Position numbers and translations under genes: made by a program
Notes under the pieces: generated by a model
What the model was told of the DNA's origin: nothing
The model's input: only the letters and a program-made list of their open reading frames with translations
Database searches by the model: none
Part shown: in pieces, positions 1 to 64,000 of the stretch
Layout of the letters: every line of letters begins with the position of its first letter
Position numbering within the stretch: the stretch's first letter is position 1
Assembly: GCA_021781795.1 (NCBI GenBank)
Contig: JAJXWA010000006.1
Span: forward strand, 1 to 64,000
Source of the DNA: Acidobacteriota bacterium
GTDB lineage: Bacteria > Acidobacteriota > Terriglobia > Terriglobales > Acidobacteriaceae
Direction: 5' to 3'
Length of the DNA stretch: 64,000 nucleotides

Positions 1-9
1 AAAAAGATT

Positions 10-63
10 CTTCCCATAGTCAATCGAGTGGAGTATGCTAGCTTCCCATAGCCATTCGAGTGG
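10..63. repeat. 32-bp-period direct repeat upstream of padR
   Basis: Two copies of a 22-bp unit, CTTCCCATAG-(T/C)CA(A/T)-TCGAGTGG, begin at positions 10 and 42. They differ at two positions within the unit. The second copy runs straight into the Shine-Dalgarno-like GGGGAG of padR. PadR regulators commonly bind their own promoter, so this may be a duplicated operator. A plain tandem duplication is the alternative. Confidence 0.55.
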
Positions 64-74
64 GGAGAATGCTC

Positions 75-422
75 ATGGTAATCAAAAGACCACCTGAAGC
101 CGGAGAGGTGCTCCAAGGCACGCTGGACATGCTGATTCTGCGCACCCTCATCATGGGGCCGGCGCACGGGCACACGATTGCGCATGCCATTGAACAGACC
201 TCAGAGAACGCACTTGAGATCGAGCAGGGCTCGCTTTATCCGGCACTGCACCGGCTTGAGGACCGCGGCTGGGTCACTTCAGAATGGGGAGTCAGTGAGA
301 ATAATCGCAAGGCCAAGTACTACCGGCTCACCCAGAAGGGACGAAAGGAACTGAACGCAGCAACAGGCCGATGGCGGAGGATGACCCGCGCCATCGGTCT
401 CGTTCTTGGAGAAAACGTTTGA
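75..422 (+). CDS. PadR family transcriptional regulator
   Basis: This is a 115-residue winged-helix repressor of the PadR type. The family signature is visible: an opening GTLDMLILRTL helix, the GPAHGHTIA turn, EIEQGSLYPALHRLEDRGW as the recognition helix and wing, and a YYRLTQKGRKEL wing ending in a short dimerisation helix. The start is placed at the ATG at 75 because GGGGAG sits seven bases upstream; the ATG at 69 and a GTG at 60 are alternatives. The gene lies 21 bases ahead of an ADOP permease on the same strand. This pairing is widespread in Acidobacteria, and the regulator probably controls that permease. The inducer cannot be read from the sequence. Confidence 0.93.
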   Translation: MVIKRPPEAGEVLQGTLDMLILRTLIMGPAHGHTIAHAIEQTSENALEIEQGSLYPALHRLEDRGWVTSEWGVSENNRKAKYYRLTQKGRKELNAATGRWRRMTRAIGLVLGENV

Positions 423-443
423 ATATGCGGAAGGGAGACGGGA

Positions 444-3107
444 ATGGGCATGCTGCGGATTACCGGTCGAACCAAAAAGGATCAAGACTTTGCCGAGGAG
501 ATAGAATCCCACCTTGCCCATGAGGAGGATGCGAACCGGATGCATGGGCTCTCCCCGGAGGACGCGCACCGCCAGGCCCGCATACGTTTCGGCAATCCGC
601 GAACAATTCGCGAGCGGGAGTGGCGTCATCGCTCGCTTCCGTGGATGGAGGAATTATGGCGGGACTTTCGATTCGCGTTGCGGTCACTGGCCAAGACGCC
701 TGGATTTACGATCATCGCGATCCTGGTGATTGCGGTGGGAATTGGCGTAAACGCTGCGGTGTTTACGGTGATTGATGCGGTACTTCTCAAGCCGCTCACC
801 TATCCCCATCCTGACGAATTGGTTTCGCTGGTGAATACGAGCCCGAGGGGCAATTTCAACGGAGCCACGATACAAAGATTCAAGCTGTGGCAGGAGCAGA
901 CCGGCATCTTTCAGCAGGTTGCCGCCTACGATTTCGGCGGAGCCGGGATGAACATCACCGGAGGCGATCATCCGCAACAAGTGGAGGGTGTCCATGTCTC
1001 GGCAGACTATTTCGCAATGTTCGGCGCACCACTGATCGTCGGACGGACCTTTACTGCTGCGGAAGACAGCCCGCATGGCGGCCACGTGACGATGTTGAGC
1101 TACGGACTGTGGAAGAGCAGGTACGGCGGGAATCCGAATATCGTCGAACGGACGATTCAGCTCGACGGCGTGCCATACCTTGTGGTTGGAGTGATTGGAC
1201 CCGGATTTGTGACGGACACGCCCACCGATCTCTGGGTCCCTTATCAACTCGATCTGAACTCCAAGGACATGGTGACGTTTTTTACGGTGGCTGCGCGGCT
1301 GAAGCCGGGCGTCACAATTACCCAGGCCGACGCCCGACTGCGCCTGGTTGCAGACCAGTTTCGCAGGCTTTATGGCGAGAACTCACTTCCGCGCGGAGGT
1401 GGATTCGCAGTGGAGTCACTTCAGCAGGAAATAATAGGGAACACCGGCTCACGCCTTCTGGTTCTGTTGGGAGCCGTGGGATTTGTGCTTTTGATCGCCT
1501 GTGCCAACGTGGCGAATCTTTTGCTGGCGCGAGCGGCGGCGCGGAAGCGGGAGTTTGCGACGCGCGCTGCTCTCGGGGCCGGCCGCAGCCAGATCATTCG
1601 GCAACTTCTCGTCGAAAGCCTGACGCTGTCGCTCACAGGAGGTCTAATCGGGCTTGGACTTGGATTTGCTGGAGTCCGCCTTTTGCTGAGGGTCAATCCC
1701 GGCGATATCCCCCGCATCGGGCAAGACGGCGCAGCGATTACGCTTGACCCCAGAATCCTGCTTTTTACCATGGCGGTCTCGATTCTCACTGGACTTATCT
1801 TCGGCCTGTTTCCCGCCATCAGCGCATCGCGGGCAAATCTTGCAGCCGCCTTGAATGAGAACGGCAGTCACTCGAGCATCGGGATTCACAGTGGCAAGCT
1901 TCGTTCCGCGCTCGTCATTGCCGAGATGGCGTTGACCGTGGTGTTGGTCATCGGCGCGGCACTGCTGGTTCGCACGTTCATGAACCTGGAGGGGGTCGAT
2001 CCTGGATTTGCGATGCACAACGTGATGACTATGTCGATGTCGGTGAGCGGCGACCGCTTTCAGACGACTGCGCCTGTGGCCCAGGTGATCCGCGACGGAA
2101 CCGAACGATTGCTCGCGGTGCCAGGAGTGGCCGATGCGGGCGTAAGCAATTGCCTGCCCATGGCGGGAGGATTCGGCATGGTGTTCGACGTGGTCGGCCG
2201 ACCCAAGGGGAATTCGCCGGTCACTGGCGGGGCGGGCTTTTGCTCGATTTCGTACAGCTACTTCAGCACGTTGAAAATTCCGCTTTTGCGTGGGCGCACA
2301 TTCACCCAGCAGGATGATGCAGCGGGGCCGAGCGTGGCCGTAATCAACGAGGCTATGGCGCGCCGCTACTGGCCGAACAGCGATCCGTTGAAAGAGCGGA
2401 TTCTAATTGGACCGGGTGCAGGCCCGGCATTTGCCGAAGGCCCTCGACAAGTGATTGGAATCGTCGGCGACACCCATGACCATGGGCCGGAGGTCGAACC
2501 TACTTCGATGATGTACATCCCGCTGTCGCAGATGCCGGACCTGGAGACGGCGCTGAATTCGAGGGTTGCCCCGCTGTGGTGGTTTGTGAGCAGCAAAAGC
2601 GACCCTCACACGCTCGTCACTCCCATCACCGCTGCTTTGCGCGAAGCAAGCGGGGGCCTTCCGGTTGCCCATATTCGCACGATGGAAGATTTGGAGGCAA
2701 CGAACATTGCGCGACAGAGACTGAACATGCTGCTGATGATGGTCTTTGGAATAGCTGCTCTGCTGATGGCGGCAATTGGCGTGTATGGGGTGATGTCGTA
2801 CTCCGTGCAGCAGCGTACACAGGAACTGGGTGTCCGCATGGCGTTGGGCGCGCAAGCTTCAGATCTTCGCAATATGGTGATTCGGCAAGGAATGACGCTC
2901 ACGCTCATTGGCATACTCATCGGCTGCGGCGGCGCTTTTTGGCTTACGCATTTCCTGGCAAGTTTTCTGTTTGAAGTAAAGCCTCTCGACTTGATTTCGT
3001 TCCTCGCTACCCCGCTTGTACTGAGCGCCATCGCACTCTTTTCGATCTGGACGCCTGCAATCAAGGCTACTCGGGTTGATCCGATGACTGCGCTGCGCGT
3101 CGAATGA
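444..3107 (+). CDS. ADOP-type ABC transporter permease (FtsX/MacB duplicated permease)
   Basis: This 887-residue inner-membrane protein belongs to the acidobacterial duplicated orphan permease (ADOP) group. Residues 1-75 form the cytoplasmic N-terminal segment typical of PadR-linked members, with FAEEIESHLAHEED and an RIRFGNPRTIRE stretch. A first membrane helix (about 90-115) leads into a periplasmic MacB-like domain (about 120-315). FtsX-type helices follow at about 330-450, then a second periplasmic domain and a second FtsX block at about 765-880 containing the SVQQRTQELGVRMALGA signature. No ATPase gene is adjacent, which is normal for orphan members. Family substrates are unknown; antibiotic or lipid efflux is often assumed by analogy with MacB, and nothing here settles it. 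Confidence 0.93.
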   Translation: MGMLRITGRTKKDQDFAEEIESHLAHEEDANRMHGLSPEDAHRQARIRFGNPRTIREREWRHRSLPWMEELWRDFRFALRSLAKTPGFTIIAILVIAVGIGVNAAVFTVIDAVLLKPLTYPHPDELVSLVNTSPRGNFNGATIQRFKLWQEQTGIFQQVAAYDFGGAGMNITGGDHPQQVEGVHVSADYFAMFGAPLIVGRTFTAAEDSPHGGHVTMLSYGLWKSRYGGNPNIVERTIQLDGVPYLVVGVIGPGFVTDTPTDLWVPYQLDLNSKDMVTFFTVAARLKPGVTITQADARLRLVADQFRRLYGENSLPRGGGFAVESLQQEIIGNTGSRLLVLLGAVGFVLLIACANVANLLLARAAARKREFATRAALGAGRSQIIRQLLVESLTLSLTGGLIGLGLGFAGVRLLLRVNPGDIPRIGQDGAAITLDPRILLFTMAVSILTGLIFGLFPAISASRANLAAALNENGSHSSIGIHSGKLRSALVIAEMALTVVLVIGAALLVRTFMNLEGVDPGFAMHNVMTMSMSVSGDRFQTTAPVAQVIRDGTERLLAVPGVADAGVSNCLPMAGGFGMVFDVVGRPKGNSPVTGGAGFCSISYSYFSTLKIPLLRGRTFTQQDDAAGPSVAVINEAMARRYWPNSDPLKERILIGPGAGPAFAEGPRQVIGIVGDTHDHGPEVEPTSMMYIPLSQMPDLETALNSRVAPLWWFVSSKSDPHTLVTPITAALREASGGLPVAHIRTMEDLEATNIARQRLNMLLMMVFGIAALLMAAIGVYGVMSYSVQQRTQELGVRMALGAQASDLRNMVIRQGMTLTLIGILIGCGGAFWLTHFLASFLFEVKPLDLISFLATPLVLSAIALFSIWTPAIKATRVDPMTALRVE

Positions 3108-3421
3108 GCAGATTCAGAGTATTCAGGGAAGGTGGAATATGATTCGAACAGTTCGAATACTCAGATGCAGACCGTCCAGGCATTCTTCGGTTTGCGGTCA
3201 AGCTAGGCTGAGGAAATCGGCCGGTTGACTTGAGAGATCAGGTCTGCATTGGAGATCGAATCCGTGAGCGTATGAGCGCAATAGCTGGCTTGAAGCCGAA
3301 TCGGCACCTCCGAGCCTATTACCGCCGTTGGTGACCCGTGTCGATATTCACTACCCGCAGAACACCGCTACAGATAGTCCCCGGAACATCGATGTGGCTT
3401 TCCGCGCGGTAGCTGAGGTCT
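3108..3421. other. Gene-free gap with nested inverted repeats
   Basis: No convincing gene is visible between the permease and the convergent cupin gene. Just past the permease stop there are nested inverted repeats. ATTCGAAC (3142-3149) faces GTTCGAAT (3151-3158) across one base, and GAGTATTC (3117-3124) faces GAATACTC (3155-3162). They could act as a transcription-end structure or a protein-binding site. The rest shows nothing recognisable. Confidence 0.4.
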
Positions 3422-3817
3422 TCACCGCTGGTATTGCTGATCGGTTACGTGTTCCATCCAATCTACGACCTTGCCGTCCTTCTTCTCCTGGATGGCGATG
3501 TGCGTCATCGCTGAGGTCGGCCTAGCCCCGTGCCAATGCCGTTCGTTCGGAGCGAACCAGACTACGTCTCCAGGATGGATTTCCTCGACTGGTCCTCCTT
3601 CGCGCTGCGCCCATCCACAGCCGGCCGTAACAATCAGGGTCTGACCAAGTGGATGCGTATGCCAGGCAGTACGGGCGCCAGGCTCGAACGTAACATTGGC
3701 TCCGGAAACCAGCGCAGGATCGGGTGCTGTGAATAGCGGGTCAATCCGAACAGTCCCCGTAAACCACTCTGCCGGGCCTTTCGCCGACGCTTGCGATCCA
3801 ATCTTCTTGATCTCCAT
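3422..3817 (-). CDS. Cupin domain protein
   Basis: This is a 131-residue single-domain cupin. The two metal-binding motifs are visible: [13 protein letters not shown] with its His pair (motif 1) and the ERHWHG segment (motif 2). The layout resembles small manganese cupins such as bacterial hydroxynitrile lyase-like proteins, usually annotated only as cupins. The start is the ATG at 3817 (MEIKKIGSQ), preceded by AGGAGAG. An open frame extends further upstream, but that part overlaps the tautomerase in another frame and is not coding. It is the last gene of the LysR-linked operon, 142 bases after the tautomerase. The substrate is unknown. Confidence 0.88.
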
Positions 3818-3959
3818 GAAACTCTCCTTCGAATGTGTCCTATTGTCCTCGCGTCCGATCGATCCGGGCATTGCGAGAGTTCGGGTCATCCGTGCCACGG
3901 CCCCTATGTCTGGCCGTTGAAAGAGCCAGCGAAGCCGCAGCCCGGGCTCTGCTCGCCGT

Positions 3960-4196
3960 TCACAAGTCCTCCAATGTGTATCCGGGCTTCTTATAGAGAT
4001 GTTCAGGCTTCGCCTCAATATCGGCCCGGTAGACCTTCTCTGCCCAATCGCCCGGGACCACCTCTTCCAGCGCGACAGAGACGGACTCTTCGCCGTAATG
4101 AAGGACCTCCATGACATCCTTGGCGATTGCATCGGCGAGCCGCTGCTTGTGCGCTTCCGATTTGCCAGGCCATAACTTCACAATTACATGCGGCAT
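3960..4196 (-). CDS. 4-oxalocrotonate tautomerase family protein
   Basis: This is a 78-residue small tautomerase. The start is fixed by the catalytic residue: Met is followed by Pro ([11 protein letters not shown]), and processed Pro1 is the general base of the family. The [14 protein letters not shown] helix and the [10 protein letters not shown] strand match the 4-OT beta-alpha-beta fold. The C-terminal tail ([11 protein letters not shown]) is a little longer than in classical 62-residue 4-OT. AAGGGC lies upstream of the ATG, and the gene sits 16 bases behind the DUF2255 gene. It probably isomerises an unsaturated keto or aldehyde compound in a detoxification setting, which is inferred from its neighbours. 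Confidence 0.9.
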
Positions 4197-4212
4197 GCGT
4201 TTGCCCTTCTGC

Positions 4213-4590
4213 CTAGGAATTCTGCCGAACCACTCGAACGGTCGCCGCGCGGGCACGACTGCCGATCATCGGAGCCAGATAGGGGCTGCTTTTGTACTTG
4301 GCACGATACGCATCATCGATGCGGTCGTTCATTGGTCCGTCAGCCGGTTCAAAAGCCACGTCGATGGTCACGCCGGCTGCCGTAATCCTGCCGGCCTTTT
4401 GGCGCAGTGCGGCCTGGTACCAGCGAGAGTTTTGCCCGTTGTAGGCGCGCACGTAAAGCTCGTCGTCGACCACAACCGACCAGATCCACGTCGGGGTGCC
4501 GTAGGTTTTACCGTCATCCCGGAGAGGTGAGATATGGAGATTGTCGGTTGTGGCGATCTGCAGCAACTGTTCCTTCTGCCATGCGCTCAT
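4213..4590 (-). CDS. DUF2255 family protein
   Basis: This 125-residue cytoplasmic protein fits the DUF2255 family. It shows the family pattern: an N-terminal [17 protein letters not shown], a [20 protein letters not shown] core (a split-barrel-like strand pair), [15 protein letters not shown], and a C-terminal [12 protein letters not shown] helix. The family resembles flavin-reductase or pyridoxamine-oxidase barrels, and no activity is established. Its ATG has GGGAGGAAG upstream and is 17 bases behind the alcohol dehydrogenase stop. Linkage to tautomerase, ADH, AKR and SDR genes is common for this family and suggests a part in redox or aldehyde stress. Confidence 0.85.
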
Positions 4591-4607
4591 CGCTTCTTCC
4601 TCCCTGC

Positions 4608-5624
4608 TTAGGGCTGCAGCAGTGTTTTAATGGCGCGGCGCTCGTCCATGGCGCGATAGCCTTCCGCCACTTGCTCGAGCGGGAGCACCAAGTCGAAGAC
4701 CTTGCCGGGTTCAGCTTTGCCATCCCACACTAGCTTGATCAGCTCTGGCAGGTAACGGCGCACCGGCGCCGGCCCGCCGTGGAGATGCACCAGCTTGAAG
4801 AATATGGGCCAAACATCGAGTTTCATTCCGTGTGGCACGCCCACATAGCCGACGCTGCCGCCCGGACGGGTTGATTGGATGGCCTGCACCATCGACTCCT
4901 CAGTACCGACGCATTCAAGCACAGAATCTGCGCCGATGCCGTTCGTCAGGTCCTTGATGCGCGCAACGCCCTCCTCGCCGCGTTCCGTCACGATGTCAGT
5001 TGCGCCGAATTCTTTTGCGAGCCTTTGGCGCTTTTCATGCCGGCTCATGATGATAATCCGTTCCGCTCCCATCAGCTTTGCCGAAAGTACACCAAGCAAA
5101 CCAACGGCACCATCTCCCACAACCACGGCCGTCGCTCCCGGCTTGACGTTGGCAGCATCGGCAGCAAACCAGCCGGTTCCGAAGACATCGGACACTGCGA
5201 GCAGGCTGGAGATGATCTGGTCCGATGGCTTGTCGGGTGTCCCCACCAGGGTGCCATCGGCAAGCGGCACACGGAGCACGGGCGCTTGGGCCCTGCTCAT
5301 GAACTCCAGGTTCTGACAGCCGGACTGGTAGCCGCTCCGGCAATTGGGGCAGGTATTGTCGGAGATGCAAAACGATCCGATGACAAACTGACCGGGCTTC
5401 ACCGTCTTAACCGCGCTGCCGACTTCCTCGACGACCCCGCAATACTCATGGCCCATCGGCGTAGGTTGCGCGATCTTCTGAATGCCGCGATAAGGCCAAA
5501 GGTCAGAGCCGCACACGCAAGTGGCGGCCAGACGGAGGATGGCATCTGTCGGCTTTTCGATTTTAGGATCTTCGCGATCTTCAAAGCGGATATCGCGTGG
5601 TCCATAAAGAACTGTGGCTCGCAT
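4608..5624 (-). CDS. Zinc-dependent alcohol dehydrogenase (MDR superfamily)
   Basis: This 338-residue medium-chain dehydrogenase has both zinc sites. The catalytic site has the Cys in CVCGSDLWPYRG and the His-Glu in MGHEYCGVVEEVG. The structural site has the four-Cys cluster in CISDNTCPNCRSGYQSGC. The Rossmann fold shows VVVGDGAVG, and the second strand ends MSRHEKR, where the basic residues favour NADP(H). The length is normal for the family. The ATG follows AAGGAG. The gene belongs to the seven-gene operon and probably reduces or oxidises small aldehydes or alcohols. The exact substrate is not readable. Confidence 0.92.
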   Translation of the reverse strand: MRATVLYGPRDIRFEDREDPKIEKPTDAILRLAATCVCGSDLWPYRGIQKIAQPTPMGHEYCGVVEEVGSAVKTVKPGQFVIGSFCISDNTCPNCRSGYQSGCQNLEFMSRAQAPVLRVPLADGTLVGTPDKPSDQIISSLLAVSDVFGTGWFAADAANVKPGATAVVVGDGAVGLLGVLSAKLMGAERIIIMSRHEKRQRLAKEFGATDIVTERGEEGVARIKDLTNGIGADSVLECVGTEESMVQAIQSTRPGGSVGYVGVPHGMKLDVWPIFFKLVHLHGGPAPVRRYLPELIKLVWDGKAEPGKVFDLVLPLEQVAEGYRAMDERRAIKTLLQP

Positions 5625-5661
5625 GAAAACTCCTTTGCTTTGCGCCGGCTTTGTAACGGCG

Positions 5662-6120
5662 CTAGAAATGCTCCCAAGTCACGGACCAGTGCTCGCGTGG
5701 ATCCGCCGAACGAATGATCAGATGGCAGTCAGCGGTCATCTGGTAGATGCGGGGCAGGTCCTTGCCCAAAAGAAGATCACGGGTAATGGAACCCTCAACG
5801 TGGTGTGTAACCATGTGCTTGGCTTCATCCACGAAATAGCTGCCGAAGGAAGCTTCATATCCACCAAGCACGTACTCGTTATCCGCGGGCTCTGCGGATC
5901 TTGGGTACATGAGTTGGACCGACATGTGGCCGTCGCTGGTGTACACCAGCATGCCCTTGGGCTGGGGTGAAGCGGTCACATCCGCTCCGGGAACATCGAT
6001 CCGAACTAAATGCCATGCGCCGATAAGAGCGCTTTTCCTGGAAGTAACAGAGCGGGGCTGTGCCTGCACCGCTGCCACACTCAGCAAGGCCCCCATCAGC
6101 ATCCATTGAAAGGCTCTCAT
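5662..6120 (-). CDS. Secreted lipocalin-like domain protein
   Basis: This 152-residue protein has an N-terminal signal peptide (MRAFQWMLMGALLSVAAVQAQ). It matches the lipocalin-like family often found beside reductase genes: LIGAWHLVRIDVPGADV, PKGMLVYTSDGHMSVQLMYP, and a later EGSITRDLLLGKDLPRIYQM segment. Members form a small beta-barrel, and their ligands are unknown. A strong GGAGG precedes the ATG at 6120, and the gene starts 17 bases after the aldo/keto reductase stop. It is the only exported product in an otherwise cytoplasmic redox operon. Confidence 0.85.
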   Translation of the reverse strand: MRAFQWMLMGALLSVAAVQAQPRSVTSRKSALIGAWHLVRIDVPGADVTASPQPKGMLVYTSDGHMSVQLMYPRSAEPADNEYVLGGYEASFGSYFVDEAKHMVTHHVEGSITRDLLLGKDLPRIYQMTADCHLIIRSADPREHWSVTWEHF

Positions 6121-6137
6121 GCGTAATCCTCCTAAAC

Positions 6138-7950
<1,813 letters not shown>

Positions 7951-8042
7951 CGATGTCTCCTTAGTGACCCTATTCTGCCGGGCGTTTTCAGTTCAAACTC
8001 GGCGGCGGATGTCCGCACGTCCAGAGTGAACCGCGGGACCGC

Positions 8043-8093
8043 ATTTGTGAATCCCATTTAATTTGCATGCGCTTGTGAGTACAATTCACAAAT
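8043..8093. promoter_or_regulatory. LysR-type operator between SDR operon and lysR
   Basis: ATTTGTGAAT (8043-8052) and its exact reverse complement ATTCACAAAT (8084-8093) face each other, and the right arm runs into the LysR ATG. Inside it, TTGTGA (8073) and TTCACAA (8085) form a second tighter palindrome of the T-N11-A kind. This is the expected geometry for a LysR regulator controlling a divergent operon and itself. No Shine-Dalgarno is visible before lysR, so lysR may be translated from a very short leader or none. Confidence 0.75.
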
Positions 8094-8976
8094 GCTGCCC
8101 TCGGACCTAAGCGCCCTGGCTACTTTCCTGGTTGTGGCGGAAGAACGGAGCTTTACCCGCGCCGCAAAGCGTCAGGGAGTGTCGCCGTCCGCAGTGAGCC
8201 ATTCTATGCGCTCACTGGAAGAGCAATTCGGGGTACGTCTGCTTGCAAGGACGACCAGGAGTGTAGCGCTCACAGAAGCAGGAGAACGGCTGCTCGTTCG
8301 GCTCAAACCTGCATTCACTGAGGTTGAGGAAACGCTTGGCCAGATTTCCGGGGAAGCACACCGGCCGGTTGGGCGAATCCGCCTTTTATTGCCTCGTTTT
8401 GCCGTATCGTCTGTACTGGTGCCGAAGCTTGCCATCCTGCATAAGAAATATCCAGATATCGTGCTCGACGTAACGACCGACAACAGCCGGCGTGACATTG
8501 TGGCCGAGGGCTTCGACGCCGGCATTCACTTTGGCGAGTACATCGAGAAGGACATGATTGCCGTGCGCGTATCTCCCGATCACCGGGCGGCAATCGTAGG
8601 CTCGCCAGAGTACTTCCGATCGCATCCCAAACCGAAAGAGCCGCGCGACCTGCTGCAGCACAGCTGTATCAACTTTCGTCATGGCCCGACAGAGCTGTAC
8701 CGGTGGGAGTTCGAGAAGGGCAAGAAAGAACTGTCGGTTGCGGTGAACGGGCCACTGATTGTTGACGATATCGAGCTGGTCCTCCGAGCTGCGCTCGACG
8801 GCATCGGTCTGGTATTCGTGGCAGAACACGAAATTGCGCCCTGTCTGGCGGAAGGAAAGCTGGTTCGAGTTCTCCAGGACTGGTGCCAGCCATTCCCCGG
8901 CTTTTTCCTCTACTACCCGAGCCGGCGGCAGCAGACAGCGGCTCTTTCAGCGCTCATCGAAGTTCTGCGGTCGTGA
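8092..8976 (+). CDS. LysR family transcriptional regulator
   Basis: This 294-residue regulator has an N-terminal winged helix (DLSALATFLVVAEERSFTRAAKRQGVSPSAVSHSM, residues about 3-37, shown in parts: SFTRAAKRQGVSPSAVS is the recognition unit). A linker helix and a periplasmic-binding-like effector domain (about 90-290) follow, with VGRIRLLLPRF and a GFDAGIHFG segment. It resembles the PA0477/AaeR-type group that regulates adjacent oxidoreductases. It is divergent from the SDR/AKR/ADH operon and most probably activates that operon in response to an electrophile or aromatic compound. The inducer is inferred only in class. Confidence 0.92.
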   Translation: MLPSDLSALATFLVVAEERSFTRAAKRQGVSPSAVSHSMRSLEEQFGVRLLARTTRSVALTEAGERLLVRLKPAFTEVEETLGQISGEAHRPVGRIRLLLPRFAVSSVLVPKLAILHKKYPDIVLDVTTDNSRRDIVAEGFDAGIHFGEYIEKDMIAVRVSPDHRAAIVGSPEYFRSHPKPKEPRDLLQHSCINFRHGPTELYRWEFEKGKKELSVAVNGPLIVDDIELVLRAALDGIGLVFVAEHEIAPCLAEGKLVRVLQDWCQPFPGFFLYYPSRRQQTAALSALIEVLRS

Positions 8977-9218
8977 GGCTGACGTCGGGGATCGGCTAGG
9001 ATAAACGAGAAGCTAATTGAACCTGGGTTATTGATTTCAGGGACGACCCACTCATCCAGACACTCCGGCGATCCACCTTGACGGGAAGTCGTTAGCTCGG
9101 ACAACTGACTTTTTCGAGCTCAATAAGCGCTTATCTCCGCCAATGCACTTAACCACCCCGATCCAGTCTTCAGCCTCTGACCTCGGATAATGGCCGTTCT
9201 CCGTGGTCATCACGAAGC
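8977..9218. other. Gene-free gap left of the island repeat
   Basis: No gene, tRNA or clear repeat was seen between the LysR stop and the left copy of the long direct repeat. The composition is less GC-rich than neighbouring genes. Together with the following repeat and 9484-9758 it makes a gene-poor stretch of nearly 800 bases. Confidence 0.5.
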
Positions 9219-9491
9219 CACTTTGCTATGGCCGGGAATGCTGATCCAGCAGTAGTGGGGCATGACAACTCTGATTGAGAATTTTGCGGCGGCGCGGTTC
9301 ATACGATGTGCGGAAGCGTGCCGCGCGAATGAAAGCAACGTTGACTATGAGCAGTCTTGAATCCGATAGACGTGATGCCTATAAGGGGGAAACCTAGGCA
9401 CAGTCTGGGCACAATTTTGGGCACAAAGGTCTTGCGCGTTTCTCAAATCGCTGATTTTTAATACTTTAAGTATGGTGCCGGGGGGCGAACG
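9219..9491. repeat. Left copy of ~265-bp direct repeat ending in a tRNA 3' remnant
   Basis: From CACTTTGCTATGG (9219) to GGTGCCGGG (about 9483) this matches 33604-33869 in the same orientation, with about eleven differences and one indel counted by eye. The first 185 bases carry only about three differences. It ends in TGGTGCCGGGGGGCGAAC, whose reverse complement GTTCG-CCCCCCGG-CACCA is a shortened copy of the tRNA-Leu 3' end, including CCA. The repeat also holds a doubled GGGCACAA word. It is best explained as one attachment-site end of an integrated element. Confidence 0.85.
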
Positions 9492-9758
9492 TTAGCCGGT
9501 TATTCGAAACACGTAAGTTGCTGATTCCAGAATCGACAGAATCGCTCGAATCGCCAGAACCGACATCTTCAGGCACAATCTGGGCACAAACAACTACTTG
9601 ATATCTGTCTGCACCTCTTCGAGGTAGCCGAGCGTCTGATGCGGCAATTGTCGCATCAGGCGGGTAACGCCTGCCCTTGCATCTCCTATTTGAATTTCAC
9701 TCGATCCGAAGCGACTCCACTCACGCGTGTGCGGTTCGCTCTCCGCCGTGCGATATTC
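9484..9758. other. Intergenic remnant region inside the left island end
   Basis: No intact gene. A second AGGCACAATCTGGGCACAAA word (about 9574-9593) echoes the same word in the flanking repeat (9396-9413). On the minus strand an open stretch ends at about 9599 and reads ...VTRLMRQLPHQTLGYLEEV... This weakly recalls the C-terminal LMRH-x-TTLGYLQEV region of tyrosine recombinases, so it may be an integrase relic. The resemblance is slight and was not tested. Confidence 0.25.
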
Positions 9759-11849
9759 CTATACGTTCTTGTAAGGGATCCACACCTGCATCCCCGCGGG
9801 TCCGCGATTCGCCCATGCGTAATATGGAATCAACTTGAGCGTGGTGGGAGCCTCTTGCAGTCTCTCTGTCTTGCTGGCCGAGAAATATAAGCCTTCTGCC
9901 TGCACTGGGTGGCTGAGGGAGCCGGGGTGCTCCAGCACCATCACGCCATCCAGAAGACCCGGCTCAAAGCGCGCGGAAGTCTCCGCACCTAAATGCGTAC
10001 TAAAGTAAGTCAGGTTCATGCCATATTGCTGGTCGGTTTGATCCAGGTGTTCCATGCAGTAGACCAGGGGGCCGCGCTGGAACGCTACTCTTCCATGATC
10101 CTCAACCACTGCGGGATTCGCCTTGAGCAACTGCGTGGTCATATCAAAGCTGAGTTCGATCACGTCATTGGCAGACCACTCACGGCGAATCGCAAAGTAT
10201 TTTCCTGGCTCCGCGCCTTCCATCTGTCTGCCGTTGACCTTCACGGTGCTCTTCGCCGACCATCCCGGAATGCGCACGTAAACGGCAAACTCAGCCGGCG
10301 CCGACGGGCTCACCGTAAGTTTCACATCACCTTCCCACGGATAGTTCGTCGTCTGCACCATCTGCAGTCCCTTGCCATCTTGAAGTTGCCAGTCCATCTT
10401 CGAGTTGTCATAGAGATGCACGTACACGCCGTCCTCGCTGGTGCTGTAAAAATAACCCGGCAGCGAGGCAAATGTCCGCTCCAGGTTGGGCGGACAGCAC
10501 GTTGTGTCATACCACGGGTTGCGGATATGACCCTCCGGAGAATGGCGGTCTCTGGAGTCGCCCGAGGGATCGAAGGCCAACGGATTTCGATAGCAGTACG
10601 TCGTTCCGTCCAGCGACATGCCGGAGTTGATGCCGTTGTAGAGCGCACGCTCCATCACATCGGCGAACCGCGCGTCGCCGGAGGCTGCAAGCATGCGCCA
10701 GTTCCACATCATGTTGCCGATCGCCGCACAGCTCTCACCATAGGCTCGCGCGTTCGGCAGCTCATACGCATCGCCAAATGCTTCACCAGCCTCGCGCGCG
10801 CCCACGCCGCCCGTGACGTAAAGCTGATGTTCCGCTAAATCGGCCCAGAGATGATTTAGCGTCTTCCAGTAATCCGCATCTCCGGTTTCGAGATAGTAAT
10901 CCGTGGCGCCACAGCACGCATACATGGCGCGTACTGCGTGCCCTTCGAGCTTCGTACGCGACGTAAATGGGATGCCGCAGAACATATACGTGATTTGCCC
11001 GCTGGTAAGCGGGATGCGATCGTCGCCGCGCAGAATGTAGCCCGCAAGATCCACGTACTCTCGCTTGCCTGTGGTGCGATATAACTCAACCAGCGCCATC
11101 TCAATCTCAGGATGCCCTGCAACAATGCCCTTCTGATTTTTGCCCGGTCCATACCCTGGAATCAGAAACTGATCGATGAAGCGAATGCCTGCATCGAGAA
11201 GAGTCCGGTCTCCCGTTGCGCGGTAGTACGCAATCGAACCTTGCAGCAAATGACCGATGTTATAGAGCTCGTGGCCCGTCTCCTGAGTGGGATAGAGCAT
11301 GCGCAGGGGCTTGCGATCGCCGACATAATATGTGTTGAGATACCCGCCCGGCTCCTGCGCGGCCACAACCTCCTGAATCATCGTCTCCGTCGTCTTGCGC
11401 AGTTCCGGATGATCCGCGGTCTGCAAACTAAAGCCCACGGCTTCGGTCCATTTGTAGATATCCGAATCCGAGTAGACCGGGCCCGTCTGAGACACAGAGG
11501 ACTCCCCCTCAAGGCGCAGGAAGTTGTTCATGCGCCCATGCGCGACCAGCTCGTCATGCATGCTTGGAATGCTGGAGTTGATATTGGTTGCTCGACGCTT
11601 CGCCCAGAATCCATCCTCAATCGTGACGGCCCGCACCGGAACCGTCTTCAGTTTCGCAAAGGGGGAATGAGTCAGATCGATCACGCCAGCTTTGTCCCAC
11701 ACTGATCCCGCAGGTGCCGCTGACGGTTCATCTCCTGGAAATCCGAGTACGCTGCTGGATGGAATCCCAGCGTGCCCCAGTGTTGCCGGAAGCACGGATG
11801 CGGCGGCGGCGGATGCAATGAATCTGCGACGTGATAGCGTGCGTTGCAT
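9759..11849 (-). CDS. GH127 beta-L-arabinofuranosidase, Tat-exported
   Basis: This 696-residue enzyme begins with a twin-arginine signal (SRRRFIASAAAASVLPATLGHA), so it is probably exported folded with its metal. It is a GH127 (former DUF1680) protein that removes non-reducing beta-L-arabinofuranose. The characterised HypBA1 active site can be mapped by spacing: acid/base Glu356 (GEAFGDAYELP), zinc ligands Glu372 and Cys374 (GESC), and Cys451-Cys452 (TTCCPPN), of which Cys451 would be the nucleophile. The (alpha/alpha)6 barrel is followed by beta domains from about 500. GAGAGGAG lies upstream of the ATG. It is the downstream-most minus-strand gene of the island. Confidence 0.92.
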   Translation of the reverse strand: MQRTLSRRRFIASAAAASVLPATLGHAGIPSSSVLGFPGDEPSAAPAGSVWDKAGVIDLTHSPFAKLKTVPVRAVTIEDGFWAKRRATNINSSIPSMHDELVAHGRMNNFLRLEGESSVSQTGPVYSDSDIYKWTEAVGFSLQTADHPELRKTTETMIQEVVAAQEPGGYLNTYYVGDRKPLRMLYPTQETGHELYNIGHLLQGSIAYYRATGDRTLLDAGIRFIDQFLIPGYGPGKNQKGIVAGHPEIEMALVELYRTTGKREYVDLAGYILRGDDRIPLTSGQITYMFCGIPFTSRTKLEGHAVRAMYACCGATDYYLETGDADYWKTLNHLWADLAEHQLYVTGGVGAREAGEAFGDAYELPNARAYGESCAAIGNMMWNWRMLAASGDARFADVMERALYNGINSGMSLDGTTYCYRNPLAFDPSGDSRDRHSPEGHIRNPWYDTTCCPPNLERTFASLPGYFYSTSEDGVYVHLYDNSKMDWQLQDGKGLQMVQTTNYPWEGDVKLTVSPSAPAEFAVYVRIPGWSAKSTVKVNGRQMEGAEPGKYFAIRREWSANDVIELSFDMTTQLLKANPAVVEDHGRVAFQRGPLVYCMEHLDQTDQQYGMNLTYFSTHLGAETSARFEPGLLDGVMVLEHPGSLSHPVQAEGLYFSASKTERLQEAPTTLKLIPYYAWANRGPAGMQVWIPYKNV

Positions 11850-11965
11850 GGACTGACTCCTCTCAGGTTGTGCTACATTGCCTCAACCACCGCACCAATC
11901 TGCATGTTGAAGCGTGATCTGTACCATCGCTGTCCTGTCATCCCGCAGCAGAACCGTGATGCCTT

Positions 11966-13474
11966 TCAGTTCCCCTGTCCCTCAATCAGCTGCCCGTAGC
12001 GGAATTGCCTGGTGTTCTGATCGCCTTCCGCTTTGCGCAGTTCCGTGAGCCGCTTCACCAAAGCGTTCAGCTCTTGCCGGTCTCCGGATTTGCGCAGCGC
12101 CAGAATGAGCGTATAGGTCGCCTGCTGATCTTTTGCATCCATCGCCAGCGCCGACCGGCACGCCTTGATAGCCTGCTCCCTCTGATCAGTCTGCAGGTAG
12201 AGCGGACCGAGTAGGTCATACGCCTGCACAAGATGGGGATTCAGCTCCGTCGCCTTCTTGGCGGCATCAATCGCTTCGCCGGTGGCCTTCTGCGTGTCGG
12301 CCGGATTTGCATCCGGCGGCGACCAGGAGAGCGCCTCGGCCAACAGGTAATAGCCGTACGCATCGTCCGGGTGCTCCTTCACCTCGCGCCGGAAGTCCGT
12401 GAGCGCAGCCTCGTGATGCTGCCGCTGAGACTGCGCGATGCCCTCCGCGGTAGCGGCCATGGTGTGGAGAGGATCAAGCTGGCGAGCGCGCTCAAAATCG
12501 TTGATGGCCTTATCGAACTCGCTATTTTGCCCGAAGAGGACACCGCGCGCCATGTAAAGCGAAGCCGAGTTGGGAAGCTGCTTTAAGCCAAGATCTACAA
12601 TATCGATCCCAACCTTGTAGGAGCCGTGTCGGGAAGAGAGATTGGCGAATTCGACATAATTGGTCACATCGTTTGGATCGCTTGCGATTGCCTTGCGCAG
12701 CAATTCCACCGCCTGTGGCGTCTCGTTGTTTGCTTCGTGGATGGCCGCAGCTAAGCGAAGCGCCCGCGCGTCACCTGCTCCTGCATCCAGCAGTGGCTGC
12801 AACGTTCCGAGAGCATCGCTGCCGGCCTGCGCGTGCCATTGGACCAACGCGAGGTCATAACGCGCCGCCCCATCCGCTGGCCGCAGCTCCAGGACCCGCT
12901 GAAAGGTTGCAATCGCCTCCGGAAGCCGGTTCAGATGCGCAAGGCAAATGGCATACTCCATGAGAGCAGCCGGTTGAAATCCAAGAACCGGCTGCGCCGC
13001 ACCGAAATCTTCCGCCGCAGATCTAAAGTCCCCCTTGTGATACTCAAGCGCAGCCAGCATCGCATGGGCTGTTGAGTTCGATGGTTGTGCCGCCAGAATC
13101 CTGCGCAGCAGGGGAATAGCTTCCGCGGATTGCTCCCTGTAATACGACTGTGCAGCACCCTGCAATGCGGGAAGATAGTCGGGCGCAAGGCGAAGCGCAT
13201 GCTGATACGATGCGAGGGCTTCCTTGGACTGGTGCGCCTGGTCAAGAGCCATAGCCCGCAGTGTCCACAGCTTGTAGGATTGCGGATCTGCGCGAAGCAG
13301 CTCGCCGCACATGCGCAGTGCATCCGCGCTGCGGCCGGCGCGAAGCGCGTCGATGACCTGGTTGGCCGAAGTGGCGCTCTCCTGCCCCCATGCGACCGGG
13401 AGGCGCGCGCCCATCAGCAATGCAGCCAGCACAAGCATTGCAGCCGTTGCTCCGCCTCTGCCCATACGAGTCAT
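11966..13474 (-). CDS. Secreted TPR repeat protein
   Basis: This 502-residue protein has a signal peptide (hydrophobic core AAMLVLAALLMGARLPVAWG) followed almost wholly by tetratricopeptide repeats. Units such as ALASYQHALRLAPDYLPAL, AIATFQRVLELRPADGAARYDLA, KAINDFERARQLDPLHTMA and QAIKACRSALAMDAKDQQATY recur about every 34 residues. The ATG at 13474 is preferred; a TTG at 13489 is possible. It lies between two GH127 genes on the same strand. TPR proteins next to TonB receptors in Acidobacteria may scaffold outer-membrane or periplasmic complexes. No enzyme domain is seen and the partner is unknown. Confidence 0.85.
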   Translation of the reverse strand: MTRMGRGGATAAMLVLAALLMGARLPVAWGQESATSANQVIDALRAGRSADALRMCGELLRADPQSYKLWTLRAMALDQAHQSKEALASYQHALRLAPDYLPALQGAAQSYYREQSAEAIPLLRRILAAQPSNSTAHAMLAALEYHKGDFRSAAEDFGAAQPVLGFQPAALMEYAICLAHLNRLPEAIATFQRVLELRPADGAARYDLALVQWHAQAGSDALGTLQPLLDAGAGDARALRLAAAIHEANNETPQAVELLRKAIASDPNDVTNYVEFANLSSRHGSYKVGIDIVDLGLKQLPNSASLYMARGVLFGQNSEFDKAINDFERARQLDPLHTMAATAEGIAQSQRQHHEAALTDFRREVKEHPDDAYGYYLLAEALSWSPPDANPADTQKATGEAIDAAKKATELNPHLVQAYDLLGPLYLQTDQREQAIKACRSALAMDAKDQQATYTLILALRKSGDRQELNALVKRLTELRKAEGDQNTRQFRYGQLIEGQGN

Positions 13475-13536
13475 AATTCCGGTTCCCAAAGTTCGACGGC
13501 GCGGGCTGTGCAGTCACCTCCGCTCCGTTCTGGGCT

Positions 13537-15396
13537 TCAGCCTACCACTTGATGGTAGAGCCGGTACTGTTCTGCATCAATGCCAGCAAACGGCTTGAAA
13601 CTAAGCCTGCCGACGGCGGTTGTTGCCTCCCAGTCTTGCGAACCAGCCGCCAGTTGTCGCGCACCCAGAAGATCGGAGCGCCGCACGACGCCGTCTGCGG
13701 GCTGAATTGCAAAGAGCGCGAGCGAGCCATAGGTGAGCGCAACCAGATTTGGATGCTGCGGATCGACAGCCTGCAACTGGAGCGGCGCATCAAATTCAAC
13801 CGCGATGCGGTCACCGTCCTTCCATGTACGGTTGACTGTCGCAAACCTTCCCGGCGTCAGCTCCTGGTCCACCTTCTTGCCATTGATAGAGAGAGTGGTC
13901 CTAGAGCCAGCCCATGCGGGAATTCGGAGCCGCATGGCAAAGGGCGTATCGCGATCTGCGCTCACAACCATCTCGGTAAAGGGAACGTGAGGATACTGCG
14001 TCCGCTGCGTCAGCGATAAGTTGGCGCCGTGATGACGCCAACTGAGCCGCGAAGGCACATAGAGATTCACATAGATGCCCTCGTCATCGTGAAAGTACGA
14101 GCTGATGCCGTAGTCCGCTGTGATCTGCGGAAACGTGCCCGAACAGCACGGCCACTTGTCCTGGTGATAGCCCTTGTGCGCCGTCAAGTTGTAGTCGGAG
14201 TAGTAAAAGCTCGAACCGTCTGTTTTGAGAGGCTTGGCGCCAAGAATCGTGTTGTAGAGCACGCTCTCCATGCTGTCTCCGTAGCGGCTGTCGCCCGTGA
14301 CCGAGAGCAGGTAGCGCCCAATCTTGAAGTGCCCATAAGCGCCGCACGGAGTCTCAAAGCTCGCGTGCGACTTCGTCAGGCTCGCTCCAATCTCGCCGCT
14401 CCCCGGTTTGCGGAAGAGCTCGTCGGGACCCCATCCACCTGTGGCAAAGCTCTGGGTCGTACGCAGAAACTCAAATCCGTTCTTCGCAGCACTCAGATGC
14501 TTCTCCGAGCCGAGCACAAGATAGGCCTGCATCGCAGAGCTGAATGCGTTCACGTGGCTGTACGCATGTTCTCCCGGCAACACGTTCTCTCCGCGCGCGA
14601 GCGGGCCAAAGTACAAGTCATCTTCGATAAACCGGATCGCCAAATCGCGATAACGGGAGTTGCCGCTGAGGCGGTAGGCGAGAAACAGGTTCTCAGGCAG
14701 CGTGTACGTTTCATCCCAGCAGTAAGCCACGTCCTTGTGCGGCCGCGCGAACTGCTCCTTCCGGGAGAGCGCCTTCTCTGGAAGATGCGGCACCACCGCG
14801 TCGGTCGCAGCCTTGTGCACATCCAGAGCCCGAGTGTCGCCGGCATAACGATAGGCATCGATCAGCCCGCAGCTTGTCTTGTCATACGTGTAGGCGGGCA
14901 GATGATAGTCGTCATAAAAGCGCGAGCAGACCGTCGGCGCAAATCCCTGCACGAGCTGTTGCACCTTTTCCTGCGTCGCCTTCGAACCCGTAACCGCATA
15001 GGCTCGCGCCAGTCCTGAGACGTATTGCCCAAAGCTGTGGCCCGGAATAAAGCCGTGAAAACTGCCGGTTCCATCAAAGGCTGGGTCGTTGTCATACCAT
15101 CCCCCCATGTCCTCGCCCGGCGCCGCAAGCCCAGCGCGCTGCCGAAACGCTTTGAGCAGTCTGTCATTATCAAGCGCCAGAAAAAACGCGTGGTTGGTCT
15201 CGAACTGCTGGAGCATCGGGCCATCCAGAAGCTGGACCCGCTGGTAGTCAAAAGTGCGAATCAACGGCCGTATTGCCACGGATGCGTTGTTAGGTGCTGC
15301 GCCCGCGGCAGCCTTCGCTACAGAACGATGGGCCACAACTGCTCCAGTTGCAGCCGCGCCAAGAGCAAGAAACCTTCTTCGAGTAACCCTTTTCAT
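13537..15396 (-). CDS. GH127-like (DUF1680) glycoside hydrolase with an atypical metal site
   Basis: This 619-residue protein has a Tat signal (TRRRFLALGAAATGAVVA) and the DUF1680 barrel: FIPGHSFGQYVSGLARAYAVTG, GGWGPDE and ESVLYNTILGAK are visible. The paired cysteines are kept (Cys417-Cys418 in WPCCSG). The upstream metal motif is FETPC, with Glu348 and Cys351 separated by two residues rather than one as in HypBA1 and in the sister enzyme at 9759. The position of the acid/base Glu is less clear (Glu326 or Glu335). It may act on another beta-arabinofuranosyl linkage or belong to a divergent subfamily. It is followed by the TPR gene and preceded by a TonB receptor. Confidence 0.85.
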   Translation of the reverse strand: MKRVTRRRFLALGAAATGAVVAHRSVAKAAAGAAPNNASVAIRPLIRTFDYQRVQLLDGPMLQQFETNHAFFLALDNDRLLKAFRQRAGLAAPGEDMGGWYDNDPAFDGTGSFHGFIPGHSFGQYVSGLARAYAVTGSKATQEKVQQLVQGFAPTVCSRFYDDYHLPAYTYDKTSCGLIDAYRYAGDTRALDVHKAATDAVVPHLPEKALSRKEQFARPHKDVAYCWDETYTLPENLFLAYRLSGNSRYRDLAIRFIEDDLYFGPLARGENVLPGEHAYSHVNAFSSAMQAYLVLGSEKHLSAAKNGFEFLRTTQSFATGGWGPDELFRKPGSGEIGASLTKSHASFETPCGAYGHFKIGRYLLSVTGDSRYGDSMESVLYNTILGAKPLKTDGSSFYYSDYNLTAHKGYHQDKWPCCSGTFPQITADYGISSYFHDDEGIYVNLYVPSRLSWRHHGANLSLTQRTQYPHVPFTEMVVSADRDTPFAMRLRIPAWAGSRTTLSINGKKVDQELTPGRFATVNRTWKDGDRIAVEFDAPLQLQAVDPQHPNLVALTYGSLALFAIQPADGVVRRSDLLGARQLAAGSQDWEATTAVGRLSFKPFAGIDAEQYRLYHQVVG

Positions 15397-15521
15397 GCCT
15401 TTTTGCCAGTGCGTTTCAATAGTTGTAGAAACCGAATGCCGGGAAACAGAGTGGAGCGGCTGATTGACTTCGACCGCTCCACAGTTTCGCTAGACGCAGA
15501 CAAGCCTGCGCATCTTTGCTC

Positions 15522-18500
15522 TTAGAACGACACGCTTGCGCCAAGCTGAATCCAGCGCGGCTCATACTGTGACGTTGACATGCCGAAGTTTGCATCGGTC
15601 ATATTCACATCCGGATTCTGCAGGTTGGTGTTGTGGAAGAGGTTGAAGAAGTCCACGCGGAACTGGAAGTTCACTCCCTCCCGGATCGCCGTATCTTTCA
15701 AGAGTGTTGCATTGGTTTCAAAGAACCCCGGACCGCGGAAGCCGTTGTAATTCTCAGTGCCTTCACCGGCTCCAAAGGCAGGCGCTGTGACCTGATTGGG
15801 ACTGCCAGCAAACACGCCCTTGAGCCAGTTCTTACGGCTATTGGGAATGCTGTAACTGGAAACGTTCGGATAGTCGTAGTTATCGCCATCCGCGTTGAAG
15901 TCACCGCCGCTGTTGCCAATCCATGTGGCGCCCGCCGTGCATGGCATCGTTGCGCAGACAGGAATAAACGGGTTGTAGTTGGCCACCGTGAACGGATATC
16001 CCGACTGCGATACGACCGTACCACTCACGCCCCAGCCTCCAGTCACGCGGCCTACCAAGCCGGCGCCGTGGTTCAGGCCATGCAGGTTGTAGTTAAAGGT
16101 CGCAGACAATCGATTTGGCGAGTCCCAGTTCGACGGCGCAAAGTACTGTCCTGGATTTGTCCAGGTGGGATATACCTGGGTGTCGTCCTTCGATACAGAA
16201 CGCGTATACGAGAGATCAACAAAGCCCGTTCCCGCAAAGCGTCCGCGCACATCGGCTATGAAGGCATCGAAGCTCGATCGTCTGTCGTTTCTGGTGTCAC
16301 TGATCGCCCCAAAGCTCTGATTCAGTCGCGTGGGCACGGTCTTGTGATTCTGGATAAGGTCTCCGGGGTAGCTGTTGATATCCACGCCATAACTGACGCT
16401 GTAAACCTGTCCGCCACCTGAGAGCTGGCGCGTTGCGCGCGAGCCCGAGTAGCCAATGCTTGTCACAAAGTTATGCGGCAGTGGATGCTCCAGCTGCGCT
16501 GAGTAGATATAGGTGACCGGCGTCTTCAGGTTCGGATCGATGGCCCCGATGCCGAACTGCAGCCCGGTGATGCCGCCCTGCGAATTCAGAGGCGCCGGCG
16601 TCAGAGTCGGATAGGTGTATCCGAAGGGCGGAGTGTTCGTCGTGCCCAGCCCGAATACCGGTGCATGCGCCGTGCCTGCATAAAAGGTTGGGTTAATCGG
16701 CCCTGGAGGATTGCCGCGATACTGCTCCTGCACATTCGCCATGGTCGGCCAATTGTGGAAGATGCCTGCCCCGCCGTGCAGAACCCATTGACTGTTCCCG
16801 GCGATATCCCACGCCACACCGGCGCGCGGGCTGAAGATATCCGTAATCGAGTGATTCAGGGCATGGGTCGTCGGACGCACGTAGCCGTTCGCAATCTGCT
16901 CGTCCTCAGACGATCCGGAACCCATGTAGAAGTTGCCGAAGATCGTCAGCGCGCTGCGCGAATACGGGTTGCCGAAATCATCCCAGCGCACGCCATAGTT
17001 GATGGTTAGGTTCTTCCTTACCTTCCAGGTGTCTTCGGCAAATAACCCATAGGTGCGGCTGGCCGCATTCCAGTTCCACTCCACATGCTGGCCGGTCACA
17101 GGGTTGTACATCACGCCGGTTTCGTTGTAGGGCGCGTCCTGCACCAGATTGAGCATGCTCGTGAAATAGAAGGTTGGCAGATCGTATGGTCCCTGGAAAA
17201 GCTCCACGTCGTCGCCCATCCACCCCTCGAACCCTGCCTTCAACGTATGCGCGCCATGAATGTGCGTCAGTACGTCGCGCCAGTGATAGTTGTGCTGGAT
17301 GAAGTCTCCCAGCGCAAAGCCGTCGCCGAAGCCCGTACCAAGGCCCTGTACATTGATGACCGGAACCTTGAAGTCGCCGGACGCAGGCTGAATACCCTCA
17401 ACGCGCATCCCACCCACTGCAGCCTCATTCAGTGTGTTGGGAGAGAAGGTATGCGTTTCATTGCCCTGCCAGGCCCAGGTGTAATAGTTGGAGGTTGTCG
17501 TAAATTGAGGCCGCAGCGCCGGACCGCCAGTGCTCAAAGTCGTGCGATAGATGTTGCCGTACACACGATCATTGGTGAAAGCCTTATCGATGCGTGTGTT
17601 CCATTGCATGCCATTGCGGAAGCTCGTTGCGTTAAAGAGTCCGTTGTCGAAGATCGGCAGAGCGCATGGAACTCCATTGCCCGTCTGCGTTCCGCCGGTC
17701 GCGGTGTTATCGCAGTTGTTCGCGCCAAAATATTGCGCCGCCGTCTGCGAAACCGTGGGGTTGGTCGCCTTTGCCGGATACTGGGAAAGAATGCTCGTTC
17801 CCAGCGAGTTCGGGTAGTTCTGCTTCGCCCACGCGGTGAACTGCGGGTCTTCAAAAGACACCAGCGCGTTGCCCGTCGAGCTCGCCTCCCGCAACGGCTC
17901 AATCGCGAAAAAGAAATATGCCTGATGGTGCGGAATGATCGGCCCACCAATCGTGCCCGACATGTTGTTGCTGTGGAATGGGGCAAACGACACGCCTCCA
18001 TTGAACTGCGAATGCGTCCACAGCTGCTGGTTGTTGAAGAAGTCGCTAGCGCTGCCGTGGAACTTCTCTCCGCCGGCCTTGGTTGTCATCGCCATTTGGA
18101 TCGAGCTCGCGCGGCCGTAATCCACCGTGTACGTGTTGACCTGAATACTGGTCTCCTGCACGGAATCCGGGTTCGGCGTCAGATTCAGCACACCGGGACG
18201 AATTGCGCTGGTCACATCGAGTCCGTCCACAATGTACAGATTGCCGACCGCTCCCTGCCCATTCGCGCTGGAATCGACCTGCGTCTCAGTCGAAAAATTA
18301 TCCGCTGCGGATCCTGGCGAACCGCCGGCAACGATGCCAAGACCGGTTATGCCGGGCGCCATTGTGACCAGCGAGATCATGCTGCGCCCGGCCAGAGGCA
18401 GGGTCGTCATCTGATCCGATTCGAGGGTCAACTGATTCCGGCTTTCTGCTGTATCCAGAACCGGAGGCTCGCCCGTGACAGAGACGGTTGCACTGGTCGA

Positions 18501-18905
18501 AGCCACCGAAAGCGTCACCGGCACCGCAAGCGTCTGGTTTGTTTCGAGCGTGAGGGCAATGCTCGTCTTGGCAAACCCGGTTGCGTCCGCCTCCAACGCG
18601 TACTGTCCTGGCGCCAAACTGATGAAGCGATAAATCCCCGTAGGGTCTGAAACCGCGGAAGAGCTCTGACCGGTGTTCCTGTTCAGCAGCTTCAGGCGGG
18701 CCCCGTGAATCGCTGCGCCGCTCGCGTCCTGCACGGTGCCTTGAATGTTGGCGCTGTATTGCGCAAACGACGGAATGGTCAGGCCCGTAAGGACGACACA
18801 GAGCACAGCCCAGAACTGCATCTGCATCGTTCTCATCCCAGACGACCACCTCGTGACGTTGGTCTTTGACAGCCGGCGAATAACCGGCGAAGTCAGATTT
18901 CTCAT
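15522..18905 (-). CDS. TonB-dependent receptor, Oar-like (island receptor 1)
   Basis: This outer-membrane receptor of 1127 residues starts from the ATG at 18905 (MRNLTSP, preceded by AGGAGGAG). After a signal peptide (hydrophobic WAVLCVVLTGLTIPSFAQ) comes a carboxypeptidase-regulatory-like beta-sandwich (IQGTVQDASGAAIHGARL), then a plug (LPLAGRSMISLVTMAPGI, IVDGLDVTSAI) and a 22-strand barrel ending in the terminal aromatic IQLGASVSF needed for assembly. The upstream in-frame extension is rejected because a LacI-type operator lies in it. It is divergent from the sugar-binding lipoprotein gene and lies upstream of a GH127-like gene. It probably imports arabino-oligosaccharides, which is inferred from context. 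Confidence 0.9.
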   Translation of the reverse strand: MRNLTSPVIRRLSKTNVTRWSSGMRTMQMQFWAVLCVVLTGLTIPSFAQYSANIQGTVQDASGAAIHGARLKLLNRNTGQSSSAVSDPTGIYRFISLAPGQYALEADATGFAKTSIALTLETNQTLAVPVTLSVASTSATVSVTGEPPVLDTAESRNQLTLESDQMTTLPLAGRSMISLVTMAPGITGLGIVAGGSPGSAADNFSTETQVDSSANGQGAVGNLYIVDGLDVTSAIRPGVLNLTPNPDSVQETSIQVNTYTVDYGRASSIQMAMTTKAGGEKFHGSASDFFNNQQLWTHSQFNGGVSFAPFHSNNMSGTIGGPIIPHHQAYFFFAIEPLREASSTGNALVSFEDPQFTAWAKQNYPNSLGTSILSQYPAKATNPTVSQTAAQYFGANNCDNTATGGTQTGNGVPCALPIFDNGLFNATSFRNGMQWNTRIDKAFTNDRVYGNIYRTTLSTGGPALRPQFTTTSNYYTWAWQGNETHTFSPNTLNEAAVGGMRVEGIQPASGDFKVPVINVQGLGTGFGDGFALGDFIQHNYHWRDVLTHIHGAHTLKAGFEGWMGDDVELFQGPYDLPTFYFTSMLNLVQDAPYNETGVMYNPVTGQHVEWNWNAASRTYGLFAEDTWKVRKNLTINYGVRWDDFGNPYSRSALTIFGNFYMGSGSSEDEQIANGYVRPTTHALNHSITDIFSPRAGVAWDIAGNSQWVLHGGAGIFHNWPTMANVQEQYRGNPPGPINPTFYAGTAHAPVFGLGTTNTPPFGYTYPTLTPAPLNSQGGITGLQFGIGAIDPNLKTPVTYIYSAQLEHPLPHNFVTSIGYSGSRATRQLSGGGQVYSVSYGVDINSYPGDLIQNHKTVPTRLNQSFGAISDTRNDRRSSFDAFIADVRGRFAGTGFVDLSYTRSVSKDDTQVYPTWTNPGQYFAPSNWDSPNRLSATFNYNLHGLNHGAGLVGRVTGGWGVSGTVVSQSGYPFTVANYNPFIPVCATMPCTAGATWIGNSGGDFNADGDNYDYPNVSSYSIPNSRKNWLKGVFAGSPNQVTAPAFGAGEGTENYNGFRGPGFFETNATLLKDTAIREGVNFQFRVDFFNLFHNTNLQNPDVNMTDANFGMSTSQYEPRWIQLGASVSF

Positions 18906-19236
18906 CGTGCTCACTGTCTCCTCCTGGCGATCTGTTACAGCCAGCATTGGCTCGGCTCTCTTTAGAGCGGACCGGCCCATGATTTCCTCGTGGAGCGGGT
19001 TTTTCAGGAAGCGTTTACCCGCCTGCCTATAGCTATCCTTCTTCCGAAGGCCTTGAAGCGCCGCCCCTCTCATCGTCGTTGAAACAGAGTGAACGGGAAT
19101 GGGCCTTCTTCGAGGCAGGACAATACTATGCGTCCCTCGTATCCAGTGACCATAGTACAGGTGTACTATGGTGGAATCGCGAGTTTCGCGGGTTGGAACC
19201 CGCTAGTCCGAACCGAGAATAGATTCCTGTAACTCA
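18906..19236. promoter_or_regulatory. Divergent control region: receptor 1 / sensory operon
   Basis: This 331-base region separates the minus-strand TonB receptor from the plus-strand sensory operon. It holds a perfect palindrome: CCATAGTAC (19150-19158), four bases, then GTACTATGG (19163-19171). A further half-site TACTATG lies at 19124-19130. A LacI-type box AGGAAGCGTTTACC lies at 19006-19019. The palindrome is a good candidate binding site for the response regulator encoded at 22405 or for another dimeric regulator. Confidence 0.7.
19006..19019. promoter_or_regulatory. LacI-type operator box 1 (receptor 1)
   Basis: AGGAAGCGTTTACC, whose reverse complement is GGTAAACGCTTCCT, lies about 100 bases upstream of the chosen start of TonB receptor 1. 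It shares the AACGCTT/AAGCGTT core with boxes at 29772, 31271 and 56675. The core is typical of LacI/GalR-family operators. Confidence 0.6.
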
Positions 19237-20235
19237 ATGTATCCAAACAGGTTCAGCGTGCAGACCAGGACGTTCGGACAGGCGGGGACGCGATGTCTCG
19301 CCGCCTTCGCCTGTCTTCTGATTCTGGGAATTGCGTCCTGCAAGAGCTCGCCTCCAACCGTCGCGGTCATCCCCAGAACCTGCGGCACCTGGCTCTGGGA
19401 AGCTGAACACACGGGTGCTGCACGCACCGCGCCGCAGTACGGTCTGCGTGTTTATTGGACGGCGCCAATGCGCGACGATGATGTGCAAGGACAGATTCAG
19501 ATTCTCGATCAGTGCCTCAAGCGCAAGGTCAGCGGAGTAATCGTTTCCCCAATTGAGGCTCTCCCCCTTCGCACTCCGGTCCAGAGCGCGCTCGATGCAG
19601 GCGCTCCAGTCGTCGTCGTCGGCACCGATCTTGGGCTCGCCCCCGGCAGAAAACTCGCCTATGTGCTCAACGATGAAACGCTCGGCGGACAGATGGCCGC
19701 GCAGCGCGTCGGCGCTCGCCTTGGCGGCAAGGGGGCCATTGCCATCCTTGGCATCAGTCCCCAACTCACCAGCACTTTGGAACGCGAACGCAGCCTTGAA
19801 AAGACGCTTGCTGTCCAATTCCCCGGAATTCGCGTGGTCTTTCGCAGCCTAGCCTTGCCGACCGTGTCGCAGGAACAACAAGTTGCCGAAAAGCTGCTCG
19901 TCGACGGCGAGCACGTAGACGCGATTGTCGCGTTGACTGAGGCATCGACGCGTGGGGCTTTCTACGCCCTCACGGAATTCAATCGCACTCGCGCGACGCC
20001 TCTCATCGGTTTCGACCAGAACATTCTTGCTCCCATTCGGACTGGAGAGATCGACTCGGTCATCATTCAGAACACCTTTCAGATGGGACGAGACGCAATG
20101 ACGCTGATGGCTCAGGAGATCGCAGGCAGCAACCACGCGCCGTACGTCGTCGTGCCTCCGCAATTAGTGACGCGTGACACCATCGACTCTGCGCCTGTTG
20201 CGCAGACTCTTGACCTGGCATGGTTCAAGCCATGA
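19237..20235 (+). CDS. Periplasmic sugar-binding lipoprotein (LacI-like fold) of a three-component sensor
   Basis: This 332-residue substrate-binding protein is probably a lipoprotein: the signal peptide ends in LGIASC with Cys35 as the lipidated residue. The rest is a type-1 periplasmic binding fold of the ribose/xylose-binding family (LacI-like): QILDQCLKRKVSGVIVSPIEALPL, GAPVVVVGTDLG, LGGQMAAQRVG, EASTRGAFYAL, PLIGFDQN and QNTFQMGRDAMTLM. No permease or ATPase gene accompanies it. It is instead directly coupled by an ATGA overlap to a histidine kinase. It therefore most likely delivers a sugar signal to the kinase, as XylFII does for LytS in Clostridium. No good ribosome site is seen before the ATG. 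Confidence 0.85.
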   Translation: MYPNRFSVQTRTFGQAGTRCLAAFACLLILGIASCKSSPPTVAVIPRTCGTWLWEAEHTGAARTAPQYGLRVYWTAPMRDDDVQGQIQILDQCLKRKVSGVIVSPIEALPLRTPVQSALDAGAPVVVVGTDLGLAPGRKLAYVLNDETLGGQMAAQRVGARLGGKGAIAILGISPQLTSTLERERSLEKTLAVQFPGIRVVFRSLALPTVSQEQQVAEKLLVDGEHVDAIVALTEASTRGAFYALTEFNRTRATPLIGFDQNILAPIRTGEIDSVIIQNTFQMGRDAMTLMAQEIAGSNHAPYVVVPPQLVTRDTIDSAPVAQTLDLAWFKP

Positions 20236-22421
20236 CCTTGCCGCTCTTCCGCCCGTTCCGCCGCATGCGCTGGCTCGCTGCCTCAGGCATCGTGGCGCTC
20301 CTGCTCATTCTCGCCGCCGCGGCCGGCTGGATCGTTTATGCCTCCTGGGTCGAGCGGACACCCTACTTTCACGACAACTTCGCCCGCGGTTCAGGCGAGC
20401 TCTACCGCAGAAGCTGGCAGGCTTTTGGCGGCACATGGCAGGTCGTCAACGGTGAAATGCAGAACATTGCCGATGACCGCGGCGCAAAGCTGATGAACGG
20501 CTACCTGCGCTGGCGCAACTACATCGTCGAGGGTGATGTGCAGTTGCTAGGCGAAACCGGAGATGCAGGCTTCGTGTTACGCGCCTCGCAGGAAGAGGTC
20601 GGAGTCGACTCCTACCATGGCTACTTTGCCGGACTGCGGGACCTCGACGACACACTCATTCTTGGCCGCGCGGATTACGGCTGGCATGAGTTTCGCGCTA
20701 TTCCCTTTCATACCGGGGTTATCACCGGCGCCTGGTATCACCTGAAGATGATTGCGTACGGATGCACCATCGCCGCCAGCGCGACCGCGCCGGATGGCGA
20801 GACCGTCATCGCTTCAGTCAAGGACCCGCAATGTATTGAGGAAGGCCGGTTTGGCCTTCAGTCCTACTCGACCGGCGCCGTCTGGCGCAACATCAGCGTA
20901 CGTCCAGCCGCGCAAGCCGATCTCAAAGCGATCATCGGCTCGCAGCCGCCCGCCGGGCCGGAAGAGCCTCCACTCGTACCTCCTATCACGGATCTGGCGG
21001 CTTACCAGCGCGACACCGCCCCGATGCGCCGCGAACTGAGCCGGCATCGCACCGACCTGCACGCCGCGCCAATCTCAAGCCTCCGCCTTCTTTCGCCTAA
21101 TGCCGCATCTCGTGTCACCCTCGAAGGAGTCGTCACGCTCGTCTCTCCTGTGCTCTATGTGCAGGACGCCTCAGGCGGCATCGCCATTCCCCATGCCCAA
21201 CTCAATGAGCCCATCCAAATCGGCGATGCGGTCGAAGCCACTGGCGACGCCGAGTTGCACGGCTTCAGCTCCGTCCTCCGCAGCGCAGCCATCAAAAGAC
21301 TCTGGTCCCACGCTTCTGTTCCCCCTGTCGCTGTGAATGCGGCACAGGCAGCCTCCGGGGCCTTTGATGCTCAGTTCATTGAAACCGAAGGGCGGCTGGA
21401 GTCAGAAGAGCAGACCGATCTCCATTCCATCGTTTTCAGACTCAGCTCCGGCAGCCAATCCTTCGAGGCCGTTGCAGAGAATCCCAGCCCCGCGGCGACT
21501 ACACCCGCGCTCGCAGTCGGAAGCCTGATCCGGCTTCGCGGCATCTGTGTCGCCGATCGCAGATACACGCGGGGTCAAATTCCATTCGCAATGCTGCTCC
21601 GCTCCGTCGAAGATGTTGAAGTGCTCGAGCCTCCACCGTGGTGGAGCAAGCAACATATCGCCGAATCCATCGTTGTACTGCTGGCTCTCTCCTTTCTTTT
21701 GCAGATGGGATACGCCTCAATGAAGCGCGCACGGCTTCGCGCGGTCATCGAAGAGCGCGAGCGGCTCGCCCTCGACATGCATGACACGCTGTCGCAGAGT
21801 TTTGCCGGACTCGCATTTCAGATCGAAGGGCTCTGTGAAGAAGCCTCGCCGGGCAGTCCCATGCGCGAGGAACTGCACTCCACGCTCGATCTCGTCCGGT
21901 TCCTCCACACCGAATCGCGGCGCAACATCGCCGCCCTGCGGCCCTACAATCTCGAAAAGCTGGGTCTCGCAAAGGCCCTCGAACAAGCCGCTCAGATGGT
22001 TGTCCAGAATGGATCGATTCTCGTCACGATGTCTGTGCGTGGCGTGCCACGCCCGCTCCCTCTTCGAATCAGCGATTCACTCTTTCGCATCGGTCAGGAG
22101 GCAATCGCGAACGCCGTCCGGCACGCACATCCTCGCCACATTCACCTTCAACTCACCTTTGGCCGGCCATCGCTCAAGCTCGCCGTTCGTGACGACGGCG
22201 CAGGCTTCAGCCCGGATAGTGACGCCTCAGGCTTTGGCCTTCGCGGCATGCGGCAGCGCGCGGACAGCCTCGCTGCTACGTTGCGCATCCACAGCTCTCC
22301 GGGCAACGGAACACTGGTCACTGTACGCACAAGGCTTCCACGCTCGCTCTTCTCCACTTCATGGAGGCGGTCTAAGCTCAACTCAAACTGGAGGACCTGG
22401 TTGCATGGAAAAACAGTCTGA
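20232..22421 (+). CDS. Sensor histidine kinase with LamG-like extracytoplasmic domain (NarL/HisKA_3 type)
   Basis: This kinase has 729 residues if started at the ATG overlapping the previous stop (ATGA at 20232); an ATG at 20220 is also in frame. A first membrane helix lies at about 14-36. Then comes a periplasmic concanavalin-A/LamG-like domain (about 42-226; FHDNFARGSGELY, WQVVNGEMQNI, SYHGYFAGLRD, GRFGLQSYSTGAVWRNI), the fold found in glycan-binding proteins. Two OB-like segments follow (RVTLEGVVTLVSPVLYVQDASGG; FIETEGRLES). A second helix (about 474-494) leads to a HisKA_3 domain with phospho-acceptor His517 (DMHDTLSQSF) and a HATPase ending GFGLRGMRQRADSL. It would phosphorylate the regulator at 22405 on sensing sugar. 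Confidence 0.9.
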   Translation: MTLPLFRPFRRMRWLAASGIVALLLILAAAAGWIVYASWVERTPYFHDNFARGSGELYRRSWQAFGGTWQVVNGEMQNIADDRGAKLMNGYLRWRNYIVEGDVQLLGETGDAGFVLRASQEEVGVDSYHGYFAGLRDLDDTLILGRADYGWHEFRAIPFHTGVITGAWYHLKMIAYGCTIAASATAPDGETVIASVKDPQCIEEGRFGLQSYSTGAVWRNISVRPAAQADLKAIIGSQPPAGPEEPPLVPPITDLAAYQRDTAPMRRELSRHRTDLHAAPISSLRLLSPNAASRVTLEGVVTLVSPVLYVQDASGGIAIPHAQLNEPIQIGDAVEATGDAELHGFSSVLRSAAIKRLWSHASVPPVAVNAAQAASGAFDAQFIETEGRLESEEQTDLHSIVFRLSSGSQSFEAVAENPSPAATTPALAVGSLIRLRGICVADRRYTRGQIPFAMLLRSVEDVEVLEPPPWWSKQHIAESIVVLLALSFLLQMGYASMKRARLRAVIEERERLALDMHDTLSQSFAGLAFQIEGLCEEASPGSPMREELHSTLDLVRFLHTESRRNIAALRPYNLEKLGLAKALEQAAQMVVQNGSILVTMSVRGVPRPLPLRISDSLFRIGQEAIANAVRHAHPRHIHLQLTFGRPSLKLAVRDDGAGFSPDSDASGFGLRGMRQRADSLAATLRIHSSPGNGTLVTVRTRLPRSLFSTSWRRSKLNSNWRTWLHGKTV

Positions 22422-23049
22422 GCAATCACCCATTCGAATTTTGATTGTGGATGACCACCCGATTGTCCGCGCCGGGCTTGCAACCCTCCTCAAGCGCGAA
22501 CAAGATCTGCGCCTCGAAGGTGGCGTCAACAGCGCGGATGAAGCGCTGGCATTTCTCGCGGGGCACGTCGTGGATGTCGTTCTTCTGGATCTCAGAATGC
22601 CGAAGACGACAGGGATCGAAGTCCTGCCCAAGATCGTTGGCAATCCGTGTTCCCCAGGGGTCCTCATCCTTTCCAGCTTTGATTACGAAGAAGAAATCTA
22701 TCGCGCCGCGATGGCCGGCGCCCGCGGCTATCTGATGAAGAGCGCACCCCGAAAAGAAATCCTCCAGGCCGTTCGGAGTGTGGCGCAAGGCAAACTTCAC
22801 TTTCCCGAAGGCATTGCCAATCGCATCCTTGAACGAAAAGGCAGATCCGGCCTGAGTCCACGGGAGCAGGACATTCTGATCATGATTTCGAAGGGACTCA
22901 CCAACAAGGAAATCGGGCACGCTCTTCTCATCAGTCAATTCACCGTGCGCAATCATGTGAATCATATCCTCGAGAAGCTACAGGCCAGCGACCGCACGGA
23001 GGCAGTCTCCATTGCCATCCAGCAGGGCGTCATCGCCATCCATTCGTGA
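22405..23049 (+). CDS. LuxR/NarL-type response regulator
   Basis: This regulator of 214 residues has a complete receiver: acidic pair in VDDHP, phospho-acceptor Asp62 in VVLLDLRMP, switch Ser91 region LILSSFDYEEE, and Lys112 in GYLMKSAP. The C-terminal LuxR helix-turn-helix (about 148-205) contains LSPREQDILIMISKGLTNKEIGHAL (in parts, LTNKEIGHALLIS is the scaffold helix) and TVRNHVNHILEKL. GGAGG precedes its ATG, which overlaps the kinase end by 17 bases, so the two are translationally coupled. It probably activates the receptor/GH operon nearby; the palindrome at 19150 is a candidate target. Confidence 0.93.
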   Translation: MEKQSEQSPIRILIVDDHPIVRAGLATLLKREQDLRLEGGVNSADEALAFLAGHVVDVVLLDLRMPKTTGIEVLPKIVGNPCSPGVLILSSFDYEEEIYRAAMAGARGYLMKSAPRKEILQAVRSVAQGKLHFPEGIANRILERKGRSGLSPREQDILIMISKGLTNKEIGHALLISQFTVRNHVNHILEKLQASDRTEAVSIAIQQGVIAIHS

Positions 23050-23244
23050 GATCTTTCCACGCAACATGTGAATCCAACCAGAGTTGGATGATGGGCCTGG
23101 CTAAAACTGGACCAGATGGACGGTTAGAGCCCATCTCATAAATGCCTTGAGAGGATGAGCAGACAGGAAAGGTAGACAAAACCGAGACAGCGATCTCTGC
23201 CTTGAGATTGCGAGGGCTCTTGTGGGGGAGCCCCAAAGTACGGC

Positions 23245-24366
23245 TTATTGTGCTGCTCCGGTCAGGCCCAGAGCAGCCTTCGGCCAGCCATCCTTCCACG
23301 TCAGCGTCGAAACCTGCAGCGCAGGTTTGCCCGTCTTTGCATCATAGGCGTGGAAGACGAGGATATCTCCCTCAGGCCGCTGCAGCACCGACTCTCCTCC
23401 CGGCCCACGCCAGCGCGCATTTCCGGTAAGCAATTCTGTTCCTCCGCCTTCCAGCATCGCCTTTCCTGATGCATCCACGTAGGGTCCGTTCACAGCGAAC
23501 GAGCGGCCCACCATCACGCGATACGTGCTCTTCACGCCGCGGCAGCATAGATCGAACGAGACGAACAGATAATAGAAGCCATCGTGATGCACGACAAACG
23601 GGGCTTCAATCGCTTCCCAGTCCGGCGGCAAGTTCGGCTGCGCAGGTGGCGCTCCTTCCGGCTGCGTGCGCGTCGCTAGTGAGTACACCTTCGAGTCGGC
23701 CGCTGATGGCTTGCCCGTCGCAGCATCCAGGCGGCGCATCTTGATGCCACTCCAGAAGCTGCCGAAGCTCAGCCATGGCTGGTCTTTTGCATCCAGCACA
23801 ACATTCGGATCAATCGCGTTGAAGTCATCGCCCGCGACAGACTTCAGCACCAGCCCCTCATCCACCCAGTGATAGCGCGGGCTCGTCGGATCGAGCGTCT
23901 CATTGGTGGCCAGCGCAATCCCCGAGGTGTTCGAGCCGAACGTCGAATAAGCATAATACAAATGAAATTTGCCATTGAAGAACGAGATATCCGGCGCCCA
24001 TAACTCGCGCGTCTTCGGACTTACAGCACGAATCCATGCGGGTATCACATCGAAGACATGCCCGCACTGTTTCCATGTGTGCAGGTCGTGCGAGCAACGG
24101 ATGGCAATCTGACCTCCACCGGGTGCAAAGCCCGTAGCAAAGACGTAATACGTACCTCCCGCACGTGCAATCGAAGGATCGTGCGTCATCGGATAGTCGC
24201 CTGTCAGTTCCAGCGCCTGGGGCTGCTGACTCGTGAGCGGCATCGCCAACCCCGCCAGCAGCAAAACTGCGAAAAATTTCATCTCCCCGTTCCGCACCCG
24301 TCGCGCGACATCAGGCATTGCGATTTTACTGAAAACCTTACTCGACAGAATACGATTGCGTTGCAT
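23245..24366 (-). CDS. GH43 endo-alpha-1,5-L-arabinanase-like protein
   Basis: This 373-residue exported enzyme is read from the ATG at 24366, which has AGGAGA upstream. An ATG at 24282 (MKFFAVLLLAG) would give a shorter signal peptide but has no spaced ribosome site. The five-bladed beta-propeller catalytic triad is visible: Asp63 base (MTHDPSIA), Asp186 pKa modulator (NAIDPNVV) and Glu254 acid (AIEAPFVV). The LWAPDISFFNGKFHLYYAYS and LCCRGVKSTYRVMVGRS segments are typical of GH43 arabinanases. It is convergent with the response regulator and downstream of a second GH43 gene. It probably cuts the alpha-1,5 backbone of arabinan in the periplasm or outside. Confidence 0.92.
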   Translation of the reverse strand: MQRNRILSSKVFSKIAMPDVARRVRNGEMKFFAVLLLAGLAMPLTSQQPQALELTGDYPMTHDPSIARAGGTYYVFATGFAPGGGQIAIRCSHDLHTWKQCGHVFDVIPAWIRAVSPKTRELWAPDISFFNGKFHLYYAYSTFGSNTSGIALATNETLDPTSPRYHWVDEGLVLKSVAGDDFNAIDPNVVLDAKDQPWLSFGSFWSGIKMRRLDAATGKPSAADSKVYSLATRTQPEGAPPAQPNLPPDWEAIEAPFVVHHDGFYYLFVSFDLCCRGVKSTYRVMVGRSFAVNGPYVDASGKAMLEGGGTELLTGNARWRGPGGESVLQRPEGDILVFHAYDAKTGKPALQVSTLTWKDGWPKAALGLTGAAQ

Positions 24367-24391
24367 TCCATTATCTCCTAGATGCACCCTG

Positions 24392-25891
24392 TCATTGCAC
24401 ATAAGGCCATCCATCCTGAGCCCACCCAAGCACATTCAAACCCAGTGCCGGAGCTCCGCTGTTGTTGCCGTCGTAGTAGTGATAGACGAGAACATCTCCA
24501 TCCGTGTCGTGCAGCACGCTCTCCCCGCCTGGCCCGTTGATGCTGCCATGCGCGCTCAAAAGAATCGTGCCGCCACCCTGGGTCAGTGCCACGCCCCCGC
24601 GGTCCATGTAGGGTCCGCTTACGCTGCTTGAACGTCCCACGATGATCCGATATGTGCTTGATACCCCTTGGCAGCAGTTGTCGATAGACGCAAACAGATA
24701 GTAATAGCCCCCGTGTGGGTAAATGTATGAACCCTCAATGCCAGTGCCCGAAGGATGAAAGGCGAGCTGCGTACAAGCAGCGCCCGTCGGCTTGCCAGTC
24801 GCCCCATCGACCGGAACGATCTGAATTCCGTTCGACCACGACCCAAACGCAAGCCATGCGTTCCCCGAAGTGTCCACTACAGATGCAGGATCGATCGCAT
24901 TGGAACCGGGGCAGTTGGTACTCGTGTACACCGGTGCGCCGCTGTCAACATACGAACCTGGCTGTCCCGTGGAACTGATCGCGAGGCCAATCGCTGAGTT
25001 CGCGCTTCCGAAGGTCGAGGCCGCATAGTAAAGCCAGTACGCGCCGTTGTGCTCTGAAGCGTCCGGCGCCCACAGATCTCCGCTGCCGCCTGTATAACTC
25101 CCCGTCCATGTCGGCAAGGAAGGCAGCGCATTTCCATCATCCTGGAAGTTAATGCGATCCGTCGATTGATGCGCGTGAATCAGTCCGTGGGTGGAGAATA
25201 GATAGTACGTGGTCCCTGCCTTCAGCAGCGACGGATCATGAATGCCAATGGTCGGCGTGTCTGGCGGCGAATAGCTCACACTAACCTGCGTCGGGTTGGG
25301 ATACACAGCCTGACCAGCGGAATTAACCTTCCATTCCTGGCACGTGCAGCTGCTGCTTGCGTTGCGCGTCCCTTGATCAACCGTGGTCACCGACGTGCTG
25401 CCCGAATCAGCCGCCTCCAGGTACAGACTGCTGTTCAGATTCTTCACAAGATAATTGCCATCCGTGAGCTGATAAACCATCCACACATGATCGGGTGTGC
25501 CGTTGTCCGCCCACTGTACAGCCAGCGCGGCAGGCGTCGCAGAGGCATTCTGAATGCCGAGAACCTGACCGGTAAGAAGGTTCTCCACGTTGTACTGGCC
25601 GTTGTTCATCGGAATGAAGTGCCAGTTCTCATCCGCAGATCCCGTCGAGGAATCCTGTGTCGCATCGGCTCCGGCAGTCTGGCTCGCGCCTGCGATCCCC
25701 AGCTGCAAGCCCGTCGCTGCGTTCGTCAGCGTGTATTGTGTCGAGTCGTCCAGAGTGGCGAGTGTCCCCATGTCGGGGGAGCTTCCGCTACCGGGTCCGG
25801 TTCCGGAACCGTTCGCAGTTCCAGATCCGCCGTTGCAACCCGCCGCGAAGCATGTTGCAAATGCAAGCAAAAGGGCGCTGTTGATTCTCAT
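24392..25891 (-). CDS. Lipoprotein with ricin-B-like lectin and GH43 arabinanase domains
   Basis: This protein of 499 residues starts from MRINSALLL (GGAGAG five bases upstream). The signal ends in FAAGC with probable lipid Cys19 and a Gly/Ser-rich linker after it. Residues about 48-195 form a ricin-type beta-trefoil lectin (YTLTNAATGLQLGI, YNVENLLTGQVLGIQ, YLVKNLNSSLYLEA). Residues 210-499 form a GH43 propeller with Asp219 (IGIHDPSLL), Asp334 (NAIDPASV) and Glu386 (GIEGSYIYP). It is paralogous to the neighbouring GH43, sharing the CCQGVSSTYRIIVGRS segment. The lectin probably anchors it on arabinan at the cell surface. It lies 137 bases downstream of receptor 2. Confidence 0.9.
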   Translation of the reverse strand: MRINSALLLAFATCFAAGCNGGSGTANGSGTGPGSGSSPDMGTLATLDDSTQYTLTNAATGLQLGIAGASQTAGADATQDSSTGSADENWHFIPMNNGQYNVENLLTGQVLGIQNASATPAALAVQWADNGTPDHVWMVYQLTDGNYLVKNLNSSLYLEAADSGSTSVTTVDQGTRNASSSCTCQEWKVNSAGQAVYPNPTQVSVSYSPPDTPTIGIHDPSLLKAGTTYYLFSTHGLIHAHQSTDRINFQDDGNALPSLPTWTGSYTGGSGDLWAPDASEHNGAYWLYYAASTFGSANSAIGLAISSTGQPGSYVDSGAPVYTSTNCPGSNAIDPASVVDTSGNAWLAFGSWSNGIQIVPVDGATGKPTGAACTQLAFHPSGTGIEGSYIYPHGGYYYLFASIDNCCQGVSSTYRIIVGRSSSVSGPYMDRGGVALTQGGGTILLSAHGSINGPGGESVLHDTDGDVLVYHYYDGNNSGAPALGLNVLGWAQDGWPYVQ

Positions 25892-26028
25892 TCGTACTCT
25901 CCGGCATAGACGCTGCCGGGCAGATTTGTCCGACATCCGGCAGCGCGTTCTCCAGGTTGGTTGCTGTAGGCTTTTGTTTCTTGGAAAAGTGCAATCCGAA
26001 CGCACTCCGCATCCGGGTTGCACAGCCA

Positions 26029-29000
26029 TCAGTACGTGATGCGCAGAACAAACTGGATACTTCGCGGTCCGTTCAGAGTGCTTCCAATCTGACCGAATGC
26101 GTCATCCTGAATGCCTGAGTCTGGCTTGTTGAAGATGTGCCGATTGAATGCGTTGAACATCTCGCCGCGGAATTCAGCCTGCACCTGGTCGTGAATGGGT
26201 ATTGTCTTGTTGATGCCGAAGTCTTCGTCAAAGAAGTTGAATCCACGAATATCGGCTGAGTTACGCGGCATGTCGCCGAATGTCCAGGCGCCTGTGCCAC
26301 GGTTGGGCCCGGAGTTGGGATCGGAGAACGCAGTGCAGTTCCAGAAGCCCGTCGTGCACGATCCCGAGCCTGGACCAAATGTCCCCGAGTTAACAAAGGT
26401 GAACGGATTGTAGTTGCCCGAAGATGCTTTCACTCCCTGGCTAACTACGCGGTTCGGGCGAATTCCATTGTCGAAGCCCGGAATGCCCGTGCCGCCGAAG
26501 AAGCTGATGGGCTGCCCGCTCATGTAGCGCTGCACGCCGCTGATGCGCCAGCTGGAAATCACGGCGCTCACCGGGCGTGGCGTGTTGGCGAGGAACTTTT
26601 TACCCTGGCCCACTGGCAGTTCGTACAGATAGCTGACTACGAAGTTATTCGGAATATCTTCGTTGCTGACTGCCTTTTCTGCCTTGTGGTCATACGGGTT
26701 CTGCGTTCCGCCCTGGTTCTGCAGAGTGCTGTAGAAGGGCTGAATCGCATCAGCATCGGTCAGCGTCTTCGAGAAGGTGTAGGAAGCCAGCACGTTCAAT
26801 CCGTTCTGGAAGCGCCGCTCCATCTTGGCTTCCATCGCTTCATACGTTGACTGACCTACGTTCTGCAGATAGCTGTCCGTGTTGATGTAACCGTACTGAG
26901 GGAACGGACGCAGCGCCTGTTGCACCGTCACGCCGGGTCCCCAAGTCTGATAGAAGTTCGCATACGGCGCCGTCACACCCACCGTGTTCGAAAGCACCGG
27001 CTGCAACAGGCCATTGCCAAGGGCAAGTCCATTCAGTCCGATGTCGTTCGGGAAGTCGATGAGCCCGTGCAGGCGCGTGGAGTGCATCCCCAGATAGCCC
27101 AGTGAGAAGAACAGATCCGGAGCAATCTGGTATTGGTTTTCAAGCGTCCATGTTTCCACCATCGCCGGCCGGCCATACGCCGGCGCGATGTAATCGACAG
27201 CTTGGCCGTTCAGCTGGGTCGGACTCACGTCAGGTGTGTTGGGCAACAACGGCAGACCGGCATCGAGCTGTGGTCCCGACAAGGGATCGGAGCTGAACAG
27301 TGTCTGGTTCACAGTGAAACCCTGCATCGTGCCCTGTCCAAAGTCGGCATAGACCAGCGGACCGTAGTAGATGCCGCCGCTGCCGCGCACCACGTCCTTG
27401 TTCCCGAGGATGGGCGGCTGCCATGCAAAACCAACACGTGGCTCGATGTCCTTGTAGTAGGTGTTTGCCCAGGTCTCGCCCGTGTTGCCGTTACGTCCAG
27501 CACCCTTGCCAGCAAAGACCAGTGCTCCTGGAATGCCATTCGCGGCCGCGTTCGGAACCAGCGGACTCATGATCGACGTATCGCCCTCGGCCTCGTGACG
27601 TGGCGTGTCAAAGCTCCAGCGCAGACCAAGGTTCAAACTGAGACGCGAGCTGGCCTTCCAGTCATCCTGGAAGAATAGCGATGCATAGTGCGTAATCCAG
27701 CGGGGTGAGTGCAATTGCTGCAGGGCATTGGCCGTGCCTGCCTGACCCACAAGGAACGCCGCAAACGAGTTCCCGTCCAGTCCCCAGTAGGTCGTGTCGG
27801 AAGCCGTCTGGTTATCCCAGAAGGTGAAGCAGCCAGAGGTGCCGCTGCACGTGCCGCCAATCTTGCTCACAAAAGAGTACTGGTGGTACTGCGTTTCGCC
27901 ACCGAACTTCAGGCTGTGCGCTCCATGCTGCCAGTGGAGGATATCGTTGATCGCGATGACGTTGTCCACGTCCTGCGCGTCAGAGTTCTCGCCGAAGCTG
28001 GGATATGGGCTACCAATGAAGACGAAGCCCGGGAAGACAGGACCGGTTCCGTTGGCAATGCCGAGCTTGCTGTCCCAGTTCGTGCCCATCTCCGCTGCGC
28101 GAGAAAGTGTGTAGTTATTCGAGCGATTCGTGCCAAATGTCAGTGAGTTCACCTTCGTCGGGCTGAGGATCCAGTCCCACCCAAGGCGGAACAGCTTGCC
28201 AAGCTGGTTGTAGGCTATGCCGCCACCCGAAGTCAGCGGCGCGGGCAGGTTCATGCCGTTGCCCTGATCCGTATTCTGGCGCGAATCGTAGAAACCCCAG
28301 ATCTTGTGATTGGTGGTCAGGTTCTGGTCGATACGGATGCTGTAAACCGTCTGCGCAATCTGGTCGTGCGTATCGTAGACAAAGTTGTTGGGGCCTGTGC
28401 CGGAAAGATTCGGCGCCGGCAGATACTTGATCACATTCGATGCAACGTTGCTCAGGCGCGACAGAGGAATCTCATTCAATTGGCCGTTGTAGGTAAGTGG
28501 CGTACGGCAGCCGTTTACCTCGGTGTTCGGATCGAAGATCTCTCCGTAATACAGCTTGTTATTGCAGGCGTCCGTAGCCGGTGTACCGTTGGCATTGAAG
28601 ATCTGCGGACCGAGCGTGGACGAGAAATCCAGATAGTTGCCGTTGCTGCCCAGCATGACCGGTGTCGGAATCAGGCTTGTGACCGCTGAGCCGGTGTTAT
28701 AACGAAGCTGCTCCCAGCTGAAAAAGAAGAACGACTTGTCGCGTCCGTTATAGAGATGAGGGATGCGAATCGGACCGCCGAGCGTGGTGCCAAAGTCATT
28801 CTTTGTATCCGCCGGGCGCTGCAGACTGTTGCGGACGGTAGGATTTGTTGCGGTTGCCAGATAGCCGTTGTTGAACCAGTTGTTCGCATCGAACGCGGCG
28901 TTCTTGAAGAAGTTGTAGACCACGCCGTGATAGTCGTTCGTGCCGCTCTTCGTGTTGAAGTTCGCGAGTCCGCCCGTCGTCCTGCCAAGTTCTGCAGGCA

Positions 29001-29757
29001 ATCCCGAGATGCTGATGTGAAACTCCTGCACAGCTTCAACCGAGGGGGCCACGATATCAAACGAGCCAGAACCATTCTCCTGGCGGTTTGTCGTGATGCC
29101 GTCCACCAGGTAGTCCGTGCCTTCTTCCTGGCCGCCGTTGATCTTTGCCATCTGGAACGCGGAGCCACCCGACGAAGTGCCTGGTCCAACCGCGCCGGGA
29201 ACCAGGAACTCCAACGTGGAGAGCGACCGCAGATTGCCCGTCACCTGCAACGGCAGATCTTCCACCTGGTCAGGCTGAATCGAAGTATCTACGTCGGAGC
29301 TTTCCTTCTCCAGCGAAATCGCTTCCGCCGTCACATTCACGCTCTCGGTCGCCTCGCCAACCTGTAGCGTGACATCCTGCGCGGTGCGAACGCCCACGGC
29401 CACCGTGATGCCCCGCAGAACCGTTGTCTTGAAATTCGTGGCCGTGACCGTTAGCTCATATACGCCTGTCCTCACCGAGGGCACTGTGTAATAGCCTGTG
29501 GACGAGCTAATCGTGGAATACGACGTTCCGGTCGATTTCTCGGTCGCGTGAATTCCAGCTCCGGCCACGACCTTTCCTGCAGGATCTGTAATCACGCCGC
29601 TGATGGATCCTGTATCCAACTGGGCCGTGGCCGCATGAGTCAGCCCGAAGAGGACCAAGGTCAGCCAGAGCCATGTCCAGCCAAACCCGACTCTGCACCG
29701 TGCCAGCCTGTCCCTTTGTTGCTGCGATGTGCTGGTGCACTTTCGTTGCAAGTTCAT
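26029..29757 (-). CDS. TonB-dependent receptor, Oar-like (island receptor 2)
   Basis: This 1242-residue outer-membrane receptor starts at an ATG preceded by AGGAGGCAGGAGA. The signal peptide (WLWLTLVLFGLTHAATAQ) is followed by a carboxypeptidase-regulatory-like domain (SISGVITDPAGKVVAGAGI), a plug with LVDGITTNRQENGSGSFD, and a long barrel ending QFVLRITY with a terminal aromatic. It is a distant paralogue of receptor 1, so the two may take up different arabino-oligosaccharides. A LacI-type box lies 15 bases ahead of the ATG. It heads the run receptor 2, lectin-GH43, GH43. The substrate is inferred from its neighbours. Confidence 0.9.
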   Translation of the reverse strand: MNLQRKCTSTSQQQRDRLARCRVGFGWTWLWLTLVLFGLTHAATAQLDTGSISGVITDPAGKVVAGAGIHATEKSTGTSYSTISSSTGYYTVPSVRTGVYELTVTATNFKTTVLRGITVAVGVRTAQDVTLQVGEATESVNVTAEAISLEKESSDVDTSIQPDQVEDLPLQVTGNLRSLSTLEFLVPGAVGPGTSSGGSAFQMAKINGGQEEGTDYLVDGITTNRQENGSGSFDIVAPSVEAVQEFHISISGLPAELGRTTGGLANFNTKSGTNDYHGVVYNFFKNAAFDANNWFNNGYLATATNPTVRNSLQRPADTKNDFGTTLGGPIRIPHLYNGRDKSFFFFSWEQLRYNTGSAVTSLIPTPVMLGSNGNYLDFSSTLGPQIFNANGTPATDACNNKLYYGEIFDPNTEVNGCRTPLTYNGQLNEIPLSRLSNVASNVIKYLPAPNLSGTGPNNFVYDTHDQIAQTVYSIRIDQNLTTNHKIWGFYDSRQNTDQGNGMNLPAPLTSGGGIAYNQLGKLFRLGWDWILSPTKVNSLTFGTNRSNNYTLSRAAEMGTNWDSKLGIANGTGPVFPGFVFIGSPYPSFGENSDAQDVDNVIAINDILHWQHGAHSLKFGGETQYHQYSFVSKIGGTCSGTSGCFTFWDNQTASDTTYWGLDGNSFAAFLVGQAGTANALQQLHSPRWITHYASLFFQDDWKASSRLSLNLGLRWSFDTPRHEAEGDTSIMSPLVPNAAANGIPGALVFAGKGAGRNGNTGETWANTYYKDIEPRVGFAWQPPILGNKDVVRGSGGIYYGPLVYADFGQGTMQGFTVNQTLFSSDPLSGPQLDAGLPLLPNTPDVSPTQLNGQAVDYIAPAYGRPAMVETWTLENQYQIAPDLFFSLGYLGMHSTRLHGLIDFPNDIGLNGLALGNGLLQPVLSNTVGVTAPYANFYQTWGPGVTVQQALRPFPQYGYINTDSYLQNVGQSTYEAMEAKMERRFQNGLNVLASYTFSKTLTDADAIQPFYSTLQNQGGTQNPYDHKAEKAVSNEDIPNNFVVSYLYELPVGQGKKFLANTPRPVSAVISSWRISGVQRYMSGQPISFFGGTGIPGFDNGIRPNRVVSQGVKASSGNYNPFTFVNSGTFGPGSGSCTTGFWNCTAFSDPNSGPNRGTGAWTFGDMPRNSADIRGFNFFDEDFGINKTIPIHDQVQAEFRGEMFNAFNRHIFNKPDSGIQDDAFGQIGSTLNGPRSIQFVLRITY

Positions 29758-29771
29758 TCTCCTGCCTCCTG

Positions 29772-29785
29772 AGGAAACGCTTCCC
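29772..29785. promoter_or_regulatory. LacI-type operator box 2 (receptor 2)
   Basis: AGGAAACGCTTCCC is nearly palindromic (GGAA-ACGC-TTCC). It lies 15 bases upstream of the receptor 2 ATG, overlapping or flanking its ribosome site region. It shares the AACGCTT core with the other three boxes. Confidence 0.6.
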
Positions 29786-29886
29786 CGGTTGGTCCCGTTG
29801 ATTCGCGTTTCGGTCTGTCTGCCGCCCTCTTTCGCCCGCCGAAGCGGATGTCGCTGGCACCTGCGGCTCGATGCCAGCGGTCTGCT

Positions 29887-31206
29887 TCACGGTTGAGGTT
29901 GCGTCCCGGCTACGATCTTCTCCGGGTCATTCACAGGCAGTTCAGTCCTGTTGCGCGCAATCTGCGCCGTATGTTGGGCCTGCCTGCTCTTGATCTGCGC
30001 GCGCATGCGCAGAAAATTGTCCATCGCCGCCTTGGCCTGCTCCGGCTCATGCAGCGTGCGATACTCCAGCGCCAGCTTGTAGTACGACATCATGGCGCGG
30101 TCGTCATTGGGGTTAGCCGCAATCGCCTGTTCAAATTCGTGAATCGCTTCCAGCGGCTCGCCTGTCTCTGTCAGACCAGTGCCGAGATAGTAGTGGGCAT
30201 CGATCAGCGTCGGATCCGCTGCAAGCGCCTCCCGCAGCAGCTTGACCCCTTCCGCAGACCCCTGATTCAAAACCAGAAACGCGCCAAGCTTATACTTCGT
30301 GCTCACCGAATAGGGATCAATCGTCAGTTCCTCGCGATATGCGGCTGCCACCTTGTCCAGCGTCCCCGACGCCCAGTACTGGTCAGCCAGTTCCTCGTGT
30401 AAGCCCGGGTGCTGAGGAGCCATCCTCACCGCCAGTTCGAACTCGCTCACCGCCTCCTGGTTGCGGTACGCCTGCGCGTAGGCTTCGCCCAGCACCTGGT
30501 GTACCCTCATCGAGTCGTGGTTCAGCTTGAACATTGCGTCGTAGGACGCGTTGGCAACCAGCAGATACGCCCTGCCGCGGTGGTACAGTATGTCAGCGTC
30601 CCTGGGGTCAAGCGCGTACGCGGTGTCCAGTGGCTTGATCGCCGCCTGCGCGTCGCCTTCTGCCAGCCTGCACACTCCCAACCACATGAAGGCCTTGGCA
30701 TCGTGAGGGTCTATCTGCGTCTCTTTCGTCAGATTCACCTCAGCCTGCTTCAAATGGTTAAGCCGGTAATCGGTAATGCCGAGAAAAAGATGGGCCCCAC
30801 GCAGACCCGGCTTCAGTTGAAGAGAGTGCTCCAGCGCCGTCCGGGCCTCTTCGAGCTTGCCCGCCTGTTCCAGCGCCAGGCCAAGATTGAAGTAGCCCGC
30901 TGCAAACGACGGCATCCGCGCCGTGACCGCGGTGTAGTCCTTTACTGCCGCGGCAAAGTCACCCGCCGCCATCGCTGACGCGCCTGCTTGCATCTGCGCC
31001 TGGACATCGGTTGTTGCCTGCGCCTGGACGAGGCAAGAAGAAGAAAAAGCGAAGAACACGATCACCATGATCGCCGCAGGCACAAGCGCGCATATCGAAG
31101 CTCGGCCTGAGCCCGCCGCATCGGTCCCGGTGTCTACCTGGTCACCAGCGCGCTGGATCCAATCCAATGCTGTTCGGGTTTCGCTTGCGTTCGTCTGCGT
31201 ATGCAT
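29887..31206 (-). CDS. TPR repeat protein with N-terminal membrane anchor or signal
   Basis: This 439-residue protein has a hydrophobic segment at about 39-61 (ICALVPAAIMVIVFFAFSSSC) after a polar N-terminus, so it is exported or membrane-anchored. From about 70 it is tetratricopeptide repeats: DFAAAVKDYTAVTARMPSFAAGYFNLG, ARTALEHSLQLKPGLRGAHLFLG, AAIKPLDTAYALDPRDADILYHRG, AIHEFEQAIAANPNDDRAM. It sits 129 bases upstream of receptor 2 on the same strand, with its own LacI-type box at 31271. It resembles TPR proteins accompanying acidobacterial TonB receptors. A role in receptor complex assembly is possible but unproven. Confidence 0.83.
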   Translation of the reverse strand: MHTQTNASETRTALDWIQRAGDQVDTGTDAAGSGRASICALVPAAIMVIVFFAFSSSCLVQAQATTDVQAQMQAGASAMAAGDFAAAVKDYTAVTARMPSFAAGYFNLGLALEQAGKLEEARTALEHSLQLKPGLRGAHLFLGITDYRLNHLKQAEVNLTKETQIDPHDAKAFMWLGVCRLAEGDAQAAIKPLDTAYALDPRDADILYHRGRAYLLVANASYDAMFKLNHDSMRVHQVLGEAYAQAYRNQEAVSEFELAVRMAPQHPGLHEELADQYWASGTLDKVAAAYREELTIDPYSVSTKYKLGAFLVLNQGSAEGVKLLREALAADPTLIDAHYYLGTGLTETGEPLEAIHEFEQAIAANPNDDRAMMSYYKLALEYRTLHEPEQAKAAMDNFLRMRAQIKSRQAQHTAQIARNRTELPVNDPEKIVAGTQPQP

Positions 31207-31511
31207 GTCCTGGGCTCAAAGATGTTTGTGGCGCTCTCCACCGCGCATCACCACTGAAAAACAACTCTTCAGTAAGCGTTTGCTGAGGGCAGTGGAGTCC
31301 CACTCGGATGCCATCGTGCATTCAACACCGCACTTTTGCGACTGTAAAGCCAATAACGGTTCAGCGCCCGTTACGAGGCGTTAACATGTTTAAAATAAGA
31401 ATCTTAAGGTGAAATTTACGCATCTTTTCCGAGACACGTTACGTGTCGCTGTGGCTCGATTTTCCCGGTGCTATAGTGAGATTTGGCCTCGGCTTTGTCT
31501 TCGGAGAGGGT
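31207..31511. promoter_or_regulatory. Divergent promoter region with LacI-type box 3
   Basis: This 305-base gap lies between the minus-strand TPR gene and the plus-strand winged-helix/TolB/TPR gene. It contains AGTAAGCGTTTGCT at 31271-31284, the third LacI-type box, 65 bases upstream of the TPR gene. An AT-rich stretch at 31380-31412 may hold a promoter. No gene is seen here. Confidence 0.55.
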
Positions 31512-33497
31512 ATGAGCAGCACCCCGTCGCTCGGAAAATCGGAACTCCTGACATCCGATCAAAAACTCCTCGTTCAGAAACACCTCGAGGAGATTCTCTC
31601 CAGCAGCGCGTTCGCTGGCAGCAAGCGGACGCAAGCCTTCCTGCGCCTCATCGTTACCCATACCCTGGAGGGCGACCTCGACAGCCTGCGTGAGCGCATG
31701 ATCGGCGCGGAGCTTTTTGGTCGCCCCGTCAGCTACGACACCGGCAATGATTCGGTCGTCCGCGTCCGTGCCAGTGAGGTCAGAAAGAAACTCGCCTCTT
31801 ACTACAGCAACGCTGGCAGGCAGCCGCAGCCCGTGCGCATTGAACTGCCGAGCGGCTCCTATGTCCCACGTTTCCATTTTGAAGCCGGCCTCAGGCGTGA
31901 GCCTGCCTCCCATCCCGGCACGCATTCGGCAGACACGAGCGCCTTGGCCGAGCCTGTCTCCACCACCCCCGCGGCCGAAGCTTCGTCACCCCACACCCTC
32001 GAAAGCCACGATCTCCCCTCGTCAGTGCATCCGGTCTCCCGATGGAAGATCATTTCCCTCTTCGTAGCGCTCGTGCTGCTCGTGGCCTCTGGTCTGGTCT
32101 TCTGGATGTGGAAACGAAACACCGGCAGCCATAAAGGGATCCACTCCATCGCGATCCTGCCCTTGCAGAATCTCTCCGACGTTTCCGGGCAGGAATACTT
32201 CGCCGACGGCATCACGGAAGAGCTGATCAACGACCTCGGCCAGGTGCCCAACCTGCGCGTCATCTCGCTCACCTCGTCCATGAGCTATAAGGGCACCCAC
32301 AAAACGCTCCCCGAAATCGCACGGGAACTCTCCGTGGATGGGGTCGTCGAAGGCGGCATTCTCCGCGAAGACAACCAGGTCCGCATCAGCGTGCAACTCA
32401 TTGATGCCACTGCCGATCGCCCCATTTGGGCGCATACTTATGTTCGCGGTCTCACCAACGTTCCCTCCTGGCAGGGTGAGGTGGCCGAGGCAATCGCCGA
32501 GCAGATCAGCATCCAGCTCACACCCCAGCAGCACGCCCGCCTCTCCCATGAACCATCCGTCAATCCCCAGGCGCAGGACCTGTACCTGCACGGCATTCTT
32601 CTGCGCGAAGCGGACCAGTGCGGTCAGGCCATCGATTTCTTCAACCGCGCCATTGACCTGAGCCCCAATTACGCACAGGCTCACTCCGCGCTCGCCAGTT
32701 GCTTCGGCCGCCTTGGAGAATCCGGCCACCTGCCCTACAAAACAGCCTTCACGAGGCAGAAGGAAGAGGCACTCAAGGCCATCGCACTCGACGATTCGCT
32801 CGCCGAGGCGCACGCCGAGTTGGCCAACACTGACATGACGCTCGACTGGGACTGGCAGGCTGCCGCCGCTGAGTTCCGCCGCGCGCTTGAACTCAACCCG
32901 AACTCCGCTACTACGCACGAGAAGTACGCCTTTTATCTCGTCCGCACCGGCCACACACAGGAAGCGCTCGCCGAAATCGGAGCCGCAGTCGCCCTCGATC
33001 CCGTCGCAGGCAGCACCTTCCACGCCGAAGGCTTCGTCGATTACTTTTCCCGCCAGTATGACCGCGCGCTCAACGTGGCACAAACCGTGCACGGACTCAA
33101 AATCAATCTTCCCGACTGGTATTTCCTGCTGGGCGATGTCTACGCAGCCAAGGGCCTTTACGCACAATCCATCGAGGCCTTCCAGAAGTCCGGCAGCGGC
33201 CCCTACTCGCTCGGCCACCTCGCCGGCGTGGAAGCACGCGCCGGCCGCACCGCCGAGGCGAAAGCCATCCTCGCACAGTTACTGTCCAGCGTCGACAAAG
33301 ACGGCATTGGGAACTACGAGATTGCGCTCATCTATACCGGCCTCGGCGACAGGAACAACGCCTTCCGCTGGCTCGACAGGGCATATCAGGTCCACGACGT
33401 CGGCCTCGTTTACCTCAAGGTCGACCCATCGCTCGATCCCTTGCGCGCTGACCCGCGCTTTGCCGATCTCATGCAGCGAGTCGGCCTTGCTCCGTGA
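31512..33497 (+). CDS. Winged-helix / TolB-like / TPR transmembrane regulator-like protein
   Basis: This protein of 661 residues starts at the ATG at 31512, preceded by GGAGAGGG; an upstream in-frame start at 31443 lacks such a site. The N-terminal cytoplasmic part (about 10-110) resembles a DNA-binding or effector domain common in acidobacterial TPR proteins, with TQAFLRLIVTHTLEG, SYDTGNDSVVRVRASEVRKKLASYY and PSGSYVP. A membrane helix (about 178-200, SLFVALVLLVASGLVFWMW) leads to a TolB-N/FlgO-like domain (SIAILPLQNLSDVSGQEYFADGITEEL, given in parts; VISLTSSMSYKGT) and TPRs to the end. This CadC-like layout suggests a membrane-bound regulator. It closes the island. Confidence 0.82.
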   Translation: MSSTPSLGKSELLTSDQKLLVQKHLEEILSSSAFAGSKRTQAFLRLIVTHTLEGDLDSLRERMIGAELFGRPVSYDTGNDSVVRVRASEVRKKLASYYSNAGRQPQPVRIELPSGSYVPRFHFEAGLRREPASHPGTHSADTSALAEPVSTTPAAEASSPHTLESHDLPSSVHPVSRWKIISLFVALVLLVASGLVFWMWKRNTGSHKGIHSIAILPLQNLSDVSGQEYFADGITEELINDLGQVPNLRVISLTSSMSYKGTHKTLPEIARELSVDGVVEGGILREDNQVRISVQLIDATADRPIWAHTYVRGLTNVPSWQGEVAEAIAEQISIQLTPQQHARLSHEPSVNPQAQDLYLHGILLREADQCGQAIDFFNRAIDLSPNYAQAHSALASCFGRLGESGHLPYKTAFTRQKEEALKAIALDDSLAEAHAELANTDMTLDWDWQAAAAEFRRALELNPNSATTHEKYAFYLVRTGHTQEALAEIGAAVALDPVAGSTFHAEGFVDYFSRQYDRALNVAQTVHGLKINLPDWYFLLGDVYAAKGLYAQSIEAFQKSGSGPYSLGHLAGVEARAGRTAEAKAILAQLLSSVDKDGIGNYEIALIYTGLGDRNNAFRWLDRAYQVHDVGLVYLKVDPSLDPLRADPRFADLMQRVGLAP

Positions 33498-33603
33498 CCC
33501 TATTCCGGCACTGCCACTCCCGCTGACAGATTGTAGCCTCCGTAACTCGACTCAACCTGAATCCCGAAGCTCGGTTTCCTGTTCTCGGCAAGATCGAAAA
33601 AGG

Positions 33604-33869
33604 CACTTTGCTATGGCTGGGAATGCTGATCCAGCAGTAGTGGGGCATGACAACTCTGATTGAGAATTTTGCGGCGGCGCGGTTCATACGATGTGCGGAA
33701 GCGTGCCGCGCGAATGAAAGCAACGTTGACTATGAGCAGTCTTGAATCCGATAGACGTGATGCCTATAAGAGGAAAACCTAGGCACAGTCTGGGCACAAT
33801 TTTGGGCACAAAGGTTTTGTGCATTTGTTAAATCGCTGATTTTAAAATACTTTATGTATGGTGCCGGGA
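33604..33869. repeat. Right copy of ~265-bp direct repeat, running into tRNA-Leu
   Basis: This copy matches 9219-9483 in the same orientation and includes the GGCACAGTCTGGGCACAA words. Its right end enters the 3' end of the tRNA-Leu gene. The last 70 bases have drifted more than the first 185. Together with the left copy it would permit precise loss of about 24,385 bp by homologous recombination. Confidence 0.85.
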
Positions 33870-33946
33870 GGGGGGGTCGAACCCCCATGACCGCAAGGGT
33901 CGGCGGATTTTGAGTCCGCTGCGTCTGCCAGTTCCGCCATCCCGGC
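33859..33946 (-). tRNA. tRNA-Leu (anticodon CAA)
   Basis: This 88-nt tRNA includes an encoded CCA. The acceptor stem GCCGGGA pairs with TCCCGGC. The D-arm begins TGGCGGAACTGGCAGACGC, as in leucine tRNAs. The anticodon stem-loop reads CGGACTCAAAATCCG with CAA at 34-36. A long variable arm (type II) and the T-arm GGGGGTTCGACCCCC complete it. Its 3' end marks the right boundary of the putative island; a degraded copy of that end is at about 9474-9491. Confidence 0.96.
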
Positions 33947-34098
33947 TGGATGCGAGGTTGACTCACTTAGTGTACCCGACGGCAGCGCGCTGTGAGGCGA
34001 AATCGAAATCCACGCGCGCAGGAGCGCACACGCGATGCGAGACCGATTGCGGTGCAAGAGAATCGATTCGCGTGGCTGCAGCCTCGCTCAAATCAAGC

Positions 34099-34126
34099 GG
34101 GGCCTGCAACGTGCGTCGCAGGCCCC
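34099..34126 (-). terminator. Hairpin downstream of the GH3 gene
   Basis: GGGGCCTGC (34099-34107) pairs perfectly with GCAGGCCCC (34118-34126) around a 10-base loop. It lies 24 bases past the GH3 stop. The following minus-strand bases (GCTTGATTTG) give only a weak U tract. Confidence 0.55.
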
Positions 34127-34149
34127 GTGGTGTTCGCGCAAGGTAGAGG

Positions 34150-36819
34150 CTACTCGGGCAGCGTCGTCGTGCCAGAGACGCTGAAGTTGCCGGTGACGTT
34201 GGGCGCGCCGGTGCCAGGCTGGCCGCCGCCGACCGAGACCGTGTACTGGCCCTCGGCGATGATCGGATCGCCCTTGTCACTGACCATGCTCAGGTCGCGC
34301 GGCTTGAGGTAGAAGCTAACCTTCTTTGATGCGCCGGGGTCCAGATGCACGCGCTTGAAGGCGCGCAGGGCGCGCAGCGGAGCGCCGGGCACACTGGGGA
34401 AGCTGAGGTAGAGCTCGGCCACTTCGTCGCCGGCGCGGTCGCCGGTGTTGGTCACTGTGACCTCTGCCGTCATCGCATCGCCGGCATGTAACGCATCGGT
34501 GGGTAGCGTGAGGCCGCTGTAAGCGAACTTCGTGTAGCTGAGCCCGTAGCCGAAGGGATAGAGCGGCGTGCCGGTGAAGTAGCGATAGGTGCGGTTCTTC
34601 ATCGCGTAGTCTTCAAACGGCGGAAGCTGATCGACACCCTTGTAGAAGGTGACGGGCAGGCGCCCGGCAGGGTTGTTCCAGCCAGAGAGAGTTTGAGCAA
34701 CGGCCACGCCGCCTTCCTCACCCGGATACCAGGCTTCGAGGATCGCGTTGGCGTGTTCGCTGGCCCAGTTGACGGCGAGCGCGCTGCCGTTTGTGAGCAC
34801 GACAACGAGCGGCTTGCCGGTGGCCGCAAGAGCTTCGAGCAGGTCCTGTTCCGGCTTGGGCAGATCAATGCTGGTGCGGTCGCCGCCGGAGAAGCCCGGC
34901 TCGTTGACCTGCATCTCCTCGCCCTCCAACTCGCTGGTAATGCCCACGACGGCGACGATCACGTCTGCTTTCTTTGCGGCGTCGATGGCCTCAGCCTGCG
35001 GCGCGAGATCCACTTTCTTCCAGACGAGGCGGGCAATGGGCGGCGCGTCGCCAGACATCTGGCCGTAGTCCACCACCAGAGGATACGCCTTGCCCTTTTC
35101 CATGTGGACGCGGCCTAACTTGGTGGCGACTTTGCTGGCAAGGAAGTCCTGCGCGACCTGCTTGCCGTCGAGAGTCACGCGGAAGAAACCGTTCGCATCG
35201 AGGCCGAGGTCGTAATCGCCGGTATCGGGCGCGGTGAGCGTGCCCTCCCAGTGGATGGCTATCGGGCCTTTGCCTGCCGCCTCAGACGGCAGCGGCTGCG
35301 AGGCGTCCACGGTGGACTCAACACGGCTGGCAATCACCGGCGGCTTCGGGGCGTTCTCTACAAGCGCCACCTGACGCATCTCGGAGTAGCTGGCCTTTAC
35401 GCCCGGCTTGCCGTCCACCTTGAGGGCGCTGGCCGGAACCGGGTCAGCACTCTTACTGAGGAACTGCGTACCTTCGGCATAGGTGATGGTGTCATTGGCG
35501 AACTCATCCTGCATGCCGTCATAGATGGAGACGATGTGATCGGGGACGCCCGTGTAGTTGCCCAGCAGGAAGCGGGTCTGCTTGGCCAGCGGGCCGACAA
35601 GCGCGATCTTGATGCCGCGCGTCTTGAGCGGCAGCGTGCCGTCGTTCTTGAGCAGCACCATAGACTCATTGGCCAGATGCAGCGCCAGCGCCTTGTGCCC
35701 GGCGCTGTTCAGCGCATCCGGATTAATGTGGGTGTAGGGCACCATGGCCGGCGGATCGAAGAGACCGAGCTTGATGCGCGCGGTAAAGAGGCGCGTGACG
35801 GCCGTGTCGATGTCGCTCTCTTTCAGCGAGCCTTCTTTTACGGCGTCCAAATAGGGCTTGTAGTCGTGGTCATCCTTGACCTTGGCGAAGAAGTCGGCGC
35901 ACTCGTTGTCCATGCCGCGCTGCAGGCTGATGGCGGAGGCCTGCGGCTGGGTGGGCTTGAAGTGATGACCGCTGAAGATGTCGAGGACGGCGCCGCAGTC
36001 GGAGACGACGTAACCCTGGAAGCCCCACTTGCCGCGAAGCTGATCCTCGAGCAGAAACTGGTTTGCGCAGGCAGGCTCGCCATTGATGCTGTTGTACGCG
36101 CACATCACGGAGCCGGCTTTGCCCTCGGTCACTGCCGCGCGGAAGGCCGGCAGATACGTATCGACCTCGTCGTGCTTGCTCACGTCTACGTTTGCCTTGT
36201 GGCGCGTGGACTCTGGGCCGCTATGCACATCAAAGTGCTTGGGTGTGGCGATGACGCGGTAGTAGCGGGGATCGTCACCCTGCATACCCGTGACGAAGGC
36301 GACGCCCATGCGTCCGGTGAGGAACGGATCCTCGCCGTAGGTCTCCTGGCCGCGGCCCCAGCGCGGATCGCGAAAGATGTTGAGATTGGGCGCCCAGAAA
36401 TCAAGTCCTTGAAAGATGTTGCTGTGGCCCTGAGCCTGCATGGCCTGCATGTACTTGATGCGGCCCTCGGTGCTGATGGCGACGCCCATGTGGTGGATGC
36501 CTTCGGGGTCGAAGGTAGCGCCGAGGCCGATGGGCTCGGGATATTCCGTGGTGCCGTCTACGGCAACGCCGTGCAGCGCCTCGCTCCACCAGTCATAGGA
36601 AGGCACATGAAGCCGGGGAATGGCGCGCGCCTGGTTGACGAGCTGACTGGCCTTCTCTTCAAGCGTCATTCTGTGGACAAGGTCGGCCGCGCGCTGCTCT
36701 GCCGGCAGGTTCGGGTCAAGATACGCGGGCCTGCCCGCCTCCTGCGCCGACGCCACTGAGTACGCCAGTCCCAGGCAGGCCACGCCTGCCGCAATCCATC
36801 GCATTCCTAGGCTCTTCAT
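34150..36819 (-). CDS. GH3 glycosidase with PA14 insertion (beta-xylosidase/beta-glucosidase-like)
   Basis: This 889-residue secreted enzyme has a signal peptide (WIAAGVACLGLAYSVASAQ). The GH3 TIM barrel has LDFWAPNLNIFRDPRWGRGQETYGEDP (key part DPRWGRGQETYGEDP), IATPKHFDVHSGPE and the catalytic nucleophile Asp274 in YVVSDCGAV. The alpha/beta sandwich is interrupted by a PA14 domain (about 510-620; IHWEGTLTAPDTGDYDLGLDANG in part), and an Fn3-like C-terminal domain ends in PGTGAPNVTGNFSVSG. The His-Asp and WSEALHG features are closer to xylan 1,4-beta-xylosidases or alpha-L-arabinofuranosidases of GH3 than to simple cellobiases. It lies just outside the island and may act on arabinoxylan. Specificity is not readable. 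Confidence 0.92.
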   Translation of the reverse strand: MKSLGMRWIAAGVACLGLAYSVASAQEAGRPAYLDPNLPAEQRAADLVHRMTLEEKASQLVNQARAIPRLHVPSYDWWSEALHGVAVDGTTEYPEPIGLGATFDPEGIHHMGVAISTEGRIKYMQAMQAQGHSNIFQGLDFWAPNLNIFRDPRWGRGQETYGEDPFLTGRMGVAFVTGMQGDDPRYYRVIATPKHFDVHSGPESTRHKANVDVSKHDEVDTYLPAFRAAVTEGKAGSVMCAYNSINGEPACANQFLLEDQLRGKWGFQGYVVSDCGAVLDIFSGHHFKPTQPQASAISLQRGMDNECADFFAKVKDDHDYKPYLDAVKEGSLKESDIDTAVTRLFTARIKLGLFDPPAMVPYTHINPDALNSAGHKALALHLANESMVLLKNDGTLPLKTRGIKIALVGPLAKQTRFLLGNYTGVPDHIVSIYDGMQDEFANDTITYAEGTQFLSKSADPVPASALKVDGKPGVKASYSEMRQVALVENAPKPPVIASRVESTVDASQPLPSEAAGKGPIAIHWEGTLTAPDTGDYDLGLDANGFFRVTLDGKQVAQDFLASKVATKLGRVHMEKGKAYPLVVDYGQMSGDAPPIARLVWKKVDLAPQAEAIDAAKKADVIVAVVGITSELEGEEMQVNEPGFSGGDRTSIDLPKPEQDLLEALAATGKPLVVVLTNGSALAVNWASEHANAILEAWYPGEEGGVAVAQTLSGWNNPAGRLPVTFYKGVDQLPPFEDYAMKNRTYRYFTGTPLYPFGYGLSYTKFAYSGLTLPTDALHAGDAMTAEVTVTNTGDRAGDEVAELYLSFPSVPGAPLRALRAFKRVHLDPGASKKVSFYLKPRDLSMVSDKGDPIIAEGQYTVSVGGGQPGTGAPNVTGNFSVSGTTTLPE

Positions 36820-37051
36820 CGCAATCCCTCTCGGACAGGCAGATTGATCCCGCGCGCTTCACGACGGGAAAACGTGCGCCTGCCCCGCCTGCCAAAACTA
36901 AAAGCGCAGAGTGTTGGGTGTCAAGACGGGAGAACGAGCGAGATGCTTACAAAATCGCTTTATATGGCAAAGGGCTGCGGGGCTTGCTCAAGGTGGGTGT
37001 AACCTTTGGCGGGCGCGTCTCGTAAAGGAATACAGGAAGGGAGAAGGGCGG

Positions 37052-37585
37052 ATGCAGGATGACGAAAGCAGCGTCCTTCAACGGTTTCGAGCGGGCGAAA
37101 TGGAAGCCTTTGAGGGGCTTTTTCGCAGCCATCAGCAGGCGGTCTATGGGTGGCTGCTTCGGATCGTGCGGAATCCGACACAGGCTGAGGACCTGACGGT
37201 GGAGACGTTCTGGAAGATCTATCGCGCCCGTGCTCGCTTTGATCCGGTACGCGGTTTTGAGGCGTGGGCGCGGATGATCGCCACGCGCACCGCTGTGGAC
37301 TGGCTACGCACACAGCGGCCCGAGGAAGAGCTGCCCGTGAATCTACCTGCGGTATCGACGGGTGACCCCGGCATAGCCGATGAAATTCGAAGGAAGACCG
37401 CGAAGGCACTGGCGCGTCTGCCTTCAGCGCTGCGCGTGGCGGCGATGCTCGCAGTCGTGGAAGAGATGCCGCACAGACAGGTTGCGGACGAACTGGGCAT
37501 TTCAACCGGAGCAGTCAAGGTGCGGGTGTTTCGCGCGCTGCGCATCCTGCGACGAGAGTTGGAACGAGAGGGAATCAAGCCATGA
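37052..37585 (+). CDS. ECF-type RNA polymerase sigma factor
   Basis: This 177-residue sigma factor is read from the ATG at 37052, after AGGAAGGGAGAAGGG. Region 2 is visible at about 12-80 (FEGLFRSHQQAVYGWLLRIVRNPTQAEDLTVETFWKIYR, in part NPTQAEDLTVETFW). Region 4 is at about 115-170, with LPSALRVAAMLAVVEEMPHRQVADELGISTGAVKVRVFRAL (helix-turn-helix GISTGAVKVRVFRA). No sigma-3 region is present, as expected for ECF factors. It overlaps by four bases (ATGA) with a tiny membrane protein that could be its anti-sigma partner. The target promoters are unknown. Confidence 0.92.
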   Translation: MQDDESSVLQRFRAGEMEAFEGLFRSHQQAVYGWLLRIVRNPTQAEDLTVETFWKIYRARARFDPVRGFEAWARMIATRTAVDWLRTQRPEEELPVNLPAVSTGDPGIADEIRRKTAKALARLPSALRVAAMLAVVEEMPHRQVADELGISTGAVKVRVFRALRILRRELEREGIKP

Positions 37586-37815
37586 AAGAAGACCAGAACG
37601 ACAGTGTGCGACGATTGCTGCGCGAGGCCGTTGCACCGGTAGGTGACGGGGAGCCACGGCGAGACCTTTGGCCGAAGATGCAGGCGCGATTGCGATCATC
37701 CGAGATCCAAGAGAGAACTGCGGTTCCGTGGTACGACTGGGCGCTGGCGGCTGCCGTCGCGGCGGTTGCTCTCTTTGTGCCGGTCTCCATTCCTGTGCTT
37801 CTCTATTACCTCTAA
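37582..37815 (+). CDS. Small single-span membrane protein, possible anti-sigma partner
   Basis: This 77-residue protein is translationally coupled to the ECF sigma gene through an ATGA overlap. A charged cytoplasmic N-terminus (about 1-48; RRLLREAVAPVGDGEPRRDLWPKMQARLR) is followed by one membrane helix (WALAAAVAAVALFVPVSIPVLLYYL) at the C-terminus. No zinc-binding HxxxCxxC anti-sigma motif is present. Position suggests it restrains or anchors the sigma factor, but this is inference only. Confidence 0.75.
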   Translation: MKEDQNDSVRRLLREAVAPVGDGEPRRDLWPKMQARLRSSEIQERTAVPWYDWALAAAVAAVALFVPVSIPVLLYYL

Positions 37816-37854
37816 CGAGTTGGGGCATGATGCCCTGGGGAAAGTGAGATCGTG

Positions 37855-38301
37855 ATGAAGACTCATGCGTATCTGCGAGCGTTTCTGGCGGGGACGTTTG
37901 TTCCCACGCTGTTGCTCCCGCTGGTGCTGGCGGTATTCGTGGTGGTGCGGCTGGTGCTGCGCGTGCCCGTTCCCATTGAGCGGGGGATGATCTTTCCGAT
38001 GGCGCTGGCGCCGCTGGCGTGGGCGCTGTGGAACATGCTGTGGGTGGCATCGCATGCGCGGACGCACCTGGCGATCGGGCTGCACGGGGGCCTGTTGCCT
38101 CTGCTGCTGATGCCGGCTGGAGCGGCGCTCGCCACATGCCTTGGAGTCCTGCACCTTGGGGAGTATGGAGCGACGTGGTTCCATGCGTGCACCGTGCCCT
38201 ATGCGCTGATTGCGCCGGTCTTCCTGTGCGTGCTGGCTGGCTACTACCTGTTGTGGAAGTACGCGGTCGGCTTCCTCAATCGCGAGCTTGAGATCGAGTA
38301 G
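37855..38301 (+). CDS. Predicted four-helix integral membrane protein of unknown function
   Basis: This 148-residue hydrophobic protein has helices at about 10-32 (FLAGTFVPTLLLPLVLAVFVVV), 44-62, 72-98 (THLAIGLHGGLLPLLLMPAGAALA) and 112-138 (PYALIAPVFLCVLAGYYLLW). The ATG at 37855 is chosen; an overlapping GTG at 37852 is equally possible, with GGGGAAAGTGAG upstream. It is 39 bases behind the small membrane protein and probably shares the sigma-factor operon. No family is recognised. Confidence 0.75.
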   Translation: MKTHAYLRAFLAGTFVPTLLLPLVLAVFVVVRLVLRVPVPIERGMIFPMALAPLAWALWNMLWVASHARTHLAIGLHGGLLPLLLMPAGAALATCLGVLHLGEYGATWFHACTVPYALIAPVFLCVLAGYYLLWKYAVGFLNRELEIE

Positions 38302-38309
38302 CGAGCGAA

Positions 38310-39515
38310 TCACGCGCCGGGGTTGAAGAAGTCGCCGAGGCCGGCGCGCTCGGCATGGGCGGCCATCGCCGACTGGATTTGCAGCGCGAGCGCCAATGCT
38401 TCCCTGCCCTGCCGGGCCGTCACGGAGGGCTCGCGGCGCGTGCGCACGGCGTCGAGGAAGGATTCAATCTCAAGCCGGAGCGGTTCGCCGGGCGTGATTT
38501 CCGGCTTGACGAAGCGAAGCCCCGGCGCGGGACCGGCGGGCGGCTCGGCGAAACTCTGCGCAATCTCACGCAGTTTTGCGGGGTCCATCTGCGCCGCGAG
38601 AAGCTGTGCAAGCGTGGCGGCGGGAATCTGCCCCGAGGCGAGCAACTGCTGCAGGACGGCGGGATTGAGCGTGCCGGTGGAGAGGAACTCGGCAGCTGCG
38701 GCGGCGAGCTGCGGCGAGGCCGATGCGCCGGCGAGATCGTCAATGCGAATCACGAGCACGTCGCGGCGAGCGTAATCGATGGAGACGTACTGGCGCGGTT
38801 CAAAGAAGCGCAGCTTGCGCACGCGCTCCGTGGAGACCCGCGAGGCGGTAAAGTTGGCGACGCAGCCGGACTCGAACTCGACGCGGACGTTGGCGATGTC
38901 CACCTTGGGCGAGAGGATGGGCAGGCCAACGGCGCGGACCTCGCGGACGGGCGAGTGGGCAAACGTGAGCACAATGTCGAGATCGTGGATCATCAGGTCG
39001 AGGACCACATCGACATCGAGCGCGCGCGGCGTGAAGACGGAGAGGCGATGCGCCTCAAAGAACATGGGGCGGCGCAGCCGGGGCTGCACGGCGAGTACGG
39101 CAGGATTGAAGCGTTCAAGATGGCCGGGCTGCAGAATGCGCTGATGCTTTGCGGCCAGCGCGAGCAGCGCGTCCGCTTCGGCAAGCGTGGCGGCGATGGG
39201 CTTTTCGACGAGAACGTCGAGGCCGGCCTCGAGCAGCTGCGCGGCAACGGCGTGGTGATGCACCGTGGGCACGGCGACCGTTGCGGCGTTGAGCCCCAGG
39301 TCGGCGCCCAGGAGCGCATCGACTGTGGCGAAGACAGGGATGCCGTAGTGCTTTGCTGTCTCTTCGGCACGCGCGGAATCGGGCTCAACTGCGGCGGCGA
39401 GGGTGACGCCGAGGCTTGCCGTCTCCAGCTCGCGATAGACGCGGAGGTGGTTGCGGCCAAAGGCTCCCGCCCCGGCGACAGCAACCCGCACCGCCGCCTG
39501 ACCGGCTGCGCTCAA
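38310..39515 (-). CDS. Gfo/Idh/MocA family NAD(P)-dependent oxidoreductase
   Basis: This 401-residue oxidoreductase has an N-terminal Rossmann domain (VRVAVAGAGAFGRNHLRVYREL), the EKPIAATLAEAD catalytic Lys motif, and a C-terminal alpha/beta domain with DLMIHDLDIVLTF. Residues about 265-345 are an Ala/Gln/Pro-rich insertion (LAQLLAAQMDPAKL region) not usual in compact family members. The start is a TTG whose TGA overlap couples it to the 72-residue gene upstream. The nucleotide-sugar dehydrogenase relatives often sit near lipid A or glycan genes, but no such genes are present here. The substrate is unknown. Confidence 0.88.
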   Translation of the reverse strand: MSAAGQAAVRVAVAGAGAFGRNHLRVYRELETASLGVTLAAAVEPDSARAEETAKHYGIPVFATVDALLGADLGLNAATVAVPTVHHHAVAAQLLEAGLDVLVEKPIAATLAEADALLALAAKHQRILQPGHLERFNPAVLAVQPRLRRPMFFEAHRLSVFTPRALDVDVVLDLMIHDLDIVLTFAHSPVREVRAVGLPILSPKVDIANVRVEFESGCVANFTASRVSTERVRKLRFFEPRQYVSIDYARRDVLVIRIDDLAGASASPQLAAAAAEFLSTGTLNPAVLQQLLASGQIPAATLAQLLAAQMDPAKLREIAQSFAEPPAGPAPGLRFVKPEITPGEPLRLEIESFLDAVRTRREPSVTARQGREALALALQIQSAMAAHAERAGLGDFFNPGA

Positions 39516-39730
39516 ACCCCTTTGCCTTCCACGGCCTTGAGGCAGCGGCCGTAGAGCTCGAGCAGCTGGCCCACGTGCTCCTCCGGCTTGGGGGCAGCGG
39601 AGCCGCTGAAGCCAGTAGACGGAATGGCGGCGCGGCCTACGCCGGTGGTGCCGGCGATGAACTTGAGGAGGTCGAGGGCGATGTCTTCATTCCGGCGAGC
39701 GCCGAGGCTCGCAACGTTCGTTGCATCCAT
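39512..39730 (-). CDS. Small conserved-looking protein upstream of Gfo/Idh gene
   Basis: This 72-residue cytoplasmic protein (MDATNVASLGARRNEDIALD...) has no recognised domain. It begins with an amphipathic helix (NEDIALDLLKFIAGTTGVG), then a flexible STGFSGSAAPKPEEH segment and a second helix (VGQLLELYGRCLKAVEG). It overlaps the Gfo/Idh TTG start by four bases, so the two are almost certainly co-translated. The function is unknown; it may be a small partner of the oxidoreductase. Confidence 0.7.
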   Translation of the reverse strand: MDATNVASLGARRNEDIALDLLKFIAGTTGVGRAAIPSTGFSGSAAPKPEEHVGQLLELYGRCLKAVEGKGV

Positions 39731-39858
39731 GCTGAAAGCTTCTCCGAAATGGATGCTACCAGAAAGGCCGAGCGGGGCGTTCCACGCACGGAGACCCGAC
39801 CGGCTCGAGCTGCGTTGCTGCGCCTCGCAGCCCGAACCAGCCTCGCGCTCGTTTCGCT

Positions 39859-40137
39859 TTACAGCTTGATGCCCATGCTGGAAAGGAATTCCTTCACCTG
39901 CGGCCAGACTGCCTTGATGTCGGTGGCCGTCTGCACGTCGAGGACGATATTGAGGGGATTCGACGCAGCCCCGGCCAGATCGACCAGCGGCTTTTCGACG
40001 GCGCCGAGCAGCGCCGCCAGCGCGGCCACCACAGCCGGGGCCGCGTGCAGCGCCTTGTTTGCGCCCGTGAGCCACTTGAGCGCGTCTTCCGCGCCAATCT
40101 CAATTCCCTTTTCAATGCTGACCAATACGTTTGCCAT
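39859..40137 (-). CDS. Small helical protein of unknown function
   Basis: This 92-residue protein starts at the ATG at 40137 with AAGGA upstream. It is mostly helical, with IEKGIEIGAEDALKWLTGANKAL, a hydrophobic AAPAVVAALAALLGAVEKPLVDLAGAAS core, and a TATDIKAVWPQVKEFLSSMG tail. The middle stretch could cross or lie on a membrane, or pack as a helical hairpin. It resembles short phage-like or pore-like proteins in length and pattern only. No family was recognised. It stands alone with a 383-base gap upstream. Confidence 0.65.
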   Translation of the reverse strand: MANVLVSIEKGIEIGAEDALKWLTGANKALHAAPAVVAALAALLGAVEKPLVDLAGAASNPLNIVLDVQTATDIKAVWPQVKEFLSSMGIKL

Positions 40138-40520
40138 CGCGATGTGTCCTTTTCTTATCCGGCAGAGCCGTAGCGTGCGTCTCCGGAACTGAAAGTGTGC
40201 GGCTTGCAGGGAGGAGGAGACCGGTCCGTGGCCCATGCAAGCCGCCGAGCAGACGCACGGCTGCTCCCGCGCCCCGGAACCCTTCGCACGGAAGGGCGAA
40301 CACCTTCGCCGGGCACGGCATTGCAGCTCGGTTGTCTGACTACTCTTTCAGGATAGGGAAATCGGAGAATTAATCTGCAAAATGTGCCTGCCCGCAAATT
40401 ACTCAAAACAGAAGCCTTCTAAAAAAATCTTTACCGGGAGGGGCTTGACAGGTTTGAGTGCGTGGTTTGCAGAGGCGGTTCCGGGGCTATCGGTGTCTCG
40501 TCCGAAGCCTGCGCTCCCAG
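40138..40520. other. Gene-free gap
   Basis: No gene could be supported here. A TTGACA hexamer lies at 40445-40450 on the plus strand, but no convincing -10 box or gene follows it. A run of A (about 40421-40428) precedes it. The left part presumably carries the promoter of the small helical protein on the minus strand. Confidence 0.4.
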
Positions 40521-41306
40521 CTACTCCGAATCCTTCCTCCGGTCGACGACCTGATACTCGGCGGGCACGGCAAAGAAGGACGGCTCGGGCTCCGATGTGG
40601 TGATTTCTGTGACGGTGAAGACCTGCCTTCCCGTCTCCGGCGTATCGGGGATGGAACGCAGACTGATGCCGAGCTGCTCCGAGTACCGGAACTCCCGGAC
40701 GACGACCATTTGCTTGTCGTTGCCCATCACGCCGGGGTTGACGGTTGTGGTTTCGCGATACCCGTGCGCTCCCATTCCCACGATGGTCTGAATTCCAAGA
40801 TCGTCAGTCTGCCGGTAGCCTAGGTTGTTGGGCAGCGGGCCTGAGGCGGTAATGGCCGCGCCGTACTTGTCCGCGGTCTTGAGGCTGTAGGGGAAGAGGT
40901 CGCAGGCCTTGGTCGCGGTGTGGCAGTTGTACCAGATCTGCTGCTCGGGGTCGCTGATCTGAAACCGGTCCATGATCGACTTGACGCTGCCGCCCTTTGG
41001 CACCAGAATCCAGTGCTCCTGATAGATGCGTCCGCGTGAGTCGCGCACGATTCTGCGCTCATTCACGAGGGTCAGCGTACCCTGATTGGCAAGCGGGCGC
41101 ACCCACTCGGTGGCGAGCGTAAGGTCAAACGGGGCGCGGGCAATCGGGGGAATGAAGAGACTGTCGATGAAGAGGCTTCCGCCTCCGCCGTCCTGGGTGC
41201 GGATGGTGGCCTGCCCAGCCGAGGGTGCAGGAGGAGTTTGAGCGGTGAGCAGGCATGCGCTGAGCGCAGCCGCCGCGGAGGGAAGCAGCCACTTCCAGAG
41301 AGGCAT
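40521..41306 (-). CDS. Secreted protein of unknown function
   Basis: This 261-residue protein has a clear signal peptide (WKWLLPSAAAALSACLLTAQ). The mature part is rich in beta-strand-like sequence: FDLTLATEWVRPLANQGTLTLVNERRIVRDSRGRIYQEHW (core NERRIVRDSRGRIYQEHW), a Cys pair in NCHTATKACDLFPYS that may form a disulfide, and a C-terminal VFTVTEITTSEPEPSFFAVP. Proteins of this pattern are frequent in Acidobacteria without known role. It is followed at 41423 by a retropepsin-like gene on the same strand, 116 bases further upstream. Confidence 0.75.
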   Translation of the reverse strand: MPLWKWLLPSAAAALSACLLTAQTPPAPSAGQATIRTQDGGGGSLFIDSLFIPPIARAPFDLTLATEWVRPLANQGTLTLVNERRIVRDSRGRIYQEHWILVPKGGSVKSIMDRFQISDPEQQIWYNCHTATKACDLFPYSLKTADKYGAAITASGPLPNNLGYRQTDDLGIQTIVGMGAHGYRETTTVNPGVMGNDKQMVVVREFRYSEQLGISLRSIPDTPETGRQVFTVTEITTSEPEPSFFAVPAEYQVVDRRKDSE

Positions 41307-41422
41307 CAGGACCTCCAGTGTGCCGAAGGGTACCGCGGCGGAAGATGCGGAGTCCAGTCAGAATGCGGAGGGTCGCACTGCATGTGCGGCGCGCGTGGGC
41401 GCAAGGATGGTTCTGCGACGCA

Positions 41423-42376
41423 TTAGCCCACCGGCACCAGTGACGGGCGCGACGGGCCGGGTGGTGGTGTGTTGAGCAGCCGCAGCAGAGTAGGCAGGGC
41501 GCTGAGGTGAAACTGGTGTTCGCGCGCATCGAATCGGACGAGCAGGTGCACCTGGTCAAACGTGATGGTGAAGTTCTGCATCGGGCAGGCGCCGAAGTTG
41601 GCCAGCGGAAAGACGGGATTAATCTCCACAAACGGATGGACAAAGGTGTAGCGGCCTGCGCTCACATCGGCTCCGAGCACGCCGGCTTTGATTTGAAAGC
41701 GCGTTGCGACCGATTCGCTGTTGGCGAACAGCTCAGGGTTCACGTCGAAGTGGAGGCGCGCTGCGATGGGCTGCGGCAGGCTGAGGCCGATGCCGCCTGA
41801 ATCCAACTGCGCATCGACTTGCACGCCATCGAGGTGCAGGGTAAAGACCGGAACGCCCTCCTGAATACGGATCGGCAACACGTTGAAGCCACCATCGGGA
41901 ACGAGCGAACCCACCGCGAGCGTCATGCGCTGCGCCGGGTAGTCAAGAGTGAGCAGGTAGCTGCGGAAGAGCGTGAACCCGAGCAGTCCCTGGCAGTCGG
42001 CGTCTTCGCGCGGCAGGGCGTGAAGCACGGCGCTGACGCCGGTGAAGGTGACATCGGCCACGGAGATCGCCTGCACCAGAACAATCGGGCTGCGTTCCGA
42101 GCCGACGCCGGTGGGGTCGGTCAGCCGAGCCTCGCCGATGGTGGGGAGACTGAGTTCGCCGGCCAGCTCCGGAGTGACAATCGCCTGCGCACCGGTGCCG
42201 GTGTCCACGACGAAGCGGAAGGGGCCTTTGCCGTTGACGAAGATGGAGACGTAGGGCTTGCCATGAACGATTTCCAGAGGCACAGTATGGCCCTGCGTCC
42301 ATGCGGAAGCGCTGATGCCGACGAGCAGCGCGACGGTTGCGCCGCAGAGAACCGGAAACCGAATCGCGGAAGGCAT
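41423..42376 (-). CDS. Secreted two-lobed retropepsin-like aspartyl protease
   Basis: This protein of 317 residues starts from the ATG at 42376, with AAAGGAGGGCG upstream. After the signal peptide (CGATVALLVGISASAWTQG) it carries two aspartyl-protease half motifs: FVVDTGTGAQAIV (Asp58-Thr-Gly) and AQLDSGGIGLSLP (Asp192-Ser-Gly). Each is preceded by a strand such as YVSIFVNGKGPFRF and PVFTLHLDGVQVD. Most bacterial retropepsin-like proteins have one lobe and dimerise; having both in one chain would allow an intramolecular pair. A periplasmic protease or peptide-binding role is probable but unproven. Confidence 0.85.
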   Translation of the reverse strand: MPSAIRFPVLCGATVALLVGISASAWTQGHTVPLEIVHGKPYVSIFVNGKGPFRFVVDTGTGAQAIVTPELAGELSLPTIGEARLTDPTGVGSERSPIVLVQAISVADVTFTGVSAVLHALPREDADCQGLLGFTLFRSYLLTLDYPAQRMTLAVGSLVPDGGFNVLPIRIQEGVPVFTLHLDGVQVDAQLDSGGIGLSLPQPIAARLHFDVNPELFANSESVATRFQIKAGVLGADVSAGRYTFVHPFVEINPVFPLANFGACPMQNFTITFDQVHLLVRFDAREHQFHLSALPTLLRLLNTPPPGPSRPSLVPVG

Positions 42377-42530
42377 TGCGCCCTCCTTTCGCGCGGCGGA
42401 GTGAGCCGTGCGCGTGGGGAAGCATCCAGCTTCTGCGCAATATTGTACGGCGATTTGAGGTGGTCGGTTCCTCGAAAATGCGAAAGGCGAAGCGGGGTCA
42501 CTCGGTGGCCGGGCACTACAATGAACCGGT

Positions 42531-43574
42531 ATGTCCACGCGAGTGCGGTCGCACGCCAAGATCAATCTGGGCCTCGGCATCGGTGCGCCCCGGCCGGATG
42601 GCTTTCATGCGCTGTCCACTGTCTATCAGACGCTGGAAGTTCATGATGTGGTGATGGTTACGGCGCGGCGAGCCGATGCGACTCGGCTAACCCTGACGAG
42701 CAACGACGGGCGCGTGCCGACGGACCCGCGCAACACGGCCTGGAAGATGGTTTCCCTGGTCCTGGACGAGAGCGGTGTCCAGGCGGATGTTTCGATCCAC
42801 ATCGAGAAGCGGCTGCCCGTGCAGGGCGGGCTGGGTGCGGGCTCGGCGAATGCCGTGGCGGCGCTGGTGGGGCTGGAAGCGGAACTTGGCATGAGCCGGG
42901 ACCGGGCCGGATGGCCGGCGAAACGGCTGGAGCTGGCGGCGCAGGTGGGGTCAGATGTGCCGCTGTTTCTGATTGGCGGGGCGGTACTGGGCATGGATCG
43001 CGGGCAGGAGGTGGTTCCCCTGCCGGACTTTGAGCCGGTGTGGTGCGTGGTGGCAACCCCGGCGGTGGGCGTGTCGACGCCACAGGCCTTTCGGGACTGG
43101 GACGCGCTGTGCGCCTCGGAGGGTTTGACCGGAGAGGCAAGTGCCGATAAACTAAATGAGTTGAGCCGCGCCTATGCTAGCGCCTTTGCGGAAGCAATTC
43201 CGGGAGGCAGGCAGGGAGCAGGCTCCTCCGGTGTCGCTTCCGCGGGAGGCGACCTGGCCGGACGCCAAGAGTCCGCGCTTGTCCGCACCGGGATCACGAG
43301 CTGGATTGCGAACGACTTTGAACGCGTCGTCTTCCGCCAGCATCCTTCCCTAGCCGAGATCAAGCGTCAACTTGCGGCCGATGGCACGCCGGAGGCAGCT
43401 CTGCATGCCTCGCTGTCGGGGTCCGGTTCGGCGCTCTTCGGGTTGTACCTGACCCGCGGAGATGCGGAAGCGGCCCGAGGACGGCTCGCGGAGGCAGGAT
43501 TGGAAAGCCTGCTGACGCGCACCCTGCCGAGGGCGCAGTACTGGAGCGAAATGCTTCTTCCGCAAGCAGGTTGA
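42531..43574 (+). CDS. ispE: 4-diphosphocytidyl-2-C-methyl-D-erythritol kinase
   Basis: This GHMP kinase of the MEP isoprenoid pathway phosphorylates CDP-methylerythritol at the 2-hydroxyl with ATP. Visible motifs are SHAKINLGLGIGAPRPDGFH (substrate site with catalytic Lys), the ATP loop LPVQGGLGAGSANAVAAL, and the C-terminal SLSGSGSALFGLY. At 347 residues it is longer than the usual 285-300, chiefly through an Ala/Gly-rich insertion at about 221-245 (GGRQGAGSSGVASAGGDL). It precedes tRNA-Gln and prs on the same strand. The start is a clear ATG. Confidence 0.95.
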   Translation: MSTRVRSHAKINLGLGIGAPRPDGFHALSTVYQTLEVHDVVMVTARRADATRLTLTSNDGRVPTDPRNTAWKMVSLVLDESGVQADVSIHIEKRLPVQGGLGAGSANAVAALVGLEAELGMSRDRAGWPAKRLELAAQVGSDVPLFLIGGAVLGMDRGQEVVPLPDFEPVWCVVATPAVGVSTPQAFRDWDALCASEGLTGEASADKLNELSRAYASAFAEAIPGGRQGAGSSGVASAGGDLAGRQESALVRTGITSWIANDFERVVFRQHPSLAEIKRQLAADGTPEAALHASLSGSGSALFGLYLTRGDAEAARGRLAEAGLESLLTRTLPRAQYWSEMLLPQAG

Positions 43575-43653
43575 CAGTCCACGGGAACGCGAGAGAGACT
43601 CACGTGCGGCTGTCGGGTGGGCTCTGCCGGCGCAGCGCCGGGAGGCCGTACGA

Positions 43654-43727
43654 TGGGCGATCGTCTAATGGTAGGACAGTGCCCTTTGGAGGCACTTGTC
43701 TAGGTTCGAATCCTAGTCGCCCAGCCA
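43654..43727 (+). tRNA. tRNA-Gln (anticodon TTG)
   Basis: This 74-nt tRNA includes an encoded CCA. The acceptor TGGGCGA pairs with TCGCCCA. The anticodon arm GTGCC-CTTTGGA-GGCAC gives TTG at 34-36, and the T-arm reads TAGGTTCGAATCCTA. A 5' U is usual for bacterial tRNA-Gln. It sits between ispE and prs and may be co-transcribed with them. Confidence 0.96.
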
Positions 43728-43792
43728 GTTTGTTGAGACGGGAGATTTCCCGGAAGGCAGCCAAAGCCAACCAGCTTGGAGGTGCTTTTCAG

Positions 43793-44863
43793 ATGGATGC
43801 AGGAACGGTGACGGTTACATTGGAAGACAAACCGCAGAGCGCGCACGAGGCGCAGAAGGACGCCGCGAAGGCCAAAGAGGCCAAGCCGGCAGCCGAGCGC
43901 AAACGCGCGCGCAGCCTGACGGAGGACAAGCGCTTCAAGCTGTTCTCTGGCACGGCAAACCGCGCCCTGGCGGACGAGATTGCCACACACATCGGCGTGA
44001 AGGTGGGCGAAGCCAAGCTGCAGCGCTTTGCCGATGGCGAGGTGTACTTCCAACTGCTCGAGAATGTGCGCGGCGTGGATGTCTTTGTCGTGCAGCCGAC
44101 CTGCTATCCCGTGGACCAGCATCTGGTGGAGCTGCTGGTAATGATTGACGCGCTGAAGCGCGCCTCGGCGGCGCGGATTACGGTGGTGGTTCCCTACTAC
44201 GGCTATGCGCGCCAGGACCGCAAGGACCGCCCTCGCGTGGCCATCAGCGCCAAGCTCATTGCCGATCTGCTGACGACCGCGGGGGCGAATCGCGCGCTGT
44301 TTGTGGACCTGCACGCGGCGCAGATTCAGGGCTTTTTCAATATTCCGGTGGATCATCTCTTTGCCTCGCCGGTGCTGGTGAGCTACTTCCGCGAGCTGAA
44401 CCTGCCCAACCTGACGGTGGTTTCTCCCGATGCGGGCGGCGTGGAGCGGGCACGGTTTTTTGCGCAGAAGGTGGGCGCGCCGCTGGCGATTGTGGACAAG
44501 CGGCGGACCGACATCAACGTGGCGGAAGTGATGAACGTGGTGGGCGATGTGGAAGGGCAAAACTGCCTCATCATCGACGACATTATCGATACGGCGGGCA
44601 CGCTGGTGAAGACTGTGGACGCGCTCTACGCCAATGGCGCGGCGGCGGTGTATGCCTGCGCCAGTCACGCGGTACTCTCCGGGCCCGCGATTGATCGGAT
44701 CGCCAGCTCGCGGCTGGAGCAGCTGGTGGTGACGAACACCATTCCGCTGCGCGAGGCGGCGCAGAAGCTGCCAAAGATTAAGGTGCTCTCGATTGCCGGT
44801 CTGCTGGGCGCGGCCATCGAGAGCATTCACATGGAGACCAGCGTGAGTACGCTGTTCAGCTAG
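43793..44863 (+). CDS. prs: Ribose-phosphate pyrophosphokinase (PRPP synthase)
   Basis: This 356-residue enzyme makes PRPP from ribose 5-phosphate and ATP. It shows the N-terminal FSGTANRALADEIATHIGVKVG, QLLENVRGVDVFVVQPTC, the flexible-loop motif YYGYARQDRKDRPRVAISAK and the PRPP loop CLIIDDIIDTAGT. About 40 extra N-terminal residues rich in Lys, Ala and Glu precede the catalytic core. The ATG at 43793 has GGAGGT upstream; an open frame running back through the tRNA is not coding. It begins a housekeeping run with L25, pth and ribosomal genes. Confidence 0.95.
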   Translation: MDAGTVTVTLEDKPQSAHEAQKDAAKAKEAKPAAERKRARSLTEDKRFKLFSGTANRALADEIATHIGVKVGEAKLQRFADGEVYFQLLENVRGVDVFVVQPTCYPVDQHLVELLVMIDALKRASAARITVVVPYYGYARQDRKDRPRVAISAKLIADLLTTAGANRALFVDLHAAQIQGFFNIPVDHLFASPVLVSYFRELNLPNLTVVSPDAGGVERARFFAQKVGAPLAIVDKRRTDINVAEVMNVVGDVEGQNCLIIDDIIDTAGTLVKTVDALYANGAAAVYACASHAVLSGPAIDRIASSRLEQLVVTNTIPLREAAQKLPKIKVLSIAGLLGAAIESIHMETSVSTLFS

Positions 44864-44951
44864 CAACGAACCCCGGCGGGCCTGGATGGCCGCCGCGAAC
44901 AAAGGGAGCGGCCCTCTGGTCCGTGCCCGACGAACAGAAACGAGAGACAGA

Positions 44952-45641
44952 ATGCCTGAAGTTGTCGTAGCCAAGCCCCGCGAGGGCAAGTTCAACAAGA
45001 ATGCCGCGCGCCGCGTGCGTGTCGCGGGCAAGATTCCCGCCGTGCTGTATGGCGCGGGCCATGAACCGGTCGCCATCGAGGTGGACCCGAAGCAGATCTC
45101 CCGCATTCTCTACTCCGAGAGCGGACACAACACAATCTTCGATGTCGAAGTCGCGGGCCAGTCCGCAGCGAAGGCCATGATTGTCGATTGGCAGTATGAG
45201 CCGATCAAGGACCAGCTGATCCACATCGACCTGAAGCGGATTGCGCTGGATAAGACGCTCCGTGTGAGCGTGCGCGTGAAGCTGCTGGGCACGCCGGTCG
45301 GCGTCAAGACGCAAGGCGGCATTCTGGACCAGGTGCTGCGCGAGGTCGAGATTGAGTGTCTGCCGGCCGACATCCCTAGCCATATTGACGTGGACGTCAG
45401 CGAGCTTGCGCTGCATCAGGTGCTGCGCGTAAGCGACCTGCCGCACTCGGACAAGATCAAGTTCCTGAAGGCAGAGGATGCCACGGTGGCTCACGTGGTT
45501 TCGATTCGCGAGGAAGCGGCTCCTGCAGCTGACGCAGAGGCTGCAGCAGGCGCCACGCCGGCCGAGCCGGAAGTGGCCAAGAAGGGCAAGACAGAGCCTG
45601 CGGCGGATGCCGCGGCGAAGAAGCCCGAGGCGAAGAAGTAA
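44952..45641 (+). CDS. rplY: 50S ribosomal protein L25/general stress protein Ctc
   Basis: This 229-residue protein binds 5S rRNA. It is the long Ctc form: the L25 beta-barrel (PREGKFNKNAARRVRVAGKIPAVLYG, key GKIPAVLYGAGHEP) at about 1-95, then the TL5 C-terminal domain (VSVRVKLLGTPVGVKTQGGILDQVLREVEIECLP, in part GTPVGVKTQGGILDQ) and an acidic/Ala-rich tail from about 185. The ATG at 44952 is chosen because the fold starts there; the earlier in-frame ATG at 44886 has no family support. It sits between prs and pth, the classic bacterial order. Confidence 0.93.
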   Translation: MPEVVVAKPREGKFNKNAARRVRVAGKIPAVLYGAGHEPVAIEVDPKQISRILYSESGHNTIFDVEVAGQSAAKAMIVDWQYEPIKDQLIHIDLKRIALDKTLRVSVRVKLLGTPVGVKTQGGILDQVLREVEIECLPADIPSHIDVDVSELALHQVLRVSDLPHSDKIKFLKAEDATVAHVVSIREEAAPAADAEAAAGATPAEPEVAKKGKTEPAADAAAKKPEAKK

Positions 45642-45644
45642 GCC

Positions 45645-46295
45645 TTGGCGGATGCAAGCGAGAGTTCCGGACGCCGCAGCCCTTTCCTTGTGGTGGGGCT
45701 GGGCAATCCGGGCCTCGAATATCTGTGGACGCCGCATAACGCGGGGTTCATGGCAATTGACCGCATCGCCCAGCAAGAGGGCGTTGTGGTGCAGAACCGG
45801 CGCTGCCGGGCCACCACCGCAACCTGTCGTATCGCAGGGCGCGAGGTGATTCTGGCCAAGCCGGAGACTTTCATGAATCTGAGCGGCGCATCCGTGGCCG
45901 CCCTGATTCGGGAATTTGAGGCCGACCCGGAGAAGGACCTGCTGGTCATCTATGACGAGCTGGATCTGACGCTGGGCAGCTTCAAGATCAAGGAGCGCGG
46001 TTCGCCGGCCGGCCATAACGGAGCCCGCAGCGTAACCGGAGCGCTCGGCAGCCAGGAGTGGCTGCGGTTGCGGATCGGAGTCGGGCTGGACCTTCCGCCG
46101 GAGGCCAAAGCAGCGGGTGGAAGCAGGCTGGGCAGGGATTATCTGCTGACGCCGATGCGCAAGGCGGAACTGGCGGTGCTGGACGAGGTGCTGGACCGGG
46201 TGGCAATGGCTACGCGGCGCATCATCTCCGACGGACCGGCCGCCGCAATGAACGAGTTCAACCGCCGGGAGCGAAACGGCACGGCGGAGGAGTAA
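45645..46295 (+). CDS. pth: Peptidyl-tRNA hydrolase
   Basis: This 216-residue hydrolase recycles peptidyl-tRNA. Catalytic residues are in FLVVGLGNPGLEYLWTPHNAGFMAID: the Asn in GNPG and the His of PHNAGF. Asp in VIYDELDLTLG and Asn in GSPAGHNGARSV complete the site. The start is a TTG four bases after the L25 stop, giving MADASESSG; no ATG or GTG lies close enough to the conserved core. It is tightly coupled to rplY. Confidence 0.94.
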   Translation: MADASESSGRRSPFLVVGLGNPGLEYLWTPHNAGFMAIDRIAQQEGVVVQNRRCRATTATCRIAGREVILAKPETFMNLSGASVAALIREFEADPEKDLLVIYDELDLTLGSFKIKERGSPAGHNGARSVTGALGSQEWLRLRIGVGLDLPPEAKAAGGSRLGRDYLLTPMRKAELAVLDEVLDRVAMATRRIISDGPAAAMNEFNRRERNGTAEE

Positions 46296-46300
46296 GCAGC

Positions 46301-46357
46301 AGGGACCTGAAGACCAGGGACTTAGGGACCAGGGATTCGGGACTAAGCACAAGGGAC
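46301..46357. repeat. Short degenerate GGGAC(C/T) repeats upstream of rpsF
   Basis: About six spaced copies of GGGACC, GGGACT or GGGATT occur within 57 bases, between the pth stop and rpsF. The pattern looks like a decayed low-complexity array. It may be neutral; position in a ribosomal leader leaves room for an RNA role. Confidence 0.5.
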
Positions 46358-46443
46358 CAACCTGCTGATAAGGAATGGCCGCTATGGTTTGTGCCGGCGG
46401 CAGCGGCCGGGAATCGATGAATCCCGGCGGAAAAGGAAACCGG

Positions 46444-46863
46444 ATGTCGCGTTTGTATGAAGTGATGTTTATCGTTCGGCCCGATGTGGTCGATGAGGAA
46501 GTGGACAAGCTGATTGCCGGCTTCACCACGTCGGTGACGAACGGCGGCGGCGTGGTCAAGTCCGTCGAAAAGATGGGCAAGCGCAAGCTGGCCTACATCG
46601 TGCGGAAGTTTGCTGACGGCAACTATGTGCTGATGACCATCGAGGCTGGTGGCCCCGTGGTGCTGGAGTTGGAGCGCCGCCTGCGCGTCTCCGAGCCGGT
46701 GATCAAGTTCATCACGGTGCGCATGGACGAAGAGGAGAAGCGCCTGGCCAAGATCAAGAGCCTGCGCGCCAGCCGCCGCAAGCTGAGCGCCGAAGCCGCC
46801 GCTACCCCGGCTGCTCCCGTCGCTGCGGCCGAGGCTGCGGAGTCGGTTGCGGCCAACGCATAA
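46444..46863 (+). CDS. rpsF: 30S ribosomal protein S6
   Basis: This 139-residue protein binds 16S rRNA with S18. The ferredoxin-like core is MSRLYEVMFIVRPDVVDEEVD through VSEPVIKFITVRMDEEEKRL, with VEKMGKRKLAYIVRKFADGNYVLM between. The Ala-rich C-terminal tail (AAATPAAPVAAAEAAES) is longer than in E. coli. The ATG at 46444 has AAAGGAAA upstream. It is followed directly by rpsR with no ssb gene between, unlike the common rpsF-ssb-rpsR order. Confidence 0.95.
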   Translation: MSRLYEVMFIVRPDVVDEEVDKLIAGFTTSVTNGGGVVKSVEKMGKRKLAYIVRKFADGNYVLMTIEAGGPVVLELERRLRVSEPVIKFITVRMDEEEKRLAKIKSLRASRRKLSAEAAATPAAPVAAAEAAESVAANA

Positions 46864-46972
46864 GAAATCGCCTCGGCTGGCTGCCCGTGTGACGGACATG
46901 CCGGTCCCGGCCCCATCCTGCGCCGACGCCCCGAACAGGCCGCTCGCGCATAGAAAATGACGAGGAAACACG

Positions 46973-47368
46973 ATGTCTGAAGAAAACACAGGCAAGGCGC
47001 CCGAAGCGGGCGCAGCAGCACCCCAAGCCGCGGCGGGAGGGGAATCTACCCCCGCGCCAGCCCCAGTCGCATCCCCGGCCCCAGGTCGAGGACCCCGGCC
47101 TGGGGGCGGTCCCGGCGGACGGCCGGGGGGTGGCCCCGGCGGCCGCGGCAAGTTCTTCCGCCGCAAGAAGGTATGCAAGTTCTGCACAGAGAAGATTGAT
47201 GCGATTCCCTACCGCGATGTGCGTCTGCTGCAAGGGTTTGTGGCCGAGCGTGGCAAGATTGTGCCGCGTCGCCTGACCGGCGTCTGCACCACGCATCAGC
47301 GGCGTCTGACCCGTGCCATCAAGCAGGCCCGGAACATCGCCCTGCTGCCCTTTGCGACCCAGCACTAA
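46973..47368 (+). CDS. rpsR: 30S ribosomal protein S18 with N-terminal extension
   Basis: This 131-residue S18 is far longer than the usual ~75. Residues 1-58 are an Ala/Pro/Gly/Arg-rich unstructured extension ([20 protein letters not shown]). Residues 59-131 are the S18 core: [55 protein letters not shown] (key [18 protein letters not shown]). Three cysteines and a His in the core could hold zinc. GAGGAAA precedes the ATG. It follows rpsF and precedes rplI. Confidence 0.94.
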
Positions 47369-47577
47369 ACCGTGCAAATCGGCCGGCCTGATGCACGCAT
47401 GCCCTCCTGCCCCGTTGGTTGTAGTGCGGAAAGGGCGCAGGCCGGAGTAAGCTAGCGCGCGGTAGAGGTCGAATGGGACGAAGAGAAGAACCCCGAGCGG
47501 GGCAACTGATGGCTGCCAGAGGTATCTAACGAGATGGCAAGCCAGCAAGCACCGCCTGAAATACTGGAGAATTTCCG

Positions 47578-48057
47578 ATGGAAGTGATTTTGAAGGAAGA
47601 CGTAGTGAATCTGGGCCACCGCGGAGACGTGGTTAAAGTCGCAGATGGCTACGGACGCAACTTTCTGCTGCCCCGCAAGCTGGCGCTGCAGGCAACCCAG
47701 GCCAACAAGGCCGTGATTGAGCAGATGAAGCACGCCGCCGCACGGCGCTCTGCCGCAGAAAAGGCGCAGGCCGAGCAGCAGGTGCCAGTGATTGAAGCGG
47801 TGGCGCTGAGCTTTACCCGCAAGTCCGGCGAGCACGGCCACCTGTTTGGCTCCGTGACCTCGGCCGACATCGCAGCCGGGCTCGCGGCCAAGGGCTTCGA
47901 GGTGGATCGCCGCAAGATCCAGCTCTCCGAGCCGCTCAAGAGCACAGGCGATTACACCGTGGCCATCAAGCTGCACCGCGAGGTCACGGCGCACGTCAAG
48001 GTTGTGGTCGCTGCCGAGTCGGAAGAGCTGGTGGCAGAAGCCGCAGTCGCCGAGTAA
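47578..48057 (+). CDS. rplI: 50S ribosomal protein L9
   Basis: This 159-residue protein binds 23S rRNA. The N-terminal domain MEVILKEDVVNLGHRGDVVKVADGYGRNFLLP (key LGHRGDVVKVADGYGRNFLLP spans positions 12-32) is followed by the long connecting helix and the C-terminal domain (KSGEHGHLFGSVTSADIAAGL). It ends with a short Ala/Glu tail. GGAGA precedes the ATG. A GC-rich hairpin follows the stop, so it probably ends the ribosomal transcript. Confidence 0.96.
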   Translation: MEVILKEDVVNLGHRGDVVKVADGYGRNFLLPRKLALQATQANKAVIEQMKHAAARRSAAEKAQAEQQVPVIEAVALSFTRKSGEHGHLFGSVTSADIAAGLAAKGFEVDRRKIQLSEPLKSTGDYTVAIKLHREVTAHVKVVVAAESEELVAEAAVAE

Positions 48058-48077
48058 CCCTCGACCCTACACCTCAC

Positions 48078-48109
48078 GCCGCCTCCCTGTTGCACTGCGG
48101 GGAGGCGGC
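48078..48109 (+). terminator. Hairpin after rplI
   Basis: GCCGCCTCCC (48078-48087) pairs perfectly with GGGAGGCGGC (48100-48109) around a 12-base loop, 20 bases past the rplI stop. The following GTGTCTTT is only a partial U tract. Confidence 0.65.
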
Positions 48110-48212
48110 CGTGTCTTTGGCGAACTCTTTCATCCGTTGAGAGTCCGGCCCTGCGCAGCCTTCCTGTATGCAGCGCGCGATGGTGCGGGCCAGGATGGTA
48201 CAACTGGAGTGC

Positions 48213-49286
48213 ATGCCGAAGCGAAACAAAGCAGGGGTCCAGCCACAACCCGGCCAGCCAGTAGGACTGCGCACGCTGGGCGAGTATCTGAACCTGTCTC
48301 CCGCGACGATTTCTCTAGTGCTCAACAACGCGCCGGGAGTCCATTCGATTCCGCAGGAGACACGCAATCGAGTGATCGAGGCCGCGGCGAAGTTTGACTA
48401 CCGTCCCAGCTTTTATGCGCGCTCGCTGCGCAAGCGGCAAACCTACACCGTGGGCGTGCTGGTTCCCGAACTGAATGATCACTACGCCACGCAGGTGCTG
48501 GCCGGCGTGGAGCAGTACCTCATCGAAGAGGGCTACTTCTACCTGACCGTGAGCCACAGGCGCAAGCCCAACCTGATGGAGGAATACCCGCGCCTGCTGA
48601 TGGATCGCTCAGTGGAAGGCTTCATCCTGATTGACACGATTCTGGAAAAAGGCTTCAAGCTGCCAACCGTGGTGGTGGCCGGCCATCGGCATATCGACGG
48701 CGCGACCAACGTGGTGCTCGACCAGCGACGCGCCGCGGAACTCGCGCTGCGTCATCTCCATCAACTGGGGCACCGGAAAATTGCTTTTATGCGCGGAGGC
48801 AGCCACAGTGCCGACGCAGATGACCGCTGGGAGTGCCTGATGGCGGTGGCGCGTGAGTTGAAGATTGCCACGCCCGAGGAACTGACCGTGCAACTGCGCC
48901 TGAAGACTTCAACGCCTGAGCTGGGATTTGAACCGACGAAGGAGTTGCTGGAACGCGGCGCGGACTTCACGGCGCTGATCTGTTACAACGACATGTCTGC
49001 AATCGGAGCGACGCGCGCGCTGGCAGATCGCGGGCTGCGCGTACCGCACGATGTTTCCGTGGTGGGCTTTGATGATATCGAGGGAGCGTCCTTTCACAAT
49101 CCAAGCCTCACCACTATCCGCCAGCCTTTGATGGAAATGGGCCAGGTAGCGGCGCGCATCCTACTGCAGCGCATTCGCGGCCTGGCCAGCTTTCCTGAGG
49201 TGGTGCCGATTCATCCCTCACTTGTGATTCGTGAATCGACCGCGATGCCCGGCAAGCGGCGCGCCATTGGCGCCAGTCGAGCTTAG
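48213..49286 (+). CDS. LacI family transcriptional regulator
   Basis: This regulator of 357 residues starts from MPKRNK (TGGAG just upstream); an in-frame ATG at 48168 would add 15 residues. The N-terminal helix-turn-helix reads LRTLGEYLNLSPATISLVLNN (about 20-40), with the hinge ARSLRKRQTYTVGVLVPEL. A type-1 periplasmic-binding-like effector domain follows (GFILIDTILEK, HLHQLGHRKIAFMRGG, LICYNDMSAIGATRAL, VVGFDDIEGASFHNP). It is the only LacI gene in the window and therefore a candidate for the LacI-type boxes upstream of the arabinan genes and araB. That link is inference. Confidence 0.9.
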   Translation: MPKRNKAGVQPQPGQPVGLRTLGEYLNLSPATISLVLNNAPGVHSIPQETRNRVIEAAAKFDYRPSFYARSLRKRQTYTVGVLVPELNDHYATQVLAGVEQYLIEEGYFYLTVSHRRKPNLMEEYPRLLMDRSVEGFILIDTILEKGFKLPTVVVAGHRHIDGATNVVLDQRRAAELALRHLHQLGHRKIAFMRGGSHSADADDRWECLMAVARELKIATPEELTVQLRLKTSTPELGFEPTKELLERGADFTALICYNDMSAIGATRALADRGLRVPHDVSVVGFDDIEGASFHNPSLTTIRQPLMEMGQVAARILLQRIRGLASFPEVVPIHPSLVIRESTAMPGKRRAIGASRA

Positions 49287-49362
49287 CCAAACTCTTCTGG
49301 AATTTCCTCTGTCACCAGCCGATTCGGATGAGCCGCGCAATCGCCACATCATCAAAGAAAGG

Positions 49363-49396
49363 AAGACCGCAGCGGCGTGATTGCCACTGCGGTCTT
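49363..49396. terminator. Bidirectional terminator hairpin between lacI-type gene and M61 gene
   Basis: AAGACCGCAG (49363-49372) and CTGCGGTCTT (49387-49396) form a perfect 10-bp stem between two convergent genes. An A-rich run upstream (AAAGAAAGG) and TTTGCTATT downstream serve both directions. Confidence 0.75.
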
Positions 49397-49418
49397 TGCT
49401 ATTCAATCGGCGTTGATT

Positions 49419-51362
49419 CTATGGCTGTGCGCCATCTCCCGCCTTGCCGTCTTCTTTCACCGATTCGACTTTCGTGCGGGGCGTGGTGATGTCATCCAGG
49501 TAGCTCGGCGCGCCGTCGACGCGCTCCAGCGCCGGGTAGCGCTCGCCATCGTGGTAATCAATCTGCGCAGGGAAGACGTAGGTGTCCGACTGCACGAGGA
49601 GATGGATCGGTTCGCTCGTCCCTTTTGCTCCGCGAATGGCCTCGCGCAGCCTGTCGCCGGAGAAGACCTGGCCATTGATGGCAAGAATCTTTTCACCTGG
49701 CGCGAGCTGCGCCTTGTCGGCGGGTCCGTTCCAGCGGACGTCGCGAATCGCGCCGTCTTCGCCAATCTGCAGGCCGATGGAGAACCAGCACTGCACGCCG
49801 CCTCGCCGCGGCCCTCCCGCCGCCATCATCATGCGGATGGAGGGGCTTGGCTCATCGCGGTACACAAGCTTGTAGCCGCCCTGCTCAATGCCGGCGAGGT
49901 CGGCTCGGGGGTTGATGTTGTCGATGCGGTCATGCAAAAACTTTGCCCAGTTGTACGGAACAACCTGGTTGAGATCCTGCACGAGTTCGTCAAACGAATA
50001 GGGAAAGATGAGCGGACCGGTATTGCCTCCCTTGCCGAGAAAGATCTTTTCAAAATCATCGAGAGACTTTTTGTTGTCCGACCTCTTGCGGATCAGCGTG
50101 TCGGCATCGAGCCAGAGCAGCTCGCCTTCAAAGTAGTAGTCCTGCGAGCGACGCCAGTTGGCCCATGCGGGATTGGGCGTGCGCAGGATACTGGCCGCGA
50201 CGGCGGTGTCTTCCGTGGGACGCCACTCGCGGCCGGGACGGTAGTCGAGGGTCGCGGCAGTGTAGGCAAGCACATCGCGATACTGTGCCTGCGTCTTCAG
50301 TCCCGAGCGTGCGGCCAGCACGTTGCCAAGATACTCCGTCATGCCCTCGTAGACCCAAAGCATCGCACCTTGCTGCGGAGTGGCGAAATCCGGCTGGTAG
50401 AGTCCTTCGGGGCGGCGGTACTTGCCGTTCCACGAGTGCGTGAACTCATGCGAGAGCAGGTCGGCTTCGGGCAACTGGTGGCCCGCGTCGGAGAATCCTT
50501 TCTCACCCACGCCGTTGTCGGAGGACTGGCCGTGCTCCAGGCCCTCACCGCCCGCAACATCGGAGAGCGTGAGCAAAAAGTGATAGACGTTATAGTGATG
50601 CGAGCCGTAGAGCGCATCTGCCTCGCGGACCAGGTTGTTCACTCCGGCGAGGAAGGCCGGACGCAGCTGCACGTCTTCCGGTTCGTCTGCCACGACATCC
50701 AGGTAGTGCTTGGGTGAGATGCTCGGCGCCAGCGGATACTCATGGAAAAACTCACCGGTGATCAGCGGCGAGTCTTCCAACTGCTCGACGTTTGTGGCGG
50801 CAAAGTGCGTCGTGCTTCCTGCAGAGGGCACTGGCCAGGCCGCGGAGCCGGTCGGCGTCAGCGCGGTGCCGACGCCCCAGCCAGCAGGAACCTTCAGCGC
50901 AGGCTCAATCGGAATCTCGCGGACGGGTGTGTGCGCAGGATAGAGCAGCAGCTTTTCCCACTCCAGCACCGCCATCTTGTGGGTGATGCGCGCAGTCACG
51001 ATGCAATCCAGGTGCGCATGGAGTGTGTGGACTCCCTCCGGCACTGTGACATGGAATTCGTACAGATCCACATCGTCGCGGCGCCACGGCAGTACCTGGC
51101 CGTTCGCGGTAAAGACGACGCCGGTGATGTCCTCCGCGGGCCCCGCCGGCATGTGTGTGCCGGGAATCCACTGCGGCGTGATCAGTGTGATGGGACCGGG
51201 CTTGACCGGAAGATCGATCTCAGCGTGGTAGAGCTTGCGCGGCGCGTCGGTAAGGTCCGCGGTGATTTGAATGGGCGTCTGCTGCGCCTTTGCAAAAACG
51301 AGAGAGGCGGCGACCAGAAGCGTGACCCCGGCAGGCGTCATCAACCTCGATACAGTAGTCAT
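49419..51362 (-). CDS. M61 family metallopeptidase with PDZ domain
   Basis: This 647-residue exported peptidase has a signal peptide (PAGVTLLVAASLVFAKAQ). An N-terminal beta domain is followed by the gluzincin catalytic part: the GGEGLEHGQSS motif (about 271-280) and the zinc motif HEFTH at 305-309, with the third ligand expected in the YEGMTEYLG segment. A C-terminal PDZ domain lies at about 520-600 (APGEKILAINGQVFSGDRLREAI, key LAPGEKILAINGQVF). Family members are glycyl aminopeptidases. AGGAGAA precedes the ATG. It is divergent from the ATP-grasp trio. Confidence 0.9.
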   Translation of the reverse strand: MTTVSRLMTPAGVTLLVAASLVFAKAQQTPIQITADLTDAPRKLYHAEIDLPVKPGPITLITPQWIPGTHMPAGPAEDITGVVFTANGQVLPWRRDDVDLYEFHVTVPEGVHTLHAHLDCIVTARITHKMAVLEWEKLLLYPAHTPVREIPIEPALKVPAGWGVGTALTPTGSAAWPVPSAGSTTHFAATNVEQLEDSPLITGEFFHEYPLAPSISPKHYLDVVADEPEDVQLRPAFLAGVNNLVREADALYGSHHYNVYHFLLTLSDVAGGEGLEHGQSSDNGVGEKGFSDAGHQLPEADLLSHEFTHSWNGKYRRPEGLYQPDFATPQQGAMLWVYEGMTEYLGNVLAARSGLKTQAQYRDVLAYTAATLDYRPGREWRPTEDTAVAASILRTPNPAWANWRRSQDYYFEGELLWLDADTLIRKRSDNKKSLDDFEKIFLGKGGNTGPLIFPYSFDELVQDLNQVVPYNWAKFLHDRIDNINPRADLAGIEQGGYKLVYRDEPSPSIRMMMAAGGPRRGGVQCWFSIGLQIGEDGAIRDVRWNGPADKAQLAPGEKILAINGQVFSGDRLREAIRGAKGTSEPIHLLVQSDTYVFPAQIDYHDGERYPALERVDGAPSYLDDITTPRTKVESVKEDGKAGDGAQP

Positions 51363-51609
51363 GATTTGCAGTTCTCCTGTGGGAATCAGGTTATCGCATC
51401 GAGGAGCCGTTCCGCGCAGCGATGAGACAAACGGATCGCCACCGCCCGCGACCCGATGCGCGATGTGTCAGCAAAGAACAGGCGCCCGCTCGCCTGATTC
51501 CTGATTCCACCTTTATGTCGCAGGTGATAGAACCAATAAGACAGGAAGCGGGCCGCATTGCTGGATCGTGCGGCTTGCACTGAATCTCTCAACGGGAAGC
51601 AGTACACGC

Positions 51610-53076
51610 ATGAGCCCAGGCCACCCCGTCGAAGTGGACAAGCTCTTTGGCGATTATCCGCTCGATCACGCCTTCGATGAGATGCGCGAGGCCGACGGCA
51701 CACTGCGCCAGCATTATCGCGCGCTAGCCGAAACGCTGGCGCGACTGCCGCAGGAGGAGTTGCAGCGCCGGAAGCAGTCAGCCGAGCTCTCCTTCCTGAC
51801 GCAAGGCATTACCTTCACTGTGTACGGGCGCGAAGAGGGTACTGAGCGCATCTTTCCCTACGATCTGCTGCCCCGGCTCATCACCGCGCAGGAGTGGAAC
51901 CGCATCGAGCGCGGACTGACGCAGCGCATCACGGCGCTGAATCTCTTTCTGCGCGATGTCTACTCTGAGGGAAAGATTCTGAACGATCGAGTCGTGCCGC
52001 GGGAGCTGGTGCACAGTTGCAAGCACTTTCGCCGCCAGATGCGCGGGCTGCAGGTTCCCCGCAACGTGTATATCGCCGTTGTCGGCAGTGATCTGCTGCG
52101 GATGGACAACGGCGAGTTCGTTGTTCTGGAAGACAATCTCCGCGTGCCCTCGGGCGTGAGCTACATGCTGGCGAACCGGCGCGTAATGAAGCGGACGTTT
52201 CCCCAGCTCTTCCAGAGCTATGGCGTGCGGCCCATCGAGCATTATCCGCAACTGCTGCTGGCCACGCTGCGATCGCTGGCTCCCGAAGGCAGGCCGGAGC
52301 CGAACATCGTGCTCCTCACGCCGGGTGTCTTCAATAGCGCCTACTACGAACACACATATCTGGCGCGGCAGATGGGCATTGACCTGGTGGAAGGCCGCGA
52401 CCTCGTGACGCACGACAATATCGTGTACATGCGCACCACCGATGGACTCAAGCGCGTGGACGTGATTTATCGCCGCGTCGATGACGACTTCAGCGATCCG
52501 CTCGTGTTTCGCGCCGACTCCGCGCTGGGATGTGCCGGGCTTTTCAATGCCTATCGCGCAGGCAACGTGACTGTGACGAATGCGTTTGGCACTGGACTGG
52601 CTGATGACAAGGCGCTCTATGCCTATGTGCCGCGCATCATCCGCTACTACCTGGATGAGGATGCCATTCTGCCGAATGTGGAAACGTACCTGCTGACCGA
52701 AGAGCAGGAACGGCGTCATGTTCTGGCGAATCTGGAGAAGCTGGTGGTGAAGGCTGTGGGTGAGAGCGGCGGATACGGCATGCTGATTGGCCCGCACTCG
52801 ACGGCTCGCCAGCGCGAGGAGTTTGCGCGGCAGATTGAAGCGAACCCGCGCAACTACATCGCGCAGCCCACGCTGGATTTTTCTCGCGCGCCGTGTCTTG
52901 TCGGTGACCGTCTGGAGCCGCGACATGTCGATCTGCGGCCTTACATTCTGTTTGGGGACAAAGTGAACATTGTGCCCGGTGGCCTCACGCGCGTAGCGCT
53001 TGAGAAAGGCTCGCTCGTGGTGAACTCGTCGCAAGGCGGAGGCAGCAAAGACACGTGGGTTCTGGAGTCGCAGTGA
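51610..53076 (+). CDS. Circularly permuted type 2 ATP-grasp protein
   Basis: This ligase of 488 residues starts from [11 protein letters not shown]. It belongs to the COG2308 circularly permuted ATP-grasp family: [89 protein letters not shown] and [23 protein letters not shown] are all hallmark segments. The family is predicted to form peptide or amide bonds, but its substrate is not established. It is directly followed by the alpha-E and transglutaminase genes, a recurrent three-gene set. An upstream in-frame start at 51568 is less likely. Confidence 0.92.
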
Positions 53077-53102
53077 CACGCACCGTTCGGGAGAGCCGCA
53101 CC

Positions 53103-54065
53103 ATGCTATCGCGCGTTGCCGACAGTCTCTACTGGATGAGCCGCTACCTGGAGCGGGCGGAGAACACCGCGCGCCAACTCGACGTGACGATGAGCCTGAT
53201 GCTGGATACGGCGGGCGCCAGCGCCGAGTCGCGCTGGAAGCGGCTCGTCGCCGCGCTGGGCGATCCGCAGGGACTGGATTGGAACGGCGATCTCGATGCG
53301 ATGGCGTACACGCTGGTATTTGACAGCCTGCACCCGGCTTCCGTCACGTTCGCCGTGAATGCAGCGCGCGAGAATGCCCGGCAGGTGCGCGAGGAGATCT
53401 CGACGGAGCAGTGGCAGCGGCTCAATCGCCTCTATCACCACATGCATTCGCAACTGGCCCTCTCGCAGTCGCGCTCCAGCATGGCCGACGTTCTCGCCGG
53501 TGTTGTGGACGGCATTCACCTCTTCAAAGGCGTGACGGATACAACGATGATTCATGGACAGGGCTGGCACTTTATTCGTCTCGGACGGTATCTGGAGCGC
53601 GCCTACGCAACAGCCACTCTGCTTGAAGTATTCCAGCCTGAACTGTTTCAAACGCCGGAGCGCGACGACTCCGGATATCAGTACCTCGAGCAGGTCGGCC
53701 TGCTGCGCTGCTGCACGGCGTTCGAGGCGTATTGCCAGGTTTATACGGCCGATCTGACACGCGATCGCATCCTTGAATTTCTTCTGCTGAATCGTGACTT
53801 CCCGCACGCCATCCGCTACTCGGTGGACGGCATTCGGCAAGCTGTCACCGCAATCCAGCGCACCGGCGCGCGCCGGCCGCCGGATGAACTGACCGCGGGC
53901 ATCGGTCGGCTGCACGCGATGCTCGATTACACCTCCATTGGCGAGATTCTGGCTGGAGACACGGCGCGGTTTCTGCACACGATACGAGAGCAGTGTCTTC
54001 GCATTCACGAGCTGATCTACAGCTATTACATTCACTATTCCATCCAGTCGGCACTAGCGGTTTGA
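53103..54065 (+). CDS. Alpha-E domain protein
   Basis: This all-helical protein of 320 residues starts from the ATG at 53103 (MLSRVADSLYWMSRYLERAENTARQLDV; key SRVADSLYWMSRYLERAEN), preceded by GGGAGAG. A GTG at 53055 overlaps the previous gene. It belongs to the COG2307 alpha-E family, with LAGVVDGIHLFKGVTDTTM and GWHFIRLGRYLERAYATATLLEV (key FIRLGRYLERA) repeating the same pattern in two halves. No catalytic residues are known. It nearly always accompanies the permuted ATP-grasp enzyme and may hold its substrate. Confidence 0.9.
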   Translation: MLSRVADSLYWMSRYLERAENTARQLDVTMSLMLDTAGASAESRWKRLVAALGDPQGLDWNGDLDAMAYTLVFDSLHPASVTFAVNAARENARQVREEISTEQWQRLNRLYHHMHSQLALSQSRSSMADVLAGVVDGIHLFKGVTDTTMIHGQGWHFIRLGRYLERAYATATLLEVFQPELFQTPERDDSGYQYLEQVGLLRCCTAFEAYCQVYTADLTRDRILEFLLLNRDFPHAIRYSVDGIRQAVTAIQRTGARRPPDELTAGIGRLHAMLDYTSIGEILAGDTARFLHTIREQCLRIHELIYSYYIHYSIQSALAV

Positions 54066-54077
54066 CGGAGGCATGCG

Positions 54078-55067
54078 ATGCAGTTTTATTCCATACGGCA
54101 CATGACGCGCTTCCGCTACTCCGATCCGATCCGCGAGAGCATCATGGAGGTGCGCATGCATCCGCGCTCCGATGCAAATCAGCACTGCCTCGCGTTCTCG
54201 CTCTCGGTAAGCCCGCGCTGCCGGGTCTTCAGCTATCGCGATCATCTGGGCAACAACGTGCAACACTTCGACATTCCCGGCGAACATACGCAACTGGTGA
54301 TTGTGGCCGAGAGCGTGGTGGAGCAGCAACCACAGGCGGATGTGCCGAGCTTCCTTGCGCCCGATGCGTGGAACGAGCTGGACGCGATGATCGCCGAGGG
54401 CGATTACTGGGAAATGCTGCTACCAAGCACCTTCGCCGTGGAGACGCCAGCGCTGCTGGAGCTGGCGCGAAAGCTCAACGTGGTGCGGCGCGACGATCCG
54501 CTGATGCTGGTGCACGAGATGAATCAGCGGCTCTTCGACTACTTCGAATATGTGCCTCGCTCCACGCGCGTCGATTCTCCCATTGACGAAGCCATCCTGA
54601 GCGGCAAGGGCGTCTGTCAAGATTTCGCGCACACGATGCTGGCTCTGCTGCGCCATGTGCGCATTCCGGCTCGCTATGTGTCGGGCTATCTCTATCGCAG
54701 CCGCGAGGCCCATGACCGCTCCACGCCCGATGCGACGCATGCCTGGGTCGACGTTCTGTTGCCGCACCTCGGCTGGGTGGGATTTGATCCGACCAATAAC
54801 CTGGTCGCACATCACCGCCACATCCGCACCGCCGTGGGACGCGACTATGCTGACGTGCCCCCCACGCACGGCATCTTTCGCGGCAACGCCGAGAGTGAGC
54901 TCTACGTGGCGGTGCAGGTGGACGCCAGCGAGCAGCCCCCTGCGCTGGACCGCAAGCTGCCCATCCCCGATGACTGGAGCGTGCTGGTGGAGCGCGCGCA
55001 ACAGCCGGTCGCTCCGCGCGTGCCGGCCATCGATTTACAACACATGCAGCAGCAACAGCAGCAATAA
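54078..55067 (+). CDS. Transglutaminase-like cysteine protease family protein
   Basis: This 329-residue protein has the N-terminal beta domain of bacterial transglutaminase-like proteins (FYSIRHMTRFRYSDPIRESIMEVRMHP, key RHMTRFRYSDPIRESIME). The papain-like catalytic triad is visible: Cys180 (GKGVCQDFAHTM), His221 (DATHAWVDV) and Asp237 (WVGFDPTNN). The tail is Gln-rich (LQHMQQQQQQ). GGAGG precedes the ATG, 12 bases after the alpha-E stop. With its two neighbours it forms a predicted peptide-ligating and peptide-cleaving unit whose product is unknown. It acts presumably in the cytoplasm, as no signal peptide is seen. Confidence 0.92.
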   Translation: MQFYSIRHMTRFRYSDPIRESIMEVRMHPRSDANQHCLAFSLSVSPRCRVFSYRDHLGNNVQHFDIPGEHTQLVIVAESVVEQQPQADVPSFLAPDAWNELDAMIAEGDYWEMLLPSTFAVETPALLELARKLNVVRRDDPLMLVHEMNQRLFDYFEYVPRSTRVDSPIDEAILSGKGVCQDFAHTMLALLRHVRIPARYVSGYLYRSREAHDRSTPDATHAWVDVLLPHLGWVGFDPTNNLVAHHRHIRTAVGRDYADVPPTHGIFRGNAESELYVAVQVDASEQPPALDRKLPIPDDWSVLVERAQQPVAPRVPAIDLQHMQQQQQQ

Positions 55068-55079
55068 CCCTGCACGCAG

Positions 55080-56663
55080 CTATGCTGTGCGACGCACCTC
55101 GGCTGCAATGCGGCGCAGCTCCGGCAACACTGAGCCGAGCGCCGCCGGATCTGCGTTGCGACGGCCCAGCGCAAAGTAGACCGCTCGATAGTGGCGATAG
55201 AGCTGCTCATAGATGGCAGCGGATATCGGGTCCGGCTCAACGGTGCGCAGCGGCAGGCACACCGCGGCCTGCGCCTCTTCGATGGTCTTGTACGCGCCGG
55301 CCGCAAGCAGCGCAAAGATGCCGGAACCGAGGCTCGTGGGAATGCCTGCCGGGACCAGAACCGGTTTGTTGAGCACATTGGCATAGACGCGATTGAGCAC
55401 TTCGCTCTTCTGCGGAATGCCGCCCGCATTGATGACGCGATCGACGCGGACGCCATGCTCGGCCATCCGCTCCAGAATGATGCGCGTATGGAATGCCGTG
55501 CCCTCGATGGCAGCGAAGAGCTCGTCCTGCGCGGTGTGGATGAGGTTCCAGCCGAGCGTGACGCCGCCGAGCTCAGGATTGACGAGCACGGTACGGTCGC
55601 CGTTGTCCCAACTGAGGCGCAGCAGGCCGGTCTGGCCCGCCTTGTATGCCTCGAGACCGTCGGAGAGCGCAGCGACAGAAGTCCCGGCGCGTTTGGCCAC
55701 TGCGTCAAAGATGTCGCCCGTTGCAGAGAGCCCCGCTTCGATGCCAGTATAGGCAGGATGCACACTGCCCGGCACCACGCCGCAGACTCCGGGCACAAGC
55801 TGCGCCTCTTTTGCCATGGCGATGATGCAGGTGGAGGTGCCCACGACGTTTACCACATCGCCCTCACGACAGTGGGAACCGATGGCGTCCCAGTGCGCAT
55901 CGAATGCGCCGACGGGAATGGGAATGCCCTCGCGCAGGCCTAGCTTCTCTGCCCATTCAGCGGAGAGATGCCCGGCAAGATGATCGCTGGTGAGGTATTC
56001 GCCGCCCATTTTGGTGCGTACACCCTTGAACAGCGGATCGACGGCGACGAGAAACTCTTCCGGCGGCAGGCCGCCCCACTTGGGATTCCACATCCACTTA
56101 TGACCCATGGCGCAAACGCTGCGTTTGAGATCGGACACGCCGCGGACGCCGCAAAGCGTGGCGGCAACCATGTCGCAGTGCTCGAGCGCGGTGACAAAGC
56201 GATCACGCTTGTCGGGGTTGTGGCGGAGCCAGTGCAGGAGCTTGGCGAAGCCCCACTCGTGAGAGTAGACGCCGCCGCACCAGTCGATGCCTTCAAAGCG
56301 GAGAGAGTGAGCCTTCTGCGTGATCTCTTCGGCCTCAGAGTGCGCGCGATGATCGCACCAGAGATAGTAGTCATCCAGCGGCTCAAGGCCCTCGCCGACG
56401 GGGATGACGCTGGAGCCGGTGGTGTCGAGCGCGATGGCCTGCAAGTCAGTGCCGGCAACGCCTGTGGTGCGCAGCAATTCGCGTGTAGCCTCGGTAAGCG
56501 CGCGCATCTGGTCAGCGTGCGACTGCGTGGCGAAGTCCGGATCTTCACGTTTGCGGTGAAGCGGATACGGGGCCGCCGCGGTACCGATAGGTCCTTTGAC
56601 ACTGTCGACGAGGGTGACGCGGACGCTGAGGGTGCCGAAATCGACTCCGGCGACGATAGGCAT
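55080..56663 (-). CDS. araB: Ribulokinase (L-ribulokinase type FGGY kinase)
   Basis: This kinase of 527 residues starts from MPIVAGVDFGTLSVRVTL, with GGAGG upstream. It matches AraB: the ATPase loop VDFGTLSVR, the LDDYYLWCDHRAHSEA segment, HKWMWNPKWGGLP, GAFDAHWDAIG, VVGTSTCIIAM, AGLSATGDIFD and AIEGTAFHTRIILERM. It phosphorylates L-ribulose in L-arabinose breakdown. No araA or araD is adjacent. A LacI-type box lies 12 bases upstream of the ATG, matching those in the arabinan island, which links it to that locus. It stands downstream of motB with an 84-base gap. Confidence 0.92.
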   Translation of the reverse strand: MPIVAGVDFGTLSVRVTLVDSVKGPIGTAAAPYPLHRKREDPDFATQSHADQMRALTEATRELLRTTGVAGTDLQAIALDTTGSSVIPVGEGLEPLDDYYLWCDHRAHSEAEEITQKAHSLRFEGIDWCGGVYSHEWGFAKLLHWLRHNPDKRDRFVTALEHCDMVAATLCGVRGVSDLKRSVCAMGHKWMWNPKWGGLPPEEFLVAVDPLFKGVRTKMGGEYLTSDHLAGHLSAEWAEKLGLREGIPIPVGAFDAHWDAIGSHCREGDVVNVVGTSTCIIAMAKEAQLVPGVCGVVPGSVHPAYTGIEAGLSATGDIFDAVAKRAGTSVAALSDGLEAYKAGQTGLLRLSWDNGDRTVLVNPELGGVTLGWNLIHTAQDELFAAIEGTAFHTRIILERMAEHGVRVDRVINAGGIPQKSEVLNRVYANVLNKPVLVPAGIPTSLGSGIFALLAAGAYKTIEEAQAAVCLPLRTVEPDPISAAIYEQLYRHYRAVYFALGRRNADPAALGSVLPELRRIAAEVRRTA

Positions 56664-56674
56664 GGAACGCCTCC

Positions 56675-56688
56675 AGTAAACGCTTTCT
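56675..56688. promoter_or_regulatory. LacI-type operator box 4 (araB)
   Basis: AGTAAACGCTTTCT lies just upstream of the araB ribosome site. Read on either strand it shares the AAACGCTT core with boxes at 19006, 29772 and 31271. It is the best match to the general LacI-type consensus among the four. Confidence 0.6.
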
Positions 56689-56747
56689 TGAAGCCACTCC
56701 AGAGTACACATCGTCGCCGCAACGTGGCAAGAGCGACGCGCCGCCGC

Positions 56748-57710
56748 TTACTTTTTTCGGGAGGGTGCGAGCTTCGCCAGCCGCGCAAGCAGAGCCTCAG
56801 CCTGCGCGGAAGGCGAAGAGGGCACGGCGCTCGCCGGCGACGAGGGCCGTGGCCCGGGCGGAGGATCTGCCGCTGCCGGACCCGTCTTTTCCTTCATCGC
56901 TACTTCCGCAATGGGTTGAGCCGCAGCGGAAGGAGCCTGAGAGCCGTTCGCGACCTGCGCCCCCTTCAGCGACGGTGGCGGCGAGGTGGCATTTTTCACG
57001 AGGATGGAGATGCGCCGGTTCGATGGGTCGTAGGGGTTGGACTTCACGCGCAGCATCTGATCGGCATACCCGCGCACTTGCGTCACCTGGTCCCGGCGCA
57101 CGCCGTCCGCCTGTAGCAGCCGCCGCGCCGAGTTGGCGCGGTCCGCCGAGAGCTCCCAATTGCTGTATCCCGTATCCTGCGAGTAAGGCGCGGCGTCCGT
57201 GTGGCCTTCGATGAGCAGATCGTTGGGCAGAGTCCTGAGTTCGGAGGCGAGCAGCGCCAGCAGTTCCTGCCCGCTTGCGCTCAGGCGCGCGCTGCCGCTC
57301 TCATAGAAGGTTCCGTTCCTGGTCTCCAACAGCTCGATGCGCAGACCCTCGGGCGTGATGGTGATCTCAATCTGCTTCGAAAGCTTTTCCAGCTCCTTGC
57401 GCGCTTTGATCTCGGCCTCCAGCTTCTCCTTCAGCTTCTGCAGGGCGTCTGTCCGCTCCTGCTCGATGGTGACGCCATTGCCGCTCATCGTGGTGCCCAG
57501 CAGACTCGCGGTTCCCCGCGGATCGTTGAAGTAGCCGGCAACCGCCTTCTTGATCTTCTCGCTCGAATTCATCAGCCACAGCACGATGAACAACGACATC
57601 ATCGCGGTCACAAAGTCGGCGTAGGCCACCTTCCACGCGCCGCCGTGATGGCCGCCGTGCACGCCCTTCTTCTTCACGATGACGATTGGTTGCGTTTTCC
57701 CTGATGACAT
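56748..57710 (-). CDS. motB: Flagellar motor stator protein MotB
   Basis: This 320-residue inner-membrane stator protein has a Gly/His-rich N-terminus and a single membrane helix with the proton-binding Asp in WKVAYADFVTAMMSLFIVLWLMNS (key AYADFVTAMM, about residue 33). Plug and coiled-coil segments (about 55-115) follow, then an OmpA-type peptidoglycan-binding domain (about 130-240; LLIEGHTDAAPYS, NWELSADRANSARRLL, RVKSNPYDPSNRRISILV). A Pro/Ala-rich tail closes it. It follows motA by 27 bases. Its length and N-terminus suit MotB rather than a general OmpA protein. Confidence 0.92.
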   Translation of the reverse strand: MSSGKTQPIVIVKKKGVHGGHHGGAWKVAYADFVTAMMSLFIVLWLMNSSEKIKKAVAGYFNDPRGTASLLGTTMSGNGVTIEQERTDALQKLKEKLEAEIKARKELEKLSKQIEITITPEGLRIELLETRNGTFYESGSARLSASGQELLALLASELRTLPNDLLIEGHTDAAPYSQDTGYSNWELSADRANSARRLLQADGVRRDQVTQVRGYADQMLRVKSNPYDPSNRRISILVKNATSPPPSLKGAQVANGSQAPSAAAQPIAEVAMKEKTGPAAADPPPGPRPSSPASAVPSSPSAQAEALLARLAKLAPSRKK

Positions 57711-57737
57711 CTTCCCTGCTCCCTGCCTGCGGAGGTG

Positions 57738-58616
57738 CTACGCTGCGGCGGCCGCGGCATCCCCTGACTGGTTCTTGCAGGCTTTCTCCATCTCGTCAAA
57801 GCCGGGCCGCACATGCGCGGGAATCGCGCGCCGCCCCATCTCGATGGCGATCATCGGGGCCGATCCCTTCAGAAACGAGAGCAGCAGCACGCGCAGCACG
57901 TGCAAATAGCTGTTGTGCTCCTCGGCCGTCTTCGCCATGTTTGAGCTCAACGGCCCCACCACGCCGTAGCACATCAGAATGCCGAGAAACGTCCCCACCA
58001 GCGCGGCAGCTACCTTGTGGCCAATCTCTTCGGGCGGGCCGCCCAGCGCGCCCATCGTGATGACCACGCCGAGCACGGCGGCCACAATACCGAGCCCCGG
58101 CAGTGCGTCGGCAACCGTCGAAAGTGCGCCGATCGGCTGCGTCGCGTCATGATGATGCACCTCCATGTCCAGCTCCATCATCTGGTCCATGTCAAACGGC
58201 TCAACACCGCCAGTGATCGCCATGCGCAGCGTGTCGCAGACAAAGTCGCGCGCAGAATGGTCCTTGAGAAATTCGGGATAGTTCTTGAAGATGGCGCTCT
58301 CCTGCGGCTTCTCGACATCCATCTCCACGCTCAGCAGCCCCTCTTTGCGCACCTTGTTGAGAAACTGATACATCATCTTGAGCGTGCTGAGATAGCGCGC
58401 CTTGCCGAATCCAGAACCCTTCAGGATTCCCGTCAGGCCGCTGACAATGCCTTTGAGAATGTGCATGGGATTGGCGGTCAGAAGCGTGCCCAGCGCAGCT
58501 CCGCCGAGGATGATCAGCTCGGCCGGCTGAATGAGCACTGCAATGTGCCCCTTCTCCATCAGGAAGCCGCCGATGACGGCGCCAAAGACCAGAAGAATTC
58601 CTACGATCGCGTACAC
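57738..58616 (-). CDS. motA: Flagellar motor stator protein MotA
   Basis: This 292-residue stator protein starts at a GTG (58616) with GGGGAGGC upstream, giving MYAIVGILLVFGAVIGGFLMEKG. It has four membrane helices. The loop contains LSTLKMMYQFLNKVRKEGLLSVEMDVE and FVCDTLRMAITGGVEPFDMDQMME, and the C-terminal pair shows GLGIVAAVLGVVITMGALGGPPEEIGHKVAAALVGTFLGI (key ALGGPPEEIGHKVAAALVGT). A longer in-frame extension upstream overlaps the GGDEF gene in another frame and is rejected. It overlaps that gene by 16 bases and is followed by motB. Confidence 0.93.
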   Translation of the reverse strand: MYAIVGILLVFGAVIGGFLMEKGHIAVLIQPAELIILGGAALGTLLTANPMHILKGIVSGLTGILKGSGFGKARYLSTLKMMYQFLNKVRKEGLLSVEMDVEKPQESAIFKNYPEFLKDHSARDFVCDTLRMAITGGVEPFDMDQMMELDMEVHHHDATQPIGALSTVADALPGLGIVAAVLGVVITMGALGGPPEEIGHKVAAALVGTFLGILMCYGVVGPLSSNMAKTAEEHNSYLHVLRVLLLSFLKGSAPMIAIEMGRRAIPAHVRPGFDEMEKACKNQSGDAAAAAA

Positions 58617-59494
58617 AACTGCCTCCCCGGCGCCAGAGTTGCGCGGTTGCCCCCTGCGTGAAGACTGGAAAACATCGCCGCCTTGGCTCTTTCGAGCAGA
58701 CCGATCAACGTCTCGCCCCGCTGCGCGCAGGCGGCCCCGGCGCTTACGGTCACAGAGACGCGATCGCCCCACCAGCGAAATTCCGTGGAGCGCGCCACGC
58801 CGGCCACGCACTGCCCGCGCGTCAGCAGATCCTCCGGCTGCGTCTCCCCCGTGAGAATCAGAAACTCATCTTCGCCCCATCGTCCCATTTCTTCGCCGGG
58901 GTGCAGCTCGCCCGCAAGTGATCGCTCGGTCCGCTCCATCATGGTCTCGCAGGCTCGCGCGCCGTGCGTCCGGCGCAGCTCGTGCGCCTGGTCCACGATG
59001 AGCCAGATGAGGCCCATCTCGGCGCTGCCCTGAAGAAACTTCTCGAAGCGCTCCGAGAGGCGCGCCTCAAGCTGCGCCTGAGATTCCTCCACCGTTTCAT
59101 CGCCGCCAACTTCACCGCGCGGCAGCGCTTCCACCACCTCAGCCGGATGAAAAAGCACAGCTGTCCCGATACGCTCGCCCAGCCCGTCGCGCAGCACCAG
59201 CCGCCGCGCCGCCAGCGCAAGATCGCCACCCAGTTTGTGACGCCCGTGGAGCAGTGCAGGCCGTGCTCCCGAAGCGCCGTCGAGCCGGCTCGCCCCATCC
59301 CACGCGCCGCATCCATGCACCAGGAGATCAATCGCCCACGGTGCGGTACGCGCAACCACCTCGATCCCGGTGAATCCAGTAATGGTCTCCGCCGCGCGGT
59401 TCCAGAAGAGAACCTGCCCGGCGGCATCCACCAATGCGATCCCCTCAGGATGAGCCTCAAGCGCCGCTTCCATCAGCTCGTTGCGACCGGACAT
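58601..59494 (-). CDS. PAS and GGDEF-like domain protein with altered signature
   Basis: This 297-residue cytoplasmic protein has an N-terminal PAS domain (about 5-55; EGIALVDAAGQVLFWNRAAETITGFTG) and a C-terminal GGDEF-like domain (about 150-285). The signature reads GRWGEDEFLIL, so the second Gly of GGDEF is Glu. No RxxD inhibitory site is seen five residues upstream. It may be an inactive or effector-type GGDEF domain. Its stop overlaps the motA start by 16 bases, which ties it to motility, perhaps adjusting stator expression or function. Confidence 0.87.
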   Translation of the reverse strand: MSGRNELMEAALEAHPEGIALVDAAGQVLFWNRAAETITGFTGIEVVARTAPWAIDLLVHGCGAWDGASRLDGASGARPALLHGRHKLGGDLALAARRLVLRDGLGERIGTAVLFHPAEVVEALPRGEVGGDETVEESQAQLEARLSERFEKFLQGSAEMGLIWLIVDQAHELRRTHGARACETMMERTERSLAGELHPGEEMGRWGEDEFLILTGETQPEDLLTRGQCVAGVARSTEFRWWGDRVSVTVSAGAACAQRGETLIGLLERAKAAMFSSLHAGGNRATLAPGRQLCTRS

Positions 59495-59650
59495 GGAGAA
59501 ACCTCGTCCTGCTCTTCATCGGCAGTGAAGAATGCAACTTCAGGAGTGAGACCGACGCAATAGGGATGGGAGAATTCTCATGGGCAGGGGAATGTGCAGA
59601 GTGGAGCAAGCGAAGCAGCGAGCGGAAACCCGCGAGTGCGTTGGTTTATG

Positions 59651-61105
59651 CTACTGCGCTGCCGGGGCAGGCGAGTTGAGCGGCAGGCGCACCGTGAAGC
59701 AGGTGTTGCCCGGCTGCGAGGCGACGTCAATCTTGCCGCCGAACTTGTGCGTCACGATGCGATGCACGATCTCAAGCCCGAGGCCGGTGCCCTTGCCCTG
59801 CGCCTTGGTCGTGAAGAACGCGTCGAAGATGCGGGGCAGAACCTCGGCGGGAATGCCTTCTCCGTGATCGGTGATGCTGACTGCGAGCCAGCCGGGTTCG
59901 ATCCATGTGGCGATTTCGATCTTTGCCTGCGCGGGCGAAGCATCGATCGCGTTATCTATCAGGTTGGTCCAGACTTGGCTCAGAGCCGTGCCACGCGTCT
60001 GAATCTTCGCGGGCGAAGCAGAGAAGCACTTCACCGTCTCGACCTGCTTGATGCGCATCTTGTGGCCCAGCATGGTCAGCGTGCTCTGCAGGCTCTCGTG
60101 TACGTCGATCTCCGTTGCCTGGGACCGGTCCTCATAGGCAAATTTCTTGACGGCCATCACCAGTTCGCTCACGCGCGAGATGCTGTCTTCGATGGAGCAG
60201 ACCAGCCACACGCTCGATGCCAATGCCCCCAGCCAGTTGAGGGCGTCGGAGAACGCCGGCTTGTCAAAGTACGCGCGGGCACACTCCAGTTCCTGCCGGT
60301 CATAGCGCATGGCCACCAGAATGGGCGCGATGGAAAACGCATTTTCGACGCCGGAGCCTGAAAGCCACTCCGCCATGGATTCTTCCGCATCGGCCTGATC
60401 GACGCTGCTCATCGCAGCCATCTTGCAGCCGCTCAGCGCATGTTCCAGCAGGCTGCGCATGCACTCAAGCTGCTCCGCGCTTTTGGGCCGGCCGCTCATG
60501 CGCAGGCTCAGCTTCTGCAGCTTCATCAGGTTTTCGCGCAACTGCGAAGCGGCGCGCTTGGCTGCGGCGCCGGGGTTGTTGAGCTCGTGCATGAGGCCGG
60601 CGGCGAGCGTGCCCAACGAGATCAGCTTCTCGCGGTGGAGCGCTTCCTGCTGATGGGCGCGAAGACGCGTCGTCATGTCGGCGAGCACGCCCTGACGCAC
60701 TTCGGGGCAGCAAGCCATGAGCGCCCAGAATGAATCCTCGCTGAAGCGGATCAGCAGCGAATCCTGCACCGCTACCACCGTGAACGGCGAGTACGGCTTG
60801 CCGGTGAGAAGCGTGACCTCGCCAAAGCCCTCGCCCGCGCGGGTGAATCCGACAACGACGGGCTGCTGATCGGCTTCCATGCGCTCGGCGCGAACCTCGC
60901 CTTCGAGCACCACCCAGTACCATCGCTGCGGGTCGCCCGCATGGAAGAGGACCGAACCGGCGCGCGCAGTCACGCGGTCGACAAAATCCACCCCACGAAT
61001 CGCTTCGCGAGGCGTCTGGGAAAAGGGACGGCTCGCGTGCAATGCGCCAGCCACGCTCTCCAGTGTGACCGGCTCGATTGCGATGGGCTGCTGACCCTCT
61101 GTCAT
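59651..61105 (-). CDS. Sensor histidine kinase with cyclic-nucleotide-binding (CRP-like) domain
   Basis: This soluble kinase of 484 residues starts from MTEGQQPIAIEP. The N-terminal cyclic-nucleotide-binding-like domain (about 40-150) shows AGSVLFHAGDPQRWYWVVLEGEVRA and GEGFGEVTLLTGKPYSPFTVVA. The phospho-acceptor His is in LAAGLMHELNNPGAAA. The ATPase part has N-box TNLIDNAIDAS, DHGEGIPAEVLPRIFD and GKGTGLGLEIVHRIV. No membrane helix is present. It lies 19 bases downstream of the receiver/thioredoxin-reductase-like fusion, its likely partner. Confidence 0.9.
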   Translation of the reverse strand: MTEGQQPIAIEPVTLESVAGALHASRPFSQTPREAIRGVDFVDRVTARAGSVLFHAGDPQRWYWVVLEGEVRAERMEADQQPVVVGFTRAGEGFGEVTLLTGKPYSPFTVVAVQDSLLIRFSEDSFWALMACCPEVRQGVLADMTTRLRAHQQEALHREKLISLGTLAAGLMHELNNPGAAAKRAASQLRENLMKLQKLSLRMSGRPKSAEQLECMRSLLEHALSGCKMAAMSSVDQADAEESMAEWLSGSGVENAFSIAPILVAMRYDRQELECARAYFDKPAFSDALNWLGALASSVWLVCSIEDSISRVSELVMAVKKFAYEDRSQATEIDVHESLQSTLTMLGHKMRIKQVETVKCFSASPAKIQTRGTALSQVWTNLIDNAIDASPAQAKIEIATWIEPGWLAVSITDHGEGIPAEVLPRIFDAFFTTKAQGKGTGLGLEIVHRIVTHKFGGKIDVASQPGNTCFTVRLPLNSPAPAAQ

Positions 61106-61124
61106 CCCAGTCTTCGACCTCCCC

Positions 61125-62777
61125 TTAGAATCCTGCCAGATACTGATGCACAAACTGTACGGCGATCGAACCCTCACCCACCGCCGATGCCACGCGCTTC
61201 ACCGATCCGTAACGCAGGTCCCCGGCTACAAAGACGCCCGGCACGCTGGTCTCCAGCAGAAAGGGCTCGCGCGGCTCCTTCCATGCTCCCGGAAGCTTCC
61301 CATCGCAGCGCAGGTCCGGTCCCGCGAGCACAAAGCCCTTCTCGTCGCGCAGGATCTCCGGCGGCAACCACCCCGTCCTCGGCGCAGCGCCGATGAAGAC
61401 GAACAGCGAACTCGCCGGAACCCGCCGCTCGCCCTCGGGGCTGCGCAGCCGAATGGCCTCAAGCCGCTCCGTCCCCTCCGCCTCGACGACCTCCGTATGC
61501 GCCTCCAACACAATATTGGATGTGCGCTCTATCTCGTCGATTAAGTATTTCGACATGGTGGCGGAAAGCCCCGGACCCCGCACCAGCATGGTCACCTTGC
61601 AGGCATATTTGGCAAAGTGCAGCGCGGCCTGACCGGCGGAGTTGGCCCCGCCCACAACAAAGACCTCTTCATCCTTGCAGGACGCCGCCTCCACCAGCGC
61701 CGCGCCATAATAAATGCCGCGGCCGGCGAGACGGTCCGCGCCGGGAATCTGCAGACGGCGATACTGCACGCCAAGGGCCAGCAGCACCACGTGGGTGGCA
61801 ATCTCCCGTCCGTCGGCCAACTTGACGAAGCGGTACTGGCCGTCGAGCCGCAGCCCAGAGGCGCGCTGCGTGACAAACTCTGCGCCGAAGCGGGAGGCCT
61901 GCATGTGGGCTCGACGCCCCAGATCGGCACCGGTGATGCCGGTGGGAAAGCCAAGATAATTCTCAATCCGCGAAGTGGAGCCGGCCTGACCGCCGGGCGC
62001 CTCGGGTTCAATCACCAGGGTCTTCAGGCCCTCGCTGGAGCCATAAACCGCAGCGCCCAGCCCAGCCGGGCCGGCGCCGACTACAACCATGTCGTAAAAA
62101 TCTGCCGCTGCCTGTGTGCGCAAGCCGACGCGCGCAGCCAGCGAGTCAGGATCAGCCGAAGTGAGCAACGCGCCATCCGGAAAGATCACAGCGGGAAGCT
62201 GGCTGGGCTGCAACTGCCGCTCGTCCATGAGGCGGGCTGCGTCGGGGTGGCTGGCCACATCGAGCCACCTATACGGTATGTGATTGCGCGAGAGAAAGTT
62301 GCGCAGCTTGTGATCGTGCAGCGACCAGCGGCTCCCCAGCACCCGCAGGCCTTCAAAAGCGGGCCGGTAACCAGCTTTCCAATCGTCCAGCAAATCGGTC
62401 AGGACAGGGTAAAGCCGCTCCTCGGGCGGGTCCCACGGCTTGTTCAGGTAGTAGTGGATGCGTGCGGTGTTGATCGCCCGGATGGCTGCCTCGGTGTCCG
62501 CATAGGCCGTCAGAAGCACGCGGCGCGCCTCGGGAAACAGGGAAGAGGCCTGCTCCAGGAACTCGACCCCCGTCATTCCGGGCATGCGCTGGTCGCTCAG
62601 CAGCAGGGCCACGGGGTCCTGGCGCGTGCGAAGCTGTTGCAGTGTATCGAGCGCAGCCTGGCCGCTGGCAGCGCGGAGAACCCGGTACTCCGCCCCATAC
62701 TGGCGGCGCAGGTCCTGCACCACAGCCTCGAGCACGCTTACGTCGTCGTCTACAGCCAGCAGAATCGGCCTTGCCAT
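61125..62777 (-). CDS. Fused response regulator / thioredoxin-reductase-like flavoprotein
   Basis: This 550-residue fusion starts at the ATG at 62777 (an upstream TTG at 62783 is possible). Residues 1-125 are a receiver: Asp11-Asp12 region LLAVDDDVSV, phospho-acceptor Asp62 (LLLSDQRMP), and Lys in YYLNKPWD. Residues about 145-225 resemble a glutaredoxin-like fold without its Cys pair (SRWSLHDHKLRNFLSRNHIPYRWLDV, key NHIPYRWLDV). Residues 230-550 are a thioredoxin-reductase-like flavoprotein (VVVGAGPAGLGAAVYG; EVFVVGGANSAGQAA; SVPGVFVAGDLRYGSVKRVASAVGEG), where the redox CxxC is replaced by GAALVEA. So it is a redox enzyme controlled by phosphorylation, or a redox sensor. Confidence 0.9.
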   Translation of the reverse strand: MARPILLAVDDDVSVLEAVVQDLRRQYGAEYRVLRAASGQAALDTLQQLRTRQDPVALLLSDQRMPGMTGVEFLEQASSLFPEARRVLLTAYADTEAAIRAINTARIHYYLNKPWDPPEERLYPVLTDLLDDWKAGYRPAFEGLRVLGSRWSLHDHKLRNFLSRNHIPYRWLDVASHPDAARLMDERQLQPSQLPAVIFPDGALLTSADPDSLAARVGLRTQAAADFYDMVVVGAGPAGLGAAVYGSSEGLKTLVIEPEAPGGQAGSTSRIENYLGFPTGITGADLGRRAHMQASRFGAEFVTQRASGLRLDGQYRFVKLADGREIATHVVLLALGVQYRRLQIPGADRLAGRGIYYGAALVEAASCKDEEVFVVGGANSAGQAALHFAKYACKVTMLVRGPGLSATMSKYLIDEIERTSNIVLEAHTEVVEAEGTERLEAIRLRSPEGERRVPASSLFVFIGAAPRTGWLPPEILRDEKGFVLAGPDLRCDGKLPGAWKEPREPFLLETSVPGVFVAGDLRYGSVKRVASAVGEGSIAVQFVHQYLAGF

Positions 62778-63238
62778 ACGCAATCAGTCTATCTCGCTCT
62801 CAATACGGCATTTCTACGAAGCGAACCGGGCCCAGCACTGATTTTAACCCGGTGCAAAACCGTACCGAATGCATCATCGGCGACGCCGAGCCGGGCTACG
62901 ACAGTAGAACGGGAGGGTAACTTACTAGATGCAAAAGTTGTAGATTTGGGCCACAGAATCTTCTGTCCATTCACTCCATTGCACGGTAATCTGATGGCAG
63001 GCATATTACCTAAGTTAGAGTACTTGAGTACAAACGATAGTTTCTGATGATGAATCCGACCGACTTCCTGTAGAGCGGCTGGCTTCGTCACACGGCGACC
63101 GCGAGACTCAGGGCCTGGCTTCGGCAGCGTGCTTCGGGCGAAGGCAGAGCCGAAAGGCGCTGAGCCTTTAAAATGCCCCCCGCATCGTACGGGAAGGCAG
63201 ACCTGGATAGGGATTGCGAAAAGGATGAGGCGCATCGC
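62778..63238. other. Gene-free gap between divergent regulators
   Basis: This 461-base gap is noticeably less GC-rich in its centre (62930-63060) and must hold promoters for both flanking genes. A small palindrome GTACTTGAGTAC lies at 63020-63031. No gene or RNA could be supported. Confidence 0.45.
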
Positions 63239-63964
63239 ATGAAAAAGATCATTCTTGCCGACTCGCAGGCAATCTTCCGCGCCGGCACAGCCAAGGTTCT
63301 CTCCATGGACGAAGATCTCCGCGTCATTGCGCAATGCACGGATGTGGAGCGCTTAATGCACGCCATCACATCGTTTCCCGGCTCGGTCGTGCTCTTCGCC
63401 GGTTCGCTGAAACCCGACCTGACAAGGCTGAAAGTGCTGCTGGATGCGGCAGGAAGCCGGGCCGTGGTCATCGCTGAAAACAACGAAGCCACTGGCGGCT
63501 ATCTGCAGATGGGTGTTCGTGGCGTGGTATTCCGGAGCGTGACGGGTCCGTTGCTTCTCGATTGCATTCATCGGGTCGCGGCTGGAGAGACCGCCGTGCC
63601 TCCGCAGGCTCAGGCGGCGGATTCCTCAGAAGACGATGTTGTCGGCGCGCGCGTGCGCGACCGGCTGACGCCGAAGGAGATGCGGATTGTGGCCCTCATT
63701 GTGCAGGGCTGCAAGAACCGCGAGATTGCGCAACGCCTCAAGACCACCGAGCAGGTGATCAAGAACTATCTTCGCTCGATCTACGACAAGACCGGAGTGA
63801 GCGACCGCCTGGAGCTGGCCCTGTTCACGATTCACCATCGCGTGCTGGCGCAGGCTGCGGCGGAGGTGGGCAACAAGCTGGAGGCCGAGGAACGCGCGGC
63901 AGCCCAGGCCGCCGCGCAGGCTGCGTCCCACCGGTCGGTCGTCGCGCCGCCAGCCGTGGCCTGA
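63239..63964 (+). CDS. LuxR-type regulator with degenerate receiver domain
   Basis: This 241-residue NarL-like protein starts from MKKIILADSQAIF, with AAGGATGAGG upstream. The N-terminal domain keeps the receiver pattern but lacks its active site: the acidic pair is ADS, the phospho-acceptor Asp is replaced in VVLFAGSLKPD (VLLDL becomes VLFAG), and the conserved Lys is Arg in GVVFRSVTG. The LuxR helix-turn-helix at about 140-200 (LTPKEMRIVALIVQGCKNREIAQRL, VIKNYLRSIYDKTGV) is intact. An Ala-rich tail closes it. It probably binds DNA without phosphorylation control, or senses another signal. Confidence 0.9.
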   Translation: MKKIILADSQAIFRAGTAKVLSMDEDLRVIAQCTDVERLMHAITSFPGSVVLFAGSLKPDLTRLKVLLDAAGSRAVVIAENNEATGGYLQMGVRGVVFRSVTGPLLLDCIHRVAAGETAVPPQAQAADSSEDDVVGARVRDRLTPKEMRIVALIVQGCKNREIAQRLKTTEQVIKNYLRSIYDKTGVSDRLELALFTIHHRVLAQAAAEVGNKLEAEERAAAQAAAQAASHRSVVAPPAVA

Positions 63965-63969
63965 ACGGC

Positions 63970-64000
63970 TCACGGCACAGTGATCACGATCTTGCCGACC
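63970..64000 (-). CDS. Partial gene end, possibly a zinc-type alcohol dehydrogenase/quinone oxidoreductase
   Basis: The last bases, read on the minus strand, give VGKIVITVP followed by TGA. GKIV-(L/I)-T-V is a common C-terminal end of medium-chain dehydrogenases such as quinone oxidoreductases. Only nine residues lie in the window, so the call is tentative. Confidence 0.35.
   Translation of the reverse strand, partial: VGKIVITVP

Follow-up and report, generated by a model that had tools for sequence, protein, structure and literature searches.

A probable sugar-use island with attachment-like ends and no integrase found at tRNA-Leu(CAA) of a soil acidobacterium

Results

Attachment-like sites at both ends of a gene block. 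A 24-kb block of sugar-related genes in a soil acidobacterium (here E1; about 9.49 to 33.86 kb) is probably an island that entered the 3' end of tRNA-Leu(CAA) through tyrosine-integrase recombination, and it would stand in tandem with a second element, E2, whose attachment site is of the same type and which occupies the DNA to the left of 9.47 kb. The window, i.e., the whole stretch of DNA analyzed, comprises positions 1 to 64,000 of contig JAJXWA010000006.1 (GCA_021781795.1, a draft of 89 contigs). A repeat search over the whole window (minimum of 60 nt, seed of 16) returned a single direct-repeat family, at 9215-9461 and 33600-33846 (spacing, 24,385), which alignment extended to about 9219-9485 and 33604-33871 (95.5% identity over 266 columns, with 12 differences). 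Eleven of the 12 differences lie at interior positions, and the other is in the last column. They are spread unevenly, with 2 in columns 1 to 168 (one of them column 168 itself) and 10 in columns 169 to 266 (Fisher P = 0.001, for a cut picked post hoc from data already seen). The right copy continues into an intact tRNA-Leu(CAA), and the left copy ends in TGGTGCCGGGGGGCGAAC, a shortened counterpart of TGGTGCCGGGAGGGGGGGTCGAACC at the tRNA that retains the CCA. The first-pass annotation had described the main features (bounding direct repeats, a right copy running into an intact tRNA-Leu end, a left copy ending in a shortened tail with CCA, and about eleven differences), and alignment and tRNA detection agree with it on each point. 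A BLAST search of the organism's own genome (3.4-Mb draft, 87.7% complete) placed the repeat in these two places only (second match, E = 5.4e-120), each at a tRNA tail; a dispersed repeat was thereby rejected for this genome. The features of the two sites are as follows.

1..9218, no strand: segment E2, with its left end off the contig
9219..9472, + strand: left repeat copy, a P-type arm read as part of E2 (alignment, arm profile)
9397..9425, + strand: three GGCACA direct repeats, left arm
9473..9490, no strand: left core, a worn tRNA-Leu 3' tail with CCA (alignment)
9491..9595, + strand: P'-type arm, left end of E1 (arm profile)
33604..33858, + strand: right repeat copy, the P-type arm of E1 next to the tRNA (used as a profile seed row)
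33782..33810, + strand: three GGCACA direct repeats, right arm
33859..33946, - strand: intact tRNA-Leu(CAA), the integration target (tRNA detection)

Attachment sites of tyrosine integrases are defined by a core within a tRNA 3' end and by arm repeats on both sides, and the putative sites of E1, compared by alignment, appear to follow this layout. The 250 bp of repeat beyond the tRNA are best read as one arm of such a site, with the whole repeat representing arm plus core. The left P arm matched the arm profile with an E value of 9.8e-30, the left copy itself being a seed row, and the P'-type arm is likewise one of the 8 seed rows of its profile. The P'-type arm contains AATCG repeats (9530-9566) and two GGCACA repeats (9572-9588), and the GGCACA triplets of the two repeat arms point at the tRNA tail. 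The left site has the order arm-core-arm and the right site the order arm-core-host, the layout to be expected if two elements stand in tandem. The suggestion that the long repeat hinted at tandem integration is thus upheld by the arm-core-arm order with E2 beyond it, and its companion, duplication of the flank, is disfavored. The two cores differ, so E1 would not be a fresh insertion.

E2 encodes a MacB permease, a cupin protein, dehydrogenases, a lipocalin, an aldo/keto reductase, an SDR, and a LysR regulator. Its G+C content is 57.8% and that of E1 58.6%, against 63.1% for positions 33947-64000; at 64 to 102 kb the value is 61.7%, a smaller contrast with E1. In the sister genome G383, the host-side GH3 gene is kept beside the tRNA (84% identity over 341 aa) with other cargo. 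Homologues of the aldo/keto reductase, SDR, and LysR genes also lie near the tRNA of G383, and we considered the region left of 9219 as ancestral flank; the homologues were not taken to establish this, because the gene order in G383 is inverted and the identities (53 to 63%) are far below the 84% of the host gene.

Gene content of the block. The Pfam scan covered 12 block genes (listed below), with overlapping ORFs outside the scan.

9759..11849, - strand: GH127-type enzyme with catalytic, middle, and C-terminal domains (Pfam)
11966..13489, - strand: TPR-repeat protein (Pfam)
13537..15396, - strand: second GH127-type enzyme with catalytic and middle domains (Pfam)
15522..19073, - strand: outer-membrane receptor (OMP_b-brl_4, CarboxypepD_reg; Pfam)
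19237..20235, + strand: periplasmic sugar-binding protein (Peripla_BP_4; Pfam)
20220..22421, + strand: sensor histidine kinase (HisKA_3, HATPase_c; Pfam)
22405..23049, + strand: LuxR-type response regulator
23245..24435, - strand: GH43, endo-arabinanase AbnA-like (311 bits, under the curated 480)
24392..26029, - strand: GH43 with a ricin-type lectin domain, AbnA-like (260 bits, under 480)
26029..29757, - strand: outer-membrane receptor (OMP_b-brl_4, CarboxypepD_reg; Pfam)
29887..31206, - strand: TPR-repeat protein (Pfam)
31443..33497, + strand: TPR protein and probable regulator (a homologue with 37% identity, L034:7950-10037, carries a Trans_reg_C domain)

Against the aceric acid hydrolase model, the product of 9759..11849 scored 499 bits, under the cutoff of 950. 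The histidine kinase has a weak N-terminal match to 3keto-disac_hyd, also under the cutoff. The small ORF at 22426-22965 had no Pfam match, and PHROGs, tried with seven proteins, gave nothing useful.

Family assignments show a sugar module that includes GH127s and GH43s resembling endo-arabinanases but falls short of a full arabinan pathway. The module described earlier is present in its two GH127 genes, two GH43 genes, two outer-membrane receptors, and sugar-binding and sensor proteins; the receptors are barrels that we take to be TonB-type. The description of the locus as a complete arabinan locus did not hold, as arabinose isomerase, kinase, epimerase, GH51, and an inner-membrane sugar transporter were unmatched by Pfam among the 12 genes. 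Judged from these families, E1 probably equips its host for sensing, binding, cleaving, and importing plant polymers that contain arabinose. Polysaccharide utilization loci of the SusCD type are characterized by a SusC/SusD pair, receptors beside glycoside hydrolases, and a sensor system. E1 resembles them in its outer-membrane receptors beside glycoside hydrolases and a sensor system and differs in that a SusD partner, and with it the SusC/SusD pair, and a monosaccharide pathway were unmatched among the 12 genes.

No integrase was found in E1, all 12 scanned genes matching other families. A local integrase profile built from six sequences likewise matched no ORF of the window, although a very divergent integrase could escape it, and the PF00589 matches of the genome sit on other contigs. 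Relaxase, coupling, and secretion families were absent among the 12 genes; the block therefore has neither the integrase nor the relaxase match of an ICE or IME. The proposal of a metabolic island at a tRNA without its integrase is in keeping with these results and with the site at the tRNA 3' end.

Similar sites in relatives. In a family set of 398 genomes, 16 matched the DNA queries, as did 17 in a genus set of 80 (both counts include the own genome), several of these matches being short (30 to 60 bp) and some limited to the tRNA-adjacent stretch. Congeners carry similar arms beside the same tRNA tail with different cargo. G191 has the same plan, with a tRNA end at 132.9 kb, a junction with a partial second arm at 145.9 kb, and a distal core and arm at 152.3 kb; G246 has sites at 14.65 and 64.0 kb. 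Among non-seed loci, the profiles recovered the P arm in L041, L042, L044, and L120 (E values of 1.4e-29 to 4.8e-13) and the P' arm in L118, L119, and L120 (E ≤ 4e-32, except for 1.5e-30 in L119). An arm-core-arm site in G217 lies 46 kb from the tRNA in inverted sense; the same genome holds the only PF00589 match near an arm, which appears split between two frames. Next to arms of exactly this type no integrase gene was found, and Pfam scans of arm-proximal ORFs, several of them unmatched, revealed no recombinase family. Phage and plasmid collections held nothing matching the left site, and a pattern scan of IMG/VR gave no matches. The GTDB pattern scan gave 9 loci, 7 of which match contigs of G133, G191, G246, G268, G293, G339, and G371; the other two (L135 and L139) were set aside as apparent chance matches (no tRNA, one within a long open frame).

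GGCACA repeats are also present elsewhere in the family, often 3' of tRNAs. The pattern GGGGAA..GGCACA..GGCACA occurs in 9 of 398 genomes (reversed control, 0), and triple GGCACA has 49 matches in 38 of 398 genomes (reversed pattern, 13 in 10 genomes), 13 of the 49 being sites of the tRNA-Leu(CAA) arm family. Of 30 triple-GGCACA loci that were fetched, 10 were no more than 100 bp from a tRNA, in every case on its 3' side, and 8 of these 10 were at other tRNAs. At one locus (L167), a 482-aa open stretch that matches integrases (Phage_integrase, 94 bits) is followed by the repeats and then by a tRNA-Val 3' end. The triplets point away from the tRNA at 7 of these 8, like the GGCACA repeats in the second arm of E1; in the tRNA-side arm of E1, GGCACA reads towards the tRNA, opposite to most other tRNA sites.

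The gene cluster is not bound to the island. Six left-half cargo genes in G365 and seven in G261 keep their order and orientation off the tRNA, and no tRNA or arm was present in the sequence read around them (40 of 49 kb in G261, all 28 kb in G365). Gene order kept without flanking repeats, which the first-pass annotation had named as evidence against an island if seen across distant Acidobacteria, was thus found in part: in these two genomes, but within the genus and for the left half only. The empty site with a single repeat that it had proposed to look for was not found. Two relatives were seen to share the host gene next to the tRNA; a different island occupies the site in G383, and the contig of G392 ends there.

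Discussion

We consider it likely that E1 entered tRNA-Leu(CAA) by way of a tyrosine integrase, which would bind the GGCACA repeats, and came to lie beside E2. That the triplets at most of the other tRNAs face the other way weakens this explanation. Also counted against it are the difference between the two cores, the failure to find a clean empty site, the far end of E2 being off the contig, the draft assembly, the inverted site in G217, the off-tRNA cargo in G261 and G365, the lack of an integrase beside the arms, and the weaker G+C contrast at 64 to 102 kb.

The ends could instead belong to a non-autonomous element family with fixed ends (an arm of about 265 bp, a 25-bp core, and an arm of about 100 bp), swappable cargo, and an integrase acting in trans, which we regard as unlikely. 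In the congeners examined, the ends are alike and the cargo is unlike; the 6.5-kb unit of G191 holds four ORFs of at least 90 aa, of which one encodes a MacB-like permease, one a winged-helix TPR regulator, and two are small and unscanned; and for 14 arm sites close to a tRNA, no intact PF00589 integrase was listed on the arm side of their contig. However, 5 of these 14 contigs stop within 5 kb, PF00589 overlooks divergent integrases, and no helper was found. Moreover, islands with other arms at tRNA-Leu(CAA) have no nearby PF00589 match in four genomes (G144, G238, G365, and G416) and have one in G388, so integrase loss may be general. Ordinary homologous recombination, in which a circle carrying an arm crossed into a resident arm with no integrase, seems more doubtful still. 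The crowding of repeat differences into columns 169 to 266 is what crossover or gene conversion could give, but the ending of both copies at the tRNA tail and the different arm across the left core would be left unexplained.

It is very improbable that the block is native chromosome and that the repeats arose by segmental duplication of the sequence next to the tRNA: congeners do have half of the cargo, in unchanged order, away from the tRNA, but the relatives read have other sequence after tRNA-Leu(CAA), the arms occur with unrelated cargo, and there is a second arm on the far side of the core. Misassembly of one junction at the 265-bp repeat in this metagenome bin, for which the 89-contig draft and the start of the window at a contig end could speak, is equally hard to credit, given that 11 interior positions distinguish the copies and that genomes assembled independently contain sites laid out in this way.

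Under the favored tyrosine-integrase reading, E1 is best filed as a CIME-like island, with putative att ends kept and mobility genes lost; any movement of it would now depend on help from an integrase supplied from elsewhere. Tycheposons are likewise tRNA-associated cargo islands. As described in PMC5704250, the streptococcal cis-mobilizable element (CIME; Pavlovic 2004, cited therein) shares with E1 its att-like bounds, the lack of detected integration and transfer genes, and a tandem position at a tRNA; E1 differs in its plant-sugar cargo and in that its helper element and excision are hypothetical. The Dehalococcoides ssrA islands described in PMC3146451 include 15 without integration modules and carry niche-defining metabolism. 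They resemble E1 in their tandem arrangement after an RNA gene and in repeats of its 3' end, whereas they have a serine recombinase and a 20-bp repeat (PMC3146451) in place of the long-armed, tyrosine-type site that E1 has at tRNA-Leu.

At the record level, the open-licence literature on acidobacterial genomic islands or ICEs and tRNA and on acidobacterial arabinan or GH127 loci yielded no report of this locus, and no paper was found there on polysaccharide loci with attachment sites. Reading the long repeat as an attachment site offers a route to islands that integrase searches overlook. A speculative extension, to which we give little weight, is that Acidobacteriaceae hold "end-module" elements at tRNA-Leu(CAA), with kept arms and core, swapped gene sets (often for carbohydrate use), and an integrase in trans, for which the tRNA would be a docking site for sugar-use clusters. 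The locus points to a tRNA hotspot by which soil acidobacteria may gain or lose plant-polymer degradation.

Attachment-like repeats at tRNA-Leu(CAA)

A repeat search of the whole window, whose first base is also that of a 102-kb contig in a 3.4-Mb draft genome, returned one long direct repeat, and its two copies were the only matches in the draft. The direct repeats at tRNA-Leu reported in the first-pass annotation were confirmed by alignment (95.5% identity over 266 columns): the right copy continues into the tRNA, and the left copy terminates in a worn tRNA 3' tail, with CCA present. Mismatches were concentrated near this core, i.e., the copied tRNA tail (2 in columns 1 to 168 and 10 in columns 169 to 266, a cut chosen post hoc).

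About 9219-9485: left copy of the direct repeat
9397-9425: first arm, GGCACA x3 direct repeat, left copy, oriented to the tRNA tail
9530-9566: second arm, AATCG repeats, after a spacer on the island side of the left core
9572-9588: second arm, GGCACA x2, island side of the left core
About 33604-33871: right copy of the direct repeat
33782-33810: first arm, GGCACA x3 direct repeat, right copy, oriented to the tRNA tail
33859-33946, minus strand: tRNA-Leu(CAA)

The left site thus reads arm-core-arm and the right site arm-core-host, because repeats flank the left core on both sides and a search of the whole window gave no match to the second-arm repeat pair beyond the tRNA on its other side. Set beside the general layout of lambda-type attachment sites, this is the picture that would be expected of two elements in tandem, with E1 (the sugar-gene island) between the cores and E2 (the neighboring segment) to the left. 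The G+C content was 57.8% in E2, 58.6% in E1, 63.1% at 33.9 to 64 kb, and 61.7% at 64 to 102 kb. The anatomy of the E1 ends is well supported; its mobility, helper, and enzyme are what we infer.

Search for an integrase

In line with the proposed loss of an integrase, none was found in the block: PF00589 matches in this genome lie on contigs other than that of E1, the 12 block genes scanned were assigned to other families, and a local integrase profile found none among the window ORFs. We also inspected arm sites proximal to a tRNA, 14 in all from 13 genomes (G000, G124, G133, G191, G217, G246, G268 [twice], G293, G331, G339, G411, G422, and G425), picked by BLAST or by eye, with incomplete repeats in G331, G425, and G268:C85. 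Among the matches listed at these sites, 5 of which lie on contigs that end <5 kb away, none was an intact PF00589 integrase located on the same contig and to the arm side. In G217, a PF00589 match 1.3 kb from the arm looks broken, and G268 has a weak integrase remnant on the opposite side of the tRNA. PF00589 misses divergent integrases, as in the case of the probable G124/G191 recombinase described below.

Similar sites in relatives

The left site as query matched 16 of 398 family genomes, and a G371 site 17 of 80 genus genomes (own genome included in each), with several matches spanning just 30 to 60 bp. Arm profiles were built from 16 (first arm) and 8 (second arm) seed sequences, the window among them, so that most listed sites match by construction; the non-seed sites recovered were L041, L042, L044, and L120 for the first arm and L118, L119, and L120 for the second. 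In G191, the tRNA-side end lies at 132.9 kb, followed by a junction at 145.9 kb (second arm partial) and a distal core and arm at 152.3 kb. The corresponding positions in G246 are 14.65 kb (tRNA end) and 64.0 kb (distal core and arm), the outer side being without repeats. G124 retains both arms, separated by some 230 bp that hold almost no cargo (L041:8880-9310), a nearly emptied element. Arm-core-arm sites also occur away from the tRNA in G371, G217, and G422; that of G217 (L036:15680-15924; G217:C1, ~99.68 to 99.92 kb) lies 46 kb from its tRNA and is inverted with respect to it, for which a later inversion is the only explanation we can offer.

Cargo between the arms varies among relatives. 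The selection of ORFs scanned included sugar transporters, GH2, GH127, a GH63/trehalase-like enzyme, PfkB kinases, glycosyltransferases, and permeases; outside this group were a DNA methylase, a TIG-repeat protein, DUF4238, and components of efflux pumps. Homologues of E1 genes occur in G246 (GH127, 33%; TPR, 40%; receptor, 43%).

GGCACA repeats as a candidate integrase arm

Triple GGCACA gave 49 matches in 38 of the 398 family genomes, and the reversed pattern 13 in 10 genomes; 13 of the 49 are sites of the E1-type arm family. Ten of 30 fetched loci have a predicted tRNA within 100 bp, and each of the 10 is 3' of that tRNA: 2 at tRNA-Leu(CAA) and 8 at tRNA-Glu, -Lys, -Asp, and -Val together. 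Omitted from this count, though a tRNA was predicted, were L171 (400 bp off), L162 (low complexity), and L154 (another element's tRNA). A profile from six local integrases detected an integrase stretch in 5 of the 30 loci.

L156: integrase stretch across the tRNA from the repeats
L166 and L177: integrase stretch, no tRNA predicted
L170: 68-aa integrase piece
L167: open 482-aa integrase stretch (Phage_integrase match), then repeats, then tRNA-Val

Of the 8 loci at other tRNAs, 7 have repeats that point away from the tRNA, like the second arm of E1, whereas the tRNA-side arm of E1 reads towards it, which counts against a simple identity. Other arm types also occur at tRNA-Leu(CAA); in G388, about 90 bp separate the tRNA from the end of an integrase gene, the layout expected of a complete element. 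Some congeners (e.g., L078, L084, L094, L095, and L099) carry other repeat types 3' of this tRNA (ATGCACCA, ACAGCCACCA, and GTATCACCA). The differing 3' repeat types suggest that the site is common to several integrase types.

Variability of the tRNA-Leu(CAA) locus

The host GH3 gene beside the tRNA was found in G392 (87% aa identity) and G383 (84% over 341 aa). The anticipated empty site was not found in either relative, the G392 contig stopping 143 bp beyond the tRNA. G383 (L122, G383:C118) has a different island with different repeats beside the tRNA and the same host GH3 gene, and the locus 3' of tRNA-Leu(CAA) is therefore variable. Homologues of the E2 aldo/keto reductase, SDR, and LysR genes adjoin the G383 tRNA, inverted relative to window positions 6138-8976; E1 genes were absent from this 30-kb contig save one weak receptor match.

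A second element type splits the same tRNA in G124 (L197, G124:C12:53000-72000) and G191 (L033 and L198, G191:C2), and an element of the same kind occurs in G133 (L145, G133:C64). The G124 pieces (5', 41 nt; 3', 74 nt; 27 nt common) lie 16 kb apart. The element brings its own tRNA-Leu(CAA), identical in G124 and G191, with 66% identity to the host tRNA (59/90 columns; G133, 65/89; range, 66 to 73%). Its G124 genes include a TrwC relaxase, a TrwB-type coupling protein, and ArdC. A protein shared by G124 and G191 (94% identity over 426 aa; a sub-threshold Phage_int_SAM_5 Pfam match in one copy) is, judging from its residues, probably a divergent tyrosine recombinase. By the split tRNA of G191 (L033:7436-10506), a gene of the HamA family (PF08878), which belongs to Hachiman defence, is followed by a DEAD-box helicase gene.

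The sugar cluster as cargo

E1 carries two gene sets, whose receptors we presume to be of the TonB type.

Left set: receptor-GH127-TPR-GH127 (minus strand), facing a sugar-binding protein, kinase, and response regulator (plus strand)
Right set: receptor-GH43-GH43 (minus strand), TPR, then a TPR protein that is probably a regulator

The GH43s match the endo-arabinanase AbnA with scores under the curated cutoff, and the Pfam label of GH127 is beta-L-arabinofuranosidase. One GH127 partly resembles aceric acid hydrolase, and pectin or extensin side chains are thus possible targets besides arabinan. Relatives of the GH127 at 13537 were found at an E value of ≤1e-60 in 204 of 398 family genomes (at most three candidates per genome scored), the closest being in G374 (81%), G261 (79%), and G365 (78%).

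The first-pass annotation had set its island reading against the same genes occurring in the same order without flanking repeats across distant Acidobacteria. This was found in part, within the genus: seven E1 genes in G261 and six in G365 are collinear and in the same orientation, and the stretches read there contain neither a tRNA nor an arm. Four E1 genes lie on a 7.5-kb contig of G374, and in G371 GH43 (70%), GH127 (68%), and the TPR regulator (60%) are grouped away from the tRNA. The conserved order off the tRNA in G261 and G365 and the grouped genes in G371 argue that the sugar cluster is a unit in its own right, carried as cargo in E1.
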